Shown here: one piece after another, positions 1 through 64,000 of the stretch
Layout: each line of letters opens with the position of its first letter
How positions within the stretch are numbered: the stretch's first letter is position 1
Assembly: GCF_024138125.1 (NCBI RefSeq)
Contig: NZ_CP099993.1
Location: 2,046,001-2,110,000 of the forward strand
Length of the DNA stretch: 64,000 bases
Direction of reading: 5' to 3'
Source: Halorussus salilacus
GTDB taxonomy: Archaea > Halobacteriota > Halobacteria > Halobacteriales > Haladaptataceae
Translations under genes and position numbers: made by a program
The notes under the pieces: generated by a model
Database searches by the model: none
What the model saw: the letters and a program-made list of their open reading frames with translations, nothing else
Told to the model about the DNA's origin: nothing

Positions 1-231
1 CGCCTCGTGGGCGTCGACGACGAGGACGTCGAGGACATCTCGACCGGCGAGCCGCTGATGCTCACCGTCGGCACCGCGACGACCGTCGGCTCCGTCACGA
101 GCGCCCGCGCGGGCGAGTGCGAGGTCGCGCTCAAGCGTCCGGTCTGCGCGCCCGAAGGTGCGAAGATCGCCATCAACCGCCGCATCGGTGCGCGCTGGCG
201 GCTCATCGGCGTCGGCACCCTGCGCGAATAG
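1..231 (+). CDS. eif2g: Translation initiation factor aIF2 subunit gamma, C-terminal part (5' end outside window)
   Basis: The open frame enters from the window edge and encodes the last 76 residues, ending IGVGTLRE before TAG. The segment [15 protein letters not shown] followed by [17 protein letters not shown] is the C-terminal beta-barrel of archaeal aIF2-gamma, the GTPase subunit that carries initiator Met-tRNA to the small ribosomal subunit. The GTPase domain lies outside the window. The next gene, a PIN nuclease, starts with no gap after the stop codon, which indicates a shared transcript. Confidence 0.93.
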
Positions 232-606
232 ATGACGGTGGTCGGCATGGACACGAGCGCGCTCATGATGCCGGTCGAGTGCGACGTGCGGATCTTCGAG
301 GAGGTCGAACGCCTCCTCGGCGATTTCGAGTGCGTCGCTCCCCGCGCGGTCGTCGACGAGCTATCGAAGCTCGCCGACGGCGCGGGGCAGGAAGCCGTGG
401 CCGCGAGCGTGGGTGCCGACCTCGCAGACCGCTGTCGGACGATGGACCACGAGGAACCGTACGCCGACGACGCGCTGGTCGAACTCGCGCCCGAGTTCGA
501 CTACGTCGTCACGAACGACGCCCCGCTCAAGCGACGCCTGCTCGACGCGGGCACACCGGTAATTCATATAAGGGGCCGGAACAAACTCGCAATCACTCAA
601 CCATAG
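232..606 (+). CDS. PIN-domain ribonuclease (Fcf1/VapC9-like)
   Basis: A 124-residue single PIN domain, a Mg-dependent RNase fold. The first acidic residue is in GMDTSALM near the N-terminus, and the conserved late block is DYVVTNDAPLKRRLLD, followed by a last beta-strand ending VIHIRGRNKLA. Archaeal genomes often place such a stand-alone PIN gene directly after aIF2-gamma, where it is thought to act in rRNA processing rather than as a toxin; no antitoxin gene is adjacent, which agrees. A second ATG at 247 is a possible start. The rpo7 promoter lies inside its 3' end. Confidence 0.85.
   Translation: MTVVGMDTSALMMPVECDVRIFEEVERLLGDFECVAPRAVVDELSKLADGAGQEAVAASVGADLADRCRTMDHEEPYADDALVELAPEFDYVVTNDAPLKRRLLDAGTPVIHIRGRNKLAITQP
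563..573 (+). promoter_or_regulatory. TATA box of rpo7
   Basis: The sequence TTCATATAAGG is an AT-rich island within GC-rich coding DNA, about 35-40 nt before the rpo7 ATG. It would allow rpo7-spt4 to be transcribed separately from the aIF2-gamma operon. Confidence 0.6.
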
Positions 607-607
607 C

Positions 608-1180
608 ATGTACAAACGGGTCAGACTCAAAGATACGGTCGAGGTACCCCCCGAGCATCTCGCGGAGGTCACGCCGGAACTGGTGCAGCGACTCCTGCAG
701 GACAAACTCGAAGGGCGGATGGACGAGGACGTGGGGAGCGTCGTCAGCGTCGTCGACGTCCACGACATCGGCGACGGCGCGGTCCTCCCGAACCGCCCCG
801 GGGTCTACTACGAGGCGGAGTTCGACGCCGTCACGTTCGACCCCCGGATGCAGGAGGTCGTGGACGGCGAAATCGTCGAAGTGGTCAACTTCGGCGCGTT
901 CGTCGGCATCGGGCCGGTCGACGGCCTGCTCCACGTCTCTCAGATCTCCGACGAGTACCTCGCCTACGACGAGGAGAACCAGCAGCTCGCCTCCCGCGAG
1001 TCGAACCGGACGCTCGGCGTCGGCGACTCGGTCCGGGCGCGCATCGTCACCAAGAGCATCGACGAGCGCAATCCGCGCGAGAGCAAGATCGGACTCACCG
1101 CCAAGCAGGTGGGCCTCGGCAAGCACGGGTGGCTCAAAGAGGACCGCGAGAAGCGCCAAGCGGCAACCGAGAGTGAGTAA
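608..1180 (+). CDS. rpo7: DNA-directed RNA polymerase subunit Rpo7 (RpoE')
   Basis: 190 residues, usual length. The N-terminal RNP-like tip domain starts MYKRVRLKDTVEVPPE. The C-terminal S1/OB domain (about residues 80-180) carries GEIVEVVNFGAFVGIGPVDG and LLHVSQIS, typical of Rpo7/Rpb7. With Rpo4 it forms the stalk of archaeal RNA polymerase, which binds nascent RNA and helps open the promoter. It is followed after 2 nt by spt4. Confidence 0.97.
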   Translation: MYKRVRLKDTVEVPPEHLAEVTPELVQRLLQDKLEGRMDEDVGSVVSVVDVHDIGDGAVLPNRPGVYYEAEFDAVTFDPRMQEVVDGEIVEVVNFGAFVGIGPVDGLLHVSQISDEYLAYDEENQQLASRESNRTLGVGDSVRARIVTKSIDERNPRESKIGLTAKQVGLGKHGWLKEDREKRQAATESE

Positions 1181-1182
1181 CC

Positions 1183-1380
1183 ATGGCCGGTGACCGCCTC
1201 GCCTGCCGGGAGTGTCACGCCGTGACCGACCCCGACGAGGATACGTGTCCCATCTGCGGGTCGACCAGCCTCACCGAGGACTGGGCCGGATACGTCATCA
1301 TCACCCATCCCGACGAGAGCGAGATCGCCCGCGAGATGGAAGTGACCAAGCCGGGCAAGTACGCGCTGAAGGTCCGATAG
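1183..1380 (+). CDS. spt4: Transcription elongation factor Spt4 (RpoE'')
   Basis: A 65-residue protein with one zinc ribbon formed by CREC (near residue 8) and CPICGS (near residue 23), followed by a short beta sheet ending GKYALKVR. This is the archaeal Spt4, partner of Spt5/NusG, which closes the RNA polymerase clamp for processive elongation. It lies 2 nt after rpo7 in the conserved archaeal rpo7-spt4 order. Confidence 0.96.
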   Translation: MAGDRLACRECHAVTDPDEDTCPICGSTSLTEDWAGYVIITHPDESEIAREMEVTKPGKYALKVR

Positions 1381-1387
1381 GGCAACC

Positions 1388-1939
1388 GTGAGCGACGTCC
1401 TCGTCTCGCTCCCGCTCGAACTCCGCGGGGAGCTCAAGCAGCCGCTCGGCCCCGTTCTGACCGACGCCGAGCGACTGCTCTCGGACGTGGACGGACCGCT
1501 CGTCGCGGTCGGCGACGTGGTGACCTACCACCTCGAACGCGCGGGCGTCACGCCCGACGTGGCGGTCGTCGACGGCCTCACCAAGCGCGAGGCGGTCGAC
1601 GACGATGTCGCCGAGGGGGTCGCCCGCGCGGGCGAACGCGCCCGCGAGGTCCGGGTCGAGAACCCCGCGGGGACGCTGACCCGCGAGATGGTCGCCGCGC
1701 TCCGGGACGCGCTCGCCGACCCGGAACCCACGGTCATCGTGGTCGAGGGCGAGGAGGACCTCGTCGCGCTCCCCGCCCTCCTCGCCGCGCCGGTCGGCGC
1801 GAGCGTCGTCTACGGCCAGCCCGACGAGGGGATGGTCCACGCGACGGTGACAGACGACCGGAAGGAAGCGATGCGCGACCTGCTGGGGCGGATGGACGGG
1901 GACCCCGAGGAACTGTTCAAGGTGCTGGAATCCACCTGA
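1388..1939 (+). CDS. GTP-dependent dephospho-CoA kinase (DUF359 family)
   Basis: 183 residues starting at GTG 1388, 7 nt after spt4. The blocks VAVGDVVTYHLERAG, AVVDGLTKR, VENPAGTLTREM, VIVVEGEEDLVALPALLAAP and VVYGQPDEGMV are the diagnostic DUF359 motifs. Archaeal members catalyse the last step of coenzyme A synthesis with GTP as phosphate donor. Position after rpo7-spt4 and before eS24 is the common archaeal arrangement. Confidence 0.9.
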   Translation: MSDVLVSLPLELRGELKQPLGPVLTDAERLLSDVDGPLVAVGDVVTYHLERAGVTPDVAVVDGLTKREAVDDDVAEGVARAGERAREVRVENPAGTLTREMVAALRDALADPEPTVIVVEGEEDLVALPALLAAPVGASVVYGQPDEGMVHATVTDDRKEAMRDLLGRMDGDPEELFKVLEST

Positions 1940-2261
1940 GGTTTCGCACCGGCTGGACTTTCTGAGTGTAGCGCGCGAAGCGCGCGCAATACGTTCTGTA
2001 CCGCGAGCGAAGCGAGCGGACCAAGGAACCCTCGACCGAGAAGTGCGACGGCTTCGCCGCCGCATCTCCGAGGAGGAGGTGACGCCGTGTCGTCGTGAGC
2101 GAAGTGAACGACGGCTCGTCAGAGCTTCGCTCTGACGGTGTTTTGGTCCAGCTTTTCCTGCGCTCGAACGCGCGGCGACGCCGCGCGTTCGAGCGCAGGA
2201 AAAGGTGGGTTCGAAATCCTTTTACACGCTACGAGGAGAATAACAGAGTAACTGAGCACAC
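1940..2261. other. Gene-free interval packed with short inverted repeats
   Basis: This 322-base gap holds no convincing gene. It contains several stem-loops in series: GCGCGCGAAGCGCGCGC near 1972, a CGAGCGAAGCGAGCG type element near 2001, GTCGTGAGCGAAGTGAACGA near 2092, a 9-bp stem with TTC loop at 2117-2137, and the 25-bp hairpin at 2152-2204 listed separately. The TTTTACA promoter of eS24 follows at 2220-2226. Apart from termination of the upstream operon I can assign no role. Confidence 0.6.
2152..2204. repeat. Perfect 25-bp inverted repeat with 3-nt loop
   Basis: Arms 2152-2176 and 2180-2204 are exactly complementary around the loop GAC. The left arm begins CTTTTCCTGCGCTCG. It lies just before the eS24 promoter, so it could end the upstream transcript or form a cruciform. 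It is the longest perfect palindrome I found in the window. Confidence 0.85.
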
Positions 2262-2579
2262 ATGGAAGTCGAAATCCTCTCCGAGGAGCAGAATCCGATG
2301 CTCCACCGGTCCGAAGTGCGGTTCCAGATCGTCCACGACGAAGCGACCCCCTCGCGGCTGTCGGTCCGCGACAGCCTCGCCGCGAAGCTCGACAAGGACT
2401 CCAGCGAGGTCGTGGTCCACGAGATGAACACCAAGTTCGGGATGCGAAAGACCGTCGGCTACGCCAAGGTCTACGACAGCCCCGAGCACGCCCGCGACGT
2501 CGAGCAGGACCACATGCTCGAACGCAACAAGATCGCGGCCGACGCCGACGCCGAACCCGAAGCCGAGGAGGCCGAATAA
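2262..2579 (+). CDS. rps24e: Ribosomal protein eS24
   Basis: 105 residues. The motif [15 protein letters not shown] and the C-terminal half [15 protein letters not shown] identify the archaeal/eukaryotic small-subunit protein eS24. The tail is acidic (AEPEAEEAE), a usual haloarchaeal extension. A TATA-like TTTTACA lies about 36 nt upstream. The stop codon overlaps the start of eS27A in a TAATG junction. Confidence 0.97.
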
Positions 2580-2713
2580 TGGCGCGATACGAACTCTACG
2601 ACGAGGACGGCACCACCGACAATGAGCAGTGCACCCGGTGTGGCGACTCGTTCCTCGCCGACCACGGCGACCGCCTCCACTGCGGGCGCTGTGGCTACAC
2701 CGAGTGGAAGTAG
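2579..2713 (+). CDS. rps27ae: Ribosomal protein eS27A (zinc-ribbon)
   Basis: A 44-residue gene starting at the ATG that shares one base with the eS24 stop codon. The protein starts [11 protein letters not shown] and carries a C4 zinc ribbon, CTRCG and CGRCG, ending GYTEWK. This is the archaeal eS27A, the ribosomal half of the eukaryotic ubiquitin-S27A fusion. Translational coupling to eS24 and the order eS24-eS27A-Kae1 are conserved in archaea. Confidence 0.96.
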
Positions 2714-2717
2714 GGCG

Positions 2718-4358
2718 ATGCGCGTCCTCGGTATCGAGGGCACCGCGTGGGCCGCGAGCGCCGCGGTATACGACACGGACGACGACCCGACTACCGCTTT
2801 TATCGAGACCGACGCCTACCAGCCCGAGAGCGGCGGCATCCACCCGCGCGAGGCGGCCGAGCACATGAGCGACGCCGTCCCGCGCGTGGTCGAGGCCGCG
2901 CTCGCGGAGGCCGACGGGCCAATCGACGCCGTGGCGTTCTCGCGCGGTCCCGGACTCGGCCCCTGTCTGCGGACGGTCGGGACCGCCGCGCGCGCGCTGG
3001 CGGGGACGCTCGACGTGCCGCTGGTCGGGGTCAACCACATGGTCGCCCACCTCGAGATCGGCCGCCAGCAGTCGGGGTTCGACTCGCCGGTCTGTCTGAA
3101 CGCCTCGGGCGCGAACGCTCACGTCCTCGGGTATCGCAACGGCCGGTATCGCGTGTTGGGCGAGACGATGGACACCGGGGTCGGCAACGCCTTGGACAAG
3201 TTCACCCGCCACCTCGGGTGGTCCCATCCCGGCGGCCCGAAGGTCGAGGAGGCCGCGAGAGACGGCGAGTACGTCGACCTCCCCTACGTGGTCAAGGGGA
3301 TGGACTTCTCCTTTTCGGGCATCATGAGCGCCGCGAAGGACGCCCACGACGAGGGTGTCCCGGTCGAGGACGTCTGCTTCTCCCTGCAGGAGAACGTCTT
3401 CGCCATGCTCACGGAGGTCGCAGAACGCGCCCTCTCGCTGACTGGGAGCGACGAACTCGTCCTCGGGGGCGGCGTCGGGCAGAACGCCCGCCTCCGGGAG
3501 ATGCTCGCGGAGATGTGCGACCAGCGCGGGGCCGACTTCTACGCGCCCGAACCTCGATTCCTCCGCGACAACGCCGGGATGATCGCGGTGCTGGGCGCGG
3601 AGATGCTCCGGGCGGGCGACACCCTCGACATCGACGAGTCGGCTGTGGACCCGAACTTCCGGCCCGACGAGGTGGCGGTCGGGTGGCGCTCGGACGAGGA
3701 GTCCGTCGCGGTCCGGCGCGAGGAGAGCGACGAGGTGACCGGCGCGGAGGCGACGGTCGAGATCGGCGCGGAGACCGTCACCAAGCGCAGGCTACCCAAG
3801 AGCTACCGCCACCCGGAGCTCGACGACCGCCTCCGGCGCGACCGGACGGTCCTCGAAGCCCGCCTGACGAGCGAGGCCCGCAGGCAGGGCGTTCCCACCC
3901 CGGTCGTCTACGACGTGGACCCCGCGGAGGGGACCCTCGTCTTCGAGCGCGTGGGCGAGACAGACCTCCGGGAGGGGCTGACTCCCGAGCGCGCCCGCGA
4001 CGTGGGCCGCCACCTCGCCGCGATTCACGCCGCGGGGTTCGTCCACGGCGACCCGACGACCCGAAACGTCCGGGTCGGACGGCGCGGCGCGCCGTCCGAC
4101 CCGAGCGAACGGGCCGAGAGCGACGCGACCACCGACCGGGCCGACCGGACCTACCTCATCGACTTCGGCCTCGGCTACTACACCGACGACGCCGAGGACT
4201 ACGCGATGGACCTCCACGTCTTCGGTCAGAGCCTCGATGGCACCGCCGACGACGCCGAGGCGCTCCGCGAGGCGTTCGAGGACGCCTACGCCGAGGCGGG
4301 CGACGAGGCGGTCCTCGACCAACTCCGGGAAGTCGAGGGTCGGGGTCGGTATCAATAG
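2718..4358 (+). CDS. kae1-bud32: Bifunctional Kae1/Bud32: tRNA t6A synthase and KEOPS kinase
   Basis: 546 residues from the ATG at 2718, 4 nt after eS27A. The N-terminal Kae1 domain (about 1-325) starts RVLGIEGTAWAAS and has the metal-binding NHMVAHLE (His107, His111) plus the late GGGVGQN block. The C-terminal Bud32 domain (about 350-546) has the catalytic HGDPTTRN (His443-Asp445) and IDFGLG (Asp482) motifs of this small RIO-like kinase. Kae1 transfers threonylcarbamoyl from TC-AMP to A37 of ANN-decoding tRNAs, and Bud32 supports the KEOPS complex. The fusion occurs in many euryarchaea. Confidence 0.97.
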   Translation: MRVLGIEGTAWAASAAVYDTDDDPTTAFIETDAYQPESGGIHPREAAEHMSDAVPRVVEAALAEADGPIDAVAFSRGPGLGPCLRTVGTAARALAGTLDVPLVGVNHMVAHLEIGRQQSGFDSPVCLNASGANAHVLGYRNGRYRVLGETMDTGVGNALDKFTRHLGWSHPGGPKVEEAARDGEYVDLPYVVKGMDFSFSGIMSAAKDAHDEGVPVEDVCFSLQENVFAMLTEVAERALSLTGSDELVLGGGVGQNARLREMLAEMCDQRGADFYAPEPRFLRDNAGMIAVLGAEMLRAGDTLDIDESAVDPNFRPDEVAVGWRSDEESVAVRREESDEVTGAEATVEIGAETVTKRRLPKSYRHPELDDRLRRDRTVLEARLTSEARRQGVPTPVVYDVDPAEGTLVFERVGETDLREGLTPERARDVGRHLAAIHAAGFVHGDPTTRNVRVGRRGAPSDPSERAESDATTDRADRTYLIDFGLGYYTDDAEDYAMDLHVFGQSLDGTADDAEALREAFEDAYAEAGDEAVLDQLREVEGRGRYQ

Positions 4359-4418
4359 AGCGAAACTAATCTGGTTGCACCGATACGATACCGACCAGCC
4401 TCTTGTTGCTTTAATTGC

Positions 4419-5090
4419 TTAGACCGGGACGATTTGTCCACCAACCACAAAAATTGTCAAAAGCGACGCAAGTATCGTTGCCCATCGTAGACCCTTCCAC
4501 AGATAGGGATGCAACTTCTTGTTCGATAGCCGTATGAGCGTATACGGATGAAGATAGTCGATAATGCTCTTTAGTATCGCACTGAGTATCAGACCACCAA
4601 AACCCATGACGAACACGTCACCAGACTCATCGACATTAAAGTGAGTCCCCCACCCGGTACCTATAGCTATCAATCCGACCCCGACACTGAGGCCGATTAC
4701 AGTTATCGCAAGCCGCTTCTCTACGAATGTTCGTATTTTGTCACCCCGGTGGTCGAAGTAGTCCTCAATCTGACTCTGTTTCCGTCTCACCCAACCTTGC
4801 TTGCCACTTATCCAGAGTTTAATTTCATTTTCGTCCTCATCTGCTGTAATTTTAATCTTTCCATCGTCTGACTCCGCGGTAAACTCGAATGAGTGTACGA
4901 AGTCGGGGAGGGTATTATCGGCTAAGACTTCGTCTGTATTCGAGTATTCGTACGTGAATTGCCCATTGTGAATTTTCAATTCAATTTCGGAGTTTTCTCC
5001 ATTCTGCCGTAATAACTCCTCGATGTCTGCGAGATCGTCTTCCTCGAAGTGAATCGATGGTAGATTTGCTTGATACTTGGCTCTCGGCAC
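4419..5090 (-). CDS. AT-rich orphan membrane protein of unknown function
   Basis: 223 residues from a GTG at 5090. The N-terminal half (1-130) is soluble and charged; the C-terminal half has about three membrane segments: LAITVIGLSVGVGLIAIGTG, a second around FVMGFGGLILSAILKS, and a last one ending ASLLTIFVVGGQIVPV. A TATA-like TTTTATAG lies about 20-25 nt upstream of the GTG, so the mRNA is probably leaderless. Base composition is far more AT-rich than the flanks and codons such as ATA, AAT and TTA are frequent. I infer recent acquisition. I do not recognise the family. Confidence 0.72.
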   Translation of the reverse strand: MPRAKYQANLPSIHFEEDDLADIEELLRQNGENSEIELKIHNGQFTYEYSNTDEVLADNTLPDFVHSFEFTAESDDGKIKITADEDENEIKLWISGKQGWVRRKQSQIEDYFDHRGDKIRTFVEKRLAITVIGLSVGVGLIAIGTGWGTHFNVDESGDVFVMGFGGLILSAILKSIIDYLHPYTLIRLSNKKLHPYLWKGLRWATILASLLTIFVVGGQIVPV

Positions 5091-5215
5091 ATATACATAG
5101 AATAACTACTATAAAATAAGTCAAACTATACAATCAAGATAGATGGCCGGTCTGTAGAGGGATTCTCGTCCGAACAGCCAAAGCACTTTATTCCCGTCCG
5201 ACGTACTTTTCTCAC

Positions 5216-5485
5216 ATGGCAGACAGACCCAGCACCGGAACCCTCTTCGGCGTGCCGTACAACTTCGAGCGTCCGAGCATCGGGCGCATGCTGTCGGCGT
5301 ACTGGAAACCCGGCGACGGGATGCTCGTCGAGAAACCGTTCGGCGTCGGCTACACGCTCAACCTCGCCAACTGGCGGTCGTGGCTCGTGCTGGCGGTCGC
5401 TGGCGCGCTCCTCTGGCACGAGCGTCAGGGCGACGCCGCGGAACCCCGAGACCAGCCGGTCGAGGTCGTCGTCGACGACGACTGA
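5216..5485 (+). CDS. Small haloarchaeal membrane protein (DUF5808-like)
   Basis: 89 residues. The first part, beginning TGTLFGVPYNFERPS, is followed by a glycine-rich block and one hydrophobic segment SWLVLAVAGALLW, then an acidic tail. I recall this pattern as the short haloarchaeal family annotated DUF5808; the number is from memory. Function is unknown; one C-terminal membrane anchor is likely. Confidence 0.78.
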   Translation: MADRPSTGTLFGVPYNFERPSIGRMLSAYWKPGDGMLVEKPFGVGYTLNLANWRSWLVLAVAGALLWHERQGDAAEPRDQPVEVVVDDD

Positions 5486-5624
5486 TTCTTCGGCGGTTCG
5501 TCTCTTCGTCGCGGGGATTGGTGTCGTCACGAGCGGCTTCGCCGTTCTGCGTAGGGATTGGAACGTGCCGAGTTGGAACGTTCTCATCCACGACGAACCG
5601 GAGGTGATTGACCGCGACCGTCCA

Positions 5625-5858
5625 GAAAGCCCTCGTCCGCTCGCCACCGGCGGACAAACCGCGTCCGCCGAGCCCTCGCTCGCTCCGCTCACGAGGAGGC
5701 CGCTCAGCGACATATCTGCGCCTCACCGCAACGCACCGCATCGGCGCAGATAGGGGTCGCTGAGGCGACTAAACTGCACGCGAGCGGACGGCCCCTTTCA
5801 GTCCCACCCTGAAGATTGGCCCACCGGCTATCGCGCGGTAGATGATTCACGAGCCGAA
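5625..5858 (+). repeat. Dispersed structured element, family 1, copy A
   Basis: This occupies most of the 411-base gene-free gap between two convergent genes (5486-5896). It starts GAAAGCCC and ends near CCCCTTTCAGTCCC (5793-5806), with a further similar tail to about 5858. Predicted pairing: CGTCCGCTCG with CGAGCGGACG (10 bp), then TCAGCGAC with GTCGCTGA, then TATCTGCGCC (5713-5722) with GGCGCAGATA (5743-5752). Copies B (20546) and C (63928) keep the layout with different stem sequences. This copy has an extra hairpin-rich insert of about 55 nt near 5643-5700. It could be an RNA, a cruciform or a non-autonomous element. Confidence 0.75.
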
Positions 5859-5896
5859 ACGAACACTCGAACTCCGGAAAACAGGCCTCCGCGACC

Positions 5897-7132
5897 TCAG
5901 TACGCGTAGCTCGGGAGCGACCCCTCGGTGACGATACCGGTGTCGTCCTCGGAGTCGAGTTTCTCCATGGCGTCCTCGAAGTCCCCGTGAGTGACCTCGG
6001 TGCGGCCGTCGCGGATGGCGAACATCCCCGCCTCGGTCGTCAGGCTCTCGATGTGCGCGCCGCTGTAGCCGTCGGTCTCGGCCGCGAGCGTCTCGAAGTC
6101 CACCTCGTCGGCGACGTTCATCTCGCGGGTGTGGATGGCCAGTATCTTCTCGCGGGCCTCCTGACTCGGCTCGGGGACCTCGATGAGCCGGTCGAAGCGA
6201 CCGGGCCGGAGGATAGCCTGATCGAGCATGTCGAAGCGATTCGTGGCGGCGATGATGCGAATCTCCCCGCGGTCCTCGAAGCCGTCCATCTCCGAGAGCA
6301 GTTGCATCATCGTCCGCTGGACCTCGGCGTCACCCGAGGTCTTCGAGTCGGTCCGCTTGGCGGCCACCGCGTCTATCTCGTCGATGAAGACGATGGCTGG
6401 CTCGCGCTCGCTCGCCAGCTCGAAGAGGTCCCGGACCAGCTTCGCGCCCTCGCCGATGAACTTCTGGACGAGCTCGGACCCCGCCATCTTGATGAAGGTG
6501 GCGTCGGTCCGGTTGGCGACCGCCTTCGCCAGCATCGTCTTGCCGGTGCCGGGCGGGCCGTGGAGGAGCACCCCGCTCGGGGGCTCGATGCCGACCGTCT
6601 CGAACTGCTCGGGGTTCTCCAGTGGCTGTTCGACGGTCTCGCGTACCTCCTGAAGCTGGTCTTCGAGGCCGCCGATGTCCCCGTAACCGACGTCGGGCGA
6701 CTCGTCGACCTCCATCGCCTGCGCGCGGGCGTCGGTCTCGGCGTCCAGTACGGTCTGGACCGTAAAGGAGTCGTTGACCGCGACGCGGTCGCCCGACTCT
6801 ATCTCCTCGCGGAGCCGCGGAGACACCTCCGTCAGCACCTCCTGGTTGTTGCCGTGCTGTTTGATAACGACGCCGTCGTCGGTGAGTTCCTCGGCGGTCG
6901 CGACGTACAGCGAGGTGGTCTTGAGCGTGTCGTTCTCGCGCTCGATGCGGTCGACCTCCTCGCGGAGGCGCCCGCGGCGTTCGCGGGCGGCGTCGAGGCG
7001 CTCTTCGAGCGTGGCGTTCACGTCCACGAGGTCGGCGAAGTGGTCCCGAAGCGCCGCGAGCCGCTCCCGCTCGCTCATGTCGGGGTCGAGTTCCAGCGTG
7101 GGTTGGTCGGGGACGGGTGGACTGCGCGACAT
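5897..7132 (-). CDS. pan: Proteasome-activating nucleotidase PAN (AAA ATPase)
   Basis: 411 residues. Order: coiled coil (about 18-75), OB domain (about 75-140), then one AAA module with Walker A HGPPGTGKTM, Walker B VFIDEID, sensor AATNRFD and arginine finger ILRPGRFDR. PAN forms the hexameric unfoldase that feeds substrates into the archaeal 20S proteasome. The C-terminus reads SYAY, so Tyr is last rather than penultimate; it does not match the strict HbYX gate-opening motif. A TATA-like CTTTTAAG lies upstream at about 7160-7167. Downstream, towards 5625, is structured element A. Confidence 0.95.
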   Translation of the reverse strand: MSRSPPVPDQPTLELDPDMSERERLAALRDHFADLVDVNATLEERLDAARERRGRLREEVDRIERENDTLKTTSLYVATAEELTDDGVVIKQHGNNQEVLTEVSPRLREEIESGDRVAVNDSFTVQTVLDAETDARAQAMEVDESPDVGYGDIGGLEDQLQEVRETVEQPLENPEQFETVGIEPPSGVLLHGPPGTGKTMLAKAVANRTDATFIKMAGSELVQKFIGEGAKLVRDLFELASEREPAIVFIDEIDAVAAKRTDSKTSGDAEVQRTMMQLLSEMDGFEDRGEIRIIAATNRFDMLDQAILRPGRFDRLIEVPEPSQEAREKILAIHTREMNVADEVDFETLAAETDGYSGAHIESLTTEAGMFAIRDGRTEVTHGDFEDAMEKLDSEDDTGIVTEGSLPSYAY

Positions 7133-7260
7133 CTTGCTGTTCGCCCATAGGCCACCGGCTTAAAAGTGCCTTTGGGTCTCGGCCGTTTAACCGCGAAAAA
7201 ACCTTTCGACCGGTTCGGTCGGTATCGAAGGCGGGTGAGGAAAACGCAGGTAGGAGCCGA

Positions 7261-8976
7261 TCAGTCGGCGCGGGTCTGTGCGGGTTCCCGGGCCGGGGCG
7301 ACCCGGGAGGACTCGTCGGGGAGCGTGAACGTCCCGAGGACGGCGTCGAGTTCGTCGGCGGTCGCCGACAGCGACTCCAGGCGCTCGGAGATGGCCGACA
7401 GCGACCGGGCCTGCTGGTCGCTCGCCGTCGCCGCGGTCTGGGCCTCGGCGGCGGTCTCCTCGCCGATGGCCGCCACCTCCTCGACCATCGCGACCACGTC
7501 GGTCGCCGACTCGGCCTGCTGGTCGGTCGCGTCGCTGATCTCGCGGACGCTCGCGTCCACGTCGCCGACCACGTCGGCGATGTCCTCGAAGTCCCGGAGG
7601 GCGTCCTCGACGGTCTCGACGCTCCGGGAGACCTGTTCGCGGGTCTCCTCGACGTCCGAGAGGGTCGCCTCGGACCGGTGCTGTATCGACTCGATGCGGC
7701 CGGTTATCTCGTCGGCGGCCTCGCCGGTCTCCTCGGCGAGGTTCTTGACCTCGTCGGCGACCACGCCGAAGCCGTCGCCGCGCTCGCCCGCGCGGGCCGC
7801 CTCGACCGAGGCGTTCAGCGCGAGCAGATTGGTCTCGGTCGCCACCTCGTCGATGAACGACGCCACCTCGTCGATCTCCTCGATGTCGGCGGCGAGGTCG
7901 GCGACCGCCTCGGCCGCGCGGTCGATGCCCTCGTCCACCCGGTCGAGTTCCGCGACCGCCTCGCGGGCGGCCTCGCGGCCGGATTCGGCCCGGTCGGTGG
8001 CGGTGCCCGCGGTGTCGGCGACCTCGTCGGCCGACGCCGCAATCTCCTCGACCGTCGCCGAGAGGGTGCTCATCTCGGCGACCACCTCGTCGAGGCGGTC
8101 GGTCTGCTCGGCCGCGCCCTCGGATATCTCGCCGACGGCTTCGGCGACCTCGTCGCTGGCCTCGCTGACCTCGCGGGCGTCGGTCTCGGCGCGCTCGCTC
8201 GCGGTGGCGACCTCGTCGGCGAACGCCGCGAGGTCGCCCACCGTCCCCGCGAGGGTCGCGAGCAGGGCGTTGTAGTTGTCGGCGACCTCCTCGTGGAGGT
8301 CGCTCTCCGCGGCGTCGGGTTCGACGGTCGCGGTCAGGTCGCCGCCCTCCGCGCGCTCGGTCGCGTCGGCGAACGCCGCCACGAGCCGCTGGAGGCTCTC
8401 CGAGCGGCGTTCGAGGTCGTGGGTCATCGATTCGAGTTCGTCGGTGGTCGCTTCGAGGTCTTGGGTGTAGGCCCGGAGGCTCCGTGCCATCCGGTCGAGC
8501 GACGCGCCGAACTCGCCGGGCACCTCCCGGTCGAGGGCGGGGTCGTCGAACTCCTGTCTGGAGAGGGCGTCGGCCTGGTCGGCCACGACGCGGAGGTACG
8601 CCCGCATGTCGCGGAACGACTCGACGAGGCGGCCGAGTTCGTCGTGCTGGTCGGCCTCGGGGAGGCGGGCGTCGAGGTCGCCGCTCGCGATGGCTTCCGC
8701 CCCGCGGTCGAGCGCCGTGATGGGGCCGACGAGGTCCCGGCGGGCGACGAGGAAGGTGTTGAAGAAGGCGACCGCCGACGCCGCGAGCAGTCCGACCGCG
8801 ACCGCGACTCGCGCGAGTCCTCCGACGAGTAGCGGGAGCAGAGCCAGCGCCACCGAGATGCCGAACTGGATGGCGACCGCCGCGACGACCTTCCGTTCGA
8901 CCGATTCGGTCACTCCGAGGCGGTCCATCGACCACCACAGCGCGTCTTCGTACCGGGCGAGGAGTCGGCGTTCCAT
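7261..8976 (-). CDS. Methyl-accepting chemotaxis transducer (Htr family) without an extracellular sensor
   Basis: 571 residues. Two adjacent membrane segments (about 27-50 and 53-75) are joined by almost no loop, so there is no external ligand domain. A HAMP-like region follows ([18 protein letters not shown]), then a second HAMP-like stretch near 190-240 and a long coiled-coil signalling domain with the hairpin tip [20 protein letters not shown]. This signals to CheA/CheW. The layout resembles transducers driven by a membrane partner or internal cues; no rhodopsin gene is in the window. A CGAAC-N2-GTTCG palindrome sits between its TATA and ATG. Confidence 0.93.
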
Positions 8977-8980
8977 ATCT

Positions 8981-8992
8981 CGAACACGTTCG
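8981..8992 (-). promoter_or_regulatory. Palindrome CGAACACGTTCG at the transducer promoter
   Basis: An exact 12-bp palindrome, identical to the site upstream of nirK (58025-58036). It ends 5 nt before the transducer ATG and lies downstream of the probable TATA (minus-strand CTTTTAAC, about 9001-9008). For a leaderless transcript this would cover the start site, a repressor-type position. Confidence 0.6.
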
Positions 8993-9090
8993 TCCAGTTA
9001 GTTAAAAGCAAGCCAGCATTCCCGCGAACTGAGAATTGGAGACCGACTCGGAATCGGGGTCCCGACGCCCGCGGTCAGGACCGCGGGCGT

Positions 9091-9230
9091 CGGACAAAAT
9101 CGCTGGATCCGGGCCGGACGAAATCGCTGGGTCCGGGCCGGACGAAATCGCTGGGTCCGGGCCGGACGAAATCGCTGGGTCCGGGCCGGACGAAATCGCT
9201 GGGTCCGGGCCGGACGGAATCGCTCAGTCC
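9091..9230. repeat. 24-bp tandem repeat, about 5.8 copies, at the pepF 3' end
   Basis: Unit CGGACGAAATCGCTGGGTCC plus GGGC. Near-identical copies lie at 9091, 9115, 9139, 9163 and 9187, and a diverged partial copy at 9211-9230 contains the pepF stop codon. On the minus strand the array thus starts inside the last codons of pepF and runs into its 3' untranslated region. It fills the gap to the transducer gene. There are no unique spacers, so it is not CRISPR. Confidence 0.9.
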
Positions 9231-11023
9231 CGGATGAGCGCCGCCATCTCGTTGAGGTGGTCGTCGTACACGTCGAGCGCGCGCTGGATGGGTTCGGGCG
9301 AGGACATGTCGACGCCCGCGATTTCGAGGAGGTCGAGCGGGTACTCCCGCGAGCCGCTCTGGAGGAACCGGAGGTAGTCCTCGACCGCGGGTTCGCCCTC
9401 CTCCAGTATGCGGTCGGCGAGCGCGACCGCCGCACTCATGCCGGTGCTGTACTGGTAGACGTAGTAGCTGTAGTTGAAGAAGTGAGGGATGCGCGACCAC
9501 TCGCGGGCGATTCGGTCGCCGACGACCGCGGGCTCGTAGAACTCCGCCTTGAGGTCGCCGTATATCTCGTCGGCCTTCTCGGGGGTCAGGGCGTCGCCGT
9601 CCTCGACGACCTCGTGGGCCCGGTGCTCGAAGTCGGCGAACATGGTCTGGCGATAGAGCGTCGAGCGGAAGCGTTCGAGGTACTCGTTGAGGACGTGTCG
9701 CCGGAAGGTGGGGTCCTCGACGGTTTCGAGCAGGTGGTGGGTCAGCAGGGTCTCGTTGACCGTGCTGGCGACCTCCGCGACGAATATCTCGTAGCTCCCG
9801 TAGACGTACGGCTGGTTCTCGCTGGTGAGCTGGGAGTGAAGCGAGTGGCCCAGTTCGTGGGCGAGCGTGAACATCGAGGAGATGTCGTCCTGCCAGTTCA
9901 TCAGGATGAACGGCTGGGTGTCGTACGTGCCGCTGCTGTACGCGCCCGACCGCTTGTTCGCGGTCTCGTACACGTCCACCCACCGGGACTCGAAGCCCTC
10001 CTTCACGCGGTTCTGGTAGTCGTCGCCGAGCGCGTCCAGCGCCGACACGACGTACTCGCGGGCCCGTTCGTACTCCACGTCCGGGGTCTCGGTCTCGGTC
10101 ATGGGCATGTAGAGGTCCCACATCCGGAGCTCCTCGACTCCCAGGCTCTCGCGCTTGAGGTCGGCGTGGCGGTGGAGCTTGTCGAGGTTGTCGCGAACGG
10201 TGTCCACGAGGTTGTCGTACACCTCGACCGGGACGTTCGGCCCGTCCATCGCGGCCTCTCGGGCGGTGTCGTAGTCGTGGATTCGCGCGAGCTTCACGTC
10301 GGTCTTCACGTTGTTCTTGTACGCGGTGCCGATGGTGTTGTGGACCTCACCGAGCCGGTCGTAGAACTCCTCGTAGACGGTCCGGCGGAACTCCCGATCC
10401 GGATTCTTCTGGAGCGTGGTGAAGTTGCTCTGGGTTATCTCGATGCCCTCGCCGTCGGGCTTCTCGACGGTCGGGAAGTCGAGGTCGGCGTTCAACAGCA
10501 TGTTGTAGATGTCGCCCGACGCGCCCGTGACCTCGCCGAGCTCCGCCAGCACGTTCTCGACCTCGGCCGACCGGGTGTGCTCGGCCATCCGCAACACCTC
10601 GTGGAGGTAGTGGTCGTAGGTCTCGAGCCCGTCGGTCGACTCGAGCATCCGGTCGAGTTCGTCGCCGTCGAGCTCCTGAATCTCGGGCCCCATAAAACTC
10701 GCGGCGCTGCTTGCCTTCGATGACAGGGAGCTCGAACGGGATTTCAGCGCCTGATAGTGCTGATTCGCCGTGTCCTCGTCGCTCCGCATCCGGGCGTAGG
10801 AGATGATTTTCTTGGCCTCCCGCATGATGTCGTCGCGGAGTTCGAGCGCCGAGAGGAGCGTCTCGCCGTCCTCGGTGAGTCGGCCCTCGTAGGCCGTCAG
10901 CTCGTCGAGACGTTGCTCTACCTCGTCGTAGGCAGCTTCCCAGTCGTCGTCGGTCTCGTAGATGCTCTCCAAGTCCCACTTGTACTCGGGGTCGACATCC
11001 GACCGTTCGGGAACCGAACTCAT
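9224..11023 (-). CDS. pepF: Oligoendopeptidase F (M3 zinc metallopeptidase)
   Basis: 599 residues, normal length. The zinc site HELGH lies at about residues 389-393, followed by the third-ligand helix around YEIFVAEVAST and the conserved late block PHFFNYSYYVYQYSTG. The N-terminal helical half is typical of PepF. The enzyme degrades short peptides in the cytoplasm; with PAN nearby the context is general protein turnover, though the genes are separated by the transducer. The stop codon lies in the first unit of a 24-bp minisatellite. Confidence 0.96.
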   Translation of the reverse strand: MSSVPERSDVDPEYKWDLESIYETDDDWEAAYDEVEQRLDELTAYEGRLTEDGETLLSALELRDDIMREAKKIISYARMRSDEDTANQHYQALKSRSSSLSSKASSAASFMGPEIQELDGDELDRMLESTDGLETYDHYLHEVLRMAEHTRSAEVENVLAELGEVTGASGDIYNMLLNADLDFPTVEKPDGEGIEITQSNFTTLQKNPDREFRRTVYEEFYDRLGEVHNTIGTAYKNNVKTDVKLARIHDYDTAREAAMDGPNVPVEVYDNLVDTVRDNLDKLHRHADLKRESLGVEELRMWDLYMPMTETETPDVEYERAREYVVSALDALGDDYQNRVKEGFESRWVDVYETANKRSGAYSSGTYDTQPFILMNWQDDISSMFTLAHELGHSLHSQLTSENQPYVYGSYEIFVAEVASTVNETLLTHHLLETVEDPTFRRHVLNEYLERFRSTLYRQTMFADFEHRAHEVVEDGDALTPEKADEIYGDLKAEFYEPAVVGDRIAREWSRIPHFFNYSYYVYQYSTGMSAAVALADRILEEGEPAVEDYLRFLQSGSREYPLDLLEIAGVDMSSPEPIQRALDVYDDHLNEMAALIRD

Positions 11024-11193
11024 ACCATTCCGTAGGGAAACCGACCCCGTAAGCCTTCCCTATTCGGAGCCGTCTTCCGGAAACGGGTGGGACGGCGTCC
11101 GGAAGCGAGTTCGGGAGCGCGGAGAACGGCGAGGCTCTGGCGCTCGGTTGCCCCGGAGGCTACCTTTTTGACTCGGGCCGGTCACGTTCGGGC

Positions 11194-12510
11194 ATGAGCG
11201 ACATCGACCGCTTGCTCGGCGAGACGTGGCGCGACGACTATCCCTGGGAGTTCATCACTCGGCTGACCGAGATCGAGAACCGGATGGGCGGCCACCCCGG
11301 CGAGCGCCGGGCCGCCGACCTCGTGGTCGAGGGGTTCGAGCGCGCAGGCGCTCGGAACGTCGGCGTCGAGTCGTTCGAGATGCGCCGGTGGTCGCGCGGC
11401 GACGCCGAACTCGCGGTCACCGACCCCGTCGAGCGCTCGTTCGAGACAATCGCGCTCCCGTACTCGCCGCCCGGCGAGGTCCGGGGCGAACTCGTCGACG
11501 CCGGATACGGCACGCCGGAGGAACTCGACGAACTCGACCTCCGGGGTAAGATAGTCGTCGCGTCGACCACCACGCCCGAGGGGTCGCGGTTCGTCCATCG
11601 GATGGAGAAGTTCGGTCACGCCGCCGCTGCGGGCGCTGAGGCGTTCGTCTTCCGGAACCACAAGCCCGGACAGCTTCCGCCCACGGGGTCGCTGGAGTTC
11701 GACGCACAGGCCGCGGTCCCGGGCGTCGGCGTGAGCAAGGAGACCGGCGCGTGGCTCACCGACTACGCCGACCGGGGGGCGACCGCATCGCTGCGGGTGG
11801 ACGCGACCACCGAGCGCGCCACCAGCCACAACGCGGTCGCCGAACTCGGTCCCGACACCGACGAGGAGGTCGTCGTGGTCGGCCACCACGACGCCCACGA
11901 CATCGCGGAGGGCGCGCTCGACAACGGCTGTGGCATCACCACGGTCGTCGCCGCGGCCCACCTGCTCGCGGAGATGGACCTCGACACCAGAGTCCGAATC
12001 GCTGGCGTCGGCTGCGAGGAGATCGGCCTGCTCGGAGCCGAGGCGCTCGCCGAGCGCCTCGACCTCGACGACGTCCGCGCCGTCGTCAACGTCGACGGCG
12101 CGGGCCGGTTCCGCGACCTGCTCGCGTACACCCACGGCTCCGAGGCGATGGCAGACCTCGTTGAGGCGGTCGCCGACGAGGCCAACCAGCCCGTCGACAC
12201 CACCGACCGCGTCCACCCGTTCAGCGACCACTGGCCCTTCCTCAAGCGCGGCGTGCCCGCGCTCCAGCTTCACAGCGTCTCCGGCGAGCGCGGCCGCGGG
12301 TGGGGTCACACTCACGCCGACACCCGCGACAAGGTCGACGACCGCAACCTCCGGGAACACGCGATGCTCACGGCACTCCTCGTCCGCAAACTCGCGGGGA
12401 CCGACGAGGTGCCCCGCCGGAGCCCGGAGGCGGTCGCGGCCGAACTCCGCGCGGACGATTACGAGGCGGGGATGAAGGCCGCGGGCATCTGGCCCGAGGG
12501 CTGGGACTGA
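11194..12510 (+). CDS. M28-family zinc aminopeptidase
   Basis: 438 residues. After an N-terminal segment ENRMGGHPGERRAAD there is an inserted PA-like domain (about 100-205), then the catalytic block with zinc ligands in GHHDAHD, the aspartate of ALDNGCG, the Glu-Glu pair in GVGCEEIG, Asp in VVNVDGAG and a late His in GHTHADTRDK. Family members remove N-terminal residues from peptides. No signal peptide is visible, so it is probably cytoplasmic. It is convergent with truA across an 18-bp hairpin. Confidence 0.9.
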   Translation: MSDIDRLLGETWRDDYPWEFITRLTEIENRMGGHPGERRAADLVVEGFERAGARNVGVESFEMRRWSRGDAELAVTDPVERSFETIALPYSPPGEVRGELVDAGYGTPEELDELDLRGKIVVASTTTPEGSRFVHRMEKFGHAAAAGAEAFVFRNHKPGQLPPTGSLEFDAQAAVPGVGVSKETGAWLTDYADRGATASLRVDATTERATSHNAVAELGPDTDEEVVVVGHHDAHDIAEGALDNGCGITTVVAAAHLLAEMDLDTRVRIAGVGCEEIGLLGAEALAERLDLDDVRAVVNVDGAGRFRDLLAYTHGSEAMADLVEAVADEANQPVDTTDRVHPFSDHWPFLKRGVPALQLHSVSGERGRGWGHTHADTRDKVDDRNLREHAMLTALLVRKLAGTDEVPRRSPEAVAAELRADDYEAGMKAAGIWPEGWD

Positions 12511-12542
12511 CCCGAGAAGCGGGATTGAGGCGGAGAATAGGA

Positions 12543-12580
12543 CTGACGTCCTCCTCGCCGAACGGCGAGGAGGACGTCAG
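12543..12580. terminator. Perfect 18-bp hairpin between convergent genes
   Basis: Arms 12543-12560 and 12563-12580 are fully complementary with loop AA. It lies after the M28 peptidase stop and contains the truA stop codon (12577-12579) in its right arm. No T-tract follows on either strand. It is placed like a bidirectional transcript end. Confidence 0.6.
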
Positions 12581-13374
12581 CCGCGGAGTCGTCCGACAAC
12601 CTCGTCGGCGACCCGCGCTCCCGTCGCGCGCTCCTCGCGCAGTTCCTCGAAGGCATCGCGAGCGCTCGCCGCCCCGTCTTCGTCCACCGAGAAGTCCAGT
12701 CTCGGATACCCCACGTCGGCCAGCACCAGCGGATACGCCGGGGCGGGGGCCACGCCCTCGGGTCCTTCGACCCGCTCGGGTCCAAGCACGCGTGCCACCT
12801 TCTCGAACTCCGCGTCCCCGGTCGCGACCGCCCGCACCAGCGAGACCACCCGCCGGACCATCTCGCGGACGAACCCGCCCGCCCGCAGGGTGAACACCAG
12901 ATAGTCGCCGTCGCGACGAACCTCCCCGTCCAACGACCTGACCGTGTTCTCGTCGTCTGGCGTGAGGTTGTGGAAGTCGTTCTCGCCCGAGAGCCGCGAC
13001 AGGGCGGCCTCGGCCCGCGCGAAGTCTTCGTCGGGCGCGTACAGGTGATAGACGTACTCCCGATACCCGGCGTGGTGGGTCGCGTGAAAGTCCGGAGGTG
13101 CCTCGGCGCTGGCCCACGCCCGGATCGAGGCCGGAAGCTCCGAGTTGAGCGCCGCGGGGGTCAGCCAGTCGGGGCACTCGAACGCGACGGTCTGGGCGAC
13201 CGCCGAGACCCCGGCGTCGGTCCGGCCCGCGGCGGCGTAGCCCTCGGGCTTGCCCGCCGCGACCCCGAGCCCGGCGAGGGCGTCGAAGAGTCGGCCCTCG
13301 ACCGTGGGCACGTCGGGCTGGCGCTGGAAGCCGTGGAACGGGCGACCGTCGTAGGCGACCCGGAAGGCGCGCAT
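12577..13374 (-). CDS. truA: tRNA pseudouridine synthase TruA
   Basis: 265 residues. The catalytic block AAGRTDAGVSA carries the essential Asp, preceded by the N-terminal YDGRPFHGFQRQP. TruA isomerises uridines 38-40 in the anticodon arm. Length and motifs are normal for an archaeal TruA. The 3' end lies within a hairpin shared with the convergent M28 gene. Confidence 0.95.
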   Translation of the reverse strand: MRAFRVAYDGRPFHGFQRQPDVPTVEGRLFDALAGLGVAAGKPEGYAAAGRTDAGVSAVAQTVAFECPDWLTPAALNSELPASIRAWASAEAPPDFHATHHAGYREYVYHLYAPDEDFARAEAALSRLSGENDFHNLTPDDENTVRSLDGEVRRDGDYLVFTLRAGGFVREMVRRVVSLVRAVATGDAEFEKVARVLGPERVEGPEGVAPAPAYPLVLADVGYPRLDFSVDEDGAASARDAFEELREERATGARVADEVVGRLRG

Positions 13375-13525
13375 GCGACGACGTTGGGACCCGCGCTACT
13401 TAACGCCGGGTCACGCGCGTCGACCCTGCGAACGTTTAAATCCGAAGCCGGGACCAACCCGGGCCGTGACCTGACCATCGCCGCGAGGGGCCCGCGGGAG
13501 TACGGCACACCCCCTCGCTCGCGGC

Positions 13526-13556
13526 GCGGGCCGAACCGCCACGCGGTTCGGCCCGC
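13526..13556. repeat. 14-bp perfect hairpin with CAC loop
   Basis: Arms 13526-13539 and 13543-13556 are complementary (left arm GCGGGCCGAACCGC). It lies 20 nt downstream of the SHOCT protein stop codon, in the 202-base gap to truA, and probably marks the transcript end. Confidence 0.6.
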
Positions 13557-13576
13557 ACTCGTGCCGTCTGTTCGCC

Positions 13577-13984
13577 CTACTCGTACTCGACGGTCCGGTC
13601 TCTCCTCGCTCCCTCGTCGAGTTCGGATTCGAGGTGTCGTTCGAGTTCCTCGGTCTCCAGCAGGCGTTCGAGTCGGCGCTCGAACTCCTCGTCGGATAGC
13701 TCGCCTCTCGCGTACCGCGACCGGAGTTCCTTCAGCGGGGCGTCCTCGGTCCGGGCCGCCGTCTCGCCGACCGCCGTAGCGTCGCCACCGCCGCTCTCGA
13801 CGAACGGGAGCGAGTCGCCGAGCAACGCGACCAGCGGCACGACGATGAAGAACCCGAGGACGAAGGTCGTCGGCACGAGGAACTCCAGCCCCACCACCGC
13901 GAAGAACGCCGTCAGGCCGAACGTCAGCACCGACAGCACCGCGAGAAGCGTCTTCTTGTCGAACCGTACCGAACTGTCTCGCAT
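13577..13984 (-). CDS. SHOCT-domain membrane protein
   Basis: 135 residues from the ATG at 13984; an upstream start at 14011 is also open. Two membrane helices (about residues 12-55) are followed by a linker and a C-terminal SHOCT motif, LKELRSRYARGELSDEEFE, then an acidic helix ending TVEYE. SHOCT modules are short oligomerisation segments at protein ends. Function is unknown. Confidence 0.85.
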   Translation of the reverse strand: MRDSSVRFDKKTLLAVLSVLTFGLTAFFAVVGLEFLVPTTFVLGFFIVVPLVALLGDSLPFVESGGGDATAVGETAARTEDAPLKELRSRYARGELSDEEFERRLERLLETEELERHLESELDEGARRDRTVEYE

Positions 13985-14115
13985 GTCCGGGGGTACGTGA
14001 GGCGGTACCAAAAAGATTGAACCGCGCGACTACTCGACGTCCCCGGGAAATGAGACCGAGAGACGGAGCCGAACGAGGACAAAAAACATAGGAACACGGA
14101 TGTAAATACCCACAT

Positions 14116-14349
14116 ATGGGTACAAAGAACATCAGCATCCGTGACGACGTGTATCGGAAGCTCAAGGACTCGAAGCAGGAGGACGAGAGCTTCTCCGACG
14201 CCATCGACCGGCTGATGGCGTCCCGCGAAGGGGACCATCCGCTCTACGACCTCGTGGGGATGCTCGACGACGAGGACGCCGAGCGACTTCGCGACCGCAC
14301 CGAACGCTTCCGCGAGCGAGTCGAGGAGGACATGCGTCGGCACGAATGA
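14116..14349 (+). CDS. vapB: VapB-type antitoxin
   Basis: 77 residues. The N-terminus GTKNISIRDDVYRKL is the ribbon-helix-helix DNA-binding start of archaeal VapB proteins; a charged helix follows that would wrap the toxin. Its stop overlaps the toxin start by 4 bases (ATGA), the usual antitoxin-first arrangement. The preceding 80 bases hold an AT-rich promoter (AAAAAACATAGG, from about 14080), probably autoregulated. Confidence 0.92.
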   Translation: MGTKNISIRDDVYRKLKDSKQEDESFSDAIDRLMASREGDHPLYDLVGMLDDEDAERLRDRTERFRERVEEDMRRHE

Positions 14350-14726
14350 TCCTGGACTCGTGTTTTCTCATCGACCTGATGGCGAACGACGAGTCGGCGG
14401 TCGCGAAACTCGACGAACTGGTCGAGACCGCGACGCCCACGAGCGTCTCGACACTGACGGTCACCGAGGTCGGAAGCGGCCTGCGAGACGAATCGGAGCG
14501 CGACGAGTTCGACGGGATTCTCGACCGAGTCGATCTGATCCCGTTCGGCGTGGCCGAGTCACGTCGTGCGGCGCACCTACAGCGACGACTGCGGTCCGAA
14601 GGCCATCCGGTCGGAGCAATAGACGTGATGATCGCGGCGACGGCGCTAGAGCACGGCACAGGGGTCGTGACCCGCAACGTCTCGGAGTTCCGGCGAATCG
14701 ACGGGGTTCGGGTCTCGCCGTACTGA
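14346..14726 (+). CDS. vapC: VapC toxin, PIN-domain RNase
   Basis: 126 residues. Acidic metal ligands are seen in ILDSCFLIDLM (Asp3 region), TVTEVGSG, GAIDVMIAATA and the late TRNVSEF. VapC toxins cleave tRNA or rRNA and are silenced by VapB. The gene overlaps vapB by 4 bases, and its stop is immediately followed by the hisS stop on the other strand, so the cassette sits tightly behind an essential gene. Confidence 0.93.
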   Translation: MILDSCFLIDLMANDESAVAKLDELVETATPTSVSTLTVTEVGSGLRDESERDEFDGILDRVDLIPFGVAESRRAAHLQRRLRSEGHPVGAIDVMIAATALEHGTGVVTRNVSEFRRIDGVRVSPY

Positions 14727-16034
14727 CTACTCGAAATCCTCGTAGGTCGGCCGTGACACGTCCTCCGGCGGGAACGCCTCTACCGGAACCTGCGTCTGGT
14801 CGCCCGATTCCATGTCCTTGACCGTCACGTTCCCGTCGGCGAGGTCCTGCTCGCCGACGATGACGACCGTCTCGGCGTTGATTGAATCGGCGTAATCGAG
14901 CTGTGCCCCGAAACTCCGGCCCGACACGTCGGTCTCGACGACGAAGCCGCGCGAGCGAAGGTCGCGGGTGACCTCGGCGGCCACGTCGCGGGTGTCGCCG
15001 ACCTGCAGGACGTAGTAGTCGGTCGACACCTCCTCGTCGGGCCAGACGCCCGCGCGCTGGAGCAGGAGCGTGAGCGTGGCGTCGCCGACCGCGAAGCCGA
15101 CCGCGGGCGTGGGCTGGCCGCCGAAACCCTCGATGAGGTCGTCGTAGCGCCCGCCGCCGAAGACCGAGCGGTTCACCTCGCCGGTCGAGTCGAAGCACTC
15201 GAAGACGGTGCCGGTGTAGTAGTCGAGCCCGCGGGCGGTCTCCAGCGAGAGCGTGCAGAACTCGCGCGCGCCGAAGTCGGCGGTCGCCGCCAGCACGTTC
15301 GATAGGTTCTCGACCGCGCTCTCGACGCGGTCGGTCCCGGCGAACGCCACGAGGTCGTCGAGGTCGTCCTCGGGCGTGTCGAGCAGTGCCTCGAACTCCT
15401 CGGCCTGTTGGTAGGAGAGTCCGGCGTCGGTGAGCAGGCCGTAGAACTCCTCGTCGCTGACTTTCTCGCTCTTGTCCACTGCCCGAATCGCCGCCTCGGT
15501 GTCCACGTTGGCGTCGAACGCTTCGAGCAGGCCGCCGAGGATGTCGCGGTGGCTGACCCGGAACTCGAAGTCCTCGCTGGTCAGTCCGAGGCCGGTCAGC
15601 GCGTCGGCAGCGCACGCCAGTAGCTCGGCGTCGGCCTCGGGTTCCGACGAGCCGAAGATGTCGACGTTCGTCTGGTAGAACTCGCGCTTGCGGCCGCTCT
15701 GGGGTTCCTCGTACCGCCAGAACGGACGGGTCGAGAACCACTTGATTGGCTTGGCGAGCTCCTGCTGTTTGGCCACCACCATCCGAGCGACGGTCGGCGT
15801 GAGCTCGGGAGTCAGCGCGACGTCGCGACCACCCTGGTCCTCGAAGCTGTAGAGTTCCTCGACGATTTCCTCGCCGCTCTTGTCGACGTACATCTGGGTG
15901 CGTTCGAGCGCGGGGGTGCCGATCTCGCGGAACCCGTACCGGCGCGCGGTGTCTTCGAGCACATCGAACATCTCGCGTCGCGCGCCCATCTCCGCCGGAT
16001 AGAAGTCCCGGAATCCCTTGATTCGGTCGTACAT
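14727..16034 (-). CDS. hisS: Histidyl-tRNA synthetase
   Basis: 435 residues from the ATG at 16034 (start MYDRIKGFRDFYP). Class II motif 2 is RPFWRYEEPQSGRKREFYQ, the histidine-specific motif is ARGLDYYTGTVFE, and motif 3 is GFAVGDATLTLLL. The C-terminal anticodon domain contains GFVVETDVSGRSFG. An open frame extends far upstream but is Arg-rich shadow sequence of the next gene. Confidence 0.96.
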   Translation of the reverse strand: MYDRIKGFRDFYPAEMGARREMFDVLEDTARRYGFREIGTPALERTQMYVDKSGEEIVEELYSFEDQGGRDVALTPELTPTVARMVVAKQQELAKPIKWFSTRPFWRYEEPQSGRKREFYQTNVDIFGSSEPEADAELLACAADALTGLGLTSEDFEFRVSHRDILGGLLEAFDANVDTEAAIRAVDKSEKVSDEEFYGLLTDAGLSYQQAEEFEALLDTPEDDLDDLVAFAGTDRVESAVENLSNVLAATADFGAREFCTLSLETARGLDYYTGTVFECFDSTGEVNRSVFGGGRYDDLIEGFGGQPTPAVGFAVGDATLTLLLQRAGVWPDEEVSTDYYVLQVGDTRDVAAEVTRDLRSRGFVVETDVSGRSFGAQLDYADSINAETVVIVGEQDLADGNVTVKDMESGDQTQVPVEAFPPEDVSRPTYEDFE

Positions 16035-16069
16035 GCGAGGGCCTTGGGCGAGCGCGCGCTTGAAACCTT

Positions 16070-16675
16070 TTACTCGGCGTCGGCGCGCGAGAACCCCTCG
16101 ACGTACGTCTGGGTGTGGTCGGGAAACACCTTCGCGACCGCCTTTTCGTCGTGCTCGCGGGCCAGTAGCGCCCGGAGTTCGTCCTCGTAGTCGGCCTTCG
16201 GAATCTCCTCGCTCGGCCCCGTCCGGACGTCGAGCGTCTCGTCGACCAGCGCGTCGACCGCCCCCCGGCCGAACCCCGACAGCGGGACGATGTAGTCGAC
16301 GCCGTGGCGGTCCTCGAGGCTCTGGGCCTGCGCGCGCGAGACCGAGGGGACCCGGTCGTCCCTCCGGGTCCCGTCGGCGACCGCGTCGAAGTCCATCCCG
16401 GCGACGGCTTCGAGCGCGTGGAGATGGACGTGCTGGATGCCGTTTCGGGGGTAGCCGTCCTCGACCATCTTCTCGACGGCCTCGGCGGCGACGTCGTCGT
16501 CCAGCTCGACGGTCTCGAAGTCGAAGCCCGTGGCGTCGGCGGTCCGGCTGGCGTACTCCCACGAGTCGGTGACGCCGAAGCTCGCCGTGACGAGCGTCAC
16601 GTCGTAGAAGTCTTCGAGCAGGAGCGCCGCGAGCGTCGAGTCCTTGCCGCCGCTGTAGAGCAGACCGAGGTCCAT
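16070..16675 (-). CDS. PP-loop ATPase of the asparagine-synthase/QueC-like superfamily
   Basis: 201 residues. The N-terminal PP-loop LLYSGGKDST binds ATP for adenylation. Further conserved blocks are VTLVTASFGVTDSWEYA and IQHVHLHALEAVAGMDF, and a late DYIVPLSGFGRG. Archaeal relatives are often named alpha hydrolase or PP-loop protein and remain uncharacterised; tRNA or small-molecule modification is a reasonable inference. One base separates it from the PDCD5-like gene, with hisS downstream, so the three probably share a transcript. Confidence 0.85.
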   Translation of the reverse strand: MDLGLLYSGGKDSTLAALLLEDFYDVTLVTASFGVTDSWEYASRTADATGFDFETVELDDDVAAEAVEKMVEDGYPRNGIQHVHLHALEAVAGMDFDAVADGTRRDDRVPSVSRAQAQSLEDRHGVDYIVPLSGFGRGAVDALVDETLDVRTGPSEEIPKADYEDELRALLAREHDEKAVAKVFPDHTQTYVEGFSRADAE

Positions 16676-16676
16676 C

Positions 16677-17018
16677 TCAGCGCCGTCGGATGTTGAAGCT
16701 CTTGGAGTCGGGCTTCAGCTCCCGGAGGAGCTCCTTCATCTTCTGCTCGTCGATCTTGCCGTTGACTCGGCCGCTTTGGGCGAGCGCGAGGACCTGCCGT
16801 TCGACCTGATCTGCGAAGTCGGGCTTGCTCATCCGGACGGAGTTGAGCCGCTTTCGCGCGCCGTCGGTGAGGTGCTGGCGGAGCATGGCCTGCTTCTGGG
16901 CGTCGGCCTGTTGCTGGGCCTGTTCCTGGGCTTCCTCCCGGCCGCCCTGCTCCTGAAGCTCCTGCATCTTCTGCTTGCGGAGTTCTTCGAGCCGCTCGTC
17001 GTCGGGCTGTTCGCTCAT
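16677..17018 (-). CDS. PDCD5-like DNA-binding protein
   Basis: 113 residues from the ATG at 17018. An N-terminal Gln/Glu-rich helix (about 5-45) precedes the conserved core [17 protein letters not shown] and the tail [13 protein letters not shown], the signature of archaeal TFAR19/PDCD5 proteins. These are three-helix proteins that bind nucleic acid; the cellular role in archaea is uncertain. Next upstream is eS19, the normal archaeal neighbour. Confidence 0.93.
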
Positions 17019-17145
17019 GGCTATCTGGTTCATTGACGCGCACGGCCAAAAACCATTACGGAGCGCTCGGAAACCGGTTCGGCTCGTAGCCACGCCCGAA
17101 AGGACCGTCGGCTCTCCCGACGTACGAGCGAACGGAAAACGGCGA

Positions 17146-17174
17146 GCGCGAGGCCGCCGCAGGCGGCCTCGCGC
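17146..17174. repeat. 13-bp perfect hairpin with GCA loop
   Basis: Arms 17146-17158 and 17162-17174 pair fully (left arm GCGCGAGGCCGCC). It lies 22 nt beyond the eS19 stop codon and before the PDCD5 start, the position of a terminator. Confidence 0.6.
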
Positions 17175-17196
17175 GAGGAATCTCGGGCGTCGCGTT

Positions 17197-17652
17197 TCAG
17201 GCGTAGCGTTCGAGCTCCGGCCGGTCGAGGTCCTCCATGACCTCGCCAGCGGTGTCGTCGAGGAGACTGCGACCGTCGCTGGTCACGATGCGGCCCGCGC
17301 TCCCCTCGGTGTCGACCAGGTCCTCGTCTTCGAGCTGCTGGAGGATGGTCCGGATGACGTTTCGGCTCCCGTCGGTGCGGTGCTCGGGAGCGACCTGATA
17401 GCGGTTCGAACCGCCCTTCTTGCCGCCGTACTCGGTGGCGAGGCGCTCGACGCCGACCGGGCCGTCGACGGCGACCTTCCGGAGGATGCTCGCGGCGCGG
17501 CGCGCCCAGAAGTCCTCCTGCTCGGGCGGGAGTTCGCGGCCGTCGCCGGTCTTGGCGTACTCGGCCCAGTCGGGTTCGTCGAGTCGGTCCTCGAGCTTCG
17601 CGGCGACCGCGTCGTTGAGGTCGTCCGCGGGAACGTCGTAGAGCGTCGTCAT
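17197..17652 (-). CDS. rps19e: Ribosomal protein eS19
   Basis: 151 residues from the ATG at 17652 (start [14 protein letters not shown]). The winged-helix core has [20 protein letters not shown] followed by [11 protein letters not shown], diagnostic for eS19. It belongs to the small ribosomal subunit head and is needed for subunit maturation. The order eS19-PDCD5 is conserved in archaea. Confidence 0.97.
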
Positions 17653-17720
17653 ACCCACGAATTCCGTTCCGCGGCGTTTAAACCCATCGTTAGCGAACCG
17701 CCGCGGCAGCGTCGGGTTCG

Positions 17721-18764
17721 TCAGTCGCTCGCGGATTCGAGCGCGCCGTTCGCGCCAAGCATCGCGGTCGCGCTCGCTCCGAGGAGTATCGGGAACCAGT
17801 AGGTCGCCCCGCGGTGGATGACCGCCGCCGCGCCCGCAGTCGCGGGGTCGACGCCCGCGACGGGAACGACGAGCAGGACGAGGGCGGCCTCGACGCCGCC
17901 GAGGCCGCCCGGGAGGGGGGTCACCCCGGCGACGCTCCCGAGCGGGACGATGAACAGCGCGGCCGCGAACGGGACGGCGTGGCCCAGCGCGAGAAGCGAC
18001 AGCCACAGCGAACTCGACAGCAGGAGCCACCCGAGCGCCGAGAACGCGAGTGCGACCGCCAATCCGCGGCGGTCGTCGGCGACCCGCTCCAGCGCGGCGA
18101 AAAAGCCCTCGATTCGGCGGCGAACTCCCGCCTCGTCGGGCGTGTCGGCACTCGGGACGACTCGCCCGAGCGCGCGACTCACGGGAACGAGGAGTCCGAC
18201 CGCGAGCGACGCCACCCCGTCGCGTGACCGCCACGCGAGGTACGCCGCCGCCGGAATCCCGAGCGCGAGCGCCGCGAGCGCGAGGACCGCGAACTCCACT
18301 CGCTCGCCCACCGTGAACCGGGTCGCGTAGTAGCCGACCCCGACCAGCGCGAACGAGACCGACGGCACGAAGTTGAGCGTGTCCACGCTCGCGACCGCCG
18401 CCAGCCCCTTCTCGTAGGGGACGCCGGTCGAGCGCGAGACGAGCAGGGCGCTGAACGGCTCGCCCCCGGCCTGTCCGAACGGGGTCACGTTGTTGGCGAA
18501 GGTCGCGCCCGCGAACAGCAGGAACGCCTGACGGACCGACACCTCGACCGCGATGACCCCGAGGACGGTCCGGAGCGCGAGGCTCCACGCGGTCAGCCAG
18601 CCAACCGCAACGACCCCGACTCCGGCGACTACGACCGGGTCGGCCCGGGACAGCGCCGCCGCCACGTCGCCGAGACCGACCACCGAGTACAGCCCCACCA
18701 GCACCGCGAGACCGGCCGCGAACCCGACGGCGACCGACCGCGCGTCCCCGGCGTCTACGTCCAT
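17721..18764 (-). CDS. Lysylphosphatidylglycerol-synthase-TM / UPF0104 family membrane protein
   Basis: 347 residues with about eight membrane helices. Conserved blocks are FANNVTPFGQAGGEP, SVDTLNFVPS and SVAGVTPLPGGLGGVEAALV, which define the flippase-like membrane domain found in MprF and in archaeal surface-glycan proteins. No MprF synthase domain is present. The usual inference is lipid or polyprenyl-linked sugar translocation, but the substrate cannot be read from sequence. It is divergent from thiL across a 145-base gap. Confidence 0.88.
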   Translation of the reverse strand: MDVDAGDARSVAVGFAAGLAVLVGLYSVVGLGDVAAALSRADPVVVAGVGVVAVGWLTAWSLALRTVLGVIAVEVSVRQAFLLFAGATFANNVTPFGQAGGEPFSALLVSRSTGVPYEKGLAAVASVDTLNFVPSVSFALVGVGYYATRFTVGERVEFAVLALAALALGIPAAAYLAWRSRDGVASLAVGLLVPVSRALGRVVPSADTPDEAGVRRRIEGFFAALERVADDRRGLAVALAFSALGWLLLSSSLWLSLLALGHAVPFAAALFIVPLGSVAGVTPLPGGLGGVEAALVLLVVPVAGVDPATAGAAAVIHRGATYWFPILLGASATAMLGANGALESASD

Positions 18765-18909
18765 GGCGTCCGCGAACGGTCGGTCGCGGCTTGAAGTCGG
18801 CGGGCGTACGCGGCGTTAAGCCACGGATACTCGACTCGCGCACGGCCGCGACCCCTCGCGACGCAGACGATACCAGAGCGCTTTCACGTCGGGGGGTCGA
18901 GTTCGGGAT

Positions 18910-19785
18910 ATGGACGAGCGGGACGCACTGTCGTTGCTCGCCGACCGACTCGCCCCCGCGGGCGACGACGCGGCGGTCGTCGACGGGCAGGTGCTGACCA
19001 CCGACATGCTCCACGAGACGACCGACTTCCCCGACGGGACGACCCGGTACACCGCGGGGTGGCGCGCGGTCGCGGCGTCGCTGTCGGACGTGGCCGCGAT
19101 GGGTGCCGAGGCGACGGCGGCGGTCGCGGTGTACGCCGCCCCGGCGTTCGACCCCGATGAGCTGGCCGACTTCGTCGCGGGCGCGAGCGACGCCTGCGAG
19201 GTGGTCGGCGCGGAGTACGTCGGCGGCGACTTGGACGAGAGCCGGGAGTTCACCACCGCGACCACGGCGCTCGGCCGGACCGACGACCCCGTTCTCCGGT
19301 CGGGCGCGAGCCCGGGCGAGCGCGTCTGCGTCACGGGCACGCTCGGCCGGAGCGCCGCCGCGATTCGGCTGTTCTCGCGGGGAGAAATCGAGCGCGCGAA
19401 CGAGCTGTTCCGGTTCGAACCCCGGGTTTCCGCGGGGCGCGCAGTCGCGCCCCACGCCACCGCGATGATGGATTCGAGCGACGGCCTCGCGCGCTCGCTC
19501 CACCAGCTCGCCGAAGCGAGCGACTGCGGCTTCGCGGTCGAGTCCGAGGCGGTCCCGGTGGACGAGGTGGTCCGCGAGGTGGCCGACGACGGGGCCGAGG
19601 TGCGCGAGCTCTCGACGTTCTTCGGCGAGGACTTCGAACTGGTGTTCACCGTGTCTGAGGATGACGTTCCGGCGGCCCGCCAGGCGTCGCCGACGCGGAT
19701 CTCGGTCATCGGCGAGGTCACGGAGGTGGGCGTCGAGATGGACGGCGAGGCGTTGCCGGACCGGGGGTTCACGCACGGTAAATAG
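18910..19785 (+). CDS. thiL: Thiamine-monophosphate kinase
   Basis: 291 residues. Conserved nucleotide and metal blocks are GDDAAVVDG near the N-terminus, TTDMLHETTDF, RAVAASLSDVAAMGA, GGDLDES, VTGTLGRSAA and MMDSSDGLARSLHQL. ThiL phosphorylates thiamine monophosphate to the active diphosphate. It looks monocistronic. I see no TPP riboswitch in the upstream gap. Confidence 0.95.
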   Translation: MDERDALSLLADRLAPAGDDAAVVDGQVLTTDMLHETTDFPDGTTRYTAGWRAVAASLSDVAAMGAEATAAVAVYAAPAFDPDELADFVAGASDACEVVGAEYVGGDLDESREFTTATTALGRTDDPVLRSGASPGERVCVTGTLGRSAAAIRLFSRGEIERANELFRFEPRVSAGRAVAPHATAMMDSSDGLARSLHQLAEASDCGFAVESEAVPVDEVVREVADDGAEVRELSTFFGEDFELVFTVSEDDVPAARQASPTRISVIGEVTEVGVEMDGEALPDRGFTHGK

Positions 19786-19833
19786 CGGGCGCTGACAGTC
19801 GGAACTTCGCCGAAAATCCCTGTCGCATCCGCG

Positions 19834-20121
19834 CTACCGGCCGTACTCTTTGTGGGCTTCCTCGATGGTCATCAGGTCGGTCACGCGCACTTCGCCCTCG
19901 TCTTCGAGGACGACGTAGAACGCCGTGTACGTCCGACCGACGTGTATCCGATATATCTCCTCGTCTTGGGCCTTCAGCTTCTTCTTGTCGCCCTGTCCGC
20001 GATCCGGATACGGGTTCTCTTCGAGGTGGCCGAGCGTCTCCGCGCAGATTCGCTGGCTCTTCTCGTCGAGGTCGGTGAAGAAGCCCTCCGCTTCTTCACT
20101 CAGAAGCACCTCGTAGCTCAT
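19834..20121 (-). CDS. relE: RelE/ParE-superfamily toxin
   Basis: 95 residues. The fold signature is the N-terminal YEVLLSEEAEGFFTDLDEK, basic loop KKKLKAQDEEIYRIHVG and late strand TYTAFYVVLEDEG. RelE-type toxins cleave mRNA on the ribosome. The gene overlaps the end of its antitoxin by 26 bases, so the two are co-translated. It is convergent with thiL, 48 bases away. Confidence 0.87.
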   Translation of the reverse strand: MSYEVLLSEEAEGFFTDLDEKSQRICAETLGHLEENPYPDRGQGDKKKLKAQDEEIYRIHVGRTYTAFYVVLEDEGEVRVTDLMTIEEAHKEYGR

Positions 20122-20305
20122 CGAGACTCGTCAGCTCCTCCCGGTCCGCGTCGCGGACCTCGCGCGCTCGCTCGGCGAGCCGACGTTCTCGATGCTCCTG
20201 AATCAGCTCCGCCAGGAGTTCGTCGAATGTCTGTCCCGGTTCCTTTAGAGCGTGCAACTGTCTCCATGTTTCTTCGGTGGTGGGGATGCGTTTGTCAGCT
20301 GACAT
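20096..20305 (-). CDS. RelB-like/VapB-type antitoxin for the RelE toxin
   Basis: 69 residues from the ATG at 20305. A GGAGG lies 6 nt before this ATG and directly abuts another ATG at 20311, so spacing favours 20305. The protein starts SADKRIPTTEETWRQLH, a short DNA-binding region typical of haloarchaeal antitoxins, then a long charged helix. It overlaps the toxin gene by 26 bases. The frame extends upstream to 20413 but that part has no family character. Confidence 0.82.
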   Translation of the reverse strand: MSADKRIPTTEETWRQLHALKEPGQTFDELLAELIQEHRERRLAERAREVRDADREELTSLDELRGASE

Positions 20306-20545
20306 TCGCATCCTCCTTGCCTCGAAGATTGAGAATCGCGCTCCATGTGGCGTGGGTCTGGTTTTGGGTTCCAACCATGGTTCTGTGGGAATTTCACTCA
20401 CAGCGAGTTTCATGCCCGGTGTCGAGGCGTTTTAGCTCCACGGCAGTCCCCATCGCTGTAAGTACAACACAGACTTACAACGCTTACAGTATAAACCTAG
20501 GGAATCCGCAGAGAAAAGCGACATCCAAATCAAACAGACGACTTC

Positions 20546-20718
20546 GAAAGCCCCCGCCCGCTCGCGGTCGCTCAGCGACATATCCTCCGCTCACTTCGTT
20601 CGCTCCGGATAGAGGTCGCTGAGGCGACTAAACTGCACGCGACCGGGCGGCCCCTTTCAGTCCCGCCCCGTTGGAACGGTTCGTCAGCCGATCCACGGCG
20701 GTTGATTCACCAGCCGAT
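20546..20718 (+). repeat. Dispersed structured element, family 1, copy B
   Basis: This lies in the 483-base gap between the antitoxin and the site-2 protease (20306-20788). It starts GAAAGCCCCCGCCCG and ends CCCCTTTCAGTCCC at 20651-20664, with a further tail (TTGATTCACCAGCCGAT) shared with copy A. Stems: CGCCCGCTCGCG with CGCGACCGGGCG (11 of 12 pairs), TCAGCGAC with GTCGCTGA, TATCC (20581) with GGATA (20607). The string GGCGACTAAACTGCACGCGA is almost invariant in A and B. The rest of the gap (about 20440-20540) is AT-richer and holds nothing I recognise. Confidence 0.75.
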
Positions 20719-20788
20719 TTCCGGTAGAACTTCCCACCGAGCAATCTGAGACGGCCGTGAACCGGGTGACAGAACTCGGAGAAAGCGG

Positions 20789-21907
20789 TCACGCGATTAT
20801 CTCGATGGGGACCGGCGTGAAACACAGCGCGCCGACCACGAACGTCAGGACGCCCACCAGCTTCCGCTTGGCGTCGAGTCCCTCGTCGTCGATGGGCCGC
20901 GCTGGACCGACGTAGGCGACCCACGTCGCCAGCAGGCCCCAGAACACCCACAGCACCGAGGCGTTGCTGACCTGCTCGACGTAGAAGACGTAGGCCGCGA
21001 GCGCGAACAGCGCGACCGGGACGAGCGCGGCGACCCGTTCCTGTTGCTCGCCGAGCATCGCGCGGACGATGTGGCCGCCGTCGAGCTGGCCGACCGGGAT
21101 GAGGTTGAGGAAGGTGATGAACATCCCGACCCACCCACCGATGACGACCGGATTGATCGCCTTCGCGGGGTCGGCGTAGGTGGTGGGTTGGCCCACCGCC
21201 CACGCGATGAACTCCAGCAGGGGCGGGTAGCCGAACTCGACCTCGATGGTGTTGGCGCTGTCGAGGGTCGCCTGAGACACCTCGACCGGGTCCATCGCGA
21301 GTCCGATGGCGGTCACGACGACTGTCGCCACCAGTCCCGCAATCGGCCCGGCGACCCCGATGTCGAAGAGGGCTTCGCGGTCGGGCATCTGGCCCTTCAT
21401 CCGGATGACCGCGCCCATCGTCCCGATGAGCGAGGGCATCGGGATGAAGTACGGCAGGGTCGCGTCGACGCCGTGGTACCGGGTCATCACGTAGTGGCCG
21501 AGTTCGTGGGTGGCCAGCACGCCCAGCACCGCGGCCGCGAAGGGCCACGCTTCGAGCATCGCGAGCGGGTCGGCGGCCACGTCGATGTGGTACCACGCGC
21601 TCCCGGCGTACAGCGTCGAGACCACCGTCAGGAGCAGGAGGACGACGTTCGTCCACGGAATTCCGTCGACGCCGGTCTCGGCGGGTTCGGCCACGAGGAC
21701 GTACTCGCCGGTCTTGGTGGTCAACTGGACTTCGTAGCCGTGTTCGCGGAACAGCGGCCACACAGCCTCCATGAGCCGGTCCCGGGGTACCAGCGGCTCG
21801 CCGTAGTACACCAGTTGCTCGCCGTCGTGGCGGGTCTCGTACACCCGGAAGACCGAGCGGAGTCGCTCCAGCGCCGGACCGTCGACTGGCGGGTCGCTCG
21901 AACCCAT
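20789..21907 (-). CDS. Site-2 protease family (M50) membrane metalloprotease
   Basis: 372 residues. A soluble N-terminal domain (1-85) is followed by about six membrane helices. The zinc site HELGH lies at about 134-138 and the second metal motif is NLIPVGQLDGGH. Such proteases cut substrates within the membrane, often anti-sigma factors or lipoprotein remnants; archaeal substrates are unknown. The soluble domain (RVYETRHDGEQLVYYGEP) is seen in haloarchaeal members. Its transcript probably ends near structured element B. Confidence 0.92.
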   Translation of the reverse strand: MGSSDPPVDGPALERLRSVFRVYETRHDGEQLVYYGEPLVPRDRLMEAVWPLFREHGYEVQLTTKTGEYVLVAEPAETGVDGIPWTNVVLLLLTVVSTLYAGSAWYHIDVAADPLAMLEAWPFAAAVLGVLATHELGHYVMTRYHGVDATLPYFIPMPSLIGTMGAVIRMKGQMPDREALFDIGVAGPIAGLVATVVVTAIGLAMDPVEVSQATLDSANTIEVEFGYPPLLEFIAWAVGQPTTYADPAKAINPVVIGGWVGMFITFLNLIPVGQLDGGHIVRAMLGEQQERVAALVPVALFALAAYVFYVEQVSNASVLWVFWGLLATWVAYVGPARPIDDEGLDAKRKLVGVLTFVVGALCFTPVPIEIIA

Positions 21908-22004
21908 TCGGCTGACAGTACGTCGTCGGCGTTGATAAACCCCCGGACGCGGGCGGGTCGTGCGTACTGGGGCGGTCCGGCGAGTGCGGGGCGACGGTCC
22001 GGCA

Positions 22005-22034
22005 CCCGCGGGGCCGCTCGCGCGGCCCCGCGGG
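22005..22034. terminator. 13-bp perfect hairpin after the AEC transporter gene
   Basis: Arms 22005-22017 and 22022-22034, loop TCGC, ending 2 nt before the transporter stop codon region (minus strand). It probably marks the transporter transcript end; no T-tract is present. Confidence 0.55.
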
Positions 22035-22036
22035 AC

Positions 22037-22990
22037 TCACACGACCAGTTCCGCCTGCAACACCGCGATGAGGGTGGTGAGCGTGACCACGCTGGCGAGC
22101 GTGCTGGCGAAGATGGCGGTGCTGATGTACTCGGGCCCGGTCAGCCCCTCCGCGCCCTCGTCGTACTCGATGGAGAGGATGAGCGGCGTGACCGCCGCGG
22201 GCATCGCGCATTCGAGGACGAACACGCGCGCGACCGTGGGGTCCTCGGGGAGTCCGACCGCGAGCGCGACCCCGACCGCGACCACCGGCGCGACCACGAG
22301 CTTCAGCCCGTTCGAGACCGCGACCCGCGAGAGCGACGCGCCGTGGCGGGTGTTCGCGAGCTGGATGCCGAGGGTCAGCAGCATCACGGGGATGGCCGAA
22401 TCGCCGACGAGCCGCAGGGTCTCCATCGCGGCGATGTCGGTCGGGGGCACGACCCCAAACCACCGGGCCAGCCCCGCCGCGAGGACGGCGTACACCAGCG
22501 GGAGCTTGAACACCTCCGTGACGGCCGCGCGCGTGGTGATCTCCTCGCCGCGGGAGGCGAGGTACACCCCGACGGTGTACATCAGCACCGACTGGACCGC
22601 GATGAACAGGACCGCGGTCGAGCGACCCACCGCGCCGAACGCGAACGCCGCCAGCGGGATGCCGTAGTTGCCCGCGTTCGGGAACGACGACGAGAGGACC
22701 AGCGACCCCAAGACGGGCTCGGTCTCGCCGAGCAGGCGGCCCACCCCCTCCGAGAGCGCCACCATGGCGAGCGTGAACCCGGCGACTCCGGCGACGAGCC
22801 TCGCCGCGAGCCCGCCCGACAGCGACGAGGTCGCGAGGCTGTAGAAGACGAGCGCCGGGGTGAGGACGTAGATTGTTATCGTCCCGAGCGCGTCCACGTC
22901 GACGTCCCGGACCCGTCCGAGGAGGAAGCCCACCGCGGCGACCGAGAGGACCGGCAGGATGGCCGTGGTCAGCGCCGAGACGAGTGACAC
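22037..22990 (-). CDS. AEC-family (auxin efflux carrier-like) transporter
   Basis: 317 residues from a GTG at 22990 (VSLVSALTTAILPVL). About ten membrane helices; conserved FPNAGNYGIPLAAFAFG in the first half and VMLLTLGIQLA in the middle identify the family, with the late AMPAAVTPLILSIEYD. Members export or import small organic anions; the substrate is unknown. A longer upstream frame is Arg-rich shadow sequence and is not included. Confidence 0.86.
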   Translation of the reverse strand: MSLVSALTTAILPVLSVAAVGFLLGRVRDVDVDALGTITIYVLTPALVFYSLATSSLSGGLAARLVAGVAGFTLAMVALSEGVGRLLGETEPVLGSLVLSSSFPNAGNYGIPLAAFAFGAVGRSTAVLFIAVQSVLMYTVGVYLASRGEEITTRAAVTEVFKLPLVYAVLAAGLARWFGVVPPTDIAAMETLRLVGDSAIPVMLLTLGIQLANTRHGASLSRVAVSNGLKLVVAPVVAVGVALAVGLPEDPTVARVFVLECAMPAAVTPLILSIEYDEGAEGLTGPEYISTAIFASTLASVVTLTTLIAVLQAELVV

Positions 22991-23151
22991 GACCGGAACG
23001 TGTCGCGGGTGGACTACAAACCTGTCGAAGGCGGCGACCCGTTCGGGTCGCTCGCGGAGCGGTTCGAGAAGGGAAACGTCCGAAAGGGGACCAATCGGAC
23101 GCGAAGCGCGCGATTCGGTTCGGGGCTCGATTCGGAGCGGGCGGGGACTTC

Positions 23152-23403
23152 TTACGCGGGCGAGACGCGCCAGGTGGTCGCGCTCGTGTACGACCACTTC
23201 TCGATCTCGAGGTCGGCGGCCGACTCTTTGAGCTTCACCATCAGCGCGCCGATCTCCTTGGCCGAGAGGCCGACCTCGTCTGCGATGAACTTGCTCTTGA
23301 AGTACATCTCCCCGTCGTCGGCCTTCCGGCGGAGGAACTGCTGGAGGCGCTGTTCCTTCGACTGCGGTTCGGGGGTTTCGGAGGGCTTCGTCGTTGCGCT
23401 CAT
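23152..23403 (-). CDS. Small haloarchaeal winged-helix-like protein (DUF7123-like)
   Basis: 83 residues. After a disordered start (SATTKPSETPEPQS) the core EQRLQQFLRRKADDGEMYFK, GLSAKEIGALMVKLKE and the end TSATTWRVSPA resemble a compact helix-turn-helix domain conserved in haloarchaea. I recall the name DUF7123 but cannot verify the number. The strict conservation pattern suggests nucleic-acid binding. The 238-base gap upstream is AT-rich with several TTTAAAA-like boxes and is probably its promoter region. Confidence 0.82.
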   Translation of the reverse strand: MSATTKPSETPEPQSKEQRLQQFLRRKADDGEMYFKSKFIADEVGLSAKEIGALMVKLKESAADLEIEKWSYTSATTWRVSPA

Positions 23404-23641
23404 GCTTCGTTCCCTCTTTGGAGACGGGGGGTGTTATAAAGGGGAGACGGTTAGTGTCGTTTTCCGAATATTCACCTTCTGGAGCCGACACGAAACCCGA
23501 AAATGGGGTAAAAGTAACGTTTTACGACGTTTTCTGCGGCGCTTAGATAGTTTAAAACCGGTCCTGTGGTTTTGTTCCGCCTCTGTCCGTGTTGGCTCCA
23601 ACGTCTTGCGAGAAGCTGACACGGATTCGCCGATTCGGGGG

Positions 23642-24445
23642 TCAGGACCGCTCGTGGACCCAGAACTGCTCGTCGGTCGTGACCTCCTTCTTGAACAGGG
23701 GCACCTCGTCCTTGAGGCGATTGATGCCGTCCTCGACCGTTCGGAAGGCCTCCTCGCGGTGGCCCGCCAGCACCACCACGAAGACGATGTCCTCGCCGTA
23801 CTCGACGACCCCGGTCCGGTGGTGCAGTAGCACCTCGAAGACGCCCTCGCGCTCCTCCAGTTCCGCGCGGATGGCGTCCATCCGCTCTTCGGCGACGCCA
23901 TCGTACTTCTCGAATTCGAGGAATTGGGTCGGCTCGTCGTCGGGGTCCTCCTTCGCGCGCACCCGGCCGGTGAAGGTGGCGATGGCACCCGAGTAGGGCG
24001 CGTCCTCGGAGCGCTTGGTCTGGGCGACCAGCGATTCGAGGGTCTCGTGGGGTTCGGTGGCCGCCAGCTTCGTAGCGACCTCGGCGGGGTCGAGCGCGTC
24101 TGCGTCCTCGACTTCGAGCAAGGTCTCGCCCGCGGGGTCGGTCTCGGGGTCGCCGACGACGACCGCGGGGACAGCGGCGTCCGGATAGTTCGCGAGGAGC
24201 GCGTAGTCGTACTCGGGCGCGAGGTCGTCGAGGAGGTCCGGGAGGTCCCGGTCGCGCCCCGAGGCGGTCCAGCCCTGCTCGGAGAGTCGGTACGTCACGT
24301 CTGCCCCGGAGCCGTCGGCTTCGTCGGTGTCGGTCGAGTCGCGCTCGACGAGTGCGACCCGGCCGTCCGCGCCGAAGTGGTCGGCCAGTTCGTCGGCGAC
24401 CGCTCGCGTCTCGCGTTCGGGTCCGACGACGCCCAGCACGTACAT
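23642..24445 (-). CDS. moaE: Molybdopterin synthase catalytic subunit MoaE with N-terminal MobB-like domain
   Basis: 267 residues. The C-terminal half (about 130-267) is MoaE: YSGAIATFTGRVRAKED, LEFEKYDGVAEERMDAI, VLLHHRTGVVEYGEDIVFVV and the end PLFKKEVTTDEQFWVHE with the catalytic lysine region. MoaE with MoaD inserts the dithiolene sulfurs of molybdopterin. The N-terminal half resembles MobB in shape, but its loop reads GVVGPERET instead of a GxxxxGK(S/T) P-loop, so GTP binding is doubtful. No moaD gene is nearby. Confidence 0.86.
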   Translation of the reverse strand: MYVLGVVGPERETRAVADELADHFGADGRVALVERDSTDTDEADGSGADVTYRLSEQGWTASGRDRDLPDLLDDLAPEYDYALLANYPDAAVPAVVVGDPETDPAGETLLEVEDADALDPAEVATKLAATEPHETLESLVAQTKRSEDAPYSGAIATFTGRVRAKEDPDDEPTQFLEFEKYDGVAEERMDAIRAELEEREGVFEVLLHHRTGVVEYGEDIVFVVVLAGHREEAFRTVEDGINRLKDEVPLFKKEVTTDEQFWVHERS

Positions 24446-24533
24446 GGTCGATACGATGGTCGGGCTGCGCTTGTAGCCTTCGGTGGAAGGGTGTGAGTCG
24501 GTTCGGTCGAAGTCTCCGAGACGGCGCAGTGAA

Positions 24534-24656
24534 GCTAGCTACTCCCGGTACCTATGAGACCGCACCGCGACCGCGAGCCACACGCCTCCCCAACCGACTG
24601 CGTTTCTCGGCGACTCGTTTCACTCGTCGCCTGCGATACTCGTCCCTCGCGCGCCT
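24534..24656 (+). repeat. Dispersed element, family 2, copy 1
   Basis: This lies in the 381-base gap between moaE and pyrH (24446-24826). It starts GCTAGCTACTCCCGGTACCT and passes through CGCACCGCGACCGC and CCTCCCCAACC to TGCGTTTCTCGG, a variable hairpin, then TGCGATACTCGTCCCTCGCG. Copies 2 (29791, inverted) and 3 (62025) share both ends but have different middle hairpins. Beyond it, 24657-24826 holds the pyrH promoter with TATA-like CTTAAGG at 24794-24800. Confidence 0.75.
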
Positions 24657-24826
24657 TGGCGCGGCCTCAAACAGCGAGACCGCGCCAGCGCGCGCCGGGT
24701 GGACGGTTCGCGCGGCGACGGGGAGTGTGAAGTTCGCCCGGCGACGGTCCGTGTGAACGTGTCGGCAAGCGACCCTCCCCGAAGTTGGCAATCCTTAAGG
24801 CCGCGACCGGGCAATAGCGCGACAAC

Positions 24827-25552
24827 ATGAAAGTAGTCGTCTCCATCGGCGGGAGCGTCCTCGCCCCGGACCTCGGCTCCGAACGAGTGCGCGACCACGC
24901 CGAGGTCATCGAGGACCTCGACGCCGAGGGCTGTACGGTCGGAACGGTCGTGGGCGGCGGGGGAGTCGCCCGGGAGTACATCGGCACGGCGCGCGAACTG
25001 GGCGCGAACGAGATCGAACTCGACGACATCGGCATCGACGTGACCCGGCTGAACGCCCGCCTGCTCATCGCCGCGCTCGGCGAGGGGGCCGCCCCGAGCC
25101 CGCCCGAGGACTACGAGTCGGCGGGCGCGGCGATGCACCGGGGAGACATCGCGGTCATGGGCGGCGTGACGCCCGGCCAGACCACCGACGCCGTGAGCGC
25201 GGCGCTGGCGGAGTACACCAACGCCGACCTGCTGGTCTACGCCACCAGCGTCCCCGGCGTGTTCAGCGACGACCCCAACGAGACCGACGACGCCCGGAAG
25301 TACGACGAGATCACCGCGAGCGAACTCGTCGACGTCATCGCGGGCATCGAGATGAACGCGGGGAGCTCCGCGCCCGTCGACCTGCTCGCCGCGAAGCTCA
25401 TCGAGCGGTCGGGCGTGCGCACCATCGTCCTCGACGGCACCGAGCCCGAGCGCATCGCCGACGCGGTCCGGTTCGGCGAGCACGATGGCACCGACATCAT
25501 CCCCGAGGGCACCGACGACCAGATGACCTACTGGGCGACCGACGAGCGATGA
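24827..25552 (+). CDS. pyrH: UMP kinase
   Basis: 241 residues, amino-acid-kinase fold. Signature blocks: VVVSIGGSVLAPDL at the N-terminus, TVVGGGGVAREYIG, and the late ADLLVYATSVPGVFSDDPN with NAGSSAPVDLLAAKLI. The archaeal PyrH phosphorylates UMP to UDP. Its stop overlaps the lysS start (ATGA at 25549), so the genes are translationally coupled. Confidence 0.95.
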   Translation: MKVVVSIGGSVLAPDLGSERVRDHAEVIEDLDAEGCTVGTVVGGGGVAREYIGTARELGANEIELDDIGIDVTRLNARLLIAALGEGAAPSPPEDYESAGAAMHRGDIAVMGGVTPGQTTDAVSAALAEYTNADLLVYATSVPGVFSDDPNETDDARKYDEITASELVDVIAGIEMNAGSSAPVDLLAAKLIERSGVRTIVLDGTEPERIADAVRFGEHDGTDIIPEGTDDQMTYWATDER

Positions 25553-27336
25553 CCGACGCCCCCGAACTCCACCCCGACGACGACCCGTACGTCCTTCAGG
25601 GACCCCAGCCCCACCCGTTCTGGGCCGAGTCGGTCGCCGAGAGGATTCTGGACCGCGACCCCGACGACCCCATCGTCATCAAGGGCGGCATCTCGCCCTC
25701 CGGGGTCCCGCACCTCGGCAACATGAACGAGATCGTCCGGGGCTACTTCGTCGCCGAGGCCCTGCGCGACCGGGGCCGGGAGGTCCGGCAGGTGTTCACC
25801 GCCGACGACCGCGACCCCCTCCGAAAGCTCCCCCGGAAGCTGGCCGACCTCGACGGTAACGTCGTCGATTTGGGCGAGGTGAACGCCGGAGCCTTGGGCC
25901 GGAACCTCGGCAAGCCCTACACCGCGATTCCCGACCCCTTCGGATGCTGTGACTCGTACGGCGAGCACTTCTCGAACCTCATCGAGCGCAGCGCCGAGCT
26001 TCTGGGCATCCCGGTCGAGATGATCTCGAACACCGACCTCTACGAGTCGGGCGAACTGGAAGACGTTACTCACTACCTGCTCGAAAACCGCGAGACCGCC
26101 CGCGAGGTCCTCGCCGAATATCAGGACAAGGTCGACGAGGAGTACGTCCCCTTCAACCCCGTCTGCGAGGAGTGCGGTAAGATAACCGAGACCGTGACCG
26201 CGGTGAACCTCGGCGAGACCCCCGCGGAGACCACCGTCGAGTACGTCTGCACCGACATGGAGGCGGGCGACCGGACCATCGAGGGGTGCGGTCACGAGGG
26301 CAGCGCGACCCTCCGAGAGGGCAAGCTCCCGTGGCGCTTCGAGTGGCCCGCCCAGTGGCGCGTGCTCGGCGTCGACCACGAACCCTTCGGCAAGGACCAC
26401 GCCGAGGGGTCCTGGCCCAGCGGGAGCGACGTGGCCCGGAACGTGCTGGGCGACACGCCCCCGGTGCCGATGGCCTACGAGTGGTTCACCCTCGACGGCG
26501 AACCGTTCTCGTCGTCGTCGGGCCACGTCATCATGGTTCAGGACACACTGGAGATGCTCGAACCCGAGGTCGTCCGGTACTTCTTCACCAAGGACCCGAG
26601 CAAGGCCCGGGACTTCGACGTCTCGCACCTCGACCAGCTCGTCGACGAGTTCGACGGCTTCGAGCGCGTCTACTTCGGCGAACGCGAGGCCGACGAGACC
26701 GAGGCCGAAATCGCCGACGCCGCGTACCCGCCGGTCGTCCGGCCGACGGTGGCCGCGCGGTTCGACGAGGACGGCGACCCCGTCTCGGGGCCCGACCGCG
26801 AGAGCGTCGCCGTCACCGACGACATCCGGCGGGCGCAGGCGAACGAACTGGCGGACGGCCGGTTCGCCGACCGCATCCGGCTCCCCTACACCTTCGCGGC
26901 GGTACTGGGGATGACCGACGACCCCGACCTCCGCGAGGACATCGCGCGCAGGGAGGGCCACGTCGCAGAGGCCGACCCAGAGTGGGCGGTCGCGTACGCG
27001 CTCGACCGCGTCGAGCGCGCACAGGAGTGGGCGCGCAGGACCGACAACGCCTACAACTACGACTTGAAGCGGACCGAGATGCCCGACGTGGACCTCGACG
27101 CCGACACCGAGGCCGCGCTCGACGAGCTCGCCGACTTCGTGGCCGAGGGCCGCGGCCCCGAGGAGATTCAGGGCGAGATATACGAGACCGCAAAGCGCCA
27201 CGACATCGCTATCGGGGAGTTCTTCTCGGTGGGCTATCGGCTCTTTTTCGACGACGACGAGGGCCCGAAGCTCGGACCCTTCCTCGCCAGCCTCGACCGC
27301 GAGTTCGTCCTCGCGCGGCTCCGGCGCGAGGGGTAA
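25549..27336 (+). CDS. lysS: Lysyl-tRNA synthetase, class I
   Basis: 595 residues. Class I Rossmann motifs: a HIGH-like PHLGNMNE in GGISPSGVPHLGNMNE and a KMSKS-like FSSSSG near residue 322. A cysteine cluster in the insert (CEECGK, then CTDM and a later CGHEG) suggests a zinc-binding element. Class I LysRS is the archaeal form. It is co-transcribed with pyrH through a 4-base overlap. Confidence 0.96.
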   Translation: MTDAPELHPDDDPYVLQGPQPHPFWAESVAERILDRDPDDPIVIKGGISPSGVPHLGNMNEIVRGYFVAEALRDRGREVRQVFTADDRDPLRKLPRKLADLDGNVVDLGEVNAGALGRNLGKPYTAIPDPFGCCDSYGEHFSNLIERSAELLGIPVEMISNTDLYESGELEDVTHYLLENRETAREVLAEYQDKVDEEYVPFNPVCEECGKITETVTAVNLGETPAETTVEYVCTDMEAGDRTIEGCGHEGSATLREGKLPWRFEWPAQWRVLGVDHEPFGKDHAEGSWPSGSDVARNVLGDTPPVPMAYEWFTLDGEPFSSSSGHVIMVQDTLEMLEPEVVRYFFTKDPSKARDFDVSHLDQLVDEFDGFERVYFGEREADETEAEIADAAYPPVVRPTVAARFDEDGDPVSGPDRESVAVTDDIRRAQANELADGRFADRIRLPYTFAAVLGMTDDPDLREDIARREGHVAEADPEWAVAYALDRVERAQEWARRTDNAYNYDLKRTEMPDVDLDADTEAALDELADFVAEGRGPEEIQGEIYETAKRHDIAIGEFFSVGYRLFFDDDEGPKLGPFLASLDREFVLARLRREG

Positions 27337-27447
27337 TCGCTCACTACCTCGCGGAAACGACAGCATAACAAAGTATCTGACTCCCGTTAATCGGGGTGTG
27401 AAGTCGACCGACGAGCCGTCGTCGGCCCGACCGAACGGAGCGTTACT

Positions 27448-27777
27448 ATGGCCCTCATAGAACTCAACCTCGAGAAACCCGCGCTAAAGCGGGTCGAATC
27501 GGTTCCAGACGAATCGTCCGCCGAGACCGGCGAGATGACCGCCGATATCGGCACCGAGAAGACCACCGGTGAGAGCGAGACGACCGAGACGACCGAAGAG
27601 ACCGGCGACGAGTCCGACGAACAGCAGTCGGGCGGCGGCCGCGTCCGACGGTACGGTCGCCGGATGGCGATACTCGGCGGCACCGCGGCGGGCGTCGCCG
27701 CCGCGCGAAAGCTCCGCCAGCGCCGCAAGGGGTCCGAACAGCAGGAACTCGAAGAGGACTGGCAGACCGCCGAGTAG
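27448..27777 (+). CDS. Small acidic haloarchaeal protein, possibly membrane-associated
   Basis: 109 residues. A Thr/Glu-rich, probably disordered stretch (about 18-60) precedes a basic patch RVRRYGRRMA, a short hydrophobic helix ILGGTAAGVAAARK and a charged tail ending DWQTAE. The mix of GxxxG and basic residues resembles a short membrane anchor. I do not recognise the family. Gene reality is supported by codon bias and a clear ATG. Confidence 0.65.
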   Translation: MALIELNLEKPALKRVESVPDESSAETGEMTADIGTEKTTGESETTETTEETGDESDEQQSGGGRVRRYGRRMAILGGTAAGVAAARKLRQRRKGSEQQELEEDWQTAE

Positions 27778-27866
27778 CCGCCCGGATTCTCGCCGTCTTC
27801 CTTTTCGCCCTTCTTTCGCGGCGCGTTCCCAAACGCATTTGACCGCCGCGTCCCTTCTTTCGCGCG

Positions 27867-29675
27867 ATGAACGGTACGCTCGTGTGGGTACTCGTCGGGC
27901 TCGCGCTGTACTGGTTCGCGATGCTCGCGCTCGGTTCGCGAGGCCTGTTGCCCTCCTACATCGGGACGCAGGGTCCGATCACTACCATCCACACCACACG
28001 CGGACGGGAGTTCCTCGACTGGCTCGCGACCCCCAAGCGGTTCTGGCGCGCGTGGGGCAACTTCGGGCTCGGAATCGCGCTGGTCGTGATGTTCGGCACG
28101 TTCCTCCTGCTGGTGGTACAGGCGGTCCTCGTCGTCCAGAACCCGCCCGCCGCGTCCCCGGCGAACCAGCCGCGGAACGTCCTCGTGATTCCGGGGGTCA
28201 ACGACTTCCTCCCGCTGTCGGTCGCGCCAGAGATACTGTTCGGCCTGCTCGTCGGTCTCGTGGTCCACGAGGGCGGCCACGGCCTGATGTGCCGGGTCGA
28301 GGACATCGACATCCGCTCGATGGGGCTCGCGACGCTGGCGGTCCTCCCCATCGGCGCGTTCGTCGAACCCGACGAGGAGAGCCGTCGAAACGCCGACCGC
28401 GGGGGCCAGAGCCGGATGTTCGCGGCAGGGGTCACCAACAACTTCGCGGTGACCCTGCTCGCGTTCGTCCTGCTGTTCGGCCCGGTCGTCGGCTCCATCA
28501 GCGTCGCGTCGGGCGCAGCGGTCGGGGCCGTGTTGCCCGGGTCGGCCGCCGCGTCGGCCGACCTCGGCGCTGGCGACCGAATCGTCGCCGTCGACGGCGC
28601 GACCGTCGAGACCAACGACGACCTCCGGGAGGCCCTCTCGGCGAGCGACGAGCGGAGCGTGGAGGTGACGCTCGCGAACGGCGACACCCGCAACCTCGAA
28701 CGGTCGTTGCTGGTCAGCGACTTCCACCCCGACTCGCCGTTCGAATCGGCGCTCTCGGTCGACCCCGAGAACCCGACCACCGTCACGTCGGTCAACGGGA
28801 CCGCGGTCCACACCGAGGACGGCTTCGAGCAGGCGGTCGCCGACCGCACGGTCGCCACGCTCGAAACCGAGTCGGGCGAGACGGTCACCGGACCCATCGG
28901 TGCGCTGGCAACCGTACAGGAGGGCGGCCCGGGCGACGACGCCGGGATGCCCGCCGACGACGCGGTCGTCATCACGGCCATCGACGGCGAGCGGACGGCC
29001 GACACCGCCGCCCTGACCGCCGCGCTCGACGAGTACGAACCGGGCGAGACCGTGACGGTCGAGGCCTACGTCGACGGCGCTCGCGAGGAGTACTCGGTCG
29101 AACTCGGGACCGGGAACGACGGCGAGGCCATCGTCGGCATCCTGCCGATTCAGGGCACCAGCGGCGTGACGTTCAGTAGCGTCGGGGTCGACCTCTACCC
29201 CGCGGGCCAGTACCTCGGCCTGCTCGGCGGCGAGTTCGGCAACGTCATCCCCGGAGCCGTCTCCGGACCCATCGCGTCGTTCCTCTCGGGCGTGCTCGGG
29301 GTCCTCCTGCTCCCGTTCGCGAGCGTCACGCTGGGCACCGGGCACAACTTCGCCGGGTTCGTGGCGTGGAACAGCGGCTTCTTCGTCGCCGAGGGCGGCC
29401 CGCTGTCGTTCCTCGGGACCGGGGCGCTGTTCCTGCTCGCGAACCTCCTGTTCTGGACCGGGTGGATAAACCTCAACCTCGGCTTCTTCAACTGCATCCC
29501 GGCGTTCCCGCTCGACGGGGGCCACATCCTCCGGATGGGGACCGAGGCGGTCGTCTCGCGGCTCCCGACGAGTCAGGGGCGGCAGGTGACCACGATGGTC
29601 ACGACCACCGTCGGACTCGTGATGCTGGTCAGCCTGCTGTTGATGGTGTTCGGCCCGCAGTTGCTGGCCGGGTAG
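27867..29675 (+). CDS. Site-2 protease (M50) with internal PDZ-like domains
   Basis: 602 residues. First membrane helix at the N-terminus, zinc site VVHEGGHG near residue 137, then a periplasmic-side region with two PDZ-like modules (AADLGAGDRIVAVDGATV and AGMPADDAVVITAIDGE), and a late FPLDGGHILRMG carrying the third zinc ligand. Several helices close the C-terminus. This RseP-like layout is that of intramembrane proteases that cut regulators; the substrate is unknown. It is the second M50 protease in the window. Confidence 0.92.
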   Translation: MNGTLVWVLVGLALYWFAMLALGSRGLLPSYIGTQGPITTIHTTRGREFLDWLATPKRFWRAWGNFGLGIALVVMFGTFLLLVVQAVLVVQNPPAASPANQPRNVLVIPGVNDFLPLSVAPEILFGLLVGLVVHEGGHGLMCRVEDIDIRSMGLATLAVLPIGAFVEPDEESRRNADRGGQSRMFAAGVTNNFAVTLLAFVLLFGPVVGSISVASGAAVGAVLPGSAAASADLGAGDRIVAVDGATVETNDDLREALSASDERSVEVTLANGDTRNLERSLLVSDFHPDSPFESALSVDPENPTTVTSVNGTAVHTEDGFEQAVADRTVATLETESGETVTGPIGALATVQEGGPGDDAGMPADDAVVITAIDGERTADTAALTAALDEYEPGETVTVEAYVDGAREEYSVELGTGNDGEAIVGILPIQGTSGVTFSSVGVDLYPAGQYLGLLGGEFGNVIPGAVSGPIASFLSGVLGVLLLPFASVTLGTGHNFAGFVAWNSGFFVAEGGPLSFLGTGALFLLANLLFWTGWINLNLGFFNCIPAFPLDGGHILRMGTEAVVSRLPTSQGRQVTTMVTTTVGLVMLVSLLLMVFGPQLLAG

Positions 29676-29790
29676 GCCGCGTTCCCGGCGCTCCCAACGC
29701 TCGTTTCGCCGCTCATTCTCGTATCGTAGTCTCATCACTCGGGCCATCGCTTTACACGAGGCGTCATCACTCACACGAGGCGTCACCAGC

Positions 29791-29914
29791 CACCGGCGCG
29801 CGCGAGCAACGCGCGCGAGGGAGACGGCCGCGCGGAACCGCGCGGCCGTCGAGGTTGGGGAGGGGTGAGGCCTGCGGTCGCGGTGCGGTTCTCACTGGTG
29901 ACGGCAGTAGCTAG
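29791..29914 (-). repeat. Dispersed element, family 2, copy 2 (inverted)
   Basis: This sits in the 348-base gap after the PDZ site-2 protease (29676-30023). Read on the minus strand it runs from CTAGCTACTGCCGTCACC through CCGCACCGCGACCGCAGGCC and CCCCTCCCCAACCTCGAC to CTCCCTCGCGCGCGTTGCTC and CCGGTGG. The middle hairpin here is a 13-bp GACGGCCGCGCGG palindrome (loop AA), replacing the unrelated hairpins of copies 1 and 3. The rest of the gap holds nothing I can identify. Confidence 0.72.
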
Positions 29915-30023
29915 AGACGCGCCATCCGTGACTCCCGGGAGAGGCGACTCGGCACCCGCAATCTCAGCCCGAACCGCCCCGCCAGCACGACGCTCGACGG
30001 CAATCGCTCTCGACCGAAACCCG

Positions 30024-30551
30024 CTATTCGCCCTCGCCGTCGTCCAGTCCCATCCGCTCGTAGAACTCCTCGGGCGTGTCGGGAATCCGCTCGAACTCCT
30101 CGAAGTCGCGCTCGTGGTGGCGGATGAGCTGTTCGAGCATCCACGCGCTGAACTCCTCGTCGAACTGCCACTCCCCGGGTCGGCGCTCGACCTCGAAGCG
30201 GTCGTCGGTGGCGAACGCGACGAAGACGTGGTAGAATCCCAGAATCACGTCGGCGAACTCCCGGCCCTTCCCGCCGGTCTCCTCGCGCTTGTCTTCGAGT
30301 TCCTCGCGGCCCGCGTCGGTGAGCTCGAAGTACTTGCGGTCGGGTTCGTCGGCGCGCTCGATGCGCTCGGCCCATCCCTTCTCCTCGAACTTGTAGAGGA
30401 TGGGGTAGACCGACCCGTAGGAGGGCTCCCAGTGGCCGCCGCTGATGGACTTGATCTCCTTGAGTATCTCGTATCCGTACCGCGGTCTCTCGTCGAGGAG
30501 TTCGAGCACGAGGTACGAGATGAGGCCTTTCGGCGGGCCGCTTTTCCGCAT
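30024..30551 (-). CDS. PadR-family transcriptional regulator
   Basis: 175 residues from the ATG at 30551. The winged-helix domain (about 5-95) has YLVLELLDERPRYGYEILKE and GHWEPSYGSVYPILYKFEEK, the PadR hallmark; a C-terminal helical dimerisation part follows. It is divergent from pitA, and both promoters carry TCAAAAACC, so I infer it controls itself and pitA. Confidence 0.9.
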   Translation of the reverse strand: MRKSGPPKGLISYLVLELLDERPRYGYEILKEIKSISGGHWEPSYGSVYPILYKFEEKGWAERIERADEPDRKYFELTDAGREELEDKREETGGKGREFADVILGFYHVFVAFATDDRFEVERRPGEWQFDEEFSAWMLEQLIRHHERDFEEFERIPDTPEEFYERMGLDDGEGE

Positions 30552-30570
30552 TGCTGAAACGTTCCGACCC

Positions 30571-30706
30571 GGTTTTTGAAAGGCTTTCGGTCGGGGAAAC
30601 CGCCGCCTGCGCCTGTGACGCCCGGCGCGAGTGCCGACACCGCCGTCTACCGCCCCACTCGGCGAGGAGTTCGCCGAGGTGCGCGACCGCGACCGACTCA
30701 AAAACC
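30571..30706. promoter_or_regulatory. Divergent padR/pitA promoters sharing TCAAAAACC in opposite orientation
   Basis: GGTTTTTGA at 30571-30579 and TCAAAAACC at 30698-30706 are exact inverted copies. Each lies 20-38 nt before one start codon (padR 30551, pitA 30736), in the TATA/BRE region of its own promoter. A common operator or common basal element explains this. Confidence 0.5.
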
Positions 30707-30735
30707 TATTACCGCCGCGGGCCCGAGTTCCGTGC

Positions 30736-32265
30736 ATGACGAGAGAACCCCCGGCGACCAACGAGGGCTGGTACGCGCTGCACGATTTCCGGACCGTGGA
30801 TTGGGACGCGTGGCGGGCCGCGCCCGAGCGCGACCGCGAGGCCGCGCTCGCGGAGGGCGTCTCGTTCCTGCGCGACCGCGTGGACGTGACCGACGCCGAG
30901 GAGGGCTCCTCGGCGGTCTTCTCGATGCTGGGCCACGAGGCCGACCTGCTCGTGGTTCACTTCCGGCCGACGATGGCCGACCTCGACACCGCCGAGCGCG
31001 CGTTCGAGGACACCGCGTTCGCCGAGTACACCGAGCGCTCGGACTCGTACGTCTCGGTGACCGAGGTCGGCGGGTACACCAACGAGGAGATGACGAACGA
31101 CCCCGAGGACATCGAGGACACCGGCCTCGCGCGCTACGCCGAGAGCAAGCTCTACCCCCAGATTCCCGACAGCGAGTTCGTCTGCTTCTACCCGATGGAC
31201 AAGCGCCGCGCGGCGGGCGAGAACTGGTACGACCTGCCGTTCGACGAGCGCGCAGAGATGATGGACACCCACGGCGAGATCGGCAAGACCTACGCGGGGA
31301 AGGTCACGCAGGTCATCACCGGCTCCATCGGCTTCGACGACTACGAGTGGGGCGTCGACCTGTTCAGCAACGACCCGGTCCACATCAAGGACCTGCTGTA
31401 CGAACTCCGGTTCGACGAGAGCAGTTCGAAGTACGCCGAGTTCGGCCCGTTCTACTTCGGCCGCCAGTTCCCGCCCGAGGACCTCCCCGCGTTCATGGCG
31501 GGCGAGGCGGTCCCCGCCGAGGGCGGGGACGCCTCGCCCGAGGGCGGCCATCCCCACGGTGAGAGCGACGGCCATCCCCACGGCGAGGGCGACGGACACC
31601 CCCACGGCGAGAGCGACGGCCATCCCCACGGCGACGCCGAGAGCCACCACGGGCACGGCGACGAGTCGGGCGGAGACGACTCGGGGTCCATCCGGGGCGA
31701 ACTCCAGGACCTCGACATCTACGCGGGCAAGCCCCACGGCGAGGACGTGTACGCGATGGTGCTCTACTCGGAGGCCGACCCCGACGACCTGTTCGAGGAG
31801 GTCGACGGCCTGCGCAAGAACTTCGACCACTACGACACCCACGTCAAGACCGCGGTCTACGAGAATCCCCACGGCGGCCGCTCGGCGGTCGTGAGCATCT
31901 GGGAGACCCAGAGCGCCGCAGACACCGCGGGCGGGTTCCTCGCCGACCTGCCGGGCATCGTGGGCCGAGCGGGCGAAGAGAGCGGCTTCGGCACGATGGG
32001 GATGTTCTACACCGTCAAGCCCGACCACCGCGAGGACTTCGTCGAGAAGTTCGAGACGGTCGGCGGCGTGCTCGAAGACACCGAGGGCCACCTCGAAACC
32101 GACCTGCTGGCCAACCGTGAGGACGAAAACGACATGTTCATCGCCAGCCAGTGGGAGTCCCGCGAGGACGCGATGGGCTTCTTCCGGAGCGACGCCTTCT
32201 CGGACACCGTCGAGTGGGGCCGGGACGTGCTGGCCGACCGGCCGCGCCACGTCTTCCTGGCCTGA
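30736..32265 (+). CDS. pitA: PitA-type haem protein: chlorite-dismutase/coproheme-decarboxylase domain fused to ABM-like domains
   Basis: 509 residues from the ATG at 30736. Domain 1 (about 1-255) is a Cld-family barrel: FYPMDKRR (Tyr152) matches the coproheme decarboxylase site, and MDTHGEIGK (His179) with QVITGSIGFDDYEWGVDLF carries the haem-ligand histidine. A His-rich linker follows (about 271-310, repeats of GHPHGESD). The C-terminal part (about 330-509) holds dimeric alpha-beta barrel (ABM-like) modules. The fusion is a known haloarchaeal protein (PitA) linked to haem biology. A PadR gene is divergent. Confidence 0.93.
   Translation: MTREPPATNEGWYALHDFRTVDWDAWRAAPERDREAALAEGVSFLRDRVDVTDAEEGSSAVFSMLGHEADLLVVHFRPTMADLDTAERAFEDTAFAEYTERSDSYVSVTEVGGYTNEEMTNDPEDIEDTGLARYAESKLYPQIPDSEFVCFYPMDKRRAAGENWYDLPFDERAEMMDTHGEIGKTYAGKVTQVITGSIGFDDYEWGVDLFSNDPVHIKDLLYELRFDESSSKYAEFGPFYFGRQFPPEDLPAFMAGEAVPAEGGDASPEGGHPHGESDGHPHGEGDGHPHGESDGHPHGDAESHHGHGDESGGDDSGSIRGELQDLDIYAGKPHGEDVYAMVLYSEADPDDLFEEVDGLRKNFDHYDTHVKTAVYENPHGGRSAVVSIWETQSAADTAGGFLADLPGIVGRAGEESGFGTMGMFYTVKPDHREDFVEKFETVGGVLEDTEGHLETDLLANREDENDMFIASQWESREDAMGFFRSDAFSDTVEWGRDVLADRPRHVFLA
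31546..31641 (+). repeat. In-frame 24-bp tandem repeat encoding the PitA His-rich linker
   Basis: Four units at 31546, 31570, 31594 and 31618, each encoding GHPHG plus three or so acidic or small residues. The linker may bind metal or simply space the domains. A second array of 24-bp units, unrelated in sequence, follows 38 nt after the gene. Confidence 0.9.
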
Positions 32266-32303
32266 GAGCGGGGCCCAACTCCGCTCTCGGGCCGACCGGG
32301 CTG

Positions 32304-32427
32304 CACCCTCGACCCGAGTCCTCGCCACACCCTCGACCCGAGCCCTCGCCACACCCTCGACCCGAGCCCTCGCCACACCCTCGACCCCACCGCTCTCGCC
32401 GCGCGCTCGCGCCGCGAGCGCGCGGCG
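32304..32427. repeat. 24-bp tandem repeat and 15-bp hairpin downstream of pitA
   Basis: In the 313-base gap 32266-32578, units CACCCTCGACCCGAGCCCTC plus GCCA lie at 32304, 32328 and 32352, with a partial unit at 32376. A perfect 15-bp inverted repeat follows (arms 32397-32411 and 32413-32427). The remainder carries the promoter of the acyltransferase gene and a GGAGG about 10 nt before its ATG. Confidence 0.85.
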
Positions 32428-32578
32428 AAAGTGAAATAATCGACGACTGTCCCGACGCTTGCTCGCGGTTTCCGGACGAAACGAAGGGGTTCGGCCGGTA
32501 TCGACCCGTACCGCCGCAACCAAAACCCCCATCAAGACTCGATGACAACTATCGGGTAGTAGATTCGGAGGACCCCAC

Positions 32579-33475
32579 ATGACAAAACGACACGTACGCC
32601 TCCCCGACGAGATGGAGGACTCCCTCGAAGCGTTCATCGCCGAGGTAGACGACCGACTCGCTGGCGAAGAGGACATCTGCGGCGTGGTCGAGGAGGTGCT
32701 GGTGGACCTCCACGGCGACCGGGACGCCTACGACCGCTGGACCGACGGCGAGCGCGTCTCGCCCGCCGAGGAGGTCCGACTGCGGAGCTACGACCCCTGC
32801 AACGCCACGCTGGAGAGCGAGTACTACGCCGAGAAGGACGAAGAGCGGTTCCGGCGCTCGAAGCACCTCCAGTGGCTCTGGCGGCAGTTCGACGCCACCC
32901 CGATGGCCGACAACGTCGAGTTCGCGCTCCGGTTCCGCGCGATGCTCGCCGACCACCTGTTCGCCGAGTGCGGCGACGACTGCCGGTTCTTCAAGGGCAT
33001 CACGTTCACCTACGGCCACAACATCTCGGTCGGGGACAACGTCGTGGTCCACGACGACGTGCATCTGGACGACCGCGGCGAGCTGACCGTCGGCGACCGG
33101 GTCTCCATCTCCGACGACGCTCACGTCTACACCCACGACCACGACGTGGTCGACCAGACCGAGGTCACGAACTACCGCACCGTCATCGAGGACGACGCGC
33201 GCATCACCTACGATTCGATGATTCGCGCGGGCGTGAGGGTCGGCGAGAACGCCATCGTCGGCGCGAAGTCGGTGGTCCAGCGCGACGTGCCCGCCCACCA
33301 CATCGCGGTCGGCCAGCCCGCAAAGAGCGTCAAGGTCAAGCCCGGCTGGGAGGACGTCGCCGCGCCCCTCGACGCCGAGGGCGGCGACAAGGAGGACAGA
33401 CGGATCGAGTATGAGCTCCCCGAGGACCTCGAGGTCTTCGACGAGTTCCAGCGCGACCTGAACCCGCCGAACTGA
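32579..33475 (+). CDS. Left-handed beta-helix acyltransferase (maltose O-acetyltransferase-like)
   Basis: 298 residues. An N-terminal helical region (1-115) precedes a hexapeptide-repeat domain, seen in KGITFTYGHNISVGDNVVVH, ELTVGDRVSISDDAHVYTHD and GVRVGENAIVGAKSVVQRDV, ending with the usual IAVGQPAKSVKVKPGW. The His in YTHDHDV is placed like the catalytic histidine of acetyltransferases. A C-terminal charged extension (about 250-298) is extra. The acceptor is unknown; it is not in an obvious sugar cluster. Confidence 0.88.
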   Translation: MTKRHVRLPDEMEDSLEAFIAEVDDRLAGEEDICGVVEEVLVDLHGDRDAYDRWTDGERVSPAEEVRLRSYDPCNATLESEYYAEKDEERFRRSKHLQWLWRQFDATPMADNVEFALRFRAMLADHLFAECGDDCRFFKGITFTYGHNISVGDNVVVHDDVHLDDRGELTVGDRVSISDDAHVYTHDHDVVDQTEVTNYRTVIEDDARITYDSMIRAGVRVGENAIVGAKSVVQRDVPAHHIAVGQPAKSVKVKPGWEDVAAPLDAEGGDKEDRRIEYELPEDLEVFDEFQRDLNPPN

Positions 33476-33533
33476 CTCGGCTCGCGGGGTCCGACCATCG
33501 GACTTTTCTCTCGGCGCGTCGTCCGTCGGGTCC

Positions 33534-34637
33534 ATGCAGCGGCGCGCGTATCTGGGGGCGCTGGCCGCGGGGATGGCCGGGTTCGCGGGATGCAACGGGA
33601 GCGCGGGGGGACGGTCGGCGACCACCGGGGGGACCGAACCCGCGGCGGTCCGGTTCCGGACCGAGACCGTGACGATGGACCTCGAAATCCCGTGGGGGGC
33701 CGCCTTCGACCCCGACGGGGTCCTCCACCTCACGGAACGACCCGGCCGCGTCCGGCGGGTCGACCCCGACGACGGGTCCCGGGCGGAGGTCGCCGACTTC
33801 TCGGACGCCATCGCCCACCGCGGCGAGGGCGGCCTGCTCGGGCTCGCCTTCCACCCCGACGACCCGAGCCTCGCGTACACCTACGGGACGTACGAGACCG
33901 ACCACGGACTCGAAAACCGGGTGGTCCGCCACGACGCGGGCGACGACTTCGCGGTCGAGACGGTCGTCCTCGACGGGATTCCGGCCGGAACCGTCCACGA
34001 CGGCGGTCGAATCGCGTTCGGTCCCGAGGGGGCGCTCTACGTCGCGACCGGCGACGCGGGCGAGGGCCGACGCGCACAGGACCCCGACTCGCTCGCGGGG
34101 AAGGTGCTCCGGGTGACCCCCGACGGCGACCCCCACCCCGACAACCCCGAGGGCGGCGACCCCCGGGTGTTCACCACGGGCCACCGGAACCCTCAGGGGC
34201 TGGCGTGGCGCGACGGGACCCTCTTTTCGACCGAACACGGCCCGGACACCGACGACGAGGTGAACGTCCTCCGGGCCGGGAACGACTACGGCTGGCCGGA
34301 GGTGACGGGACCGAGCGACCGCGAGGCGTTCACCGACCCCGTCGCGTCGTACACGCCGACCGTCGCGCCCGCCAGCGCCGCCTTCTACGACGGTCCCATC
34401 GACGAGTGGCGCGGAGACCTCTTCTTCGGGACGCTCGCGGGTCGACACCTCCACCGCGCCCGCATCGACGGCGAGTCGGTAGTCGAGGACCAGCGCCTCC
34501 TCGACGACGAGTACGGTCGGCTTCGGACCGCCCTCGTCGGGCCGGACGACCACCTCTACGTCACGACCAGCAACCGGGACGGCAGGGGGATGCCAGCGCC
34601 CCAAGACGACCGCGTGCTCCGGGTCCTGCCCGCGTGA
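33534..34637 (+). CDS. Secreted lipoprotein, PQQ-type sugar dehydrogenase (beta-propeller)
   Basis: 367 residues. The N-terminus MQRRAYLGALAAGMAGFAGC has an arginine pair and a lipobox AGC, so Tat export with lipid anchoring is likely. The propeller has the soluble glucose dehydrogenase / sorbosone dehydrogenase blocks LHLTERPGRVRRV, GEGGLLGLAFHPD, GGRIAFGPEGALYVATGD, TGHRNPQGLAWRDG and TEHGPDTDDEVNVLRAG. It would oxidise sugars outside the cell and pass electrons to the chain. PQQ synthesis genes are not in the window. Confidence 0.93.
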   Translation: MQRRAYLGALAAGMAGFAGCNGSAGGRSATTGGTEPAAVRFRTETVTMDLEIPWGAAFDPDGVLHLTERPGRVRRVDPDDGSRAEVADFSDAIAHRGEGGLLGLAFHPDDPSLAYTYGTYETDHGLENRVVRHDAGDDFAVETVVLDGIPAGTVHDGGRIAFGPEGALYVATGDAGEGRRAQDPDSLAGKVLRVTPDGDPHPDNPEGGDPRVFTTGHRNPQGLAWRDGTLFSTEHGPDTDDEVNVLRAGNDYGWPEVTGPSDREAFTDPVASYTPTVAPASAAFYDGPIDEWRGDLFFGTLAGRHLHRARIDGESVVEDQRLLDDEYGRLRTALVGPDDHLYVTTSNRDGRGMPAPQDDRVLRVLPA

Positions 34638-34638
34638 C

Positions 34639-34665
34639 CCGACCGACGGCGACGCCGTCGGTCGG
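34639..34665. terminator. 12-bp perfect hairpin just after the sugar dehydrogenase stop
   Basis: Arms 34639-34650 and 34654-34665 with loop GAC, beginning 1 nt after the stop codon. Probable transcript end; no T-tract. Confidence 0.6.
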
Positions 34666-34719
34666 ACGCGTTCGAGCCCCGACCGAAAAGCAAAGTACCA
34701 TGATACCGTATACCATGAT

Positions 34720-34995
34720 ATGGACGTGTGGGGATGGATCGTCCTCTACGTCGTGTTGTTCTCCCTCCTTCAGCTGTTCATCTACCGGTACCTCCAGCGC
34801 GACGACGACAGCGCCACGCTGTTCCGCTCGACCCCGCCGAACGGCGACCCCGCGGCTGTCGAGGAGATTCGCGAGTTCGACGACCGGCCCCGGAACACGG
34901 ACCCCTCGGTCGTGGTCTGCCCGCGCTGTGGCACCGAGAACGAGACGGGGTTCACCTACTGTCGCAACTGCGTGAGTCCGATGACCGCTCGGTGA
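34720..34995 (+). CDS. Membrane-anchored zinc-ribbon protein
   Basis: 91 residues. One N-terminal membrane helix (VWGWIVLYVVLFSLLQLFIY) is followed by a polar linker and a C-terminal zinc ribbon CPRCGTENETGFTYCRNC. Proteins with this layout are common and unstudied in haloarchaea; a DUF7577-type name is possible but from memory. The TATA-like ATACCGTATACC lies close upstream. Confidence 0.82.
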   Translation: MDVWGWIVLYVVLFSLLQLFIYRYLQRDDDSATLFRSTPPNGDPAAVEEIREFDDRPRNTDPSVVVCPRCGTENETGFTYCRNCVSPMTAR

Positions 34996-35118
34996 GTTCC
35001 TCCGGACCCCTCCCCGCCTCGCGTCCGGCATTCCGCCCTGCGTCCGGCATTCCTCCCTGCGTCCGGGACCTCTCCTCGTCGGTCCGGGCGCTTCGCTCGC
35101 GCCCGCTCGGATTTCGTG

Positions 35119-35889
35119 CTACCGTTTCCGGGCGCTCAGCGAGACGCTCTTCACGCCGTATTTCCGGCACGCGTTCGTTGCGCGCCCCGAGACGAACTCG
35201 TACTGGGGGTTCTCCCGGACCTGCCTCAGTTCGAACCCGGCGGCTTCGACGAGCGACGTGTAGCTATCGATTTGAGCGGCCCCACCGATACAGGCCGCCC
35301 AGAGGTCCGCATCGTTCTTGATGGTGTCGGGCATCCGTTGCTCGCTGATGATGTCGGCGACCGCCACCCGCCCGCCGGGTCCGAGCACTCGATTCGCCTC
35401 CTCGAAGACCCGGCCCTTCTCGGCCGAGAGGTTGATAACGCCGTTCGATAGCACCGCGTCGAACGTCCCGTCCTCGAACGGGAGGTCCTCGACGTACCCG
35501 CGGCGGAACTCGACGTTGTGAAAGCCGTTGTCGGCCGCGAGGATGCGGGCTTTCTCGACCTGTTCGTCGGTCATATCGATACCCGTCACCGTGCCGGTCT
35601 CGGTGACGTGGACCCCCGCGACGAAGGCGTCCATTCCCGACCCGCTACCGAGGTCGAGCACCGCCTCGCCCGGTTCGAGTTCGGCCAGGTCGAAGTGATA
35701 GCCGACACCCGCGAACGAGTCGACCGCCGCGTCGGGAACGTAGTCGAGGTCGTCGGGGTCGTAGCCCAGGCGGTCGGCGAGGTCCCGACCCGTCTCGAAG
35801 TGGAACTCCGCGTCGGCCGACTCCGCGACGTCCCGGTACATCGACTTGACCTCGCGTTCGAGCTTGTCCGTGTCGAGTGATTCGCTCAT
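35119..35889 (-). CDS. SAM-dependent methyltransferase, arsenite-methyltransferase-like
   Basis: 256 residues. SAM motif I is VLDLGSGSGMDAFVAG; further ArsM-like blocks are TGIDMTDEQVEKAR, VLSNGVINLSAEK and GGRVAVADI, with DLWAACIGGA and TNACRKYG. The last two hold cysteines matching two arsenic-binding Cys of ArsM, but the N-terminal Cys near a YYG motif is absent, so arsenic methylation is not certain. It lies 13 nt after an OsmC gene in the same direction. Alternative: a related small-molecule methyltransferase. Confidence 0.82.
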   Translation of the reverse strand: MSESLDTDKLEREVKSMYRDVAESADAEFHFETGRDLADRLGYDPDDLDYVPDAAVDSFAGVGYHFDLAELEPGEAVLDLGSGSGMDAFVAGVHVTETGTVTGIDMTDEQVEKARILAADNGFHNVEFRRGYVEDLPFEDGTFDAVLSNGVINLSAEKGRVFEEANRVLGPGGRVAVADIISEQRMPDTIKNDADLWAACIGGAAQIDSYTSLVEAAGFELRQVRENPQYEFVSGRATNACRKYGVKSVSLSARKR

Positions 35890-35902
35890 CGGTGGTCACC
35901 GG

Positions 35903-36508
35903 TCAGTCGTCGCCCGCCACCTCGGCGGGCGTCTCGATGGTCATCTCGACGTCTTGGGCGAGCGAGACGAACGTGTAGACGGGTGCCCGCCGCGCCCACT
36001 CGTCGATCAGGTCCCGGTCGAGGTCCTCGCCGTCGATCTCGACCTCGGCGGTGAGGTTCTCGAAGACCGAGTCGGCCTCCTTGAGTTCCGCGAGGCCGAA
36101 GAGGACTGCCGGGTCGAAATCGGTCCGGACCCGCGTCCGGAGGTGGTCGAGGTCCACGCCGTTGGCGGCGGCGTTGATGGTGATGCCGACGTTGATGCAG
36201 GCCGCCAGCGCCGACAGCGCGGCCTCGACCGGTTCGAGTCGGTCGGTTCCGCCGACCCATCCACCGGCGTCCAGTACCTCCTTCCAGGCACCGTACGGGA
36301 TGGTGTACTCGCGGGTGTCGCGGCTGATGGTGTCGCCGCCGAGTTCGTAGCTGTCGACCTTCGCCAGGCTGTGGGCGGCCGTCCCCTCGTAGGTCGCCGA
36401 CGCTCCCAGCCCGAGCCGAACTGCTTCGGGATTCTCCGCGGCGTGTTCGGCGAACCCTTCGAGCGTTCCGAGGTCGATACCGTGCGATAGCCGTCGTTGT
36501 TCTGTCAT
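35903..36508 (-). CDS. OsmC-family peroxiredoxin-like protein
   Basis: 201 residues. The blocks LGASATYEGTAAHSLAKVD, GWVGGTDRLEPVEAALSALA and AACINVGITINAAANG place the conserved cysteine on the central helix. OsmC/Ohr proteins reduce organic peroxides with two cysteines; I see only this one in the usual place, so activity may differ. Operonic with the methyltransferase downstream. Three direct repeats lie upstream of its start (36640-36717). Confidence 0.87.
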   Translation of the reverse strand: MTEQRRLSHGIDLGTLEGFAEHAAENPEAVRLGLGASATYEGTAAHSLAKVDSYELGGDTISRDTREYTIPYGAWKEVLDAGGWVGGTDRLEPVEAALSALAACINVGITINAAANGVDLDHLRTRVRTDFDPAVLFGLAELKEADSVFENLTAEVEIDGEDLDRDLIDEWARRAPVYTFVSLAQDVEMTIETPAEVAGDD

Positions 36509-36639
36509 GGCGTCGTCTCCTGTGCCGACCGGGGAACCGTTCGTCCCCCCGTTCGGCGAGTACCAGTACGAATCCGAAGATAGTGTAGCTATTTCGTGGA
36601 AACCCGGCAGTCTCTGGCATTCTCACACCCACTGCAACA

Positions 36640-36717
36640 GGACCAGCGACTGGAGTCTGCTACTCACTGGGCCAGCGACTGCAATCCACCCACTGGACCA
36701 GCGACTGCAGTCTACCA
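36640..36717. promoter_or_regulatory. Three direct repeats around GGNCCAGCGACTG upstream of osmC
   Basis: Copies at about 36640, 36669 and 36696 share GGACCAGCGACTGNAGTCT or close variants; two carry the palindrome CTGGNCCAG. They sit about 130-210 nt upstream of the osmC ATG and just behind the 3' end of the HTH gene. This is consistent with operators for that regulator. The rest of the 293-base gap shows nothing else. Confidence 0.5.
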
Positions 36718-36801
36718 TCCGTCCTCGGCCCGGTAGACGCCACGCGTCGCTCCCGGACGGAAACGCCGAACGGAATCGGTCGAATCGCGTCGTCGGGGCC
36801 C

Positions 36802-37611
36802 CTACTCGGCGCGCTGTCGCGGTTCGACCGGGCGTGCACTCGACCGGTAGGTCTCGTAGACGGACTTCGCCCACTCGCGGACCGCCGGTGCGTCGGTGTC
36901 GATCACCGCGTGCACCGTTCCGCTGTCGCGCTCGTAACAGCTGATCGCGACGCGTTCGTCGAGCAGACCGATTCCGTACGGAGGAAGGTCGTCGTGCTCC
37001 AGTACCGTGAAGTTGTCCTGTCGAACCATCTCCGAACTGCGGTCGGGGTACGTCGAGAGGAAGTACGCGTGACAGTCGGGTCGGTCGATCAACGTCGCGT
37101 CGACGCCCTCGCCGACCAGTCGATGGAGCAGGTCGAAACACAGGTCCATCAGCGCGACTTCGGGGCGAAGGAATCGGACGGTGGTCGTCTGCCCGAGAAG
37201 CGACTTGACCCGCGCCACCGGCCGATACGGGGCGTCGGGCTCGGCGACGGTTATGGTCAGGTCCGACCACATCTCGAACGGAAACTCGCTGATCTCCTCG
37301 GGGAGCCAGTTCCAGACGGACCGAAGCTCTCGTTCGGTTTCGACGCGGTCGATCAGCTCTTCCATCCCGGATGCGACCGCCTCGCCCAGACGCGTCGTCA
37401 CGTACTGGTAGCCGTCTTTACGGACCCAGAGCCGGTCGCCGAACTCGTCCAGCGTCCGGCGCATCGTGGAAGACGAGACTCCGGTCAGCTCACAGAGCTC
37501 GGAGCGACTCCGGGGGCGCTCGGTCAGTGCGACGAGCGTCGAGACGCGGTGCTCGGACCGCGCGAGATACGCGATGTCGACGAACGGCGAGTCCCCCGTA
37601 TAGTGGTCCAC
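36802..37611 (-). CDS. Haloarchaeal HTH transcriptional regulator with FilR1-like C-terminal domain
   Basis: 269 residues from GTG at 37611 (an in-frame TTG at 37626 is an alternative). The N-terminal winged helix reads STLVALTERPRSRSELCELT then GVSSSTMRRTLDEFG. The C-terminal part (about 110-260) resembles the effector domain of archaeal FilR1-type regulators, including RPDCHAYFLSTYPD and ISCYERDSGTVHAVI. It lies upstream of the OsmC/methyltransferase operon in the same direction and is its likely regulator. Confidence 0.85.
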   Translation of the reverse strand: MDHYTGDSPFVDIAYLARSEHRVSTLVALTERPRSRSELCELTGVSSSTMRRTLDEFGDRLWVRKDGYQYVTTRLGEAVASGMEELIDRVETERELRSVWNWLPEEISEFPFEMWSDLTITVAEPDAPYRPVARVKSLLGQTTTVRFLRPEVALMDLCFDLLHRLVGEGVDATLIDRPDCHAYFLSTYPDRSSEMVRQDNFTVLEHDDLPPYGIGLLDERVAISCYERDSGTVHAVIDTDAPAVREWAKSVYETYRSSARPVEPRQRAE

Positions 37612-37765
37612 GGTAACGCACCTCAATCACTGGAGTAGGTCGGGGAACGTGATAACGATTGTGACCTCTCACTCGACACTTGGGTAGGTCGGCCGGGTAT
37701 CTGTGGAACACCGACACGAACCGTAACGACACCTCTTTGCCGCCAGCGCTCCTCGAAACGCCCGA

Positions 37766-38485
37766 ATGCCCCGCGCCGTCGCCATCAACGTGGGAGCGAA
37801 CACGAACGCGCCGGGCGTGCGCGGCCCGGTCTTCCCCGACGGGTCGTTCGAGTTCGTCCCCATCCCCGAGGAGTCCCCGACCCGCGAGTCGGTGTCGGTC
37901 CCGACCTACGCCGACCTCGACCTCGAAACCGAGATTCCCCCGGCGGCGCTCGACTCGCCCGTCCACCTCGACCCCGAGTTCGCGGAGTACCCCGAGTGCG
38001 AGCGTCACACCTACGGCGACCCCTTCGGCGTGAAGGCCCGGCCCCTGCTCGAACTGGCGGCGGGCGACTACGCGCTGTTCTACGCCACCCTGACCGCGCG
38101 GGGCGACCCCGAACGGGAGTGGATCGCGCCCGACTGGGGCGCGTACCTCGTCGGCGGGTTCCGACTCGCGCGCGACCCCGTCGCGGGCGAGGACTACCCG
38201 GACCTCCCGGCGGAGGTGCGAGCGGAGTTCGGGAACAACGCCCACGTCAAGCGCGAGGAGTTCGACGCCGCGGTGTTGCTGTTGGGCGAGGAGGACGAGT
38301 CGGGCCTGTTCGAGACCGCGGTCCCGCTGAGTTCCCCCGAGACGGGGTCGGAAGCGAATTGGGTGGTGACCGAGCTATCGAGCGATTCGGGGAAGGGGCC
38401 GTGGTGGCGTCGACCGATGAAATTTGGTGTCGAGGAGACCGAGGCGGTTCTGGGGTTGGTGGAGGAGGGGTACGAGGGCGTTTGA
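37766..38485 (+). CDS. Nmad3-like protein (putative nucleotide-modification-associated domain)
   Basis: 239 residues. The start AVAINVGANTNAPGVRGPVF followed by DGSFEFVPIPEES, then YGDPFGVKARPLLELAAGDYALFYATL and a late FGNNAHVKREEF fit the layout I recall for Nmad3, predicted from phage and bacterial base-modification loci. The family call is from memory. No membrane segment. It precedes a HARE-HTH/nuclease-like gene by 68 bases on the same strand, which supports a DNA-modification-related role. Confidence 0.68.
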   Translation: MPRAVAINVGANTNAPGVRGPVFPDGSFEFVPIPEESPTRESVSVPTYADLDLETEIPPAALDSPVHLDPEFAEYPECERHTYGDPFGVKARPLLELAAGDYALFYATLTARGDPEREWIAPDWGAYLVGGFRLARDPVAGEDYPDLPAEVRAEFGNNAHVKREEFDAAVLLLGEEDESGLFETAVPLSSPETGSEANWVVTELSSDSGKGPWWRRPMKFGVEETEAVLGLVEEGYEGV

Positions 38486-38553
38486 GGAGTGGTCCTCGCT
38501 GACTCCTCGGAAGCAGTAGGAATACTTTCGTGTTTCCGATCACAGTCGCCGAT

Positions 38554-39279
38554 ATGTACCAGTACGAGGCCGTCGAGAAGGTGATGCGCGAGAACGACGG
38601 CTACGCGACGCTCAAGCACCTGTATCAGCACGCGCCGCGGGTCGAGGGAAGCGAGTGGGGGACGAAGACGCCCAACGCCAGCATCCGGAGAATCGTACAG
38701 GAACGCGACCGGTTCGTCAAGGTCCGGCCGGGACTCTGGGCTCTGCAGGACCGATACGACGAGCTACCGGCGCATGTGACCGCCGCGTCGGTTCCGAATG
38801 AGAAGCGCGAGCAGTACGATCACTGGTACTTCCAGGGGCTACTGGCCGAAACCGGGAACGCGCGACGGGCCGACACCTGGGTGCCCTCTCAGGACAAGAA
38901 CCGGAAGTTTCTGGACCGAACACTGGGGGACGTTCGGACGCTGGACTCCCTTCCGCAGTTCGGCTACCGGGAACTGGTCCAGCGCGCCAGCACGGTCGAC
39001 GTGGTCTGGTTCAACGACCGTCGGATGCCAGCCAGTCTCTTCGAGGTCGAGTTCTCTACGGATTTCCAGAACTCGCTCCACAAATTTCTGGACCTGCAGG
39101 ACTACTACGCGAACTTCGTCGTCGTCGCCGACGAGACTCGACGCGGGCAGTTCGAAAAGCGAATCGACCAGACCGGATTCGGCCCCATCCGCGACCGCGT
39201 CGATTTCCTCGACTTCGAGACGGTCTCGGAGTTACACGCCGCGACGAACAAAACGCCAGACCTACCCTGCCTGTCGTAA
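38554..39279 (+). CDS. HARE-HTH domain fused to a PD-(D/E)XK-like nuclease domain
   Basis: 241 residues from the ATG at 38554 (an upstream in-frame start at 38530 is possible). Residues 1-66 (YEAVEKVMRENDGYATLKHL ... PNASIRRIVQERDRF, VRPGLWALQD) match the HARE-HTH wing. Residues 140-195 show ASTVDVVWF (Asp149) and LFEVEFS (Glu164, Glu166), a D-x14-E-x-E spacing close to BamHI-type active sites, where ExE replaces ExK. HARE-HTH is known from restriction enzymes and chromatin proteins. No methyltransferase is adjacent. The stop lies 15 nt from the 3' end of tRNA-Gly. Confidence 0.65.
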   Translation: MYQYEAVEKVMRENDGYATLKHLYQHAPRVEGSEWGTKTPNASIRRIVQERDRFVKVRPGLWALQDRYDELPAHVTAASVPNEKREQYDHWYFQGLLAETGNARRADTWVPSQDKNRKFLDRTLGDVRTLDSLPQFGYRELVQRASTVDVVWFNDRRMPASLFEVEFSTDFQNSLHKFLDLQDYYANFVVVADETRRGQFEKRIDQTGFGPIRDRVDFLDFETVSELHAATNKTPDLPCLS

Positions 39280-39294
39280 TCGAGAGAATTCGAG

Positions 39295-39365
39295 TGCGCC
39301 GGCCGGGAATTGAACCCGGGCTATGAGCTTGGGAAGCTCATGTCCTACCACTAGACCACCGGCGC
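39295..39365 (-). tRNA. trnG-CCC: tRNA-Gly (anticodon CCC)
   Basis: 71 nt. Acceptor GCGCCGG pairs with CCGGCGC, D-arm GTCTAGTGGTAGGAC, anticodon stem TGAGC/GCTCA with loop TTCCCAA (anticodon CCC), T-arm CCGGG-TTCAATT-CCCGG, discriminator A. CCA is not encoded. No intron. Its 5' flank carries partial tandem copies of the acceptor strand (39366-39489). Confidence 0.96.
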
Positions 39366-39489
39366 GTTGCGCTCACTTCGTTCGCTTACGCGCCGAGCCC
39401 TCGTTCACTTCGTTCACGAGGACACCGGCGCACTGCGCTTCGCTTGTGCGCCGAGCCTGACCTCGCTTCGCTCGGTCAGACACCGGCGC
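39366..39489 (-). repeat. Tandem hairpin repeats upstream of tRNA-Gly containing its acceptor sequence
   Basis: The plus-strand string GACACCGGCGC (the tRNA start region has GACCACCGGCGC) recurs at 39421 and 39479. Between recurrences lie two hairpins each, of the CTCGTTCACTTCGTTCACGAG and TGCGCTTCGCTTGTGCGC type, separated by CGAGCC. Thus the tRNA 5' end looks like the last of three units. I see no TATA-like box inside these repeats. Confidence 0.75.
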
Positions 39490-39619
39490 TTCATCCGTCA
39501 TTTCTCCCGCCCGGCACTTCAACGTAGCGCTTCAGCCCGACCCTCCGGAGACCGACCATTCGTCCACAAATTCGCCCGTGCCACCCGTATTTTAGTCGAG
39601 CCCCCTCCAACACCCTCTC

Positions 39620-40417
39620 ATGGTAGACCTGCGCTTCTCCGACGACGAACTCGAAGCCCAGCGCGAACACATCGTCCAGTTCATCCGGGACGCCACCGAC
39701 GCGGCCGGAACCGACGAGGCGGTGCTGGGGCTCTCGGGCGGCATCGACAGCACGCTGACGGCGTACCTCGCGGTCGAGGCGCTGGGCGAGGACAAACTCC
39801 ACGGGCTGGTGATGCCCGGCGCGGTCAGCGACGACGACAACATGAGCGACGCCGAGTGGGTCGCCCAGGAGCTGGGAATCCCCCACGACGTGTTCGAGAT
39901 CAACCCCATCGTCGAGACGTTGCTCGACACCTACCCCGAGGCAGAGGACGACCGGATGGCGGTCGGCAACGCCCGGGCCCGGACCCGCGCGGTGCTGAAC
40001 TACCTCGTCGCCAACCGCGAGGGCGCGCTGGTGCTGGGCACCGGCAACCGCAGCGAGGCCGCGGTCGGCTACTTCACCAAGTACGGCGACGGCGCGGTCG
40101 ACTGTCATCCCATCGGCAACCTCTACAAACAGCAGGTCCGCCAGCTCGCGGGCCACGTCGGTGTCCCCGACGAACTGGTCGAGAAGCCCCCGACCGCCGG
40201 GCTCTGGGCGGGCCAGACCGACGAGGAGGAACTGGGCATCGGCTACGACGAACTCGACGCGGTGCTGGCGCTCCACGTCGACGGCCCGCTGTCGGCCGCC
40301 GCGACCGCCCGGCAGGTCGACGCCGTGACCGAAGACGAGGTCCGTCGCATCCGGGGGATGTACGAGCGGAGCGAGCACAAGCGCACGGTCCCGCCGTCGC
40401 CCGACCCGCTCGACTGA
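39620..40417 (+). CDS. nadE: NAD+ synthetase (ammonia-dependent)
   Basis: 265 residues. PP-loop LGLSGGIDSTLTAYLA, then LVMPGAVSDDDNMSDAEWVA, the substrate block GNARARTRAVLNYLVAN, GTGNRSEAAVGYFTKYGDG and the late KPPTAGLWAGQTDEEELG. No glutaminase domain, so ammonia is the nitrogen donor. It forms NAD from nicotinic acid adenine dinucleotide. Confidence 0.97.
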   Translation: MVDLRFSDDELEAQREHIVQFIRDATDAAGTDEAVLGLSGGIDSTLTAYLAVEALGEDKLHGLVMPGAVSDDDNMSDAEWVAQELGIPHDVFEINPIVETLLDTYPEAEDDRMAVGNARARTRAVLNYLVANREGALVLGTGNRSEAAVGYFTKYGDGAVDCHPIGNLYKQQVRQLAGHVGVPDELVEKPPTAGLWAGQTDEEELGIGYDELDAVLALHVDGPLSAAATARQVDAVTEDEVRRIRGMYERSEHKRTVPPSPDPLD

Positions 40418-40422
40418 ACTCC

Positions 40423-41028
40423 TCAGCCGGTCTCCTCGGCGACGATTCGTATCTCGTCGTCCTCCTGCAGGACGTACTCCTCGGGCGTCACCGACTCGCC
40501 GTCGACCTCGACGACGACCCGCGCGCCGTCGCCGTCGCGGTAGGTCGTGTCGTCGTAGGTGACTTCGTCCTCGCTCACCTCGATGCCGAGCGTCCCCATC
40601 GCGTATTCGAGGGTCACGTCCCTCGCGTGGCCGTGCCAGCGGTCGCCCTCGCCGTTCTCGAAGTGGAAGGGGTCGGCCTGAAGCTGGAACCGATCCCGAC
40701 TGAAATCGAGGTCGTCGCCGCCGATCTCGACGGTTATCGCGCCGTGGTAGTGGACCGCCCCGACGTCGCTGGGCGTCGTCTCTGCATCCACGTCGGCGCT
40801 ACCGCCGCCCGCGGAGAACAGGAAGTACCCGAGCAGGCCGAACGCGACGACGACGCCGACGACCCCGGCGTACACCGCGACGCTCCGGCCGTCGTCGGAT
40901 TCGAGGGTCGCGACCCGACGCTGTTCTATCGACCCGAGGTCGTCGCCGTGTTCGCCCTGCAGGTGGCGCAGGTACGCCTCCTCGTCGTCGAACTCCCTGC
41001 CGCAGTGGCTACACTCCTCCGAACCCAT
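40423..41028 (-). CDS. C2H2 zinc-finger membrane protein with external beta domain
   Basis: 201 residues. An N-terminal finger CSHCGREFDDEEAYLRHLQ with a later His (GEHGDD) is cytoplasmic; one membrane helix follows (VAVYAGVVGVVVAFGLLGYF). The C-terminal part (about 85-201) is an acidic all-beta-like domain with His residues (AVHYHGAITVEIGG, DRWHGHARDV). A DNA- or protein-binding finger on a membrane protein is unusual but recurrent in haloarchaea. Function unknown. It is convergent with nadE, 5 bases apart. Confidence 0.78.
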   Translation of the reverse strand: MGSEECSHCGREFDDEEAYLRHLQGEHGDDLGSIEQRRVATLESDDGRSVAVYAGVVGVVVAFGLLGYFLFSAGGGSADVDAETTPSDVGAVHYHGAITVEIGGDDLDFSRDRFQLQADPFHFENGEGDRWHGHARDVTLEYAMGTLGIEVSEDEVTYDDTTYRDGDGARVVVEVDGESVTPEEYVLQEDDEIRIVAEETG

Positions 41029-41086
41029 GGCGACGAAGTAGGCCTTCGAGCTTTTCAGTCTTTGGCTCGGTCGGCGCGCGGTGACG

Positions 41087-41245
41087 GGTCGGCCGTCTCA
41101 GTCGCGGTCGGTCGGCCGTCTCAGTCGCGGTCGGTCGGCGGCCTCAGTTCCGGTCGGTCGGCGACCTCAGTTCCGGTCGGTCGGCGGCCTCAGTTCCGGT
41201 CGCGCGGGTCGGCGACCTCAGTCCCGGTCGCGCGGGTCGGCGACG
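41087..41245. repeat. 23-28 bp tandem repeat, about six copies, at the 3' end of the enoyl-CoA hydratase gene
   Basis: Units such as GGTCGGCGGCCTCAGTTCCG plus GTC start at 41087, 41110, 41133, 41156, 41179 and 41206. Read on the minus strand every unit ends in ACTGA, and the innermost one contains the real stop codon of the gene (41218-41220) and its last codons VADPRDRD. So the array is made of copies of the gene's own 3' end. The outer units have lost a GCGC and are 23 bp. Confidence 0.9.
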
Positions 41246-41922
41246 CCGTCGCCGACCCGCGCGACCAGACGGCCGAACGCCTCGGCCTCGCGGGCCCGCT
41301 GAGTGGCGGGGTCGCTCCGGTCTCGGACTCGCTCGGCGATGGTGCGCAGGGTCTCGGGGTCGTTGTCGGCGAGTTCGTCGGCCACGGCTCCGGGGTCGTC
41401 GGTCACTCTGGAGACCAGCCCCATCCGGAGCGCCGCCTCGGCGTCGACGGTCCGGCCCGACAGCGCGAGGTCGAGCGCCTCGCCCTCGCCGACGATGCGG
41501 GGCAGGCGGACGGTCCCGCCCCACGCGCCGAACAGGCCGAACTTCGCGCCCGGCTCGGCGAACGTCGCCTCGGGCGTTGCGACCCGGAGGTCGCAGGCCA
41601 GCGCGAGTTCGACGCCGCCGCCCCGGGCCGGGCCGTCGATACCGGCGACCACGACGGTGTCGCACGTTTCGATGGCGTCGGCGACTCGCTGGCCGCGCTC
41701 GGCGAACGCCTCGGCTTCCTCCCGGGTGAGGTCGGCGACCACGTCGAGGTCCGCGCCCGCGCAGAACGCCGAGCCCTCGCCCCGGAGGGAGACCACCGGT
41801 CGGTCGGCGTCGGCGACCGCGGCTTCCAACTCGTCGAGTCCGTCGGGGGTGAGCGCGTTGCGCCGCTCCGGCCGGTCGAGGGTCACGACGCGCACCCCGG
41901 GTCGGTCTGCGGTTCGTATCAC
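41218..41922 (-). CDS. Enoyl-CoA hydratase/isomerase family protein
   Basis: 234 residues from a GTG at 41922 (VIRTADRPGVRVVTLDRP). Crotonase-fold blocks: ERRNALTPDGLDELEAAV, the oxyanion loop VSLRGEGSAFCAGADLD and AGIDGPARGGGVELALACDL, and EPGAKFGLFGAWGGTVRLPR. The Glu following the second loop fits a hydratase. It would act in fatty-acid or branched-chain beta-oxidation. The 3' end is repeated downstream as a minisatellite. Confidence 0.92.
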   Translation of the reverse strand: MIRTADRPGVRVVTLDRPERRNALTPDGLDELEAAVADADRPVVSLRGEGSAFCAGADLDVVADLTREEAEAFAERGQRVADAIETCDTVVVAGIDGPARGGGVELALACDLRVATPEATFAEPGAKFGLFGAWGGTVRLPRIVGEGEALDLALSGRTVDAEAALRMGLVSRVTDDPGAVADELADNDPETLRTIAERVRDRSDPATQRAREAEAFGRLVARVGDGVADPRDRD

Positions 41923-41982
41923 GTCCGAACCTCGGAGCGGGTTTCCAAAGGTCTTTGGCGGTTCCGTCACAAGAGTCGGCCA

Positions 41983-42651
41983 ATGGAAGCGGCCGCCCGG
42001 GCACGACGAGCGGGACGACGAGCGGTGCGAGACGTTTCGCCGGACCCCCTCCGCGAGCGAATCCACGCGCTCCTGGACGAGTCGGCGATGGTGCCGGGCG
42101 TGTTGACCCTCTCGTCGGCCCGCGCCGTCGAGGGGCCGAGCGCGAGCACCGCCGGAATCGAGGACCGCGCGGCGGGGGTCCAGCTCATCTACGAGGGACT
42201 CAGGCTCACCCGCGCGCTCGCGGCCGACGTGCCGTGGGACCGCGACCCGCCCCACACCGACGGCAACGTCGCCATCCTCGCGGCCGACGTGATGGTCGCC
42301 CGGGGGTTCTCACTGCTCGCGAGCACCGAGGCCGCCGACAAGGCGGTCGAGACGGTCAAGTCGTTCGGCCGCGACGAGACCGACGACCAGCAGGGCCGCG
42401 AGAGCCGCCCCCACGCGCTCGAAGTAGACGTGTTCGAACTCGCGGTGCTGGCGGGCACGACCGCCTTCGGGGTCGAGCCCCCCGAGTCCCTGCTGGCCTA
42501 CGTCGAGGACCTCGCGGCCTCGCTCGGCGGCGACCGACCGGACCCCCCCGAGTCGGTCCCCGAGGAGGTCGCGAAGGCGATGGCCGACGTGCCGACCCCC
42601 CGGCGGTTCGAGTCGGCCGACGAGGCCCGCCCGTCGGCCACCGATCCCTGA
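41983..42651 (+). CDS. Conserved haloarchaeal protein, distantly polyprenyl-synthetase-like
   Basis: 222 residues from the ATG at 41983. All-helical: the block GVQLIYEGLRLTRALA and DGNVAILAADVMVARGFSLL resemble helices of the trans-isoprenyl diphosphate synthase fold, but no DDxxD motif is visible, so prenyl transfer is unlikely. I recall haloarchaeal proteins of this kind as a DUF near DUF7114. The gene is followed by tRNA-Thr. Confidence 0.75.
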   Translation: MEAAARARRAGRRAVRDVSPDPLRERIHALLDESAMVPGVLTLSSARAVEGPSASTAGIEDRAAGVQLIYEGLRLTRALAADVPWDRDPPHTDGNVAILAADVMVARGFSLLASTEAADKAVETVKSFGRDETDDQQGRESRPHALEVDVFELAVLAGTTAFGVEPPESLLAYVEDLAASLGGDRPDPPESVPEEVAKAMADVPTPRRFESADEARPSATDP

Positions 42652-42713
42652 CGCGAATCGAAACGCCTAAAGAGGATACCGGGCCTATCATGGAATGCGC
42701 GGCGACGTAACGC

Positions 42714-42785
42714 GCCTGGGTAGCTTAGCGGTAAAGCGCGTCCTTGGTAAGGACGAGAGCCCGGGTTCAAATCCCGGCCTAGGCT
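42714..42785 (+). tRNA. trnT-GGT: tRNA-Thr (anticodon GGT)
   Basis: 72 nt. Acceptor GCCTGGG pairs with CCTAGGC (one G-U), D-loop AGCTTAGCGGTAAAGCG region, anticodon stem CGTCC/GGACG with loop TTGGTAA (anticodon GGT), T-arm CCGGG-TTCAAAT-CCCGG. No CCA is encoded and no intron is seen. Confidence 0.96.
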
Positions 42786-42908
42786 TGTAACGACTCCTCC
42801 GTATCCTTCCACCTCGTTCAGTCCTACGTGGGGCCGTCGGACCGTGTTGAACTCCCATCGGTGAAGAACTTCGAAGCCACGGACGCGGAATCCCGGGTGG
42901 ATGGACCG

Positions 42909-43196
42909 TTACTCTCCCCCGGTACCGGTATCTAACGTTCCCTCTTGCGGTGTCTGGGCGTCACGCCACCAGACTAATTCGAACTCGATGCTCTGTTTGG
43001 CCTCCGTATCGCCCTCCGACCAGTCGGACTCGCCTTCCAACTTGAAGGTCACCGGATTCGTCGGGTTCAACGCCACCTGCTGACCGCCGAGTTCGAGCGT
43101 CACATCCCCGCCACCGTCGAGTTGGTCTGCGAACTCCCGGAGGTACGAAGCGATCTCGGACCGCGTTTTCTCTGCTTCAGTTTCGAGTTCTCCCAT
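42909..43196 (-). CDS. Amphi-Trp domain protein
   Basis: 95 residues from the ATG at 43196 (starts at 43223 and 43238 are also open). ELETEAEKTRSEIASYLREF is an amphipathic helix, then strands DVTLELGGQQVALNPTNPVT and IEFELVWWRD with the paired Trp that name the family. It is a short stand-alone domain of unknown role, common in haloarchaea. First gene of the stress-type cluster that runs to 50925. Confidence 0.85.
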   Translation of the reverse strand: MGELETEAEKTRSEIASYLREFADQLDGGGDVTLELGGQQVALNPTNPVTFKLEGESDWSEGDTEAKQSIEFELVWWRDAQTPQEGTLDTGTGGE

Positions 43197-43331
43197 CGCA
43201 GATTGTACGCTGGGAACCTCCATAAACGAAGGGGCCAATTCCCGGTCGCGAGGAATAACCGCCTCCTGCTCCGTCGAAATCCATGACCGCCGTGGTTTTC
43301 AAGAGCGTATCAGACTGGCATGAAGAGTCGG

Positions 43332-44348
43332 TCAGCCGATGTCTCGCCTGTCGAGCCGGGACCAGTTATCCAAGCCGACGCGGAGGGTGGCCTTGAGCGC
43401 GCCCAGGACGACCGGGCCGAAGAACAGTCCCATGATTCCGAATGCGTACGCGCCTCCGAGGATACCGATGAGGATGACGGCGGGATTGAGTTTCGCATAC
43501 CTGTCGACGGCGAATGGCCGGAGATAGTCGTCGGTGAGTCCGACCACGATGACGCTGTAGACGAACAATCCGACGGCGAGCAACGGTGCGCCCGTGAGAT
43601 ACAGGTAGACCACCGCCCCGCCCCAGACCGGGATCGCACCGACGAGCGGAACCATCGCGAGAACGATCATGACGGCCGTCCAGAACACCGCGTTTGGAAC
43701 GCCAGTGACGGCGAGTCCGACCCCAGCGACGACCCCCTGGACGATGCCGACAAAGATGTGTCCGACCAGAACGCCCCACATCACGTCGTCGATCTCGGCG
43801 TAGAGGTCGCGCTGGATGTCTCTCGGGAGGGGAATCGTCCGGTAACACCAGTCGAGCAGTTCGCTGCCGTCTTTGAGGAGGTAGTAGACGAGAAAGAGCG
43901 CCAGCGCGACCCCGATGAGGTGGAAGGTGATCGTCCCGAATGCTTCGGTCGACCGTTCGAACACGACGGTCCCGATTTCTCGCCCTGAGCCGACGAGTCC
44001 CTCGGCGATATCGACCTCTCGTCCGGTGAGCTCCTCGATTCGGGCCTGTAGTAACTCGGTCTGCATCGCGTCAGCGTCGAAGTCCTGGAGGATTCGCTCG
44101 GCACTATCCGCCACGGTCCAAAAGACTACGACGAACGGTGCGACGAACCCCGCAACTGCCAGCACGACGAGAGAGAGCGCAGCCACCATCGGCGACGTGT
44201 ACGCTTCGAAGCGGACTTGGAGCGGATAGAGCACGTAAGCGAGGAGTACGGCACCGAGGACGTACTGGAGAAACGGGTGAACCAGTAGGACCGACAGGAC
44301 GAGGAGGACGGCAACGAGAGCGAGGAGAAACCCCTTACTGAGATTCAC
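43332..44348 (-). CDS. AI-2E family permease (PerM/YdiK-like)
   Basis: 338 residues from a GTG at 44348 (VNLSKGFLLALVAVL); an ATG at 44402 is also open. About eight membrane helices in the family pattern: two pairs at the N-terminus, a soluble stretch (about 85-150), and the late GAIPVWGGAVVYLYLTG and LNPAVILIGILGGAYAFG. Family members export small molecules or ions; the name autoinducer-2 exporter is historic. A TATA-like CTTTATG lies near 44450. Confidence 0.88.
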   Translation of the reverse strand: MNLSKGFLLALVAVLLVLSVLLVHPFLQYVLGAVLLAYVLYPLQVRFEAYTSPMVAALSLVVLAVAGFVAPFVVVFWTVADSAERILQDFDADAMQTELLQARIEELTGREVDIAEGLVGSGREIGTVVFERSTEAFGTITFHLIGVALALFLVYYLLKDGSELLDWCYRTIPLPRDIQRDLYAEIDDVMWGVLVGHIFVGIVQGVVAGVGLAVTGVPNAVFWTAVMIVLAMVPLVGAIPVWGGAVVYLYLTGAPLLAVGLFVYSVIVVGLTDDYLRPFAVDRYAKLNPAVILIGILGGAYAFGIMGLFFGPVVLGALKATLRVGLDNWSRLDRRDIG

Positions 44349-44538
44349 GACCGCAAATTCGGTAACCGATGACAAAAAGAGTACCGTTCGGTCCGAAACC
44401 ATCGTCGCGGGTACCGACGGTGGCGTACATACGCGAATTCCAGTTCGGCACATAAAGCCACCAGCAAGTCCCGAGGGTAACGCCCTCTCGGGGTGGATTT
44501 ATGGTCTCCAAGGTCGTGGAAATCGTGGGGGAGAACCG

Positions 44539-45030
44539 ATGCACTTCGATGAATTTACAGGCCAAGTACAGCATCGACTCGAACTTCCGGGGACTGCCGA
44601 GACGTTGCGGGCGATTCGGGCGACCCTCATGACGGTCGGGCAACGAATACCGGAGGGGGCGGCCGAGGACCTCGCCGCTTCGCTTCCGATGGAGATCAAG
44701 TGGTACATGACGGGCGCTGTGCACGAACACGGCCAGCGGTTCGATTGGCGGGAATTCCTCTCGCGAGTCAGCGAGATCGAGGGCATAGACCGGCCGGAGG
44801 CGGCGTACCACGCCCGAGTTATCATGGACCTCGTGAGCACCGCGGTACCGGAGTCCGATTTCTGGCAGTTACGCGACCAACTCCCCGAGAGCGAAGACGA
44901 CGAGGACTGGGGACAGCTGTTCGAGGTGACCGACGCGGGTGGCTGGGGCGAGGCACAGGAGAAACAGACGGGCGGCGGTCCGCAGTCCGACGCCGAAAGC
45001 GAAGCCGAACCGGGGGAGACGCCCGAGTGA
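44539..45030 (+). CDS. DUF2267 protein
   Basis: 163 residues. The core HFDEFTGQVQHRLELPGTAE, TLMTVGQRIPEGAAEDLAAS and GIDRPEAAYHARVIMDLVS is DUF2267, an all-helical domain often found beside CBS and universal stress proteins. The acidic C-terminal tail (SEAEPGETPE) is a haloarchaeal extension. A GGGGGAG lies about 6 nt before the ATG, as for the following CBS gene. Confidence 0.9.
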   Translation: MHFDEFTGQVQHRLELPGTAETLRAIRATLMTVGQRIPEGAAEDLAASLPMEIKWYMTGAVHEHGQRFDWREFLSRVSEIEGIDRPEAAYHARVIMDLVSTAVPESDFWQLRDQLPESEDDEDWGQLFEVTDAGGWGEAQEKQTGGGPQSDAESEAEPGETPE

Positions 45031-45165
45031 CGACCCCGGGGTCCGAAAACCGACCGCCGGACCTTCGAAAGCAGTACGCTGTCGTGAGGTTCGCCCCGAG
45101 CCTGTCAGATGGGCAGAGTTACTGATTAACCCGCCGAGCGCATACGTAGTCGTGGGGGAACGCAC

Positions 45166-46392
45166 ATGGATATCACAGACATCGTCACCAGCGATTACAC
45201 CGCGTTCGACGTGGGGACACCGATCTCGAAAGTCTCGGGGGCCTTCGACGACCCGTCCCTGAAGGCGGTCGTGATCACGGACGGCGACGAGTACGAGGGC
45301 GTACTCACGCGACGCCAACTGGCGTCGTCGCATCACCAGCCCAGCGAGAAGGCCAGATCGCGGGTGTGGCACGCACCAACCGTCGAACGAACCGAGGACG
45401 TGCGCGAGGTCGCCCGCCTGATGGTCGGGAGCGACGCCAAATTGCTCCCGGTCGAGGACCGCGATGGCGCACTGATCGGGGTCGTGACGGGCGACGACCT
45501 CCTGAAGAAGGTCACGCCCTATCTCAACGTCATCTCCGTGGACGACGTGAGTAGCGACGACCTCGTGACGCTGGGGCCCGAGGAGACCATCGGCAAGGCG
45601 CTTCATGTGTTCCGCGAACACCGGATCACCCACCTCCCCGTGATGGAGGATGGCGACCTCGCGGGAGTCGTCAGTCTCCACGACGTTATCGGCTTTACCA
45701 CCCGAGAGGTGCGACGGAGTCAAGGCGGCGACCCCGGTGGGACGGACTCGTTCGGCGGCGATATTTCCGACAGCTCCGGCCGCTCGCGCCGGGGTGGCTT
45801 CGGTGCTCGGGAAGGCGACCGGGCGCGCCTGCTCGATCTCCCGGTCGAGGACGTGATGACCGAGACGGTCGGGACCGTCAGTCCGGGGCGGCCCCTCGAC
45901 GAGGCCGTCGAGGAGATGTTCGAACTCGGTGGCTCGTCGCTCGTCGTCGAAGCGGACGACGAACCAGACGGAATCGTCACCAAAACGGACGTGCTGGAAG
46001 CGCTGACGTGGACGGGCGAAGAGCGCCGCCCCGTTCAGGTGTTCGGCATCGAGCACATCGACGATATCACTTACGACGAGATCGCGGACATGATCGAGAA
46101 CGTGACTCGGAAGTACGGCGACATGACCGTTCTCGAAGCCAAGATTCATCTCCACGAGCACAAAGAGACGTTCCGCGGAACGCCACTCGTGCTCGCGCGC
46201 ATTCGACTCTACACCGACAAGGGGCACTTTATCGCGTCGGACGAGGGGTTCGGCGCGAGCCACGCGCTCCACCTCGCGCTGAACATGGTCGAGCGTCAGA
46301 TACTCGAAGGAAAGACCCACGGACAGACCAAGAAACACCCCGATGCGGAGTACTGGGAGCGGATGTACGGCTGGTGGCTGACCGGCGAATGA
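45166..46392 (+). CDS. Four-CBS protein fused to a ribosome-hibernation-factor-like domain
   Basis: 408 residues. Four CBS domains at about 1-55, 68-122, 126-185 and 222-278, with typical ends such as LIGVVTGDDLLKKV and LAGVVSLHDVIGF; a glycine/serine linker (about 190-215) splits the second pair. The C-terminal 110 residues (VTRKYGDMTVLEAKIHLHEH, RIRLYTDKGHFIASDEG, ASHALHLALNMVERQI) look like the S30AE/HPF fold. CBS pairs bind adenine nucleotides, so energy state may control ribosome binding. GGGGGAA precedes the ATG. Confidence 0.87.
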   Translation: MDITDIVTSDYTAFDVGTPISKVSGAFDDPSLKAVVITDGDEYEGVLTRRQLASSHHQPSEKARSRVWHAPTVERTEDVREVARLMVGSDAKLLPVEDRDGALIGVVTGDDLLKKVTPYLNVISVDDVSSDDLVTLGPEETIGKALHVFREHRITHLPVMEDGDLAGVVSLHDVIGFTTREVRRSQGGDPGGTDSFGGDISDSSGRSRRGGFGAREGDRARLLDLPVEDVMTETVGTVSPGRPLDEAVEEMFELGGSSLVVEADDEPDGIVTKTDVLEALTWTGEERRPVQVFGIEHIDDITYDEIADMIENVTRKYGDMTVLEAKIHLHEHKETFRGTPLVLARIRLYTDKGHFIASDEGFGASHALHLALNMVERQILEGKTHGQTKKHPDAEYWERMYGWWLTGE

Positions 46393-46469
46393 CAGCGGGT
46401 GAAAAACGAACGTCTCGAACACTGAGTATCGGCCCCTCGTTTTTTCTCGTGGGCGTGGTAGACCGGGTG

Positions 46470-47990
46470 ATGGTCAGCAACGAACGAAACGTCTCGCGGC
46501 GCCGAGTGTTGCGCGTCGGAGGGGGCGCGGTACTACTTGGAATCGCAGGCAATCGGGGAGTGCGAGGAATCGAACCGGAGTCGGTCGGTGAGCCTCAAGA
46601 GCAAAGAGGCGGTGACGGACAGGGGACTACTCTCGTCGCCACAGAAGGTCGGGTCGAGGTTGCGCCGGGCGAGACCAGCGATACGTGGCTGTACGACGAC
46701 CGGTATCCCGGACCGGAGCTCCGCGTGAGCGAGGGAGACACGCTACGCGTCTCCGTCGAGAACCGGTTGCCGGAGGAGACGACGGTTCACTGGCACGGAG
46801 TTCCCGTCCCGAACCCGATGGACGGCGTTCCGAACGTCACGCAGGACCCGGTCCCGCCCGGTGAGACGTTCACGTACGAGTACGAGGCGTCGCCAGCGGG
46901 CACCTACGTCTATCACAGCCACGTCGGTCTACAACTCGACAGGGCACTTAACGGGCCACTGATCGTCGAGGAAGAGTCACCCCACGTCGAGTACGACCGG
47001 GAGTACACGCTGGTGATCGACGACTACCTCTCTGGGGACCCGATACTCGACTCCATCGAGGCGCCGCCCGGGGGAGGCCGCGGTGGCGGACCTGATGGCG
47101 GCGGTGGCGGACCTGGCGGCGGTGGTGGACCCGGCGGCGGCGGGCCCGATGGCCGCGGTCCGGGCGACGGAGGGCGAAACGGCGGGATGAGAGGTGGCGG
47201 TCCGATGCAGGGCCGCCGTCCCCCGTACGAGGGGATGGTCGTCAACGGTCGGCTCCCCTCGGACCCGCCGGTGTTCGAGGTCGAAGAAGGCGAGCGCGTC
47301 CGACTGCGGTTCATCAACCCCAGCGGCGCAACGACGTACCGCGTCGGCGTCGGCGGCCACTCGATGGCCGTCACGCACGCCGACGGACGACCGGTCGAAC
47401 CGACGGACGTCGACTCCTTCTACATCAGCATGGGCGAACGCTACGACGCGGTCATCGAAGCCGACTCCCCGGGGCACTGGGCCGTCGTCGCCGCGCCCGT
47501 CGTCGGAAACGAGCGACCCGGGGAAGCCGTACTGCGATACGAGAACGCGACCGGAGACGGCTCCGCGGGACGACCGCAATTCGACGGTCGAACGCTCCAG
47601 TACGGCGACCTCCGGGCGCTCGAACCGCTCGATGTTGGGGGTTCACCGGACCGGACGTTCGACCTCTCCCTCTCGGGTGGGATGATGCGGGATTCCGGAG
47701 CGTGGACCATCGACGGCCAGGCGTATCCGGACGCCGACCCCCTAGAGATTCGCGAGGGCGAACACGTCCGGGTGCGGATGACGAACCATAGTCCGGCGAT
47801 CCACCCGATGCATCTTCACGGCCACTTCTTCCAGGTCGGAGATGCGGTCAAGGACACCGTCCTCGTCCCACCCCACCGGGGACAGATTTCGTTCGACTTT
47901 CTGGCGGACAATCCCGGGGACTGGCTCTTCCACTGTCACAACAACTATCATCTGGAACGAGGGATGGCTCGCGTCTTCGAGTACGTCTGA
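46470..47990 (+). CDS. Secreted multicopper oxidase
   Basis: 506 residues from the ATG at 46470. Tat-type start NVSRRRVLRVGGGAVLLGIA. Copper ligands appear in the laccase order: HWHG, HSH (in YVYHSHVG), then HPMHLHGH and FHCHNNYHLERGM. A Gly-rich insert (about 200-250, GGGRGGGPDGG onward) separates domain 1 from domain 2 and is encoded by GGCGG-type repeats. Likely substrates are metal ions or phenolics outside the cell. It follows the CBS gene in the same direction. Confidence 0.93.
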   Translation: MVSNERNVSRRRVLRVGGGAVLLGIAGNRGVRGIEPESVGEPQEQRGGDGQGTTLVATEGRVEVAPGETSDTWLYDDRYPGPELRVSEGDTLRVSVENRLPEETTVHWHGVPVPNPMDGVPNVTQDPVPPGETFTYEYEASPAGTYVYHSHVGLQLDRALNGPLIVEEESPHVEYDREYTLVIDDYLSGDPILDSIEAPPGGGRGGGPDGGGGGPGGGGGPGGGGPDGRGPGDGGRNGGMRGGGPMQGRRPPYEGMVVNGRLPSDPPVFEVEEGERVRLRFINPSGATTYRVGVGGHSMAVTHADGRPVEPTDVDSFYISMGERYDAVIEADSPGHWAVVAAPVVGNERPGEAVLRYENATGDGSAGRPQFDGRTLQYGDLRALEPLDVGGSPDRTFDLSLSGGMMRDSGAWTIDGQAYPDADPLEIREGEHVRVRMTNHSPAIHPMHLHGHFFQVGDAVKDTVLVPPHRGQISFDFLADNPGDWLFHCHNNYHLERGMARVFEYV

Positions 47991-48063
47991 GGAGCATCCC
48001 CGGTTTTCGGGCGTACGTGTTAGAACCGGTCGGACGGAGCAATTGCCCCTGCGCGTTACCCGA

Positions 48064-48513
48064 TCACCGGACGACGGTCACCGGTACTTCAGCGCGGCGA
48101 ACCACCCTTTCTGCGACACTGCCCAAGACGACGCGTTCGATTCTCTGCCGACCGTGGCTCCCGATGACGATTTGGGAGACGTCGTGTTCGGCAGTGTACT
48201 GGAGTATCGTCCGAGCGGGTCGTCCGACCTCCGTCACCGTCTCTATCTCGATGTCGAATTCGTCGGCGCGTTCCTCTGCCTTCGCGTGAATCTCGGTCGC
48301 GCGGTCCTGTGCGTCGTCGTACCAGTCCTCTGCGACGGGCAACCCTCCGGCTTCTGCGGCATAGACGGAATCAATCGGGTCGATGACATGGATGGTCGTG
48401 ATAGTCGCGTCGGGAAACGTTTCGAGCGCGTATTCGAGCGCCCGGTCTGCAGGCGGTGAACCGTCAATCGGGACGAGTATACGCCGGGTCACGTCGGGGC
48501 CAACGACGACCAT
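48064..48513 (-). CDS. Universal stress protein (UspA family)
   Basis: 149 residues from the ATG at 48513. ILVPIDGSPPADRALEYALE begins the fold, and IVIGSHGRQRIERVVLGSVA followed by VVRRAEVPVTVV contains the ATP-binding G-2x-G-9x-G(S) pattern. Such proteins appear under starvation and hypoxia in bacteria. It is divergent from the VIT1-like transporter; a perfect operator-like palindrome lies between them. Confidence 0.92.
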   Translation of the reverse strand: MVVVGPDVTRRILVPIDGSPPADRALEYALETFPDATITTIHVIDPIDSVYAAEAGGLPVAEDWYDDAQDRATEIHAKAEERADEFDIEIETVTEVGRPARTILQYTAEHDVSQIVIGSHGRQRIERVVLGSVAERVVRRAEVPVTVVR

Positions 48514-48528
48514 CGAGAAATAGTCTTG

Positions 48529-48548
48529 GCTACCGACGGTTCGGTAGC
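48529..48548. promoter_or_regulatory. Palindrome GCTACCGA-N4-TCGGTAGC between usp and the VIT1-like gene
   Basis: 8-bp arms around CGGT, 16 nt from the usp start and 53 nt from the transporter start. In an 88-base divergent promoter region it is a good candidate for a shared operator. Confidence 0.5.
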
Positions 48549-48600
48549 TCTGAGAACTGAACAAGGCTTGTAGTCGTTCGAGTCGAAAGCCAGTGCACGA

Positions 48601-49140
48601 ATGCTTACAGAACTCCTCGAAGACGAAGTGGAAGCGTCTGGCGAGTACGTGGCCGAAGTGATTTACGGTGCGAACGACGGTATCATCACGACGTTCGCCG
48701 TCGTCTCGGGAGTCGCGGGGGCCGCATTGCAACCGTCTATCGTCCTGATCCTCGGGATAGCAAATCTGTTGGCAGATGGATTCTCGATGGGGATGAGCAA
48801 CTATCTCAGTCGTCGCTCGGAAATAGCGTATCGAACTTCCGTCGAGAACACGGGCCCTGAGACTGACGAGGGCAAATCGCCGACGAGTACGGCCGCCGTC
48901 ACCTTCGTGGCGTTCGTCGTTGCCGGGTGGGCACCGCTGTTTCCGTACATCTTCGTCCTCGAACCGCTGTTTCCGGTATCGCTCGCAGTTACCGGCGTCG
49001 CGTTCTTCGCCGTCGGTGCGAGTCGGAGCATCGTGACCGACCGACGATGGTACGTCAACGGCGGTGAGATGTTCGCCGTCGGCATGCTCGCCGCCGCCGT
49101 CGCCTACGCCGTCGGAACTCTCCTGAAGGGTATCGCGTAG
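48601..49140 (+). CDS. VIT1/CCC1-type metal transporter
   Basis: 179 residues. EVIYGANDGIITTFAVVSGV and GIANLLADGFSMGMSNYLS are the family signature; about five membrane helices. Family members move Fe2+ or Mn2+ into stores or out of the cytoplasm. The polar middle region found in plant VIT1 is short here. Divergent from usp. Confidence 0.9.
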   Translation: MLTELLEDEVEASGEYVAEVIYGANDGIITTFAVVSGVAGAALQPSIVLILGIANLLADGFSMGMSNYLSRRSEIAYRTSVENTGPETDEGKSPTSTAAVTFVAFVVAGWAPLFPYIFVLEPLFPVSLAVTGVAFFAVGASRSIVTDRRWYVNGGEMFAVGMLAAAVAYAVGTLLKGIA

Positions 49141-49142
49141 CG

Positions 49143-49158
49143 TGATTGGCTTGCCAAT
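49143..49158 (+). terminator. Short hairpin after the VIT1-like gene
   Basis: GATTGGC-TT-GCCAATC, 7-bp perfect stem 2 nt after the stop codon. The remaining gap to 49316 shows no other feature. Confidence 0.45.
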
Positions 49159-49316
49159 CGATACTCAGCGACCGCCCTACTAGCTCGTCTCATCTCTCCT
49201 CGCGTAGGGAGGCTCCGCCACGTTTCCATCTCCGGTCGAGGGGGCGAACGGAACGTCTCTCCGGCTATTCGAGTCCGTAAACGCCACCGTAGTTCGAGAA
49301 CAAGTGGCCCTGTCCG

Positions 49317-49772
49317 TCAGTCCATCGTCTTGGCCTCTTTCTTCCCCGTCACGTCGGCCGACGTCAGTCGGAAGAATCGGAACTGGAGTTCGACCGGATG
49401 TCTGTCGTAAACGTCCACGAGCGGAATCTCCACTCGTTGCATCGCTTCGGCCACCTCGGGATCGAGCGCCGACTTGGTAATCTCTTCGAGATGACCCGTC
49501 GCTACAACGCTCCGCCAGCCGCTCTCGGTGTCCTCGTACGTAACGAACGAAACTGGACGGTCTTCATCGACGACGTCGTTCTTCCCCGTTTCGGGGCCGA
49601 ACGCGAGCCGGAAGGTGAACGTCCCCGTCTCGGCGTCGTATCCGTACGAGATCGGGAGTGAGTACGGCGGTTCGTCGTCGTCCGTATCGAACGAGACGAC
49701 ACCCGTTCCACCCCGACCCAGAAATTCGTCGCGTTCCTCGTCGCTCATCTGAACTGAACGGACATCTTCCAT
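49317..49772 (-). CDS. Pyridoxamine-phosphate-oxidase-fold flavin/haem-binding protein 1
   Basis: 151 residues from the ATG at 49772 (49799 is also open). EDVRSVQMSDEERDEFL, TGVVSFDTDDDEPPYSLPIS and YGYDAETGTFTFRLAFGP mark the split-barrel fold of PNPOx-like proteins; the end TSADVTGKKEAKTMD is shared with the next gene. A TATA-like region with ATACCTTATTG lies upstream. It is one of three paralogues in tandem. The cofactor cannot be read from sequence. Confidence 0.85.
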   Translation of the reverse strand: MEDVRSVQMSDEERDEFLGRGGTGVVSFDTDDDEPPYSLPISYGYDAETGTFTFRLAFGPETGKNDVVDEDRPVSFVTYEDTESGWRSVVATGHLEEITKSALDPEVAEAMQRVEIPLVDVYDRHPVELQFRFFRLTSADVTGKKEAKTMD

Positions 49773-49888
49773 ACTGAAAGATAACTCCTGCCCGGGCAAT
49801 AAGGTATTCTCTCACCTTCTGATAGCTTTGGGGTGGACCGGGGTCCTCACCCGCATCTACCCCGCCGGTACTGTCGTCACCTCCCCGT

Positions 49889-50338
49889 TCAGGAGTCGTG
49901 CTTGACTTCCTTGCGCCCGGTGAGCCTCTGCGGGTCGAGACGGAAGTGACGGAAATCGATATCCTCCGGCGGACGGTCGAAGATATCCACCTCCGGGATA
50001 TCGACTGCCCACATCGCTTGGACGACAGTTGCATCGTACGGCATGTCAGACACTTCCGTCAGTCGACCGGACGCGACGACGCTCCGCCACCCATCGTCGG
50101 TCCGCTCGTGGGTGGCGAAGGTAACCGGGTTGTCGAGTAACGCCGTCTTCCCGCTCTCGGGCGGTAACGCGAGTCGGAAATAGAAGGCCTCTCCGTCCGT
50201 GTCGTATCCGTACGACACCGGCACCGAAAACGGCGGATCTCCGCTCTCGGTCGAAAACGACAGTATCCCGGTCCCACCGGTGCCGAGGAACTCGTTCATC
50301 TCGCCCTCGCTCAGTTGCACCCATCGAAGCCCCTCCAT
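49889..50338 (-). CDS. Pyridoxamine-phosphate-oxidase-fold protein 2
   Basis: 149 residues from the ATG at 50338. EGLRWVQLSEGEMNEFLGTG, ILSFSTESGDPPFSVPVSYG and the end DPQRLTGRKEVKHDS align with the neighbouring paralogue (TGKKEAK). It would bind FMN, F420 or haem. Upstream frame sequence to 50569 lacks family character and is left out. It is divergent from paralogue 3. Confidence 0.85.
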   Translation of the reverse strand: MEGLRWVQLSEGEMNEFLGTGGTGILSFSTESGDPPFSVPVSYGYDTDGEAFYFRLALPPESGKTALLDNPVTFATHERTDDGWRSVVASGRLTEVSDMPYDATVVQAMWAVDIPEVDIFDRPPEDIDFRHFRLDPQRLTGRKEVKHDS

Positions 50339-50478
50339 AATCGATGATACACCCTCGAAGGTGGTAAATGGCCCTGCTGCGACATCCATCGATAGTCGAG
50401 TCCGGGTGGGGTAACAGTCGACCCTTTCCTCGGAAAATCGCTGGTGAACGTTATGTGATTGCTCACCGTAGTCCTCAT

Positions 50479-50925
50479 ATGGAGCATGTGGACTACAGAT
50501 ACATCGGGGGGATGAGTGAGGAGAGGGTCGATCAGTACCTCCGGAACCACGGTCACGGTGTTCTCGCACTTGCCGACGACAACGACAGCTACGCCGTGCC
50601 GCTCGACTACTACTACGACGGATCGCGCCTGTTCCTCCGGGTCAGTACCAAGCCAGATAGTGAGAAGGTCGCGTTCGCGGAGACCACCGAGACCGCGACG
50701 TTCGTCGTCTACGATGTCGACGAAGACACCACCTGGAGTATTCTGGTTCGCGGAGCGGTCCGTCGACTGTCAGAGGCTGAACAGCAGGAATTCACGGACA
50801 CGGTTATCAACGAGACGTTTTCTCCGTTCCGCCTCTTCGACGAAGACGTCGAAGAAGTCACGATGACCATTTACGAACTCGACCCCGAGCGGATTACCGG
50901 ACGCCAGTCGGTCGAATCGAGTTAA
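50479..50925 (+). CDS. Pyridoxamine-phosphate-oxidase-fold protein 3
   Basis: 148 residues from the ATG at 50479. EHVDYRYIGGMSEERVDQYL, GVLALADDNDSYAVPLDYYY, LFLRVSTKPDSEKVAFAET and the end DPERITGRQSVES show the same fold as the two minus-strand paralogues but with more distant sequence. GGTGA/TCACC arms (50443 and 50463) flank an AT-rich stretch likely to be its promoter. Confidence 0.86.
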   Translation: MEHVDYRYIGGMSEERVDQYLRNHGHGVLALADDNDSYAVPLDYYYDGSRLFLRVSTKPDSEKVAFAETTETATFVVYDVDEDTTWSILVRGAVRRLSEAEQQEFTDTVINETFSPFRLFDEDVEEVTMTIYELDPERITGRQSVESS

Positions 50926-51247
50926 CACAACCGTCTGCCTTCTTCGTCCGTGCCTCCGAATCCCGAAATCGGGTAGCGGTGGGTGCCGTTCCTGCGGTCG
51001 AGACGGAGTAGCCCCCGTCCGGGGGCAGCAGGGGTGGGTGGCCGGAGGGACACGACAGGGGTCATGAGGCGCGACCCTCGGGATTCTGCCGCCACGTCGG
51101 AACTCACACGACCGGTAATTGTGTCGATAGCCTAGTATATTCGGGAGAAGCGAACGGCGGGGTGCGTATAGCGAGACCGCGCTGACTGGCGTCGAACCCA
51201 GTAGGAGCCGTATAACTTTACTCCGAACTCCCTTCCGTCGGTGACGA
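50926..51247. other. Gene-free interval with promoter of the ParB-like gene
   Basis: 322 bases. I find no gene. It contains a GTCCGGGGGCAG-type GC hairpin near 51015-51030 and, at 51207-51220, an AT-rich CCGTATAACTTTA that would serve as TATA for the gene at 51248. Confidence 0.55.
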
Positions 51248-52171
51248 ATGACCGACGGAATCCGGCGGCGTCTCGCCAGCGCCTGCACCGAGGTCGGACT
51301 GCCGAACGCCCTCGACCGGTGGGTCGAGCCCGCGGTCGGCGACTCGCGGGCCTACTCGAAGCTCCGCTGGAGACTCGCGTCGCGGTACTACCGGGCGACC
51401 TGCGCGAACGACGTTCGGGAGTACGACGCCGCCCCCGACCCGTTCAAGCTCGAAGCGGTGGCCCCCGACGCGATACGTCGGAACACCCGGCGTCGGTATC
51501 CGGCGTGGCAGAACCGCCACGAGGACTTCGGTGCGGTCCGGGACGGCGAGTGGGACCGCCGGGAGTTCCCCGACCTCGACCCCGACTACGACGGGACGCC
51601 GCCCGAACTGTACCTCGCCGACCGCTTCGAGGAGACGACGCTCCACCGGTCGCTCGAAGCTCACTTCGAGCGCGGCGTCCCGTGGGACGACACCGAGTTC
51701 GTCTCCGAGGCCCACCGACTCCTCGAAACCCGCCGCTGCCAGCGCGTCTGGAACGGCTGTCGGTCCCCCGAGCAGTTGCGCGACCGATGTCGGTCGCTCG
51801 ACCGGCTGTACGAGACCATCCGGCGGTCGGGCTATCGCAGCCAGCGCGAACTGGTCGCCGCCGACCCGGCGGCGACCTTCCGCGACTGGATTCGAGAGGA
51901 GGTGCTGGTCGACGTCGGCCGCGACGGCGACCTGTTGCTGGTCAACGGCCGCCACCGGCTCTCGCTCGCCAGACTGCTGGGAATCGACCGGATTCCGGTG
52001 CTGTTCGTGGTCCGGCATCCCGAGTGGATGGCGCGCCGCGAGTCGGCGGCCCGAGACGGCGGGTCCTCCGACATCGGCGAGCGCCCCGGTATCGGCGAGC
52101 CCTCCCGAATCGGCGACCCCGCCGCTCGCGGCGGGGTCGCCGACCATCCCGACCTCCGAGACCTCGTCTGA
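51248..52171 (+). CDS. ParB-like domain protein of a surface-glycan locus
   Basis: 307 residues. The N-terminal 200 residues are Arg-rich and helical (RLASRYYRATCANDVREYD, PELYLADRFEETTLHRSLEA) and are unknown to me. Near 235-265, LLVNGRHRLSLARLLGIDRI resembles the GRHR helix of ParB-like nuclease/CTPase domains. The tail repeats IGE/IGD motifs and overlaps a 15-bp hairpin. I recall similar proteins beside glycosyltransferases in haloarchaea; chromosome partition is unlikely. Confidence 0.72.
   Translation: MTDGIRRRLASACTEVGLPNALDRWVEPAVGDSRAYSKLRWRLASRYYRATCANDVREYDAAPDPFKLEAVAPDAIRRNTRRRYPAWQNRHEDFGAVRDGEWDRREFPDLDPDYDGTPPELYLADRFEETTLHRSLEAHFERGVPWDDTEFVSEAHRLLETRRCQRVWNGCRSPEQLRDRCRSLDRLYETIRRSGYRSQRELVAADPAATFRDWIREEVLVDVGRDGDLLLVNGRHRLSLARLLGIDRIPVLFVVRHPEWMARRESAARDGGSSDIGERPGIGEPSRIGDPAARGGVADHPDLRDLV
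52111..52142. terminator. 15-bp perfect hairpin at the 3' end of the ParB-like gene
   Basis: Arms 52111-52125 and 52128-52142 with a TC loop, inside the last codons (residues DPAARGGVAD). It is convergent with the ABC exporter and may end both transcripts. Confidence 0.5.
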
Positions 52172-52217
52172 GTTCCGGGACCTCGCCCGACCTCCGAGAC
52201 CGTTCGGTCCCGCCGAC

Positions 52218-54011
52218 CTACTGGGTCGCGTACAGGTCGGCGTACGTCCCGTCCTCGTCGACCAGTTCGTCGTGGTCGCCCTGCTCGGTTATCCGACCGT
52301 CTTCGAGGGCGTAGATGCGGTCGGCCCCCCGGACCGTCGAGAGCCGGTGGGCGATGGCGACGATGGCGTACTCGCGGTCCATCGACTCTATCTCGCGCTG
52401 AACGTCGGCCTCGATTCGGGTGTCGAGGTCGCTGGTGGCCTCGTCGAGGACGAGCACGTCGGCGTCCTTCAGCAGGGCGCGAGCGAGCGCGATGCGCTGG
52501 CGCTGGCCGCCCGAGAGCCGGACGCCGTCGTCGCCCAGTTCCGTGTCGTAGCCCGCCGGGAGGTCGTCGAGGAACTCGGTGACCTGCGCGATTTCGCAGA
52601 CGCGGTCGATCTCGTCCCGGGAGGCGTCGCGGTTGCCGACCGTGACGTTGTACTCGACCGTCTCGTTGAAGATGAACGGGTCCTGGCGAACCACGGCGAC
52701 CCGCTCGCGCCACTCGCGGACGTCGAACTCCTCGATGGGCTCTCCGGCCGCGGTCACGCTCCCTTCGTCGGGTTCGTACAGCCGCGCGAGCAGGGCCGCG
52801 ACGGTCGATTTCCCCGCGCCCGACTGGCCGACGAACGCCACGAACTCCTCGTCGCCGACCTCGAACGACACGTCCCGGAGGACGCGCCCCTCCTCGGTCT
52901 CGTAGGCGAACGACACGTCCTCGAAGGCGACGGGCGTCGGGTCCTCGGGGACGGGCCGGGAGCCGCCGGTCGGCTCCCGGTTGCGCTTCAGTTCCGCGAT
53001 GAACGTCTGGGTCCGAACGAGGTGGGGCAGGCGACCCTCGAACTTGTAGAACCGGTAGTTCATCGAGCTGACCCGCGGGCCGAGCTGGAACATCGCGAAC
53101 AGGAACACCCCGAGTTCGCTCAGCCCCATCCCGGTGAACGTTATCGCGCCGTAGATGAGCGCGAACACCATCACCGCGGTCAGGAGATTGTAGAAGTTGT
53201 CGATGGCGGCCTCGTTGCGCCCCAGCGCGACCGACGACTCGGTGTAGGTGTCGATGTGGGTCGAGAAGCCCGAGAACAGCTCCTCGCCCATCGTGAACAG
53301 CTTCACGTCGCGGACGGCCTGTGTCCCGGCCTGCACGCTCTCCTGGATGCGCTCGTTTGCCTCCGCGACCCGGTCGCCGATGGTGTAGCCCGGTTCGAGG
53401 ACGTGTCTGAAGACGTAGGTCAGCCCGCCGAGGAACGCCGCCGAGACGAGGGTGAGCTCCCACGAGAGGTAGAGCGCTATCCCGAGGTACATCAGGCACA
53501 GCAGGAGCTGCTGGAAGAAGTCCACGAAGTCCCGGATGACCTTCCCGGCGTACTCGGCCTGAGTCACGATGGCGTTCAGCACGTCGTCCGAGCCCTCCCT
53601 GTCGAAGTACGCCACGCGGGCGTCGAGGGCGTTCCCGAACGACTCGGTCTGGAGGTGTCGCACGTAGTAGGTCTTCAGCGCGACCTGAAGCCACGACACG
53701 ACGAAACTCGACGTGAAGCGAGCGACCATCACGCCCGCGACCCCCGCGACCAGCGTGCCGATGGTGAACGGGACGCCCAGCGTCTCGTAGAGCCGGACGA
53801 ACGCCAGCGCGTAGCCGTCTGCGGTCTCGGCCGGGTCGCCGGGAGCGCGCGCGACCTCGACGATGGGGACGATGAAGCTGATACCGACTCCCTCCAGCAC
53901 CGCGGCGAAGACGCTGAAGGCGACGATGAACGCAGTCAGCGCCGGTCGATACGTCGCGACGCGGTACAGCCCGCGGAGTTTCTCACGACGAGAGATGTCC
54001 GTCTCGCGCAT
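52218..54011 (-). CDS. ABC exporter, fused membrane and ATPase domains (MsbA-like)
   Basis: 597 residues from the ATG at 54011. Six membrane helices (about 25-330) then an ATPase with Walker A GQSGAGKST, signature LSGGQRQRIALARALL, Walker B VLVLDEATSDLD and switch His in IAHRLSTV. The half-transporter works as a homodimer. Neighbouring glycosyltransferases suggest export of lipid-linked sugar. A longer upstream frame is shadow sequence. The 194-base gap to the divergent GT2 holds an 18-bp hairpin. Confidence 0.94.
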   Translation of the reverse strand: MRETDISRREKLRGLYRVATYRPALTAFIVAFSVFAAVLEGVGISFIVPIVEVARAPGDPAETADGYALAFVRLYETLGVPFTIGTLVAGVAGVMVARFTSSFVVSWLQVALKTYYVRHLQTESFGNALDARVAYFDREGSDDVLNAIVTQAEYAGKVIRDFVDFFQQLLLCLMYLGIALYLSWELTLVSAAFLGGLTYVFRHVLEPGYTIGDRVAEANERIQESVQAGTQAVRDVKLFTMGEELFSGFSTHIDTYTESSVALGRNEAAIDNFYNLLTAVMVFALIYGAITFTGMGLSELGVFLFAMFQLGPRVSSMNYRFYKFEGRLPHLVRTQTFIAELKRNREPTGGSRPVPEDPTPVAFEDVSFAYETEEGRVLRDVSFEVGDEEFVAFVGQSGAGKSTVAALLARLYEPDEGSVTAAGEPIEEFDVREWRERVAVVRQDPFIFNETVEYNVTVGNRDASRDEIDRVCEIAQVTEFLDDLPAGYDTELGDDGVRLSGGQRQRIALARALLKDADVLVLDEATSDLDTRIEADVQREIESMDREYAIVAIAHRLSTVRGADRIYALEDGRITEQGDHDELVDEDGTYADLYATQ

Positions 54012-54100
54012 TCGATACGATGGATGGGTCGGCTCGCGTATTGTTATGCCCGTCGTACTCCCGGGGTACGGGGCGGTACGCGGCGATTGGGTCCGTCCTC

Positions 54101-54138
54101 GGAGCGGTCGAGTCCCGGAGCCGGGACTCGACCGCTCC
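54101..54138. repeat. 18-bp perfect hairpin between ABC exporter and GT2
   Basis: Arms 54101-54118 and 54121-54138 with AG loop (left arm starts GGAGCGGTCGAG). Here it lies between two divergent starts, so it cannot be a simple terminator for either gene. Confidence 0.6.
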
Positions 54139-54205
54139 CCTCTCCGCGTAGGCTCCCCATTACTATGGGCGAACGCCCCGACGAACCGACAACGCCGACT
54201 CACCG

Positions 54206-55132
54206 ATGCCCACCGACCAGTCCCCGTTCGACGCCGACCGGCCGCCCCTCGTCTCGGTCGTCGTCCCCGTCTACAACGACCCCGAGGGCCTCCAAGACAC
54301 GCTCGACTCGCTCCTCGCCCAGACGTATCCCTCGACCCGGTACGAGGTCGTCGTCGTGGACAACGACTCCGAGGACGAGACGCTCGCGGTCGCACAGTCG
54401 GTCGCCACCGCCCACCCCGACCTCGTCCGGGTCGAGCGCGAGACCGACGTGCAGAGCTCCTACGCCGCGCGCAACACTGGCATCGAGGCGGCCCACGGCG
54501 ACCTCCTCGCGTTCGTCGACGCCGACGTGATTCCGGACCCCGACTGGCTGGCGACCGCAGCGTCCTCGATGGAGTCCCGCGACGCGGTCTACGCGGGGTG
54601 TCGCGTCGCGGTCGAACCCGCCGAGCCGACCCTCGCGGGGCGCTACGACGCCTACACAGGCTTCCCGGTCGAGCGCTACGTCGAGGACAACGGCTTCGCA
54701 CCGACCTGCGCGTTGCTCGTCGCCCGGTCGGTCGTCGACGACGTCGGCCCGTTCGACGAGGGCCTCGTCTCGGGCGGCGACGTGGAGTTCGGCCACCGGG
54801 TCGCCGCGTCGGGCCGGGCGCTGGACTACCTCCCCGAGGCGCGGGTCGTCCACCCCGCCCGCACGTCGCTGAAGTCGCTGCTCGACAAGCACGTCCGGGT
54901 GGGTCGGGGCATCACCCAGCGCTGGCGCAGGTACCCCGAGCGCTACGACGAGTCGCTCGCCTCGTACGTCCGGGGACTCCTCCCGAACCACCCGCTCCGG
55001 TTCCCCGGCCACTTCGACGCCGAGTGGAGTCGGCTCTCGGACGCCGAGCGCGTCGGCCTCTACGCGGTCGCCTACCTGGTCCGACTCGCCAAGACGACGG
55101 GGCGGGCGCTCGAACGCGCCCGGCCCGGGTGA
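54206..55132 (+). CDS. Glycosyltransferase family 2
   Basis: 308 residues, GT-A fold. SVVVPVYNDPEGLQDTLDSL begins the nucleotide-sugar domain; VVVVDNDSEDE, SSYAARNTGIEAAHGD and the metal-binding AFVDADVIPD follow, with GGDVEFGHRVAASG later. No membrane segment is clear, so it works at the cytoplasmic face. It probably adds a sugar to a lipid carrier or glycoprotein in this locus. Confidence 0.94.
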   Translation: MPTDQSPFDADRPPLVSVVVPVYNDPEGLQDTLDSLLAQTYPSTRYEVVVVDNDSEDETLAVAQSVATAHPDLVRVERETDVQSSYAARNTGIEAAHGDLLAFVDADVIPDPDWLATAASSMESRDAVYAGCRVAVEPAEPTLAGRYDAYTGFPVERYVEDNGFAPTCALLVARSVVDDVGPFDEGLVSGGDVEFGHRVAASGRALDYLPEARVVHPARTSLKSLLDKHVRVGRGITQRWRRYPERYDESLASYVRGLLPNHPLRFPGHFDAEWSRLSDAERVGLYAVAYLVRLAKTTGRALERARPG

Positions 55133-55165
55133 GAGAGCCGAAACGGCGGCTCGCCCGCCGGAGAC

Positions 55166-55582
55166 CTACGGCCCGACCGCCCGTACCAGCGCGCCGATTC
55201 CGAACCCCAACGTCCCGAAGACGGCGGCGGAGACGAGCCCGCCGACGAGCGCGAGTCCCGCCAGTTCCAGCGGACCCGGAGCCGAGGCGGTCACCCCGAC
55301 GCCGCCGTAGTTCAGGACGACGCCGACCGCGGCCGCGAACCCGAGTAGCCAGCTCACCGCGAGTCCCCCGTTGCGTTGCGCCTGTACGGTGATGAGCCCC
55401 ACGAGGAGGAGCGCGTAGCCCTCCCACCAGAGGAGCGGGTGGAGCGCCGGACGGTCGACGGCCGTGACGACTCCGAAGTAGCCGAACGAGACCGGCAGGA
55501 GCGCGACCCCGGCGACTGCCCACCGCTTCGTCCGTCGTCCGTCCCGGCCGAGCAGGAGGGCACGCGTGCTATCGGCGACCAT
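55166..55582 (-). CDS. Small membrane protein of the glycan locus
   Basis: 138 residues from the ATG at 55582. About four membrane helices (WAVAGVALLPVSFGYFGVV; LLWWEGYALLLVGLITVQ; VSWLLGFAAAVGVVLNY; ELAGLALVGGLVSAAVFG). I do not recognise the family. It is convergent with the GT2 gene, 34 nt apart. Confidence 0.75.
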   Translation of the reverse strand: MVADSTRALLLGRDGRRTKRWAVAGVALLPVSFGYFGVVTAVDRPALHPLLWWEGYALLLVGLITVQAQRNGGLAVSWLLGFAAAVGVVLNYGGVGVTASAPGPLELAGLALVGGLVSAAVFGTLGFGIGALVRAVGP

Positions 55583-55688
55583 AGGGGTACTCGTTCGGCT
55601 TCCGGGAAAATACCGCTGGTGAACCGATGGCCCGAGAACGGGAGTTCGACGGGGGCGCGTCAATCCGGCGCTCGCGATAGCGGGGAGG

Positions 55689-56627
55689 TCAATCGAACGC
55701 CCGCTTGAGGCGAACGGCGGCGTTGTACGTGTATCGGCCGCCCAGCGCCAGCGCGAGGTAGATGTAGGCCGTCGTGAGCAGGGGGTCGGTCCGTATCGCT
55801 CTCGCCGCGAACCGGCGGGCGTCGCGGTAGTAGCCGTTGGCGAGGCCCTCGGAGGCGATGCCACACGAGAGCCACGCCTCGAACCGGCTTTCGAGGCCGT
55901 ACTCGGCCGCGAGGTCGCTGTGCTTTTCGAGGAACAGGGGGTAGGTCACGTCGCGTTTGGGTTCGAACGAGTCGCCGATCTGGTCGTACTCGCCGACCCG
56001 CCGCACGACCAGCGGGCGCTGGACGGTGGCGAACTCGCAGTGACACGAGAGCCTGACCAGCCACTCGCGGTCCTGCCACGCCGGGAGCCGCTCGTCTGGG
56101 AGTCCGGCCTCCTCGACGACGCTCCGGCCGACCGCGATGGTCGAGAACGACCCGCCGATGCCGTCGGTCATCAGTTCGGGGGTCGCGTTCCCCTCGACGT
56201 CGGGCATCCGGGTGACCGCCTCCCGGCCGTGGTCGACGAACTGCTGGCCGACCAGCACGACCCCGACGTCGTCGCCGCGCTCGCGGAACGCCGACACCTG
56301 CGCGTCGAGCTTCTCGGGCTTCCACCGGTCGTCGTCGTCGAGGAACGCGACGATGTCGCCCTCGGCCGCCTCGATGCCGGTGTTCCGCGCGGCGTTGGCC
56401 CCGCGATTCGACTCGTGGCGCAGGCAGCGCCACCGGAGTTCCGGCGGCGCGGCCTCCGCGACGACCTCCTCGACCGGCGTCGGCGACGCGTCGTCGACCA
56501 CGACGAGTTCGACCGCCGAGTACTGCTGGGTTGCGACGCTCTCGACCGCCTCGGCGAGCATCTCCGGGCGGTCGTACGTGGGGAGGACCACGCTCACGAG
56601 TGGGTCCCCGGTCCCGTCGGTCTCCAT
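55689..56627 (-). CDS. Glycosyltransferase family 2
   Basis: 312 residues. SVVLPTYDRPEMLAEAVESV, VVVDDASPTPVEE, NRGANAARNTGIEAAEGD and the metal motif AFLDDDDRWKPEKLD are GT2 motifs. The C-terminal part (FEAWLSCGIASEGLANGYYR, ARRFAARAIRTDPLLTTAYI) is a helical tail seen in S-layer glycan transferases of haloarchaea. It is likely part of an N-glycan or exopolysaccharide pathway with the genes to its left. Confidence 0.93.
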   Translation of the reverse strand: METDGTGDPLVSVVLPTYDRPEMLAEAVESVATQQYSAVELVVVDDASPTPVEEVVAEAAPPELRWRCLRHESNRGANAARNTGIEAAEGDIVAFLDDDDRWKPEKLDAQVSAFRERGDDVGVVLVGQQFVDHGREAVTRMPDVEGNATPELMTDGIGGSFSTIAVGRSVVEEAGLPDERLPAWQDREWLVRLSCHCEFATVQRPLVVRRVGEYDQIGDSFEPKRDVTYPLFLEKHSDLAAEYGLESRFEAWLSCGIASEGLANGYYRDARRFAARAIRTDPLLTTAYIYLALALGGRYTYNAAVRLKRAFD

Positions 56628-56768
56628 GCTCGTACGATTCGATTATCTCGTGTTTGTTATGTTCCGGATACTGGTGTGTCAGGCGTCGGATACCCGGAAA
56701 TCAGGTCGCGATTATCCGACGCCGACCGGGCCGACCGACGACCGGTCGACGCCGACCGGCGCGGCGGC

Positions 56769-56801
56769 GCGGGCGCGTGCCGCGACGCGGCACGCGCCCG
56801 C
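56769..56801. repeat. 15-bp perfect hairpin with GAC loop between GT2 and nirK
   Basis: Arms 56769-56783 and 56787-56801 (left arm GCGGGCGCGTGCCGC). It lies about 70 nt after the nirK stop, separating the surface and denitrification loci; flanking DNA repeats GACGCCGACCGG. Confidence 0.6.
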
Positions 56802-56873
56802 GTCGGTGAGGCCCGGCGTCGGGGCCGACCGTACGGGCCTCACCTGCTGGAATCGAGGTCGGCCGTCCGGGAA

Positions 56874-57944
56874 TCACTCGCCGGGTTCGGGGTCGAACAC
56901 CTCGGGGTTCTCCTCGCCCTCGGCCGCCACGACCGCCATACAGCCCTTCCGGGCGACCCGGCTCAGCGCGTGGTCGACCAGCTTGTAGGGGCCGGGCACC
57001 TCGAAGCCCATCGTGGCGACGGTCGTGCTGCCCGGCGCGACCGGCTTGGTCTGGATGTGGGTCTGCGGGTCGCTCGACAGCGACCCCTCGGGCCAGAGTT
57101 CCTCGAAGACGTTGCCGATGGGGTGGAAGTTGCTGGTGAGGTTCGGCCCGCCCGTGACGAAGTACACCCGCGCGGTGTCGCCGGTCTCGACGCCCATCGC
57201 GCCGTAGCCGTCGGGGGTGATGGCGTACTTCTCGGCGTTCATCACGACGTAGCTCGGCTCCTCGCGGGCCATCGCCGACATGTCGAAGCCGTGGTGGCCC
57301 TCCTCGCCCGCGCGCTTGTCGGTGTACAGTTCGTGCTGGCCGAGGTAGAGCTCGTGGTCGACCTCGGGGAGGCCGTCCTCCGGCTCGACGAGGATGATGC
57401 CGAACATCCCCGCCGAGATGTGCATGTCCATGTTCGGGACCGCGCAGTGGTAGATGTACGCGCCGGGGTAGGTCGCCTTGAACTTCAGGCGCGCGGTCTC
57501 GCCCGGCGCGGTCATCGTCGCCTCCGCGCCGCCGCCCGGCCCGGCCGCGGCGTGGAAGTCGACGTTGTGGGGCAGGTCGTTCTCCGTGGGGTTCTCGAAC
57601 GTGAGGTTCACGGTGTCGCCCTTCCGGACCCGGATGAACGGTCCGGGGGCCTGCCCGTTGTAGGTCATGTAGTCGAAGGTGACGCCGTCTTCTACCTCCG
57701 CGGTCACCTCCTCCGCCCGGAGGGTCACGTCGACCTCCGCGGGTTCGCTACGGTCGATGGGGTCGGGGATGTCGGTCGGGTCGGCCGCGACGCGGTCGGC
57801 GTCGGTTTCGGTGTCGGTCTCCTCGGTCGTCTGGGTGGTCGTGTCGGTCGCGCTCGGCGCGCTCTGGCCCGCACAGCCCGCGAGCGAGGCCGCGCCGCCG
57901 ATTCCGAGGCCCTGCAGGACGATCCGCCGGGAAGTCGCTGGCAT
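56874..57944 (-). CDS. nirK: Copper nitrite reductase NirK
   Basis: 356 residues. Tat/lipoprotein-type start (SRRIVLQGLGIGG, then LAGC). Copper ligands in the two cupredoxin domains: LPHNVDFHAA (His126, His131), YIYHCAVPNMDMHISAGM (His166, Cys167, His175, Met180) and the late type-2 His in NFHPIGNVF. It reduces nitrite to NO outside the membrane. A CGAAC-N2-GTTCG palindrome lies 80 nt upstream of its ATG. The NO reductase gene is next on the same strand. Confidence 0.97.
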   Translation of the reverse strand: MPATSRRIVLQGLGIGGAASLAGCAGQSAPSATDTTTQTTEETDTETDADRVAADPTDIPDPIDRSEPAEVDVTLRAEEVTAEVEDGVTFDYMTYNGQAPGPFIRVRKGDTVNLTFENPTENDLPHNVDFHAAAGPGGGAEATMTAPGETARLKFKATYPGAYIYHCAVPNMDMHISAGMFGIILVEPEDGLPEVDHELYLGQHELYTDKRAGEEGHHGFDMSAMAREEPSYVVMNAEKYAITPDGYGAMGVETGDTARVYFVTGGPNLTSNFHPIGNVFEELWPEGSLSSDPQTHIQTKPVAPGSTTVATMGFEVPGPYKLVDHALSRVARKGCMAVVAAEGEENPEVFDPEPGE

Positions 57945-58024
57945 TGGTGGTCACCTCACAGTTGCAGATAGGGGACCGATACCCTTCAACCGAGATTACG
58001 ATTCTCGGGCGTCAGGAACGCTGA

Positions 58025-58036
58025 CGAACACGTTCG
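58025..58036 (-). promoter_or_regulatory. Palindrome CGAACACGTTCG upstream of nirK
   Basis: 12-bp exact palindrome, 80 nt before the nirK ATG and upstream of a weak TATA (minus-strand AATCGTAATCTC, about 57991-58002). An activator position. One of six matches to CGAAC-N2-GTTCG in the window. Confidence 0.7.
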
Positions 58037-58130
58037 CGCCGTTCTCGGAATCCGGGAATCGGCGGGGGACCGCGCCGCACACGTTCGGCCGGAAACCACC
58101 CTCGGCCGGAAAATCAGTCGGGACCGCGGC

Positions 58131-60431
58131 TCAGTCGTCGCCGTCCGACACCGACCGGGTCGCCGCGGGGAACTCCTCGTCGGCGGGCGCGTCCGAGGGC
58201 GTGGTCTCGCGGCGCGCCAGCACCTTCTTGACCACGTCGTAGCCGAAGATGGCGGTTCCGACGATGACCAGCGTGTCGCCCGGCATCCGCAGCCAGAACA
58301 GCAACTGGACCAGTTCGCCCTCGTAGAACGCGAGGCTCCGGGCGGCGTCGTAGGTCTGGGTGAACGCGACCTCCAGCTGGAGGAAGCCGACCGGGAGCAG
58401 CGAGAGGCCGACCATCAGCGCGAGCCCGACGTTCCACGTCCAGAACGCCCACCGGAGGTTGCGCTCGCTCCACTTGGTCTCGGGCACCGCGATGCGTAGC
58501 ATGTAGGTCACCATGCCGAGCGCGAGGAAGCCGAACGCGCCGAACATCGCGGCGTGGGCGTGGGCCACCGTGAGGTAGGTGCCGTGCTCGAAGTAGTTGA
58601 TGATGGGGAGGTTGATGAAGAATCCCAGAACCCCCGCCCCGACGAAGTTCCAGATGCCGCTGGCGACGATGAACATGAACGCGAGCGTGTAGGGGAACGA
58701 CTCCCCGCCGTCGGCCATCGCGCGGTACTGGCCGATGGCCTCGTAGAGGATGAAGACGAGGGGGATGAGTTCGAGCGTCGAGAACGCGCTCCCGATGGGA
58801 ATCCACATGTCGGGCTGGCCGACCCACCAGTAGTGGTGGGAGACGCCGATGACGCCCGTGCCCATCACCAGCAGGGCCTGGACCATGACGGCCTTCTCGG
58901 CCGAGCGCTTCTCTAGGAGGTTCATGCTGACCAGCGTGACGCCGACCAGCGCGACGATGAAGAACTCGAAGGCCCCCTCGACCCACATGTGGACGACCCA
59001 CCACCGCCAGAACTCGGTGACGACGATGTTGGTCTGGGGGGTGTAGAGGAAGCCCGCGGTGAACAGCAGGGCGATGGAGCCGCCCGCGTACAGGATCATG
59101 TGCGCGAGGCCGTACCGCGGTTCGCGGTCGAGCAGGGGCTTGAGACCCCGCGCGGTCAGGCCAGCCCACGCGAGGAAGCCCACGAGAATGCCGACCTGCC
59201 AGAGGCGGCCGATTTCGAGGTACTCCAGCCCCTCGTTGCCCAGAATCCACCAGAGTGCGCCGTCGAGGTAGCCGTTCGCGCCGAACCAGATGCCCGCGAG
59301 GCCGCCGACCACGATGACGACCAGCGCGCCCAGCAGGATGTCGACGTACGTGCCCTGTTTCTTCGGCTCGCGCCCGGTGAGCAGGGGCGGGAGGAACAGT
59401 CCCGCGCCGAGCCACAGCGTGGCTATCCAGAGGATGCCGAGGTCGATGTGCCACGTCTTGGCGATGGCGAACGGCAACAGCGAGAGGAAGTCGATGCCCA
59501 GCATCTCCCCGAGGCCGAAGAACGCGTCGCGCTCGACGTAGTAGTGAGCGAGCAGTCCCCCGAGCAGGACCTGCGCGAGGAACAGCCCCGCGCCCACCAC
59601 CACGAACCGGAGCGCGGCGGCCTGTCCGGGGAAGAGGCTCACCTCGCTCGGCCGGGGGACGGTGACGCCCTCGGTCTCGGGCTCGTCGAGTTCGATGGAC
59701 TTGTAGAGCCACACCCCGGCTCCGGCCCCCGCCACCAGCAGGACCATGGCGATGACGCTCCACGTCATCGCCGCGCCGGTGGCCTCGTTACCCGCCGCGG
59801 GGTGGTAGGGCCAGTCGTTGGTGTACGAGTGGTCGCCGTCGGGCCGGTCGGTGTGGGAGAACCACGCGGTCCAGAGCGCGAAGTCGGCGAACTCGCGGGC
59901 CTCCTCGTCGCTGGCTATCATGTCGGCGGGGACGCCCCGCTCGGGGCTCCCCTCGTGGTAGCGCTCGACGTACTCCTCGCGGACCTGCTCGTGGGCGTAC
60001 GCCTCGGCGGCGGAGTACTCGATGCGGTCGCCAGCCTCGCCGTCGCCGAGGTCGGCCTTCACGGCCACGTCGACCGACGCGCGCTCGCCGTCGTCGAGCG
60101 CGCCGTACTCCTCGCCGTACTGCTCGCGGGCGTAGTAGTCGCGCATGTGCTCGACTTTCAGGTCGAGCGCGTCGGCGGTGTAGTCCTCGCCGTAGTACGC
60201 GCCGTTACCCAGAATCGAGCCGTGGTTCATCAGGCCGTTCGACTGGAAGCTCGTCTTCCCGTCCCGGACCTGCTCTGCGGTGACCATCGTGTCGCCGTCG
60301 GGACCGACGACTTCCTGGGGAATCGGCGGGGCCTCCTGATAGGAGTACCACGCGCCGACGCCCATCACCGCCAGATTCAGGACGAATACGATGGCGAGTA
60401 TCTTCGCGAGCGTGCTACGTCTCACTTTCAT
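58131..60431 (-). CDS. norB: Quinol-dependent nitric oxide reductase (qNOR)
   Basis: 766 residues from the ATG at 60431. First helix ILAIVFVLNLAVMGVGAWY, then an external region (about 35-225) fused as in single-subunit qNOR, then 12 membrane helices with haem and metal histidines in IAKTWHIDLGILWIATL, EFWRWWVVHMWVEGAFEF, VIGVSHHYWWVGQPDMW and VAHAHAAMFGAFGF. It reduces NO to N2O with quinol electrons. Its promoter carries the palindrome at 60499 and, further upstream, six 30-bp repeats. Confidence 0.97.
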   Translation of the reverse strand: MKVRRSTLAKILAIVFVLNLAVMGVGAWYSYQEAPPIPQEVVGPDGDTMVTAEQVRDGKTSFQSNGLMNHGSILGNGAYYGEDYTADALDLKVEHMRDYYAREQYGEEYGALDDGERASVDVAVKADLGDGEAGDRIEYSAAEAYAHEQVREEYVERYHEGSPERGVPADMIASDEEAREFADFALWTAWFSHTDRPDGDHSYTNDWPYHPAAGNEATGAAMTWSVIAMVLLVAGAGAGVWLYKSIELDEPETEGVTVPRPSEVSLFPGQAAALRFVVVGAGLFLAQVLLGGLLAHYYVERDAFFGLGEMLGIDFLSLLPFAIAKTWHIDLGILWIATLWLGAGLFLPPLLTGREPKKQGTYVDILLGALVVIVVGGLAGIWFGANGYLDGALWWILGNEGLEYLEIGRLWQVGILVGFLAWAGLTARGLKPLLDREPRYGLAHMILYAGGSIALLFTAGFLYTPQTNIVVTEFWRWWVVHMWVEGAFEFFIVALVGVTLVSMNLLEKRSAEKAVMVQALLVMGTGVIGVSHHYWWVGQPDMWIPIGSAFSTLELIPLVFILYEAIGQYRAMADGGESFPYTLAFMFIVASGIWNFVGAGVLGFFINLPIINYFEHGTYLTVAHAHAAMFGAFGFLALGMVTYMLRIAVPETKWSERNLRWAFWTWNVGLALMVGLSLLPVGFLQLEVAFTQTYDAARSLAFYEGELVQLLFWLRMPGDTLVIVGTAIFGYDVVKKVLARRETTPSDAPADEEFPAATRSVSDGDD

Positions 60432-60498
60432 ACACGAGTACGTCGTCCAGCGTGGTCCATTTAACGGGGGTCCGGTTCCCGACCCCCGGGAACGTGTC

Positions 60499-60510
60499 CG
60501 AACATGTTCG
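60499..60510 (-). promoter_or_regulatory. Palindrome CGAACATGTTCG upstream of the qNOR gene
   Basis: Exact 12-bp palindrome 67 nt before the qNOR ATG; a TATA-like minus-strand GTTAAATGG lies between (about 60457-60465). Activator-type position. Confidence 0.7.
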
Positions 60511-60600
60511 AAGCGCGGTCGGGACCGCCCCGGTGTCGGTCTTCGCCGGGACGCGACGCCGCGGCGTCGCGTCCCGGCGCTGGGATGGGCGACGACGAAA

Positions 60601-60780
60601 GAAGGGAACGGAAACGCGGCGAATCGAAGAGGGGGAACAGAAGTGCGAGGTGACGAAAGAAGGGGAACGGAAACGTGGGATGACGAAAGACGGGGAACGG
60701 AAACGTGGGATGACGAAAGACGGGGAACGGAAACGTGGGATGACGAAAGACGGGGAACGGAAACGTGGGATGACGAAAGA
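60601..60780. repeat. 30-bp tandem repeat, six units, upstream of the qNOR gene
   Basis: Units start at 60601, 60631, 60661, 60691, 60721 and 60751; the last four are nearly identical (CGGGGAACGGAAACGTGGGA then TGACGAAAGA), the first two diverged, with a partial unit after 60780. It fills much of the 413-base gap between the cupin stop and the qNOR start (60432-60844). A GC-rich imperfect hairpin (about 60800-60838) follows. No unique spacers, so not CRISPR. Confidence 0.9.
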
Positions 60781-60844
60781 CGGGGAACCGAGCGATCCGA
60801 GCCCGCGGCCCGGCCGCCGTCCGGCGGCCGGACCGCGGCGGCGA

Positions 60845-61150
60845 TTACTCTCCGGAGCGCGGGGCGAGGACCAACAGCGCGGTGCTGTCGGCCTCCGCCC
60901 GGGGTGCCACCTCCCGTCGGCCGTCGAATCGTAGCAGTTCGCCCGGTTTGAGCACGTTCGACTCGCCGTCGATGCACACGTCGAGTCGGCCCGACACCAG
61001 ATACACCACGAGCTCGCGCTCGGGGTGGCTGTGGGCGGGCACCGCCTCGCCCTCGCCGAGCGACAGGCGGACGGTCTTGGGCTCCGACCCGGGGAACGCG
61101 ACCTCCCGGGGCGTCTCGGTCAGGTCGTCGAGTGCGACTGTCTCGGTCAT
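60845..61150 (-). CDS. Small cupin protein
   Basis: 101 residues, one cupin barrel: VPAHSHPERELVVYLVSGRL carries the first metal motif (H-x-H-x3-E) and PGELLRFDGRREVAPRAEA the second strand pair, in which the usual His is not obvious. It is 18 nt after the DUF2249 gene, probably in one operon under the palindrome at 61437. Cupin genes near denitrification enzymes are common in haloarchaea; the role is unknown. Confidence 0.86.
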   Translation of the reverse strand: MTETVALDDLTETPREVAFPGSEPKTVRLSLGEGEAVPAHSHPERELVVYLVSGRLDVCIDGESNVLKPGELLRFDGRREVAPRAEADSTALLVLAPRSGE

Positions 61151-61168
61151 GGCAGTGTGATCCAGTCG

Positions 61169-61396
61169 CTACCGCTTCGGGAATCTGGCGACGAACGTCC
61201 GGTCTCCCTCGCGTTCGACCTCGTAGCCGTCGGCGTCGAACGACTCGACCTCGGCCTGCATCTCGTAGAACAGCGGCTTTGGCTCGTGGTCGTTGACGAT
61301 TTCGAGGGTCTCACCGCTGTCCATGTCCTCGAACGTCTGGTGGATCATCGGGTGACGCTCCGGCGGCGGAATCTCGCGGACATCTACGGTCGGCAT
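61169..61396 (-). CDS. DUF2249 protein (TusA/SirA-like fold), first copy
   Basis: 75 residues from the ATG at 61396 (a GTG at 61402 is also open). DVREIPPPERHPMIHQTFED, GETLEIVNDHEPKPLFYEM and the end REGDRTFVARF are DUF2249 motifs, a small fold related to TusA but without the sulfur-carrying CPxP cysteine. Such genes cluster with nitric-oxide and denitrification genes. Promoter palindrome 40 nt upstream. Confidence 0.88.
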   Translation of the reverse strand: MPTVDVREIPPPERHPMIHQTFEDMDSGETLEIVNDHEPKPLFYEMQAEVESFDADGYEVEREGDRTFVARFPKR

Positions 61397-61436
61397 GCAC
61401 ACGGTGGTTGGCCCGGTCGGCTATTCGGGGTTGCCC

Positions 61437-61448
61437 CGAACGTGTTCG
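61437..61448 (-). promoter_or_regulatory. Palindrome CGAACGTGTTCG upstream of DUF2249/cupin operon
   Basis: Core of a 20-bp perfect palindrome GCCCCGAACGTGTTCGGGGC (61433-61452), 40 nt from the ATG. The adjacent string GGTTGCCCCGAA is repeated at the second DUF2249 promoter (63858), so the two promoters are related. Confidence 0.72.
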
Positions 61449-61489
61449 GGGCGCGGGGCCAGCCCCGCCGAATCAGTCCGAGCGCGGAG

Positions 61490-61873
61490 TCAGTCCTCGG
61501 TCGAGGGGTCGAACTCCCCCCTCTTCAGGCCCTCCCGGACGGGGTCGTGCTCGGCGTCGGTCGGCGGCGGCGCGGTCACCAGCGTCGCCTCCAGTCGCTC
61601 GCCGGGGTCGGCCCTCACGCCCCGGTCCTCCCCGGCCGGGACGACCACCACGTCGTCGGGTTCGACCGCGTGCTCGTCGTCGCCGTCCCGGACCACGCCG
61701 GTCCCGCGCCGGACCGTGATGGCGACGTCGCTGTCGGGCGCGTGGACGGGGATGAACTGTCCGGGTTCGAAGTAGCCCAGCACCACCTTCATCCGGTCGC
61801 TCCGGAAGACCGGGCGGGCGGAGAACCGCTCGTCGTCGTACTCGCGCTCGGCGTCGAAGTCTGTCGCGACCAT
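61490..61873 (-). CDS. Cupin-domain protein of the denitrification locus
   Basis: 127 residues. FSARPVFRSDRMKVVLGYFE, PGQFIPVHAPDSDVAITVRR and DDVVVVPAGEDRGVRADPGE show a cupin barrel; the first motif holds one His. C-terminal tail is acidic. It has its own palindrome 38 nt upstream and is therefore probably a separate unit of the same regulon. Confidence 0.84.
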   Translation of the reverse strand: MVATDFDAEREYDDERFSARPVFRSDRMKVVLGYFEPGQFIPVHAPDSDVAITVRRGTGVVRDGDDEHAVEPDDVVVVPAGEDRGVRADPGERLEATLVTAPPPTDAEHDPVREGLKRGEFDPSTED

Positions 61874-61911
61874 GTCCGAAGGGTGGGCGGTGTCGGGGGT
61901 GGACGCTTCGC

Positions 61912-61923
61912 CGAACGTGTTCG
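61912..61923 (-). promoter_or_regulatory. Palindrome CGAACGTGTTCG upstream of the cupin gene
   Basis: Identical core to the site at 61437, 38 nt from the ATG. No good TATA lies between, as expected of an activator-dependent promoter. Confidence 0.7.
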
Positions 61924-61973
61924 GGTTCGGGGGTTTCGTGGGTGTGGGTTCTGTGGCACGAACTGGACGCGAC

Positions 61974-62167
61974 CGAACTAGCTACTGCCGAGCCGACCGG
62001 ACTAGCTACTTCCGAGTCGACCGAGCTAGCTACTCCCGGTACCTAGGAGAACCGCACCGCCACCGCAGACCTCGACCCTCCCCAGCCTCCTGCGTTTCTC
62101 GGTCGTTCCCTTCGGTCACTCCCTGCGATACTCGTCCCTCGCGCGCGTTGCTCGCGCGCGCCGGTGG
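61974..62167 (+). repeat. Dispersed element, family 2, copy 3, with tripled left end
   Basis: In the 382-base gap 61874-62255. The left end is repeated: ACCGAACTAGCTACTGCCGA, ACCGGACTAGCTACTTCCGA and ACCGAGCTAGCTACTCCCGG (24-bp spacing from about 61974). The full element then runs from 62025 through CGCACCGCCACCGC, CCTCCCCAGCC, TGCGTTTCTCGG and TGCGATACTCGTCCCTCGCG to a GCGCGCG hairpin and CCGGTGG at 62167. The remainder to 62255 holds nothing I recognise. Confidence 0.75.
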
Positions 62168-62255
62168 AAAAATACGAGGCTACAGTTACTTACGAGGGTG
62201 CGGTTAGGGGTACGTGGAAGACGTGGAAGATGTGTGGAGGCCGCCCTCGGGTCCG

Positions 62256-63617
62256 TCACGGGTACCGCTCGTCGGGGTCGGGGTCGGCGTCCGACCGGGT
62301 CGCCTCCTCGGCGGCCAGCCTACCGATTCGGAGCGACTCGGGGCCGTGCCGGACCACCACGCCCACGAGGTTCGCCGCGAACACCGCGAAGCCGATGGTC
62401 GCGGCGATTCCGCCGACGAGGACCGCGGGGTCGACCCCCGCCAGCTCCCCGCCGACCACGACCGAGAGACCCCCGAGCGCGAGCCAGAAGTCGGCGACCG
62501 CGAGCCGGTCGTCGTAGAGGTCGTCGATCATCGGCACCGGTTCGAGCCCCACGCGGTCGCTGTACCGCTGGACCCAGACGATGAACGGGACGACGTGGTA
62601 GAGCGTCCCGAGCAGGACGAACCCCACGACGCCCCCGAGCAGGAGGTGGCCCGCGCCGGGCGCGCCCACGGTCGCCGCGGGGTCGGTCGGGTCGGCCAGC
62701 CACGCGGGCGCGCTCGCGAGCGCCCACGCCGGGAGCGCGCCCGCGACCACCGCGTATCGGGAGAGCATCGGCGTGCGCTCGACCCGCGTCTCGCGCAGCT
62801 TCCGGGCGAGAACCGCCGCGAACGCCAGCAGGCCGACCAGCACGAACGCGGCCCCCGCGAGCGCGATGGGCTCGCTGTCGATTCCGCGCCCGCCAGCGAG
62901 CGCGAGGACCCCGGCCGGGTAGGTCCACTCCTCGACGCGCCGGAGCAGGATGTCGGTCCCGCGGAGCTCGGTCTGGGTGAACATCGTCCCGAGCTGGTAG
63001 AGCGCGCCCACGACGGTCGTGAGGACGATTCCGAACACCGCGAGCGTGGCGTGGGCCTCGACGATTCCCGTCCGGGAGAGGCCCGCGTCGGCCAGCACCG
63101 GCCGGGCGAAATCGACCGCGAGGACGAACCCGAGCGCGGTGACCGCGACGAGGGACCCGAGCGCGAGCGCGAAGTGGCGCTCGGTCACGTCCCACCCCTC
63201 GACTCCCGAGAGGGTGCGCCCGACGTTGTAGGCGAACACCCAGAAGCCCGCGAGCATCGCCGCGCCCGCGACCGGAAGCCAGCCGAGTTCGCCCGCCACG
63301 AGCAGGGCGGCGAATCCCGCGACCCCGACCGCGACGAGCCCGAGCTGGACGGCCGCCAGCCGCCGGGAGCGTAGCTCGACGCCCGACCAGACCGGGACGA
63401 ACTGGGTCATCGCGCCCATGATGGTGACACAGACCCACCCGACCAGCAGGAGGTGGACGTGGGCCGCGACCGAGAGCCCTTGCCCGAACCCGGCCGCCTC
63501 TGCCACCCCGAGCGCGCTCCCGGCGAGCAGGAACCCGAACCCGACCACGAAGTGACCCAGCGGTATCGCCATCGGCGGGCCGCGCTCGGCGTCGATACCC
63601 CCGGGAATCGCGCTCAT
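62256..63617 (-). CDS. 12-TM haem-copper/NnrS-like membrane protein
   Basis: 453 residues from the ATG at 63617, about twelve helices. Histidines sit in VAAHVHLLLVGWVCVTIMGA, RHFALALGSL, VEAHATLAVFGIVLTTVVGA and LYHVVPFIVWVQRYSDRVG; the last resembles helices of NorB/CcoN-type subunits and of NnrS. A tryptophan/acid-rich tail is soluble. It overlaps the DUF2249 stop by 4 bases and shares its promoter, so NO metabolism is likely. Catalysis is unproven; a full set of oxidase ligands is not evident. Confidence 0.82.
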   Translation of the reverse strand: MSAIPGGIDAERGPPMAIPLGHFVVGFGFLLAGSALGVAEAAGFGQGLSVAAHVHLLLVGWVCVTIMGAMTQFVPVWSGVELRSRRLAAVQLGLVAVGVAGFAALLVAGELGWLPVAGAAMLAGFWVFAYNVGRTLSGVEGWDVTERHFALALGSLVAVTALGFVLAVDFARPVLADAGLSRTGIVEAHATLAVFGIVLTTVVGALYQLGTMFTQTELRGTDILLRRVEEWTYPAGVLALAGGRGIDSEPIALAGAAFVLVGLLAFAAVLARKLRETRVERTPMLSRYAVVAGALPAWALASAPAWLADPTDPAATVGAPGAGHLLLGGVVGFVLLGTLYHVVPFIVWVQRYSDRVGLEPVPMIDDLYDDRLAVADFWLALGGLSVVVGGELAGVDPAVLVGGIAATIGFAVFAANLVGVVVRHGPESLRIGRLAAEEATRSDADPDPDERYP

Positions 63618-63826
63618 CGTCTCGTTATCTCGGCGCGCCACTCGTCGTCCGTGACCCGCTCGGTCTCGTGGTCGAAGCCCCTCCTGTCGAGGACCGCGTA
63701 CAGCGGCTCGGGCTCGAAGCTGTTGACCAGCACCAGCGTATCGTCGTCGCCGAGGTCGCCGAGCGCCGACACGATGTCGGAGAACGGTTCGCCGTCTCTC
63801 TCGCGCACGTCGAGGGTTCGGGGCAT
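63614..63826 (-). CDS. DUF2249 protein, second copy
   Basis: 70 residues. RTLDVRERDGEPFSDIVSAL, DTLVLVNSFEPEPLYAVLDR and the end DDEWRAEITRR match the family and align with the copy at 61169. It overlaps the 12-TM gene by 4 bases. The palindrome (one mismatch) lies 38 nt upstream. Confidence 0.88.
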   Translation of the reverse strand: MPRTLDVRERDGEPFSDIVSALGDLGDDDTLVLVNSFEPEPLYAVLDRRGFDHETERVTDDEWRAEITRR

Positions 63827-63864
63827 GTTCCGAAGTCGGTCGGCGATTTCGGTAGCGGTTGCCC

Positions 63865-63876
63865 CGAAGGTGTTCG
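63865..63876 (-). promoter_or_regulatory. Imperfect palindrome CGAAGGTGTTCG upstream of the second DUF2249 gene
   Basis: One mismatch to CGAAC-N2-GTTCG, 38 nt from the ATG, inside GGTTGCCCCGAA context shared with 61437. Confidence 0.62.
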
Positions 63877-63927
63877 GCCCTCAAGAGTGGCGTGAACGAG
63901 TGCTACAAATTCAGCCGAGAACGCCCA

Positions 63928-64000
63928 GAAAGCCCCCGCCCGCTGGCGGTCGCTCTGCGGGATATTCAGGCCTCTCCGCAACGCCCGGCCTGAATAGTCG
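63928..64000 (+). repeat. Dispersed structured element, family 1, copy C (cut by window end)
   Basis: Starts GAAAGCCCCCGCCCGCT, then GGCGGTCGCTC and a perfect 10-bp stem TATTCAGGCC (63963-63972) with GGCCTGAATA (63987-63996), loop 14 nt. The stem sequence differs from those of A and B, but the position, the TAT/ATA ends and the complementarity are kept. The right half lies outside the window. Confidence 0.7.

What the first reader, a model, noticed from the sequence alone, without database searches (positions are those of the whole stretch)
5625..64000. Dispersed structured element (family 1) with compensatory stem changes in three copies
Copies at 5625, 20546 and 63928 share GAAAGCCC at the left; A and B also share GGCGACTAAACTGCACGCG and CCCCTTTCAGTCCC at the right (copy C is cut before this). 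The terminal stem is TATCTGCGCC/GGCGCAGATA in A, TATCC/GGATA in B and TATTCAGGCC/GGCCTGAATA in C: different sequence, kept pairing. The outer stem also covaries: CGTCCG/CGGACG in A against CGCCCG/CGGGCG in B, a T-A for C-G exchange. This is what selection on a folded RNA or cruciform predicts. I do not know a named family that matches. All copies lie between genes, none inside one.
Basis: partly seen in the sequence, partly recalled or inferred. Interest (0 to 1): 0.74.

Follow-up and report, generated by a model that had tools for sequence, protein, structure and literature searches.

The report
Haloarchaeal folded dispersed repeat family
Three look-alike hairpin sequences in this window belong to a large, apparently unnamed family of scattered elements in salt-loving archaea, whose folded single-strand shape is kept by evolution while its letters keep changing.

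Summary
The window's genome has 98 matches to the right end, reversed control 0. A covariance model without any sequence of this genome finds window copies B and A and matches 291 of 392 Halobacteriales genomes. Outside the order the end motif is at control level.

All main helices covary, including the 5-bp end helix between lineages: GAAAG/CTTTC, GGAAG/CTTCC, GAACG/CGTTC, CGAAG/CTTCG, CAAAG/CTTTG.

A cruciform predicts no bias.

On that strand the core is GGGYGGG, helix 1, a GGG/GGG internal loop, helix 2, exchangeable tip. Four conserved G-triplets suggest, but do not prove, a quadruplex core.

No Rfam match above threshold, no transposase-sized copy seen, no dependence on an IS200-type transposase. 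Closest described kinds: Haloquadratum small mobile repeats and bacterial REP/ERIC repeats. RNA or single-stranded DNA, and how it spreads, stay open.

The parts
5625..5809 (-). Copy A, whole element; read on the minus strand: leader 5809-5803 (GGGTGGG), P1, G-triplet loop, P2, interior with extra nested hairpins (about 5645-5699) and the tip stem
   Evidence: model hit E = 9.7e-4
5803..5809 (-). Copy A leader GGGTGGG (two G-triplets)
   Evidence: conservation
5625..5629 (-). Copy A helix P1, one arm (partner 5795-5799)
   Evidence: covariation between lineages
5795..5799 (-). Copy A helix P1, other arm
5630..5632 (-). Copy A G-triplet of the 3x3 internal loop (partner triplet 5792-5794)
   Evidence: the MFE fold leaves one more base pair open here (4x4)
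5792..5794 (-). Copy A second G-triplet of the internal loop
5633..5644 (-). Copy A helix P2, one arm (partner 5780-5791); first pair is a T-G wobble on the plus strand
5780..5791 (-). Copy A helix P2, other arm
5713..5752 (-). Copy A tip stem TATCTGCGCC (5713-5722) / GGCGCAGATA (5743-5752) with its loop
20546..20668 (-). Copy B, whole element; P1 20546-20550/20654-20658, G-triplets 20551-20553/20651-20653, P2 20554-20565/20639-20650 (one C-C mismatch), leader 20662-20668
   Evidence: model hit E = 2.8e-7
63928..64000 (-). Copy C, left part; cut by the window end, complete in the genome (L020 429-562)

Best explanation
The three copies belong to a haloarchaea-wide family of transposase-free dispersed repeats whose conserved unit is a fold of one single strand, most likely the minus strand of this window: 5' GGGYGGG leader, 5-bp clamp helix P1, GGG/GGG internal loop, long helix P2, exchangeable tip. 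SHOWN: the family and its limits, covariation of the helices, conserved G-triplets, presence and absence at orthologous sites. WELL SUPPORTED: the polarity of the fold. INFERRED: the folded strand is the form that an unidentified trans-acting protein recognises, through which the repeat is copied or kept, so that letters drift while the shape stays; tips are exchanged between copies by recombination; replication slippage at the hairpin makes the tandem arrays beside it. Whether the recognised strand is RNA or exposed single-stranded DNA is undecided.
For: 98 right-end matches, control 0. Outer stem: 1035 of 1080 cells Watson-Crick in 90 copies with 27 different arms. Covariation. P1 blind test: of 20 regions chosen for an altered right arm 17 carry the matching left arm; in G004 20 of 20 fetched copies pair, two by a wobble that exists only on the minus strand. 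Polarity: plus-strand A-C 30 against G-T 9 in outer stems, 28:9 without repeats of one stem, p 0.0026; minus-strand G-T 38:8, 20:3, 7:5 in A2, A4, A3; RNAalifold energy minus against plus -50.0/-43.9 (A2), -61.7/-61.2 (A3), -104.5/-89.6 (A4). Mobility or loss: copy A site occupied in 4 of 11 placed same-genus genomes; second site occupied or partial in 5 of 12. Copy counts 0-187 per genome.
Against: Single-strand z-scores are stronger on the plus strand. Own-genome mismatches do not decide the strand (7:5). Mutation bias could add to the asymmetry: unpaired C-to-T 5.9% against G-to-A 3.0% in A2 and 9.1% against 1.9% in A3, though 3.0% against 3.0% in A4 (which used the minus-strand structure). 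No insertion with exact boundaries or target duplication was seen, no mobilising gene was found, and 11 Haloarcula plasmid copies sit at one kept place, which looks like function rather than movement. Cells counted are not independent events; many rows come from a few genomes.
Confidence: 0.6

Rival explanations
1. Structured non-coding RNA family proper: each copy is transcribed from the minus strand (own promoter or read-through) and acts as RNA, for example by binding one common RNA-binding protein; copies stay because the RNA is useful.
For: Wobble preference on one strand; purine-rich internal loops with kept letters in the type-2 tip; a fold of about 250 nt with three hairpin domains in G004; kept place and core on 11 Haloarcula plasmid loci.
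Against: No transcript evidence was available. Orientation to neighbouring genes is 29:12 in the own genome but 25:24 elsewhere, so copies are not simply parts of messenger RNAs. Copy number 0-187 per genome is odd for a needed RNA.
Confidence: 0.25
2. DNA cruciform or ordinary palindrome kept by both strands, or perfected by template switching inside the hairpin, without selection on one strand.
For: Nested palindromes and whole-arm replacements are common; template switching is known to make compensatory changes in one step (recalled, not looked up); own-genome mismatches are symmetric (7:5); plus-strand z-scores are as strong.
Against: Mismatch asymmetry 38:8 and 20:3 in other genomes; internal loops, leader and G-triplets are kept although template switching would not keep them.
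Confidence: 0.08
3. Non-autonomous derivative (MITE, PATE or REP) of an IS200/IS605-type or other known transposon.
For: High copy number, intergenic places, presence/absence at sites, tail-to-tail pairs in one genus.
Against: G041 has 92 motif matches and no Y1 transposase match; 8 of 18 same-genus genomes have none. None of 240 arm-matched copies exceeds 579 bases (the loci held were 0.2-8 kb, so longer ones could be missed in short loci). The two arms pair with each other across the whole element, unlike IS605 ends.
Confidence: 0.07

Closest known systems
Small mobile repeats SMR-A of Haloquadratum walsbyi (HqIRS42, 43, 55; PMC3119063: passages and section 25 read)
   Same: Haloarchaeal, about 110 bp, inverted ends, tens of copies, no transposase, way of moving unknown
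   Different: SMR-A copies are commonly over 95% identical and insert into PATE/IS605 palindromes; here arms and tips differ freely between copies and the shape is kept. Their sequences were not compared here
REP / BIME repeats with RAYT transposases (PMC3733652 and PMC2817692: search-listing abstracts only)
   Same: High-copy intergenic palindromes, tail-to-tail pairs in one genus
   Different: Longer (median 118), modular tip, other end motif; no Y1 transposase in a genome with 92 matches
ERIC, BOX and similar modular intergenic repeats (recalled; PMC2229807 and PMC3049150 seen in a search listing only)
   Same: Over 100 bp, intergenic, foldable, modular
   Different: Other domain of life; no sequence comparison made
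STAXI motif (PMC2864571: passages)
   Same: Covarying motif often near genes for single-strand-binding proteins; 5 of 12 Haloarcula plasmid loci here have an annotated SOSS-B family gene downstream
   Different: STAXI is a repeated pseudoknot; this is a long stem with a G-triplet loop
Quadruplex motifs in Haloferax volcanii (PMC12873603: passages)
   Same: Potassium-rich haloarchaea form G-quadruplexes in DNA and RNA
   Different: No intergenic repeat family is mentioned in the passages seen (0 occurrences of 'intergenic' and 'palindrom')

Membership tests
SMR-A small mobile repeats | about 110 bp long | tested here: met
   240 arm-matched copies: median 118, 5-95% 104-192
SMR-A small mobile repeats | copies commonly over 95% identical within a type | tested here: not met
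   27 different 12-base arms in 90 copies of one genome
SMR-A small mobile repeats | prominent inverted terminal repeats | tested here: met
   P1 and P2 arms
SMR-A small mobile repeats | no target duplication; insertion into PATE/IS605 palindromes | not tested
   no close strain pair with an exact empty site was available
REP with RAYT transposase | 20-40 bp palindrome | tested here: not met
   median 118; collapsed copies of about 30 bp are a minority
REP with RAYT transposase | Y1-type transposase in copy-rich genomes | tested here: not met
   G041: 92 motif matches, 0 PF01797 matches
MITE of a known transposon | ends shared with an autonomous element | tested here: inconclusive
   no copy over 579 bases among 240; only fetched loci examined
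Any Rfam family | score at or above the gathering threshold | tested here: not met
   8 loci at gathering: only a tRNA; 9 and 12 loci at E up to 1: only miRNA families far below threshold, best 29.6 of 74 bits
CRISPR-like array (the tandem left ends) | different spacers between repeats of one array | tested here: not met
   units within an array are near identical, e.g. six 54-base units
G-quadruplex motif | four runs of three or more G on one strand | tested here: met
   window copies, 20 of 20 in G004; exceptions such as L331 and L333
G-quadruplex motif | a quadruplex actually forms | not testable with these tools
   ViennaRNA prefers it only in the hairpin-less copy (-9.6 against -4.6 kcal/mol) and cannot model the form with a long hairpin in a loop

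The most novel reading that the evidence does not exclude
The element is a natural duplex-quadruplex-duplex fold: the GGG/GGG internal loop between helices P1 and P2 and the GGGYGGG leader stack into a three-tier G-quadruplex in the potassium-rich haloarchaeal cell, and one protein recognises this G-core on an RNA (or single-stranded DNA) encoded at up to about a hundred or more places per genome across an archaeal order, which lets the arms evolve freely.
Probability: 0.25. Interest if true: 0.88.

Novelty: new variant of a known kind. Interest (0 to 1): 0.74.

Why it matters
If right, haloarchaeal genomes carry a very abundant covarying fold that neither Rfam nor the papers found in the ten searches made here names. 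It is a ready natural experiment: many arm sequences with one shape, and relatives with none beside relatives with over a hundred copies. The strand asymmetry and the G-triplets make direct, cheap predictions about transcripts and quadruplex formation. Such repeats also matter to assembly, promoter mapping and small-RNA studies in these organisms.

Tried and rejected
Orientation to neighbouring genes looked supportive at first (29 against 12 in the own genome) but was 25 against 24 in other genomes (pooled 54:36, p 0.07): dropped. CRISPR array: rejected. IS200/RAYT dependence: tested, not supported. Long copies with a gene inside: none among 240. Replication-strand preference: orientation runs are random (43 against 45.6 expected). 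Phage origin: no phage record matches. Rfam: nothing above threshold. Papers: ten searches showed no paper describing this family; string searches hit unrelated sequences; subscription papers and preprints are not in that library.

Selection and counting caveats. The loci of other genomes were fetched by the right end, so the invariance of P1, leader and G-triplets in A2 and in the 'ext' half is partly built in; the tip letters GTGCTT were used to pick type 2. Own loci were also mostly fetched by an end pattern with up to 3 mismatches. G004 copies were fetched as the best-scoring hits of a model that includes the leader. One search dropped 10 of 100 rows (9 without a standard left end, 1 too short) and keeps 4 rows out of register (24, 27, 42, 88). 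A1 used 15 of 19 copies, A2 48 of 60 type-2 copies, A3 46 of 48, A4 17 of 20 (L421, L423, L428 left out). A2 has no row from the window's genome and none titled Halorussus, but its metagenome rows bear no genus name, and many rows come from a few genomes. One search scores at most 9 candidates per genome, so its counts are floors. The pattern misses lineages with other ends (G004: 0 by pattern, 82 by model). One search examined 17 of 30 fetched loci; 5 of the 17 lacked one flank.
Full report
OBSERVATION. The complete copy C, read beyond the window end, has the same right side. The left end is GAAAGCCC, the right end GGCCCCTTTCAGTCCC followed by ACCC or GCCC. The right end (21 nt, up to 3 mismatches) occurs 98 times in the 3.6-Mb genome, 50 forward and 48 reverse, reversed control 0. 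With up to 4 mismatches I extracted 100 places, 91 with a standard left end; a few of the other 9 look degenerate or false.

ANATOMY, on the minus strand of the window. 5' leader GGGYGGG-ANT; helix P1 (5 bp); a 3x3 internal loop GGG/GGG; helix P2 (mostly 12-13 bp); an interior. Two interiors dominate. Type 2 (60 of 127 copies of other genomes under 135 bases) has the tip letters GACGNAAGCACYGCAG ... GAGGAGCGCAGCGAG. Collapsed copies without a hairpin exist (rows 31 and 47; L153 and L177). Lengths of 240 arm-matched copies: 51-579, median 118.

COVARIATION. Own genome: 1035 of 1080 cells of the outer 12-bp stem are Watson-Crick in 90 copies with 27 different arms; in A3 (46 own copies) 15 of 36 pairs have changes on both sides. 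Other genomes, A2 (48 copies): 21 of 32 pairs; 95.8% of cells pair against 76.8% in shuffles and at most 44.8% when partners are slid by 1-3 columns; covariation score 0.480 against 0.149; 0 of 500 shuffles as high on that score, 2 of 500 on the count of pairs. P1 never varies in A2, but those loci had been fetched by a pattern that covers P1. The blind test is elsewhere: of 20 regions chosen for an altered right arm, 17 carry the matching left arm (15 by the script, 2 collapsed copies, L354 and L356, by eye), 1 collapsed copy (L359, minus) is mismatched, and 2 (L358, L360) have no recognisable left arm. In G004, found by the model and not by the pattern, 20 fetched copies have P1 as CGAAG/CTTCG (17), CAAAG/CTTTG (1), TGAAG/CTTCG (1) and TAAAG/CTTTG (1), the last two with a wobble that exists only on the minus strand; leader and GGG/GGG loop are kept in 20 of 20.

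STRAND. Outer stems scored without favouring wobbles: plus strand A-C 24 against G-T 6 in 127 copies of other genomes, 6 against 3 in 85 own copies; 28 against 9 over 153 distinct stems, p 0.0026. An earlier own-genome count with 4 rows out of register gave 11 against 8. With only the pairs that both strands' predictions share, the minus strand has G-T 38 against A-C 8 in A2, 20 against 3 in A4, 7 against 5 in A3. RNAalifold energies favour the minus strand in A2 (-50.0 against -43.9) and A4 (-104.5 against -89.6), not in A3 (-61.7 against -61.2). Against this, single-sequence z-scores of copies B and C are stronger on the plus strand. Mutation bias is an alternative: unpaired C-to-T against G-to-A is 5.9% against 3.0% in A2, 9.1% against 1.9% in A3, but 3.0% against 3.0% in A4, where single steps to a wobble still beat single steps to A-C 26 to 2 (that call used the minus-strand structure, which leans the same way). 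I conclude that the fold is probably under constraint as a single strand of one polarity. RNA and single-stranded DNA both tolerate G-T/U better than A-C (general knowledge), so this does not separate them. Cells are not independent events.

G-TRIPLETS. For copies recognised by left end and matching arm, the letters after the right arm are CCCCTTTCA-N-T-CCC-R-CCC. The spacer R varies (A 65, G 42, C 11, T 2 of 120 own; A 75, G 43, C 8, T 5 of 131 others); N varies in the own genome (G 84 of 120) but hardly elsewhere (G 121 of 131); the C positions stay at 90% or more except own positions 13 and 17 (105 and 103 of 120). Most of these loci had been fetched by the right end, so the figures are flattered. 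On the minus strand this makes four G-triplets, two facing each other between P1 and P2. They persist in lineages where P1 and P2 have changed. In the hairpin-less copy they form an ordinary quadruplex motif. Exceptions exist (L331, L333). I read this as suggestive, not as proof.

SPREAD. Pattern: 259 of 392 Halobacteriales genomes, 72 of 95 genera, 0-187 matches each; 279 further genomes of the phylum give 0-2 each, like the reversed control. Model: 31 of 40 relatives at E <= 0.001, 70 places in the own genome, 82 in G004; 291 of 392 genomes, 75 of 95 genera, at E <= 1e-5. In the window the model reports copies B and A and nothing else up to E 10; the cut copy C is not reported. E-values are rough.

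MOBILITY AND SURROUNDINGS. Copy A lies between a called plus-strand ORF and a minus-strand AAA ATPase gene. Of 18 loci, 11 (own included) had both flanks: 4 carry a copy in the same orientation with quite different interiors (G000, G156, G124, G181), 7 have none (G017, G090, G118, G136, G097, G066, G074). At a second site in genus g21, 12 of 17 examined loci had both flanks: tail-to-tail pair in 3, partial in 2, absent in 6, another insert in 1. Copies are nearly always between genes: 3 of 99 and 3 of 124 lie inside called ORFs. Beside the P1 end 9 of the first 19 copies have one or more extra left ends within 260 bases, period 54 or 57, up to six or more units, and 45 in g21. On 11 Haloarcula plasmid loci the core is the same while the tip is of at least two unrelated kinds; a twelfth (L340) is more divergent. 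A kept place there suggests function; flank divergence was not measured.

MECHANISM. Most likely the folded single strand is a recognition handle for an unidentified trans-acting protein through which the repeat spreads or is kept; the shape matters more than the letters, apart from the G-triplets. Tip exchange between copies is inferred from tips shared by different stems; array growth by slippage is inferred. The Y1 transposase route is not supported: G041, with 92 matches, has none.

COMPARISON. Nearest described: small mobile repeats of Haloquadratum (PMC3119063, passages and section 25 read), REP/BIME (listing abstracts only) and ERIC/BOX repeats (recalled). It works like them, a high-copy, transposase-free, structured intergenic repeat, but fails tested features of SMR-A (identity between copies) and REP (length, transposase). 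Rfam has no match above threshold. Ten paper searches found no description; that library lacks subscription papers. I rate it a new variant of a known kind, with a quadruplex-core fold as the boldest reading still open.

Noticed in passing
L411-L430 (G004), 5' of the element on the element's strand; also L040, L093, L137, L165, L167, L221: A second structured module, GGCGCGYGC-hairpin-GCGCGCGAGGGA-hairpin-GGYTGGGGAGG, stands before the element: script match in 18 of 20 G004 loci, both motifs in order in 11 of 124 loci of other genomes (reversed control 1) and 4 of 85 own loci (control 0). It may be a repeat family of its own.
   Followed up: partly
G000:C1:1889829-1890118 (L040) and many other copies: Tandem arrays of the left end with strict periods (54/57 in this genome, 45 in genus g21), number of units differing between orthologous sites.
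   Followed up: partly
L026, L029, L171, downstream of the right end: Runs of a roughly 27-base unit (GGTGGACTGTGTCACCGGCCGATTCTC type), each able to form a small hairpin, follow many Halorussus copies.
   Followed up: no
G000:C1:1513582-1890265: A 377-kb stretch of the main contig holds no copy; random placement gives a largest gap above 247 kb in only 5% of runs.
   Followed up: no
L148, L149, L332, L335, L336 (Haloarcula plasmids): The element stands about 490-600 bases before an annotated SOSS-B family gene on several large plasmids, in the same orientation; other plasmid loci have a hypothetical gene there.
   Followed up: partly
L366 (G676), orthologous site of L152: A different insert with inverted ends GAGCCTGTCCGAAAAA...TTTTTTCGGACAGGCTC, MITE-like, occupies the site where relatives carry the element.
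   Followed up: no
window 5645-5699; rows 19, 29, 55, 98: Some copies, copy A among them, hold several extra palindromes nested inside the stem, as if the hairpin were a landing place for other small palindromes.
   Followed up: no

Follow-up and report, generated by a model that had tools for sequence, protein, structure and literature searches.

The window analyzed here, a stretch of 64,000 nucleotides of the Halorussus salilacus genome, contains two adjacent genes lying on the same strand and 68 nt apart, the second of which ends next to a tRNA-Gly gene. The first encodes Nmad3; the second encodes a protein with an N-terminal HARE-HTH domain and a nuclease-like C-terminal half, hereafter the HARE protein. 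A first-pass annotation had proposed that the two genes form a defence pair directed at modified DNA. The features of the locus are as follows.

37766..38485, + strand: Nmad3, 239 aa (PF18754 E=1.3e-48, residues 3-228, 166.3 bits against a cut-off of 27)
38520..38529, + strand: weak TATA-like element, 25-34 nt 5′ of the HARE start codon, suggested by comparison of upstream sequences
38554..39279, + strand: HARE gene, predicted HARE-HTH / PD-(D/E)xK-type restriction endonuclease, 241 aa, ATG start
38566..38748, + strand: HARE-HTH (winged helix) domain, residues 5-65 (PF05066 E=2.5e-5)
38797..39213, + strand: nuclease core, residues 82-220, alpha-beta-beta-beta-alpha-beta in the AlphaFold2 model (PADLOC REase_II E=1.8e-5)
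38998..39000, + strand: D149, first of the acidic residues in the putative active site, invariant in 56 sequences
39043..39051, + strand: E164-V-E166 of the putative active site, at the end of strand 159-165; E164 (39043-39045) and E166 (39049-39051) invariant in 56 sequences
39294..39365, - strand: tRNA-Gly(CCC), attachment site of an integration hotspot, with partial 3′-end copies after the HARE gene in G018 and G027
39620..40417, + strand: conserved outer border of the hotspot, a gene that we take to be nadE (NAD synthase), with 77-83% identity and synteny with tRNA-Gly across most genomes of the family

The HARE stop codon and tRNA-Gly(CCC) are separated by a gap of 14 nt, so that the gene does adjoin the 3′ end of the tRNA, for which 15 nt had been given in the first-pass annotation. 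While the listed open reading frame starts at GTG 38530 and would encode 249 aa, homologues align from the methionine of ATG 38554, which is therefore the best start; with it, the residue numbering used previously (HARE 1-66, D149, E164-x-E166) is exact. Comparison of upstream sequences revealed TTTAT about 27 nt 5′ of the start codon in the HARE copies of G018, G027, Haloarcula and G321, so these copies are probably transcribed on their own. The weak element in the window lies at a similar distance, which suggests that the window's HARE gene likewise has its own, leaderless, promoter.

Domains and predicted active site of the HARE protein

The HARE-HTH call is upheld by a PF05066 match that covers profile positions 5-69 of 71 and scores 25.0 bits, just below the Pfam cut-off of 25.9 and thus borderline by itself, and by the winged helix that AlphaFold2 places at residues 3-64; the homologue in L135 exceeds the cut-off with 29.2 bits. 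The model (pLDDT 93.7, pTM 0.90) was computed from an alignment of 47 rows, nine of the 56 homologue rows having been left out, and conservation is counted over all 56 sequences. An alignment of 10 sequences gave a pLDDT of 55, and that model is not used for fold claims. Beyond the winged helix, the model consists of helix 82-103, strands 107-109, 150-153 and 159-165, helix 172-180 and strand 187-192, in the alpha-beta-beta-beta-alpha-beta order of a PD-(D/E)xK core. Structure prediction, which the first-pass annotation had named as a check on its nuclease call, thus returns both a winged helix and a PD-(D/E)xK-type core.

D149 supplies the conserved acidic residue before strand 2 and E164-x-E166 the ExE variant, in place of ExK, on strand 3. 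These three residues are invariant in the alignment of close relatives (10 of 10). Across 56 homologues of the nuclease half they remain so, as do Q94 and T169, and therefore the pattern is not due to chance. Its earlier description as a BamHI-like ExE site in a beta-strand context agrees with both this invariance and the model.

A foldseek comparison with solved structures gave no match of E<0.001 for the HARE protein. The winged helix resembles the RNA polymerase delta subunit (prob 0.97) and also forkhead winged helices, and the nuclease matches, the best at E 0.1, are weak (MmcB-like, prob 0.98, E 0.1; YaeQ, prob 0.84, E 0.1; EcoT38I, prob 0.35). Sequence searches of solved structures with the HARE protein and four alignments yielded nothing relevant. 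Because the structural matches are not significant, the fold call is based on topology and motif conservation. The PADLOC model REase_II (PDLC03534) matches residues 108-206 of the HARE protein and finds the homologue in L055 at E=2e-8; homology of the HARE protein to annotated type II restriction endonucleases reaches E values down to 3e-10. With high confidence we predict that the protein joins a HARE domain to a PD-(D/E)xK-type nuclease, and with moderate confidence that it is an active restriction enzyme. The N-terminal winged helix would bind DNA and set the choice of target, and the C-terminal domain, through D149 and E164-x-E166, would cut both strands with the help of metal ions, the active form probably being a dimer.

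Alternatively, the gene could be a decayed or domesticated remnant whose product no longer cuts, or acts as a DNA-binding regulator or a repair nuclease. Repair-type nucleases (MmcB-like, Mus81) are indeed among the foldseek matches, no cognate methylase is known, and a HARE copy at tRNA-Thr in G321 is broken, its middle (about residues 43-196) missing. However, the window copy is intact and keeps every invariant residue, and archaeal and bacterial sequences share the catalytic motif without variation. We consider such a remnant quite unlikely.

Nmad3 at the border of a tRNA-Gly integration hotspot

The assignment of the first gene to the Nmad3 family is confirmed by the PF18754 match. Nmad3 is present in all 28 genomes of the family and in 309 of the 391 genomes of the class sample. 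Full-length HARE genes are found in 3 of the 28 family genomes and in 5 of the 391 class genomes (G000, G018, G027, G093 and G366, the last with two copies). Further relatives occur in Haloarcula amylovorans, Ignavibacteriales, Anaerolineales, an Acidobacteria MAG, two IMG/VR contigs and further genomes; reference phages contained no close relatives. The presence of HARE is not associated with that of Nmad3 (Fisher p=1). Sporadic, independent of Nmad3 and present in so few genomes, the HARE gene is accessory.

A functional two-gene defence system made of Nmad3 and the HARE nuclease would account for their arrangement in the window, adjacent and on the same strand, and for their proximity in two further genomes of the genus. 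Against it, outside this genus the two genes are never neighbours in the genomes searched, the outcome that the first-pass annotation had named as refuting the pair, and inside the genus the intervening DNA of two of the three genomes (944 nt in G018 and 1225 nt in G027) holds different genes. Nmad3 is a core gene with or without HARE, and HARE occurs without Nmad3 in the complete genome G366 and in eight bacterial or viral carriers searched, two of which are viral records that may be fragments. Where both are present they may also lie apart, with the HARE gene on the plasmid-like contig C2 and Nmad3 on C1 in G093, and with the two on different contigs in G412. The promoter-like elements of the HARE orthologues also speak against a joint system. 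The defence pair is thus highly improbable, and we conclude with high confidence that Nmad3 and the HARE nuclease are functionally unrelated. Nmad3, near-universal in haloarchaea, is a gene without an assigned function, even though the family takes its name from base-modification loci; a search of the literature on Nmad3 found nothing useful.

The closeness of the two genes is explained by a hotspot border. The site is a tRNA-Gly integration hotspot, with the layout Nmad3-[11 nt to >16 kb]-tRNA-Gly-nadE. Nmad3 faces tRNA-Gly(CCC), with nadE beyond, in 25 of the 28 family genomes, and the island boundary suggested in the first-pass annotation is supported. For tRNAs beside nadE, the spacing from Nmad3 ranges from 11 nt in G004, an essentially empty site, to more than 16 kb; in G011, G021 and G027 the stretch examined does not reach the tRNA. 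In six genomes the tRNA has a phage-integrase gene as neighbour; individual profile checks covered three of these genes, and a bulk scan gave matches for six hotspot proteins. A second tRNA-Gly or tRNA-like copy is present in G017 and G019. In G018 and G027, partial copies of the tRNA 3′ end come after the HARE gene, as expected of an integration site; in three genomes the distance from a HARE copy to a tRNA-Gly 3′ end, whole or partial, is about 75 nt or less. On the 5′ side of the window's HARE gene no extra copy of the tRNA 3′ end was found, only a chance 10-mer. Nmad3 is thus a core haloarchaeal gene that borders the hotspot, and HARE is its neighbour by chance: what had been proposed as a modified-DNA defence pair is replaced by a core gene at the edge of a tRNA-Gly hotspot.

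This haloarchaeal hotspot gathers integrases, methylases and restriction genes. Its other cargo comprises type I restriction genes, type II methylases, mad2/mad8 homologues and ordinary metabolic genes. HARE copies are also found near other tRNAs: near tRNA-Thr in Haloarcula and, as the broken copy, in G321, beside the same gene that flanks the window's tRNA-Thr, and, for one of the G366 copies, less than 1 kb from tRNA-Val. No tRNA was seen near the other G366 copy or the plasmid copy of G093. A protein family lacking a Pfam match is encoded just 5′ of the HARE gene in G018 (L059:6559-7353) and, in pieces, near a G366 HARE gene (L062:6347-7152 and 9531-10829); it also occurs as hotspot cargo without HARE in G022 and G024.

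Methylase linkage and the mode of restriction

DNA methylases are the immediate neighbours of six of the bacterial or viral HARE nucleases. The neighbour is an N6_N4 methylase in L056 (6e-29) and L057 (3.5e-56), a D12 methylase in L135 and L136 (about 1e-38), where an N6_N4 methylase is also nearby, and a Dam methylase in L176 and L177 (2.5e-21 and 3.5e-31). A D12 methylase lies about 1 kb from the HARE nuclease in L168, and the flanking DNA examined in L055, L167 and L175 contains no methylase. In L135 and L136, which are large IMG/VR contigs, the combination of D12 and N6_N4 methylases around the HARE nuclease could be a restriction-modification cassette carried by a virus.

In haloarchaea, paralogues of the nuclease half that have a different N-terminus lie beside methylases in L089, L092, L093 and L095, and in L090 the paralogous nuclease half is fused to a methylase. 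The L090 reading frame (3225-5930) encodes 902 aa, with methylase domains followed by the nuclease domain at the C-terminus, a single-chain methylase-nuclease. The paralogues in L089, L091, L094 and L095 are about 345 aa long and weakly resemble EVE domains at the N-terminus (Pfam E 0.012-0.08 for L091, L094 and L095), and some of them adjoin large Eco57I/MmeI-type methylases.

In type II systems the methylase protects the host and the nuclease cuts unmodified DNA. The methylase linkage seen in bacterial and viral relatives and in haloarchaeal paralogues, the most telling of the new evidence on how the enzyme works, points to a type II restriction-modification architecture. Three methylase families are represented beside the relatives, so that no fixed target can be deduced. 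The HARE protein itself belongs to a type II endonuclease family, and neither the window nor the haloarchaeal HARE copies examined have an adjacent methylase. The earlier observation that no methylase accompanies the pair is accordingly correct, and within the 64-kb window no plausible gene carries a DNA-methylase-like motif (an HPPF at 596-1270 is not convincing). This lineage is therefore methylase-linked in bacteria and viruses and solitary in haloarchaea.

A survey of the N6_N4, D12 and Dam families in the window's genome identified no cognate methylase: it revealed two N6_N4 methylases (G000:C1:1130789 and 2140243) and none of the D12 or Dam families, which G018 lacks as well. One of the two N6_N4 methylases apparently belongs to a family with members in each of the ten genomes searched; this family may correspond to the CTAG orphan methylase of an earlier study (PMC6471742). 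GATC or CTAG avoidance was considered as a sign of the target and rejected: many genomes of the family are depleted in GATC, and those without the HARE gene more strongly. Observed over expected GATC counts are 0/41 in G013, 2/118 in G026, 4/105 in G017 and 90/280 in the window, with no depletion in G019 (186/179), and are unlinked to HARE.

The main rival to a type II enzyme is modification-dependent cutting, in which the HARE domain would recognize a base modification on DNA entering the cell and the nuclease would leave all other DNA uncut, with no need for a methylase. All haloarchaeal copies examined stand alone, and D12 and Dam methylases are missing from both the window's genome and G018, which keeps this type IV-like mode in contention. 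HARE-HTH domains have also been proposed as readers of modified bases (PMC10853773, PMC11037411), and the haloarchaeal paralogues join the same nuclease to the weakly matched EVE-like domain. Most bacterial or viral relatives, however, are not solitary, and an enzyme that cuts the modification made by an adjacent methylase would be self-destructive. Nor is the presence of HARE linked to the absence of D12 methylases (Fisher p=1, 19 genomes). The type IV-like cutting suggested in the first-pass annotation thus keeps its footing in the solitary haloarchaeal copies and is weakened by the methylase neighbours elsewhere; we regard it as possible, though on balance unlikely.

The reading we prefer, with a probability of about 0.6, takes the HARE gene to encode an accessory restriction endonuclease that stands alone at a tRNA-Gly hotspot, Nmad3 having no specific part in it. 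Its ancestors would be type II restriction-modification enzymes, whose relatives are accompanied by an adenine/N4 methylase. That methylase would have become uncoupled from the HARE nuclease in haloarchaea, where the nuclease most likely still restricts incoming DNA. The host would be spared by a methylase elsewhere in the genome that blocks the sites, which we favour, or alternatively by a HARE domain turned to reading foreign modification. Counting against the stand-alone endonuclease are the weak foldseek matches, the lack of an identified cognate methylase and a HARE match just below the Pfam cut-off. A more specific proposal, which we hold to be doubtful, treats the haloarchaeal HARE nuclease as one half of a restriction-modification system that has been split, or as a modification reader with a new target. 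It would spread as near single-gene cargo at tRNA 3′ ends and rely for protection on a core methylase that the host already has. Methylase-linked and solitary members of the lineage together form a compact natural contrast in which to ask whether it is sequence or base modification that HARE domains read.

Relation to known systems

The fusion of HARE-HTH to a restriction nuclease is of an already known kind, to which the solitary haloarchaeal lineage is added here. Aravind and Iyer reportedly described HARE-HTH/REase fusions in 2012. Like such fusions, the window protein links HARE-HTH to a restriction endonuclease domain of the PD-(D/E)xK type, and the nuclease subfamilies may differ. They have been found in Dnd and BREX neighbourhoods (PMC10853773, PMC12839542), whereas the window copy stands alone, with no Dnd, BREX or methylase genes seen beside it. 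Type IV endonucleases with winged-helix (wH) fusions, namely HhiV4I, wH-HNH and wH-GIY-YIG (PMC11037411), are likewise small proteins that pair a winged helix with a nuclease; several come from Halobacteria, and methylases are rarely found next to them. They differ in having an ordinary wH and, in the haloarchaeal examples, an HNH nuclease, where the HARE protein has HARE-HTH and a D...ExE core.

BamHI carries a D...E-x-E catalytic pattern with Glu in place of Lys. The HARE protein has the same pattern; no sequence similarity between the two was found, and BamHI is absent from the fold matches listed.

REase_II (PDLC03534) of PADLOC-DB is matched over only part of the model, with the nuclease half aligning over 100-145 residues and sharing invariant H, Q, G and D and the D...EVExT motif. 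The N-terminus differs: it is HARE-HTH, where the plasmid family has a long N-terminal region and the haloarchaeal paralogues an EVE-like domain. The long plasmid relatives (about 420 aa; L144, L145, L146, L148, L151 and L152, and also L147) are annotated as type II restriction endonuclease or hypothetical. They have no adjacent DNA methylase and recurrently lie within copper/heavy-metal resistance clusters that contain P-type ATPases, multicopper oxidase, DUF305 and CopY/M56.
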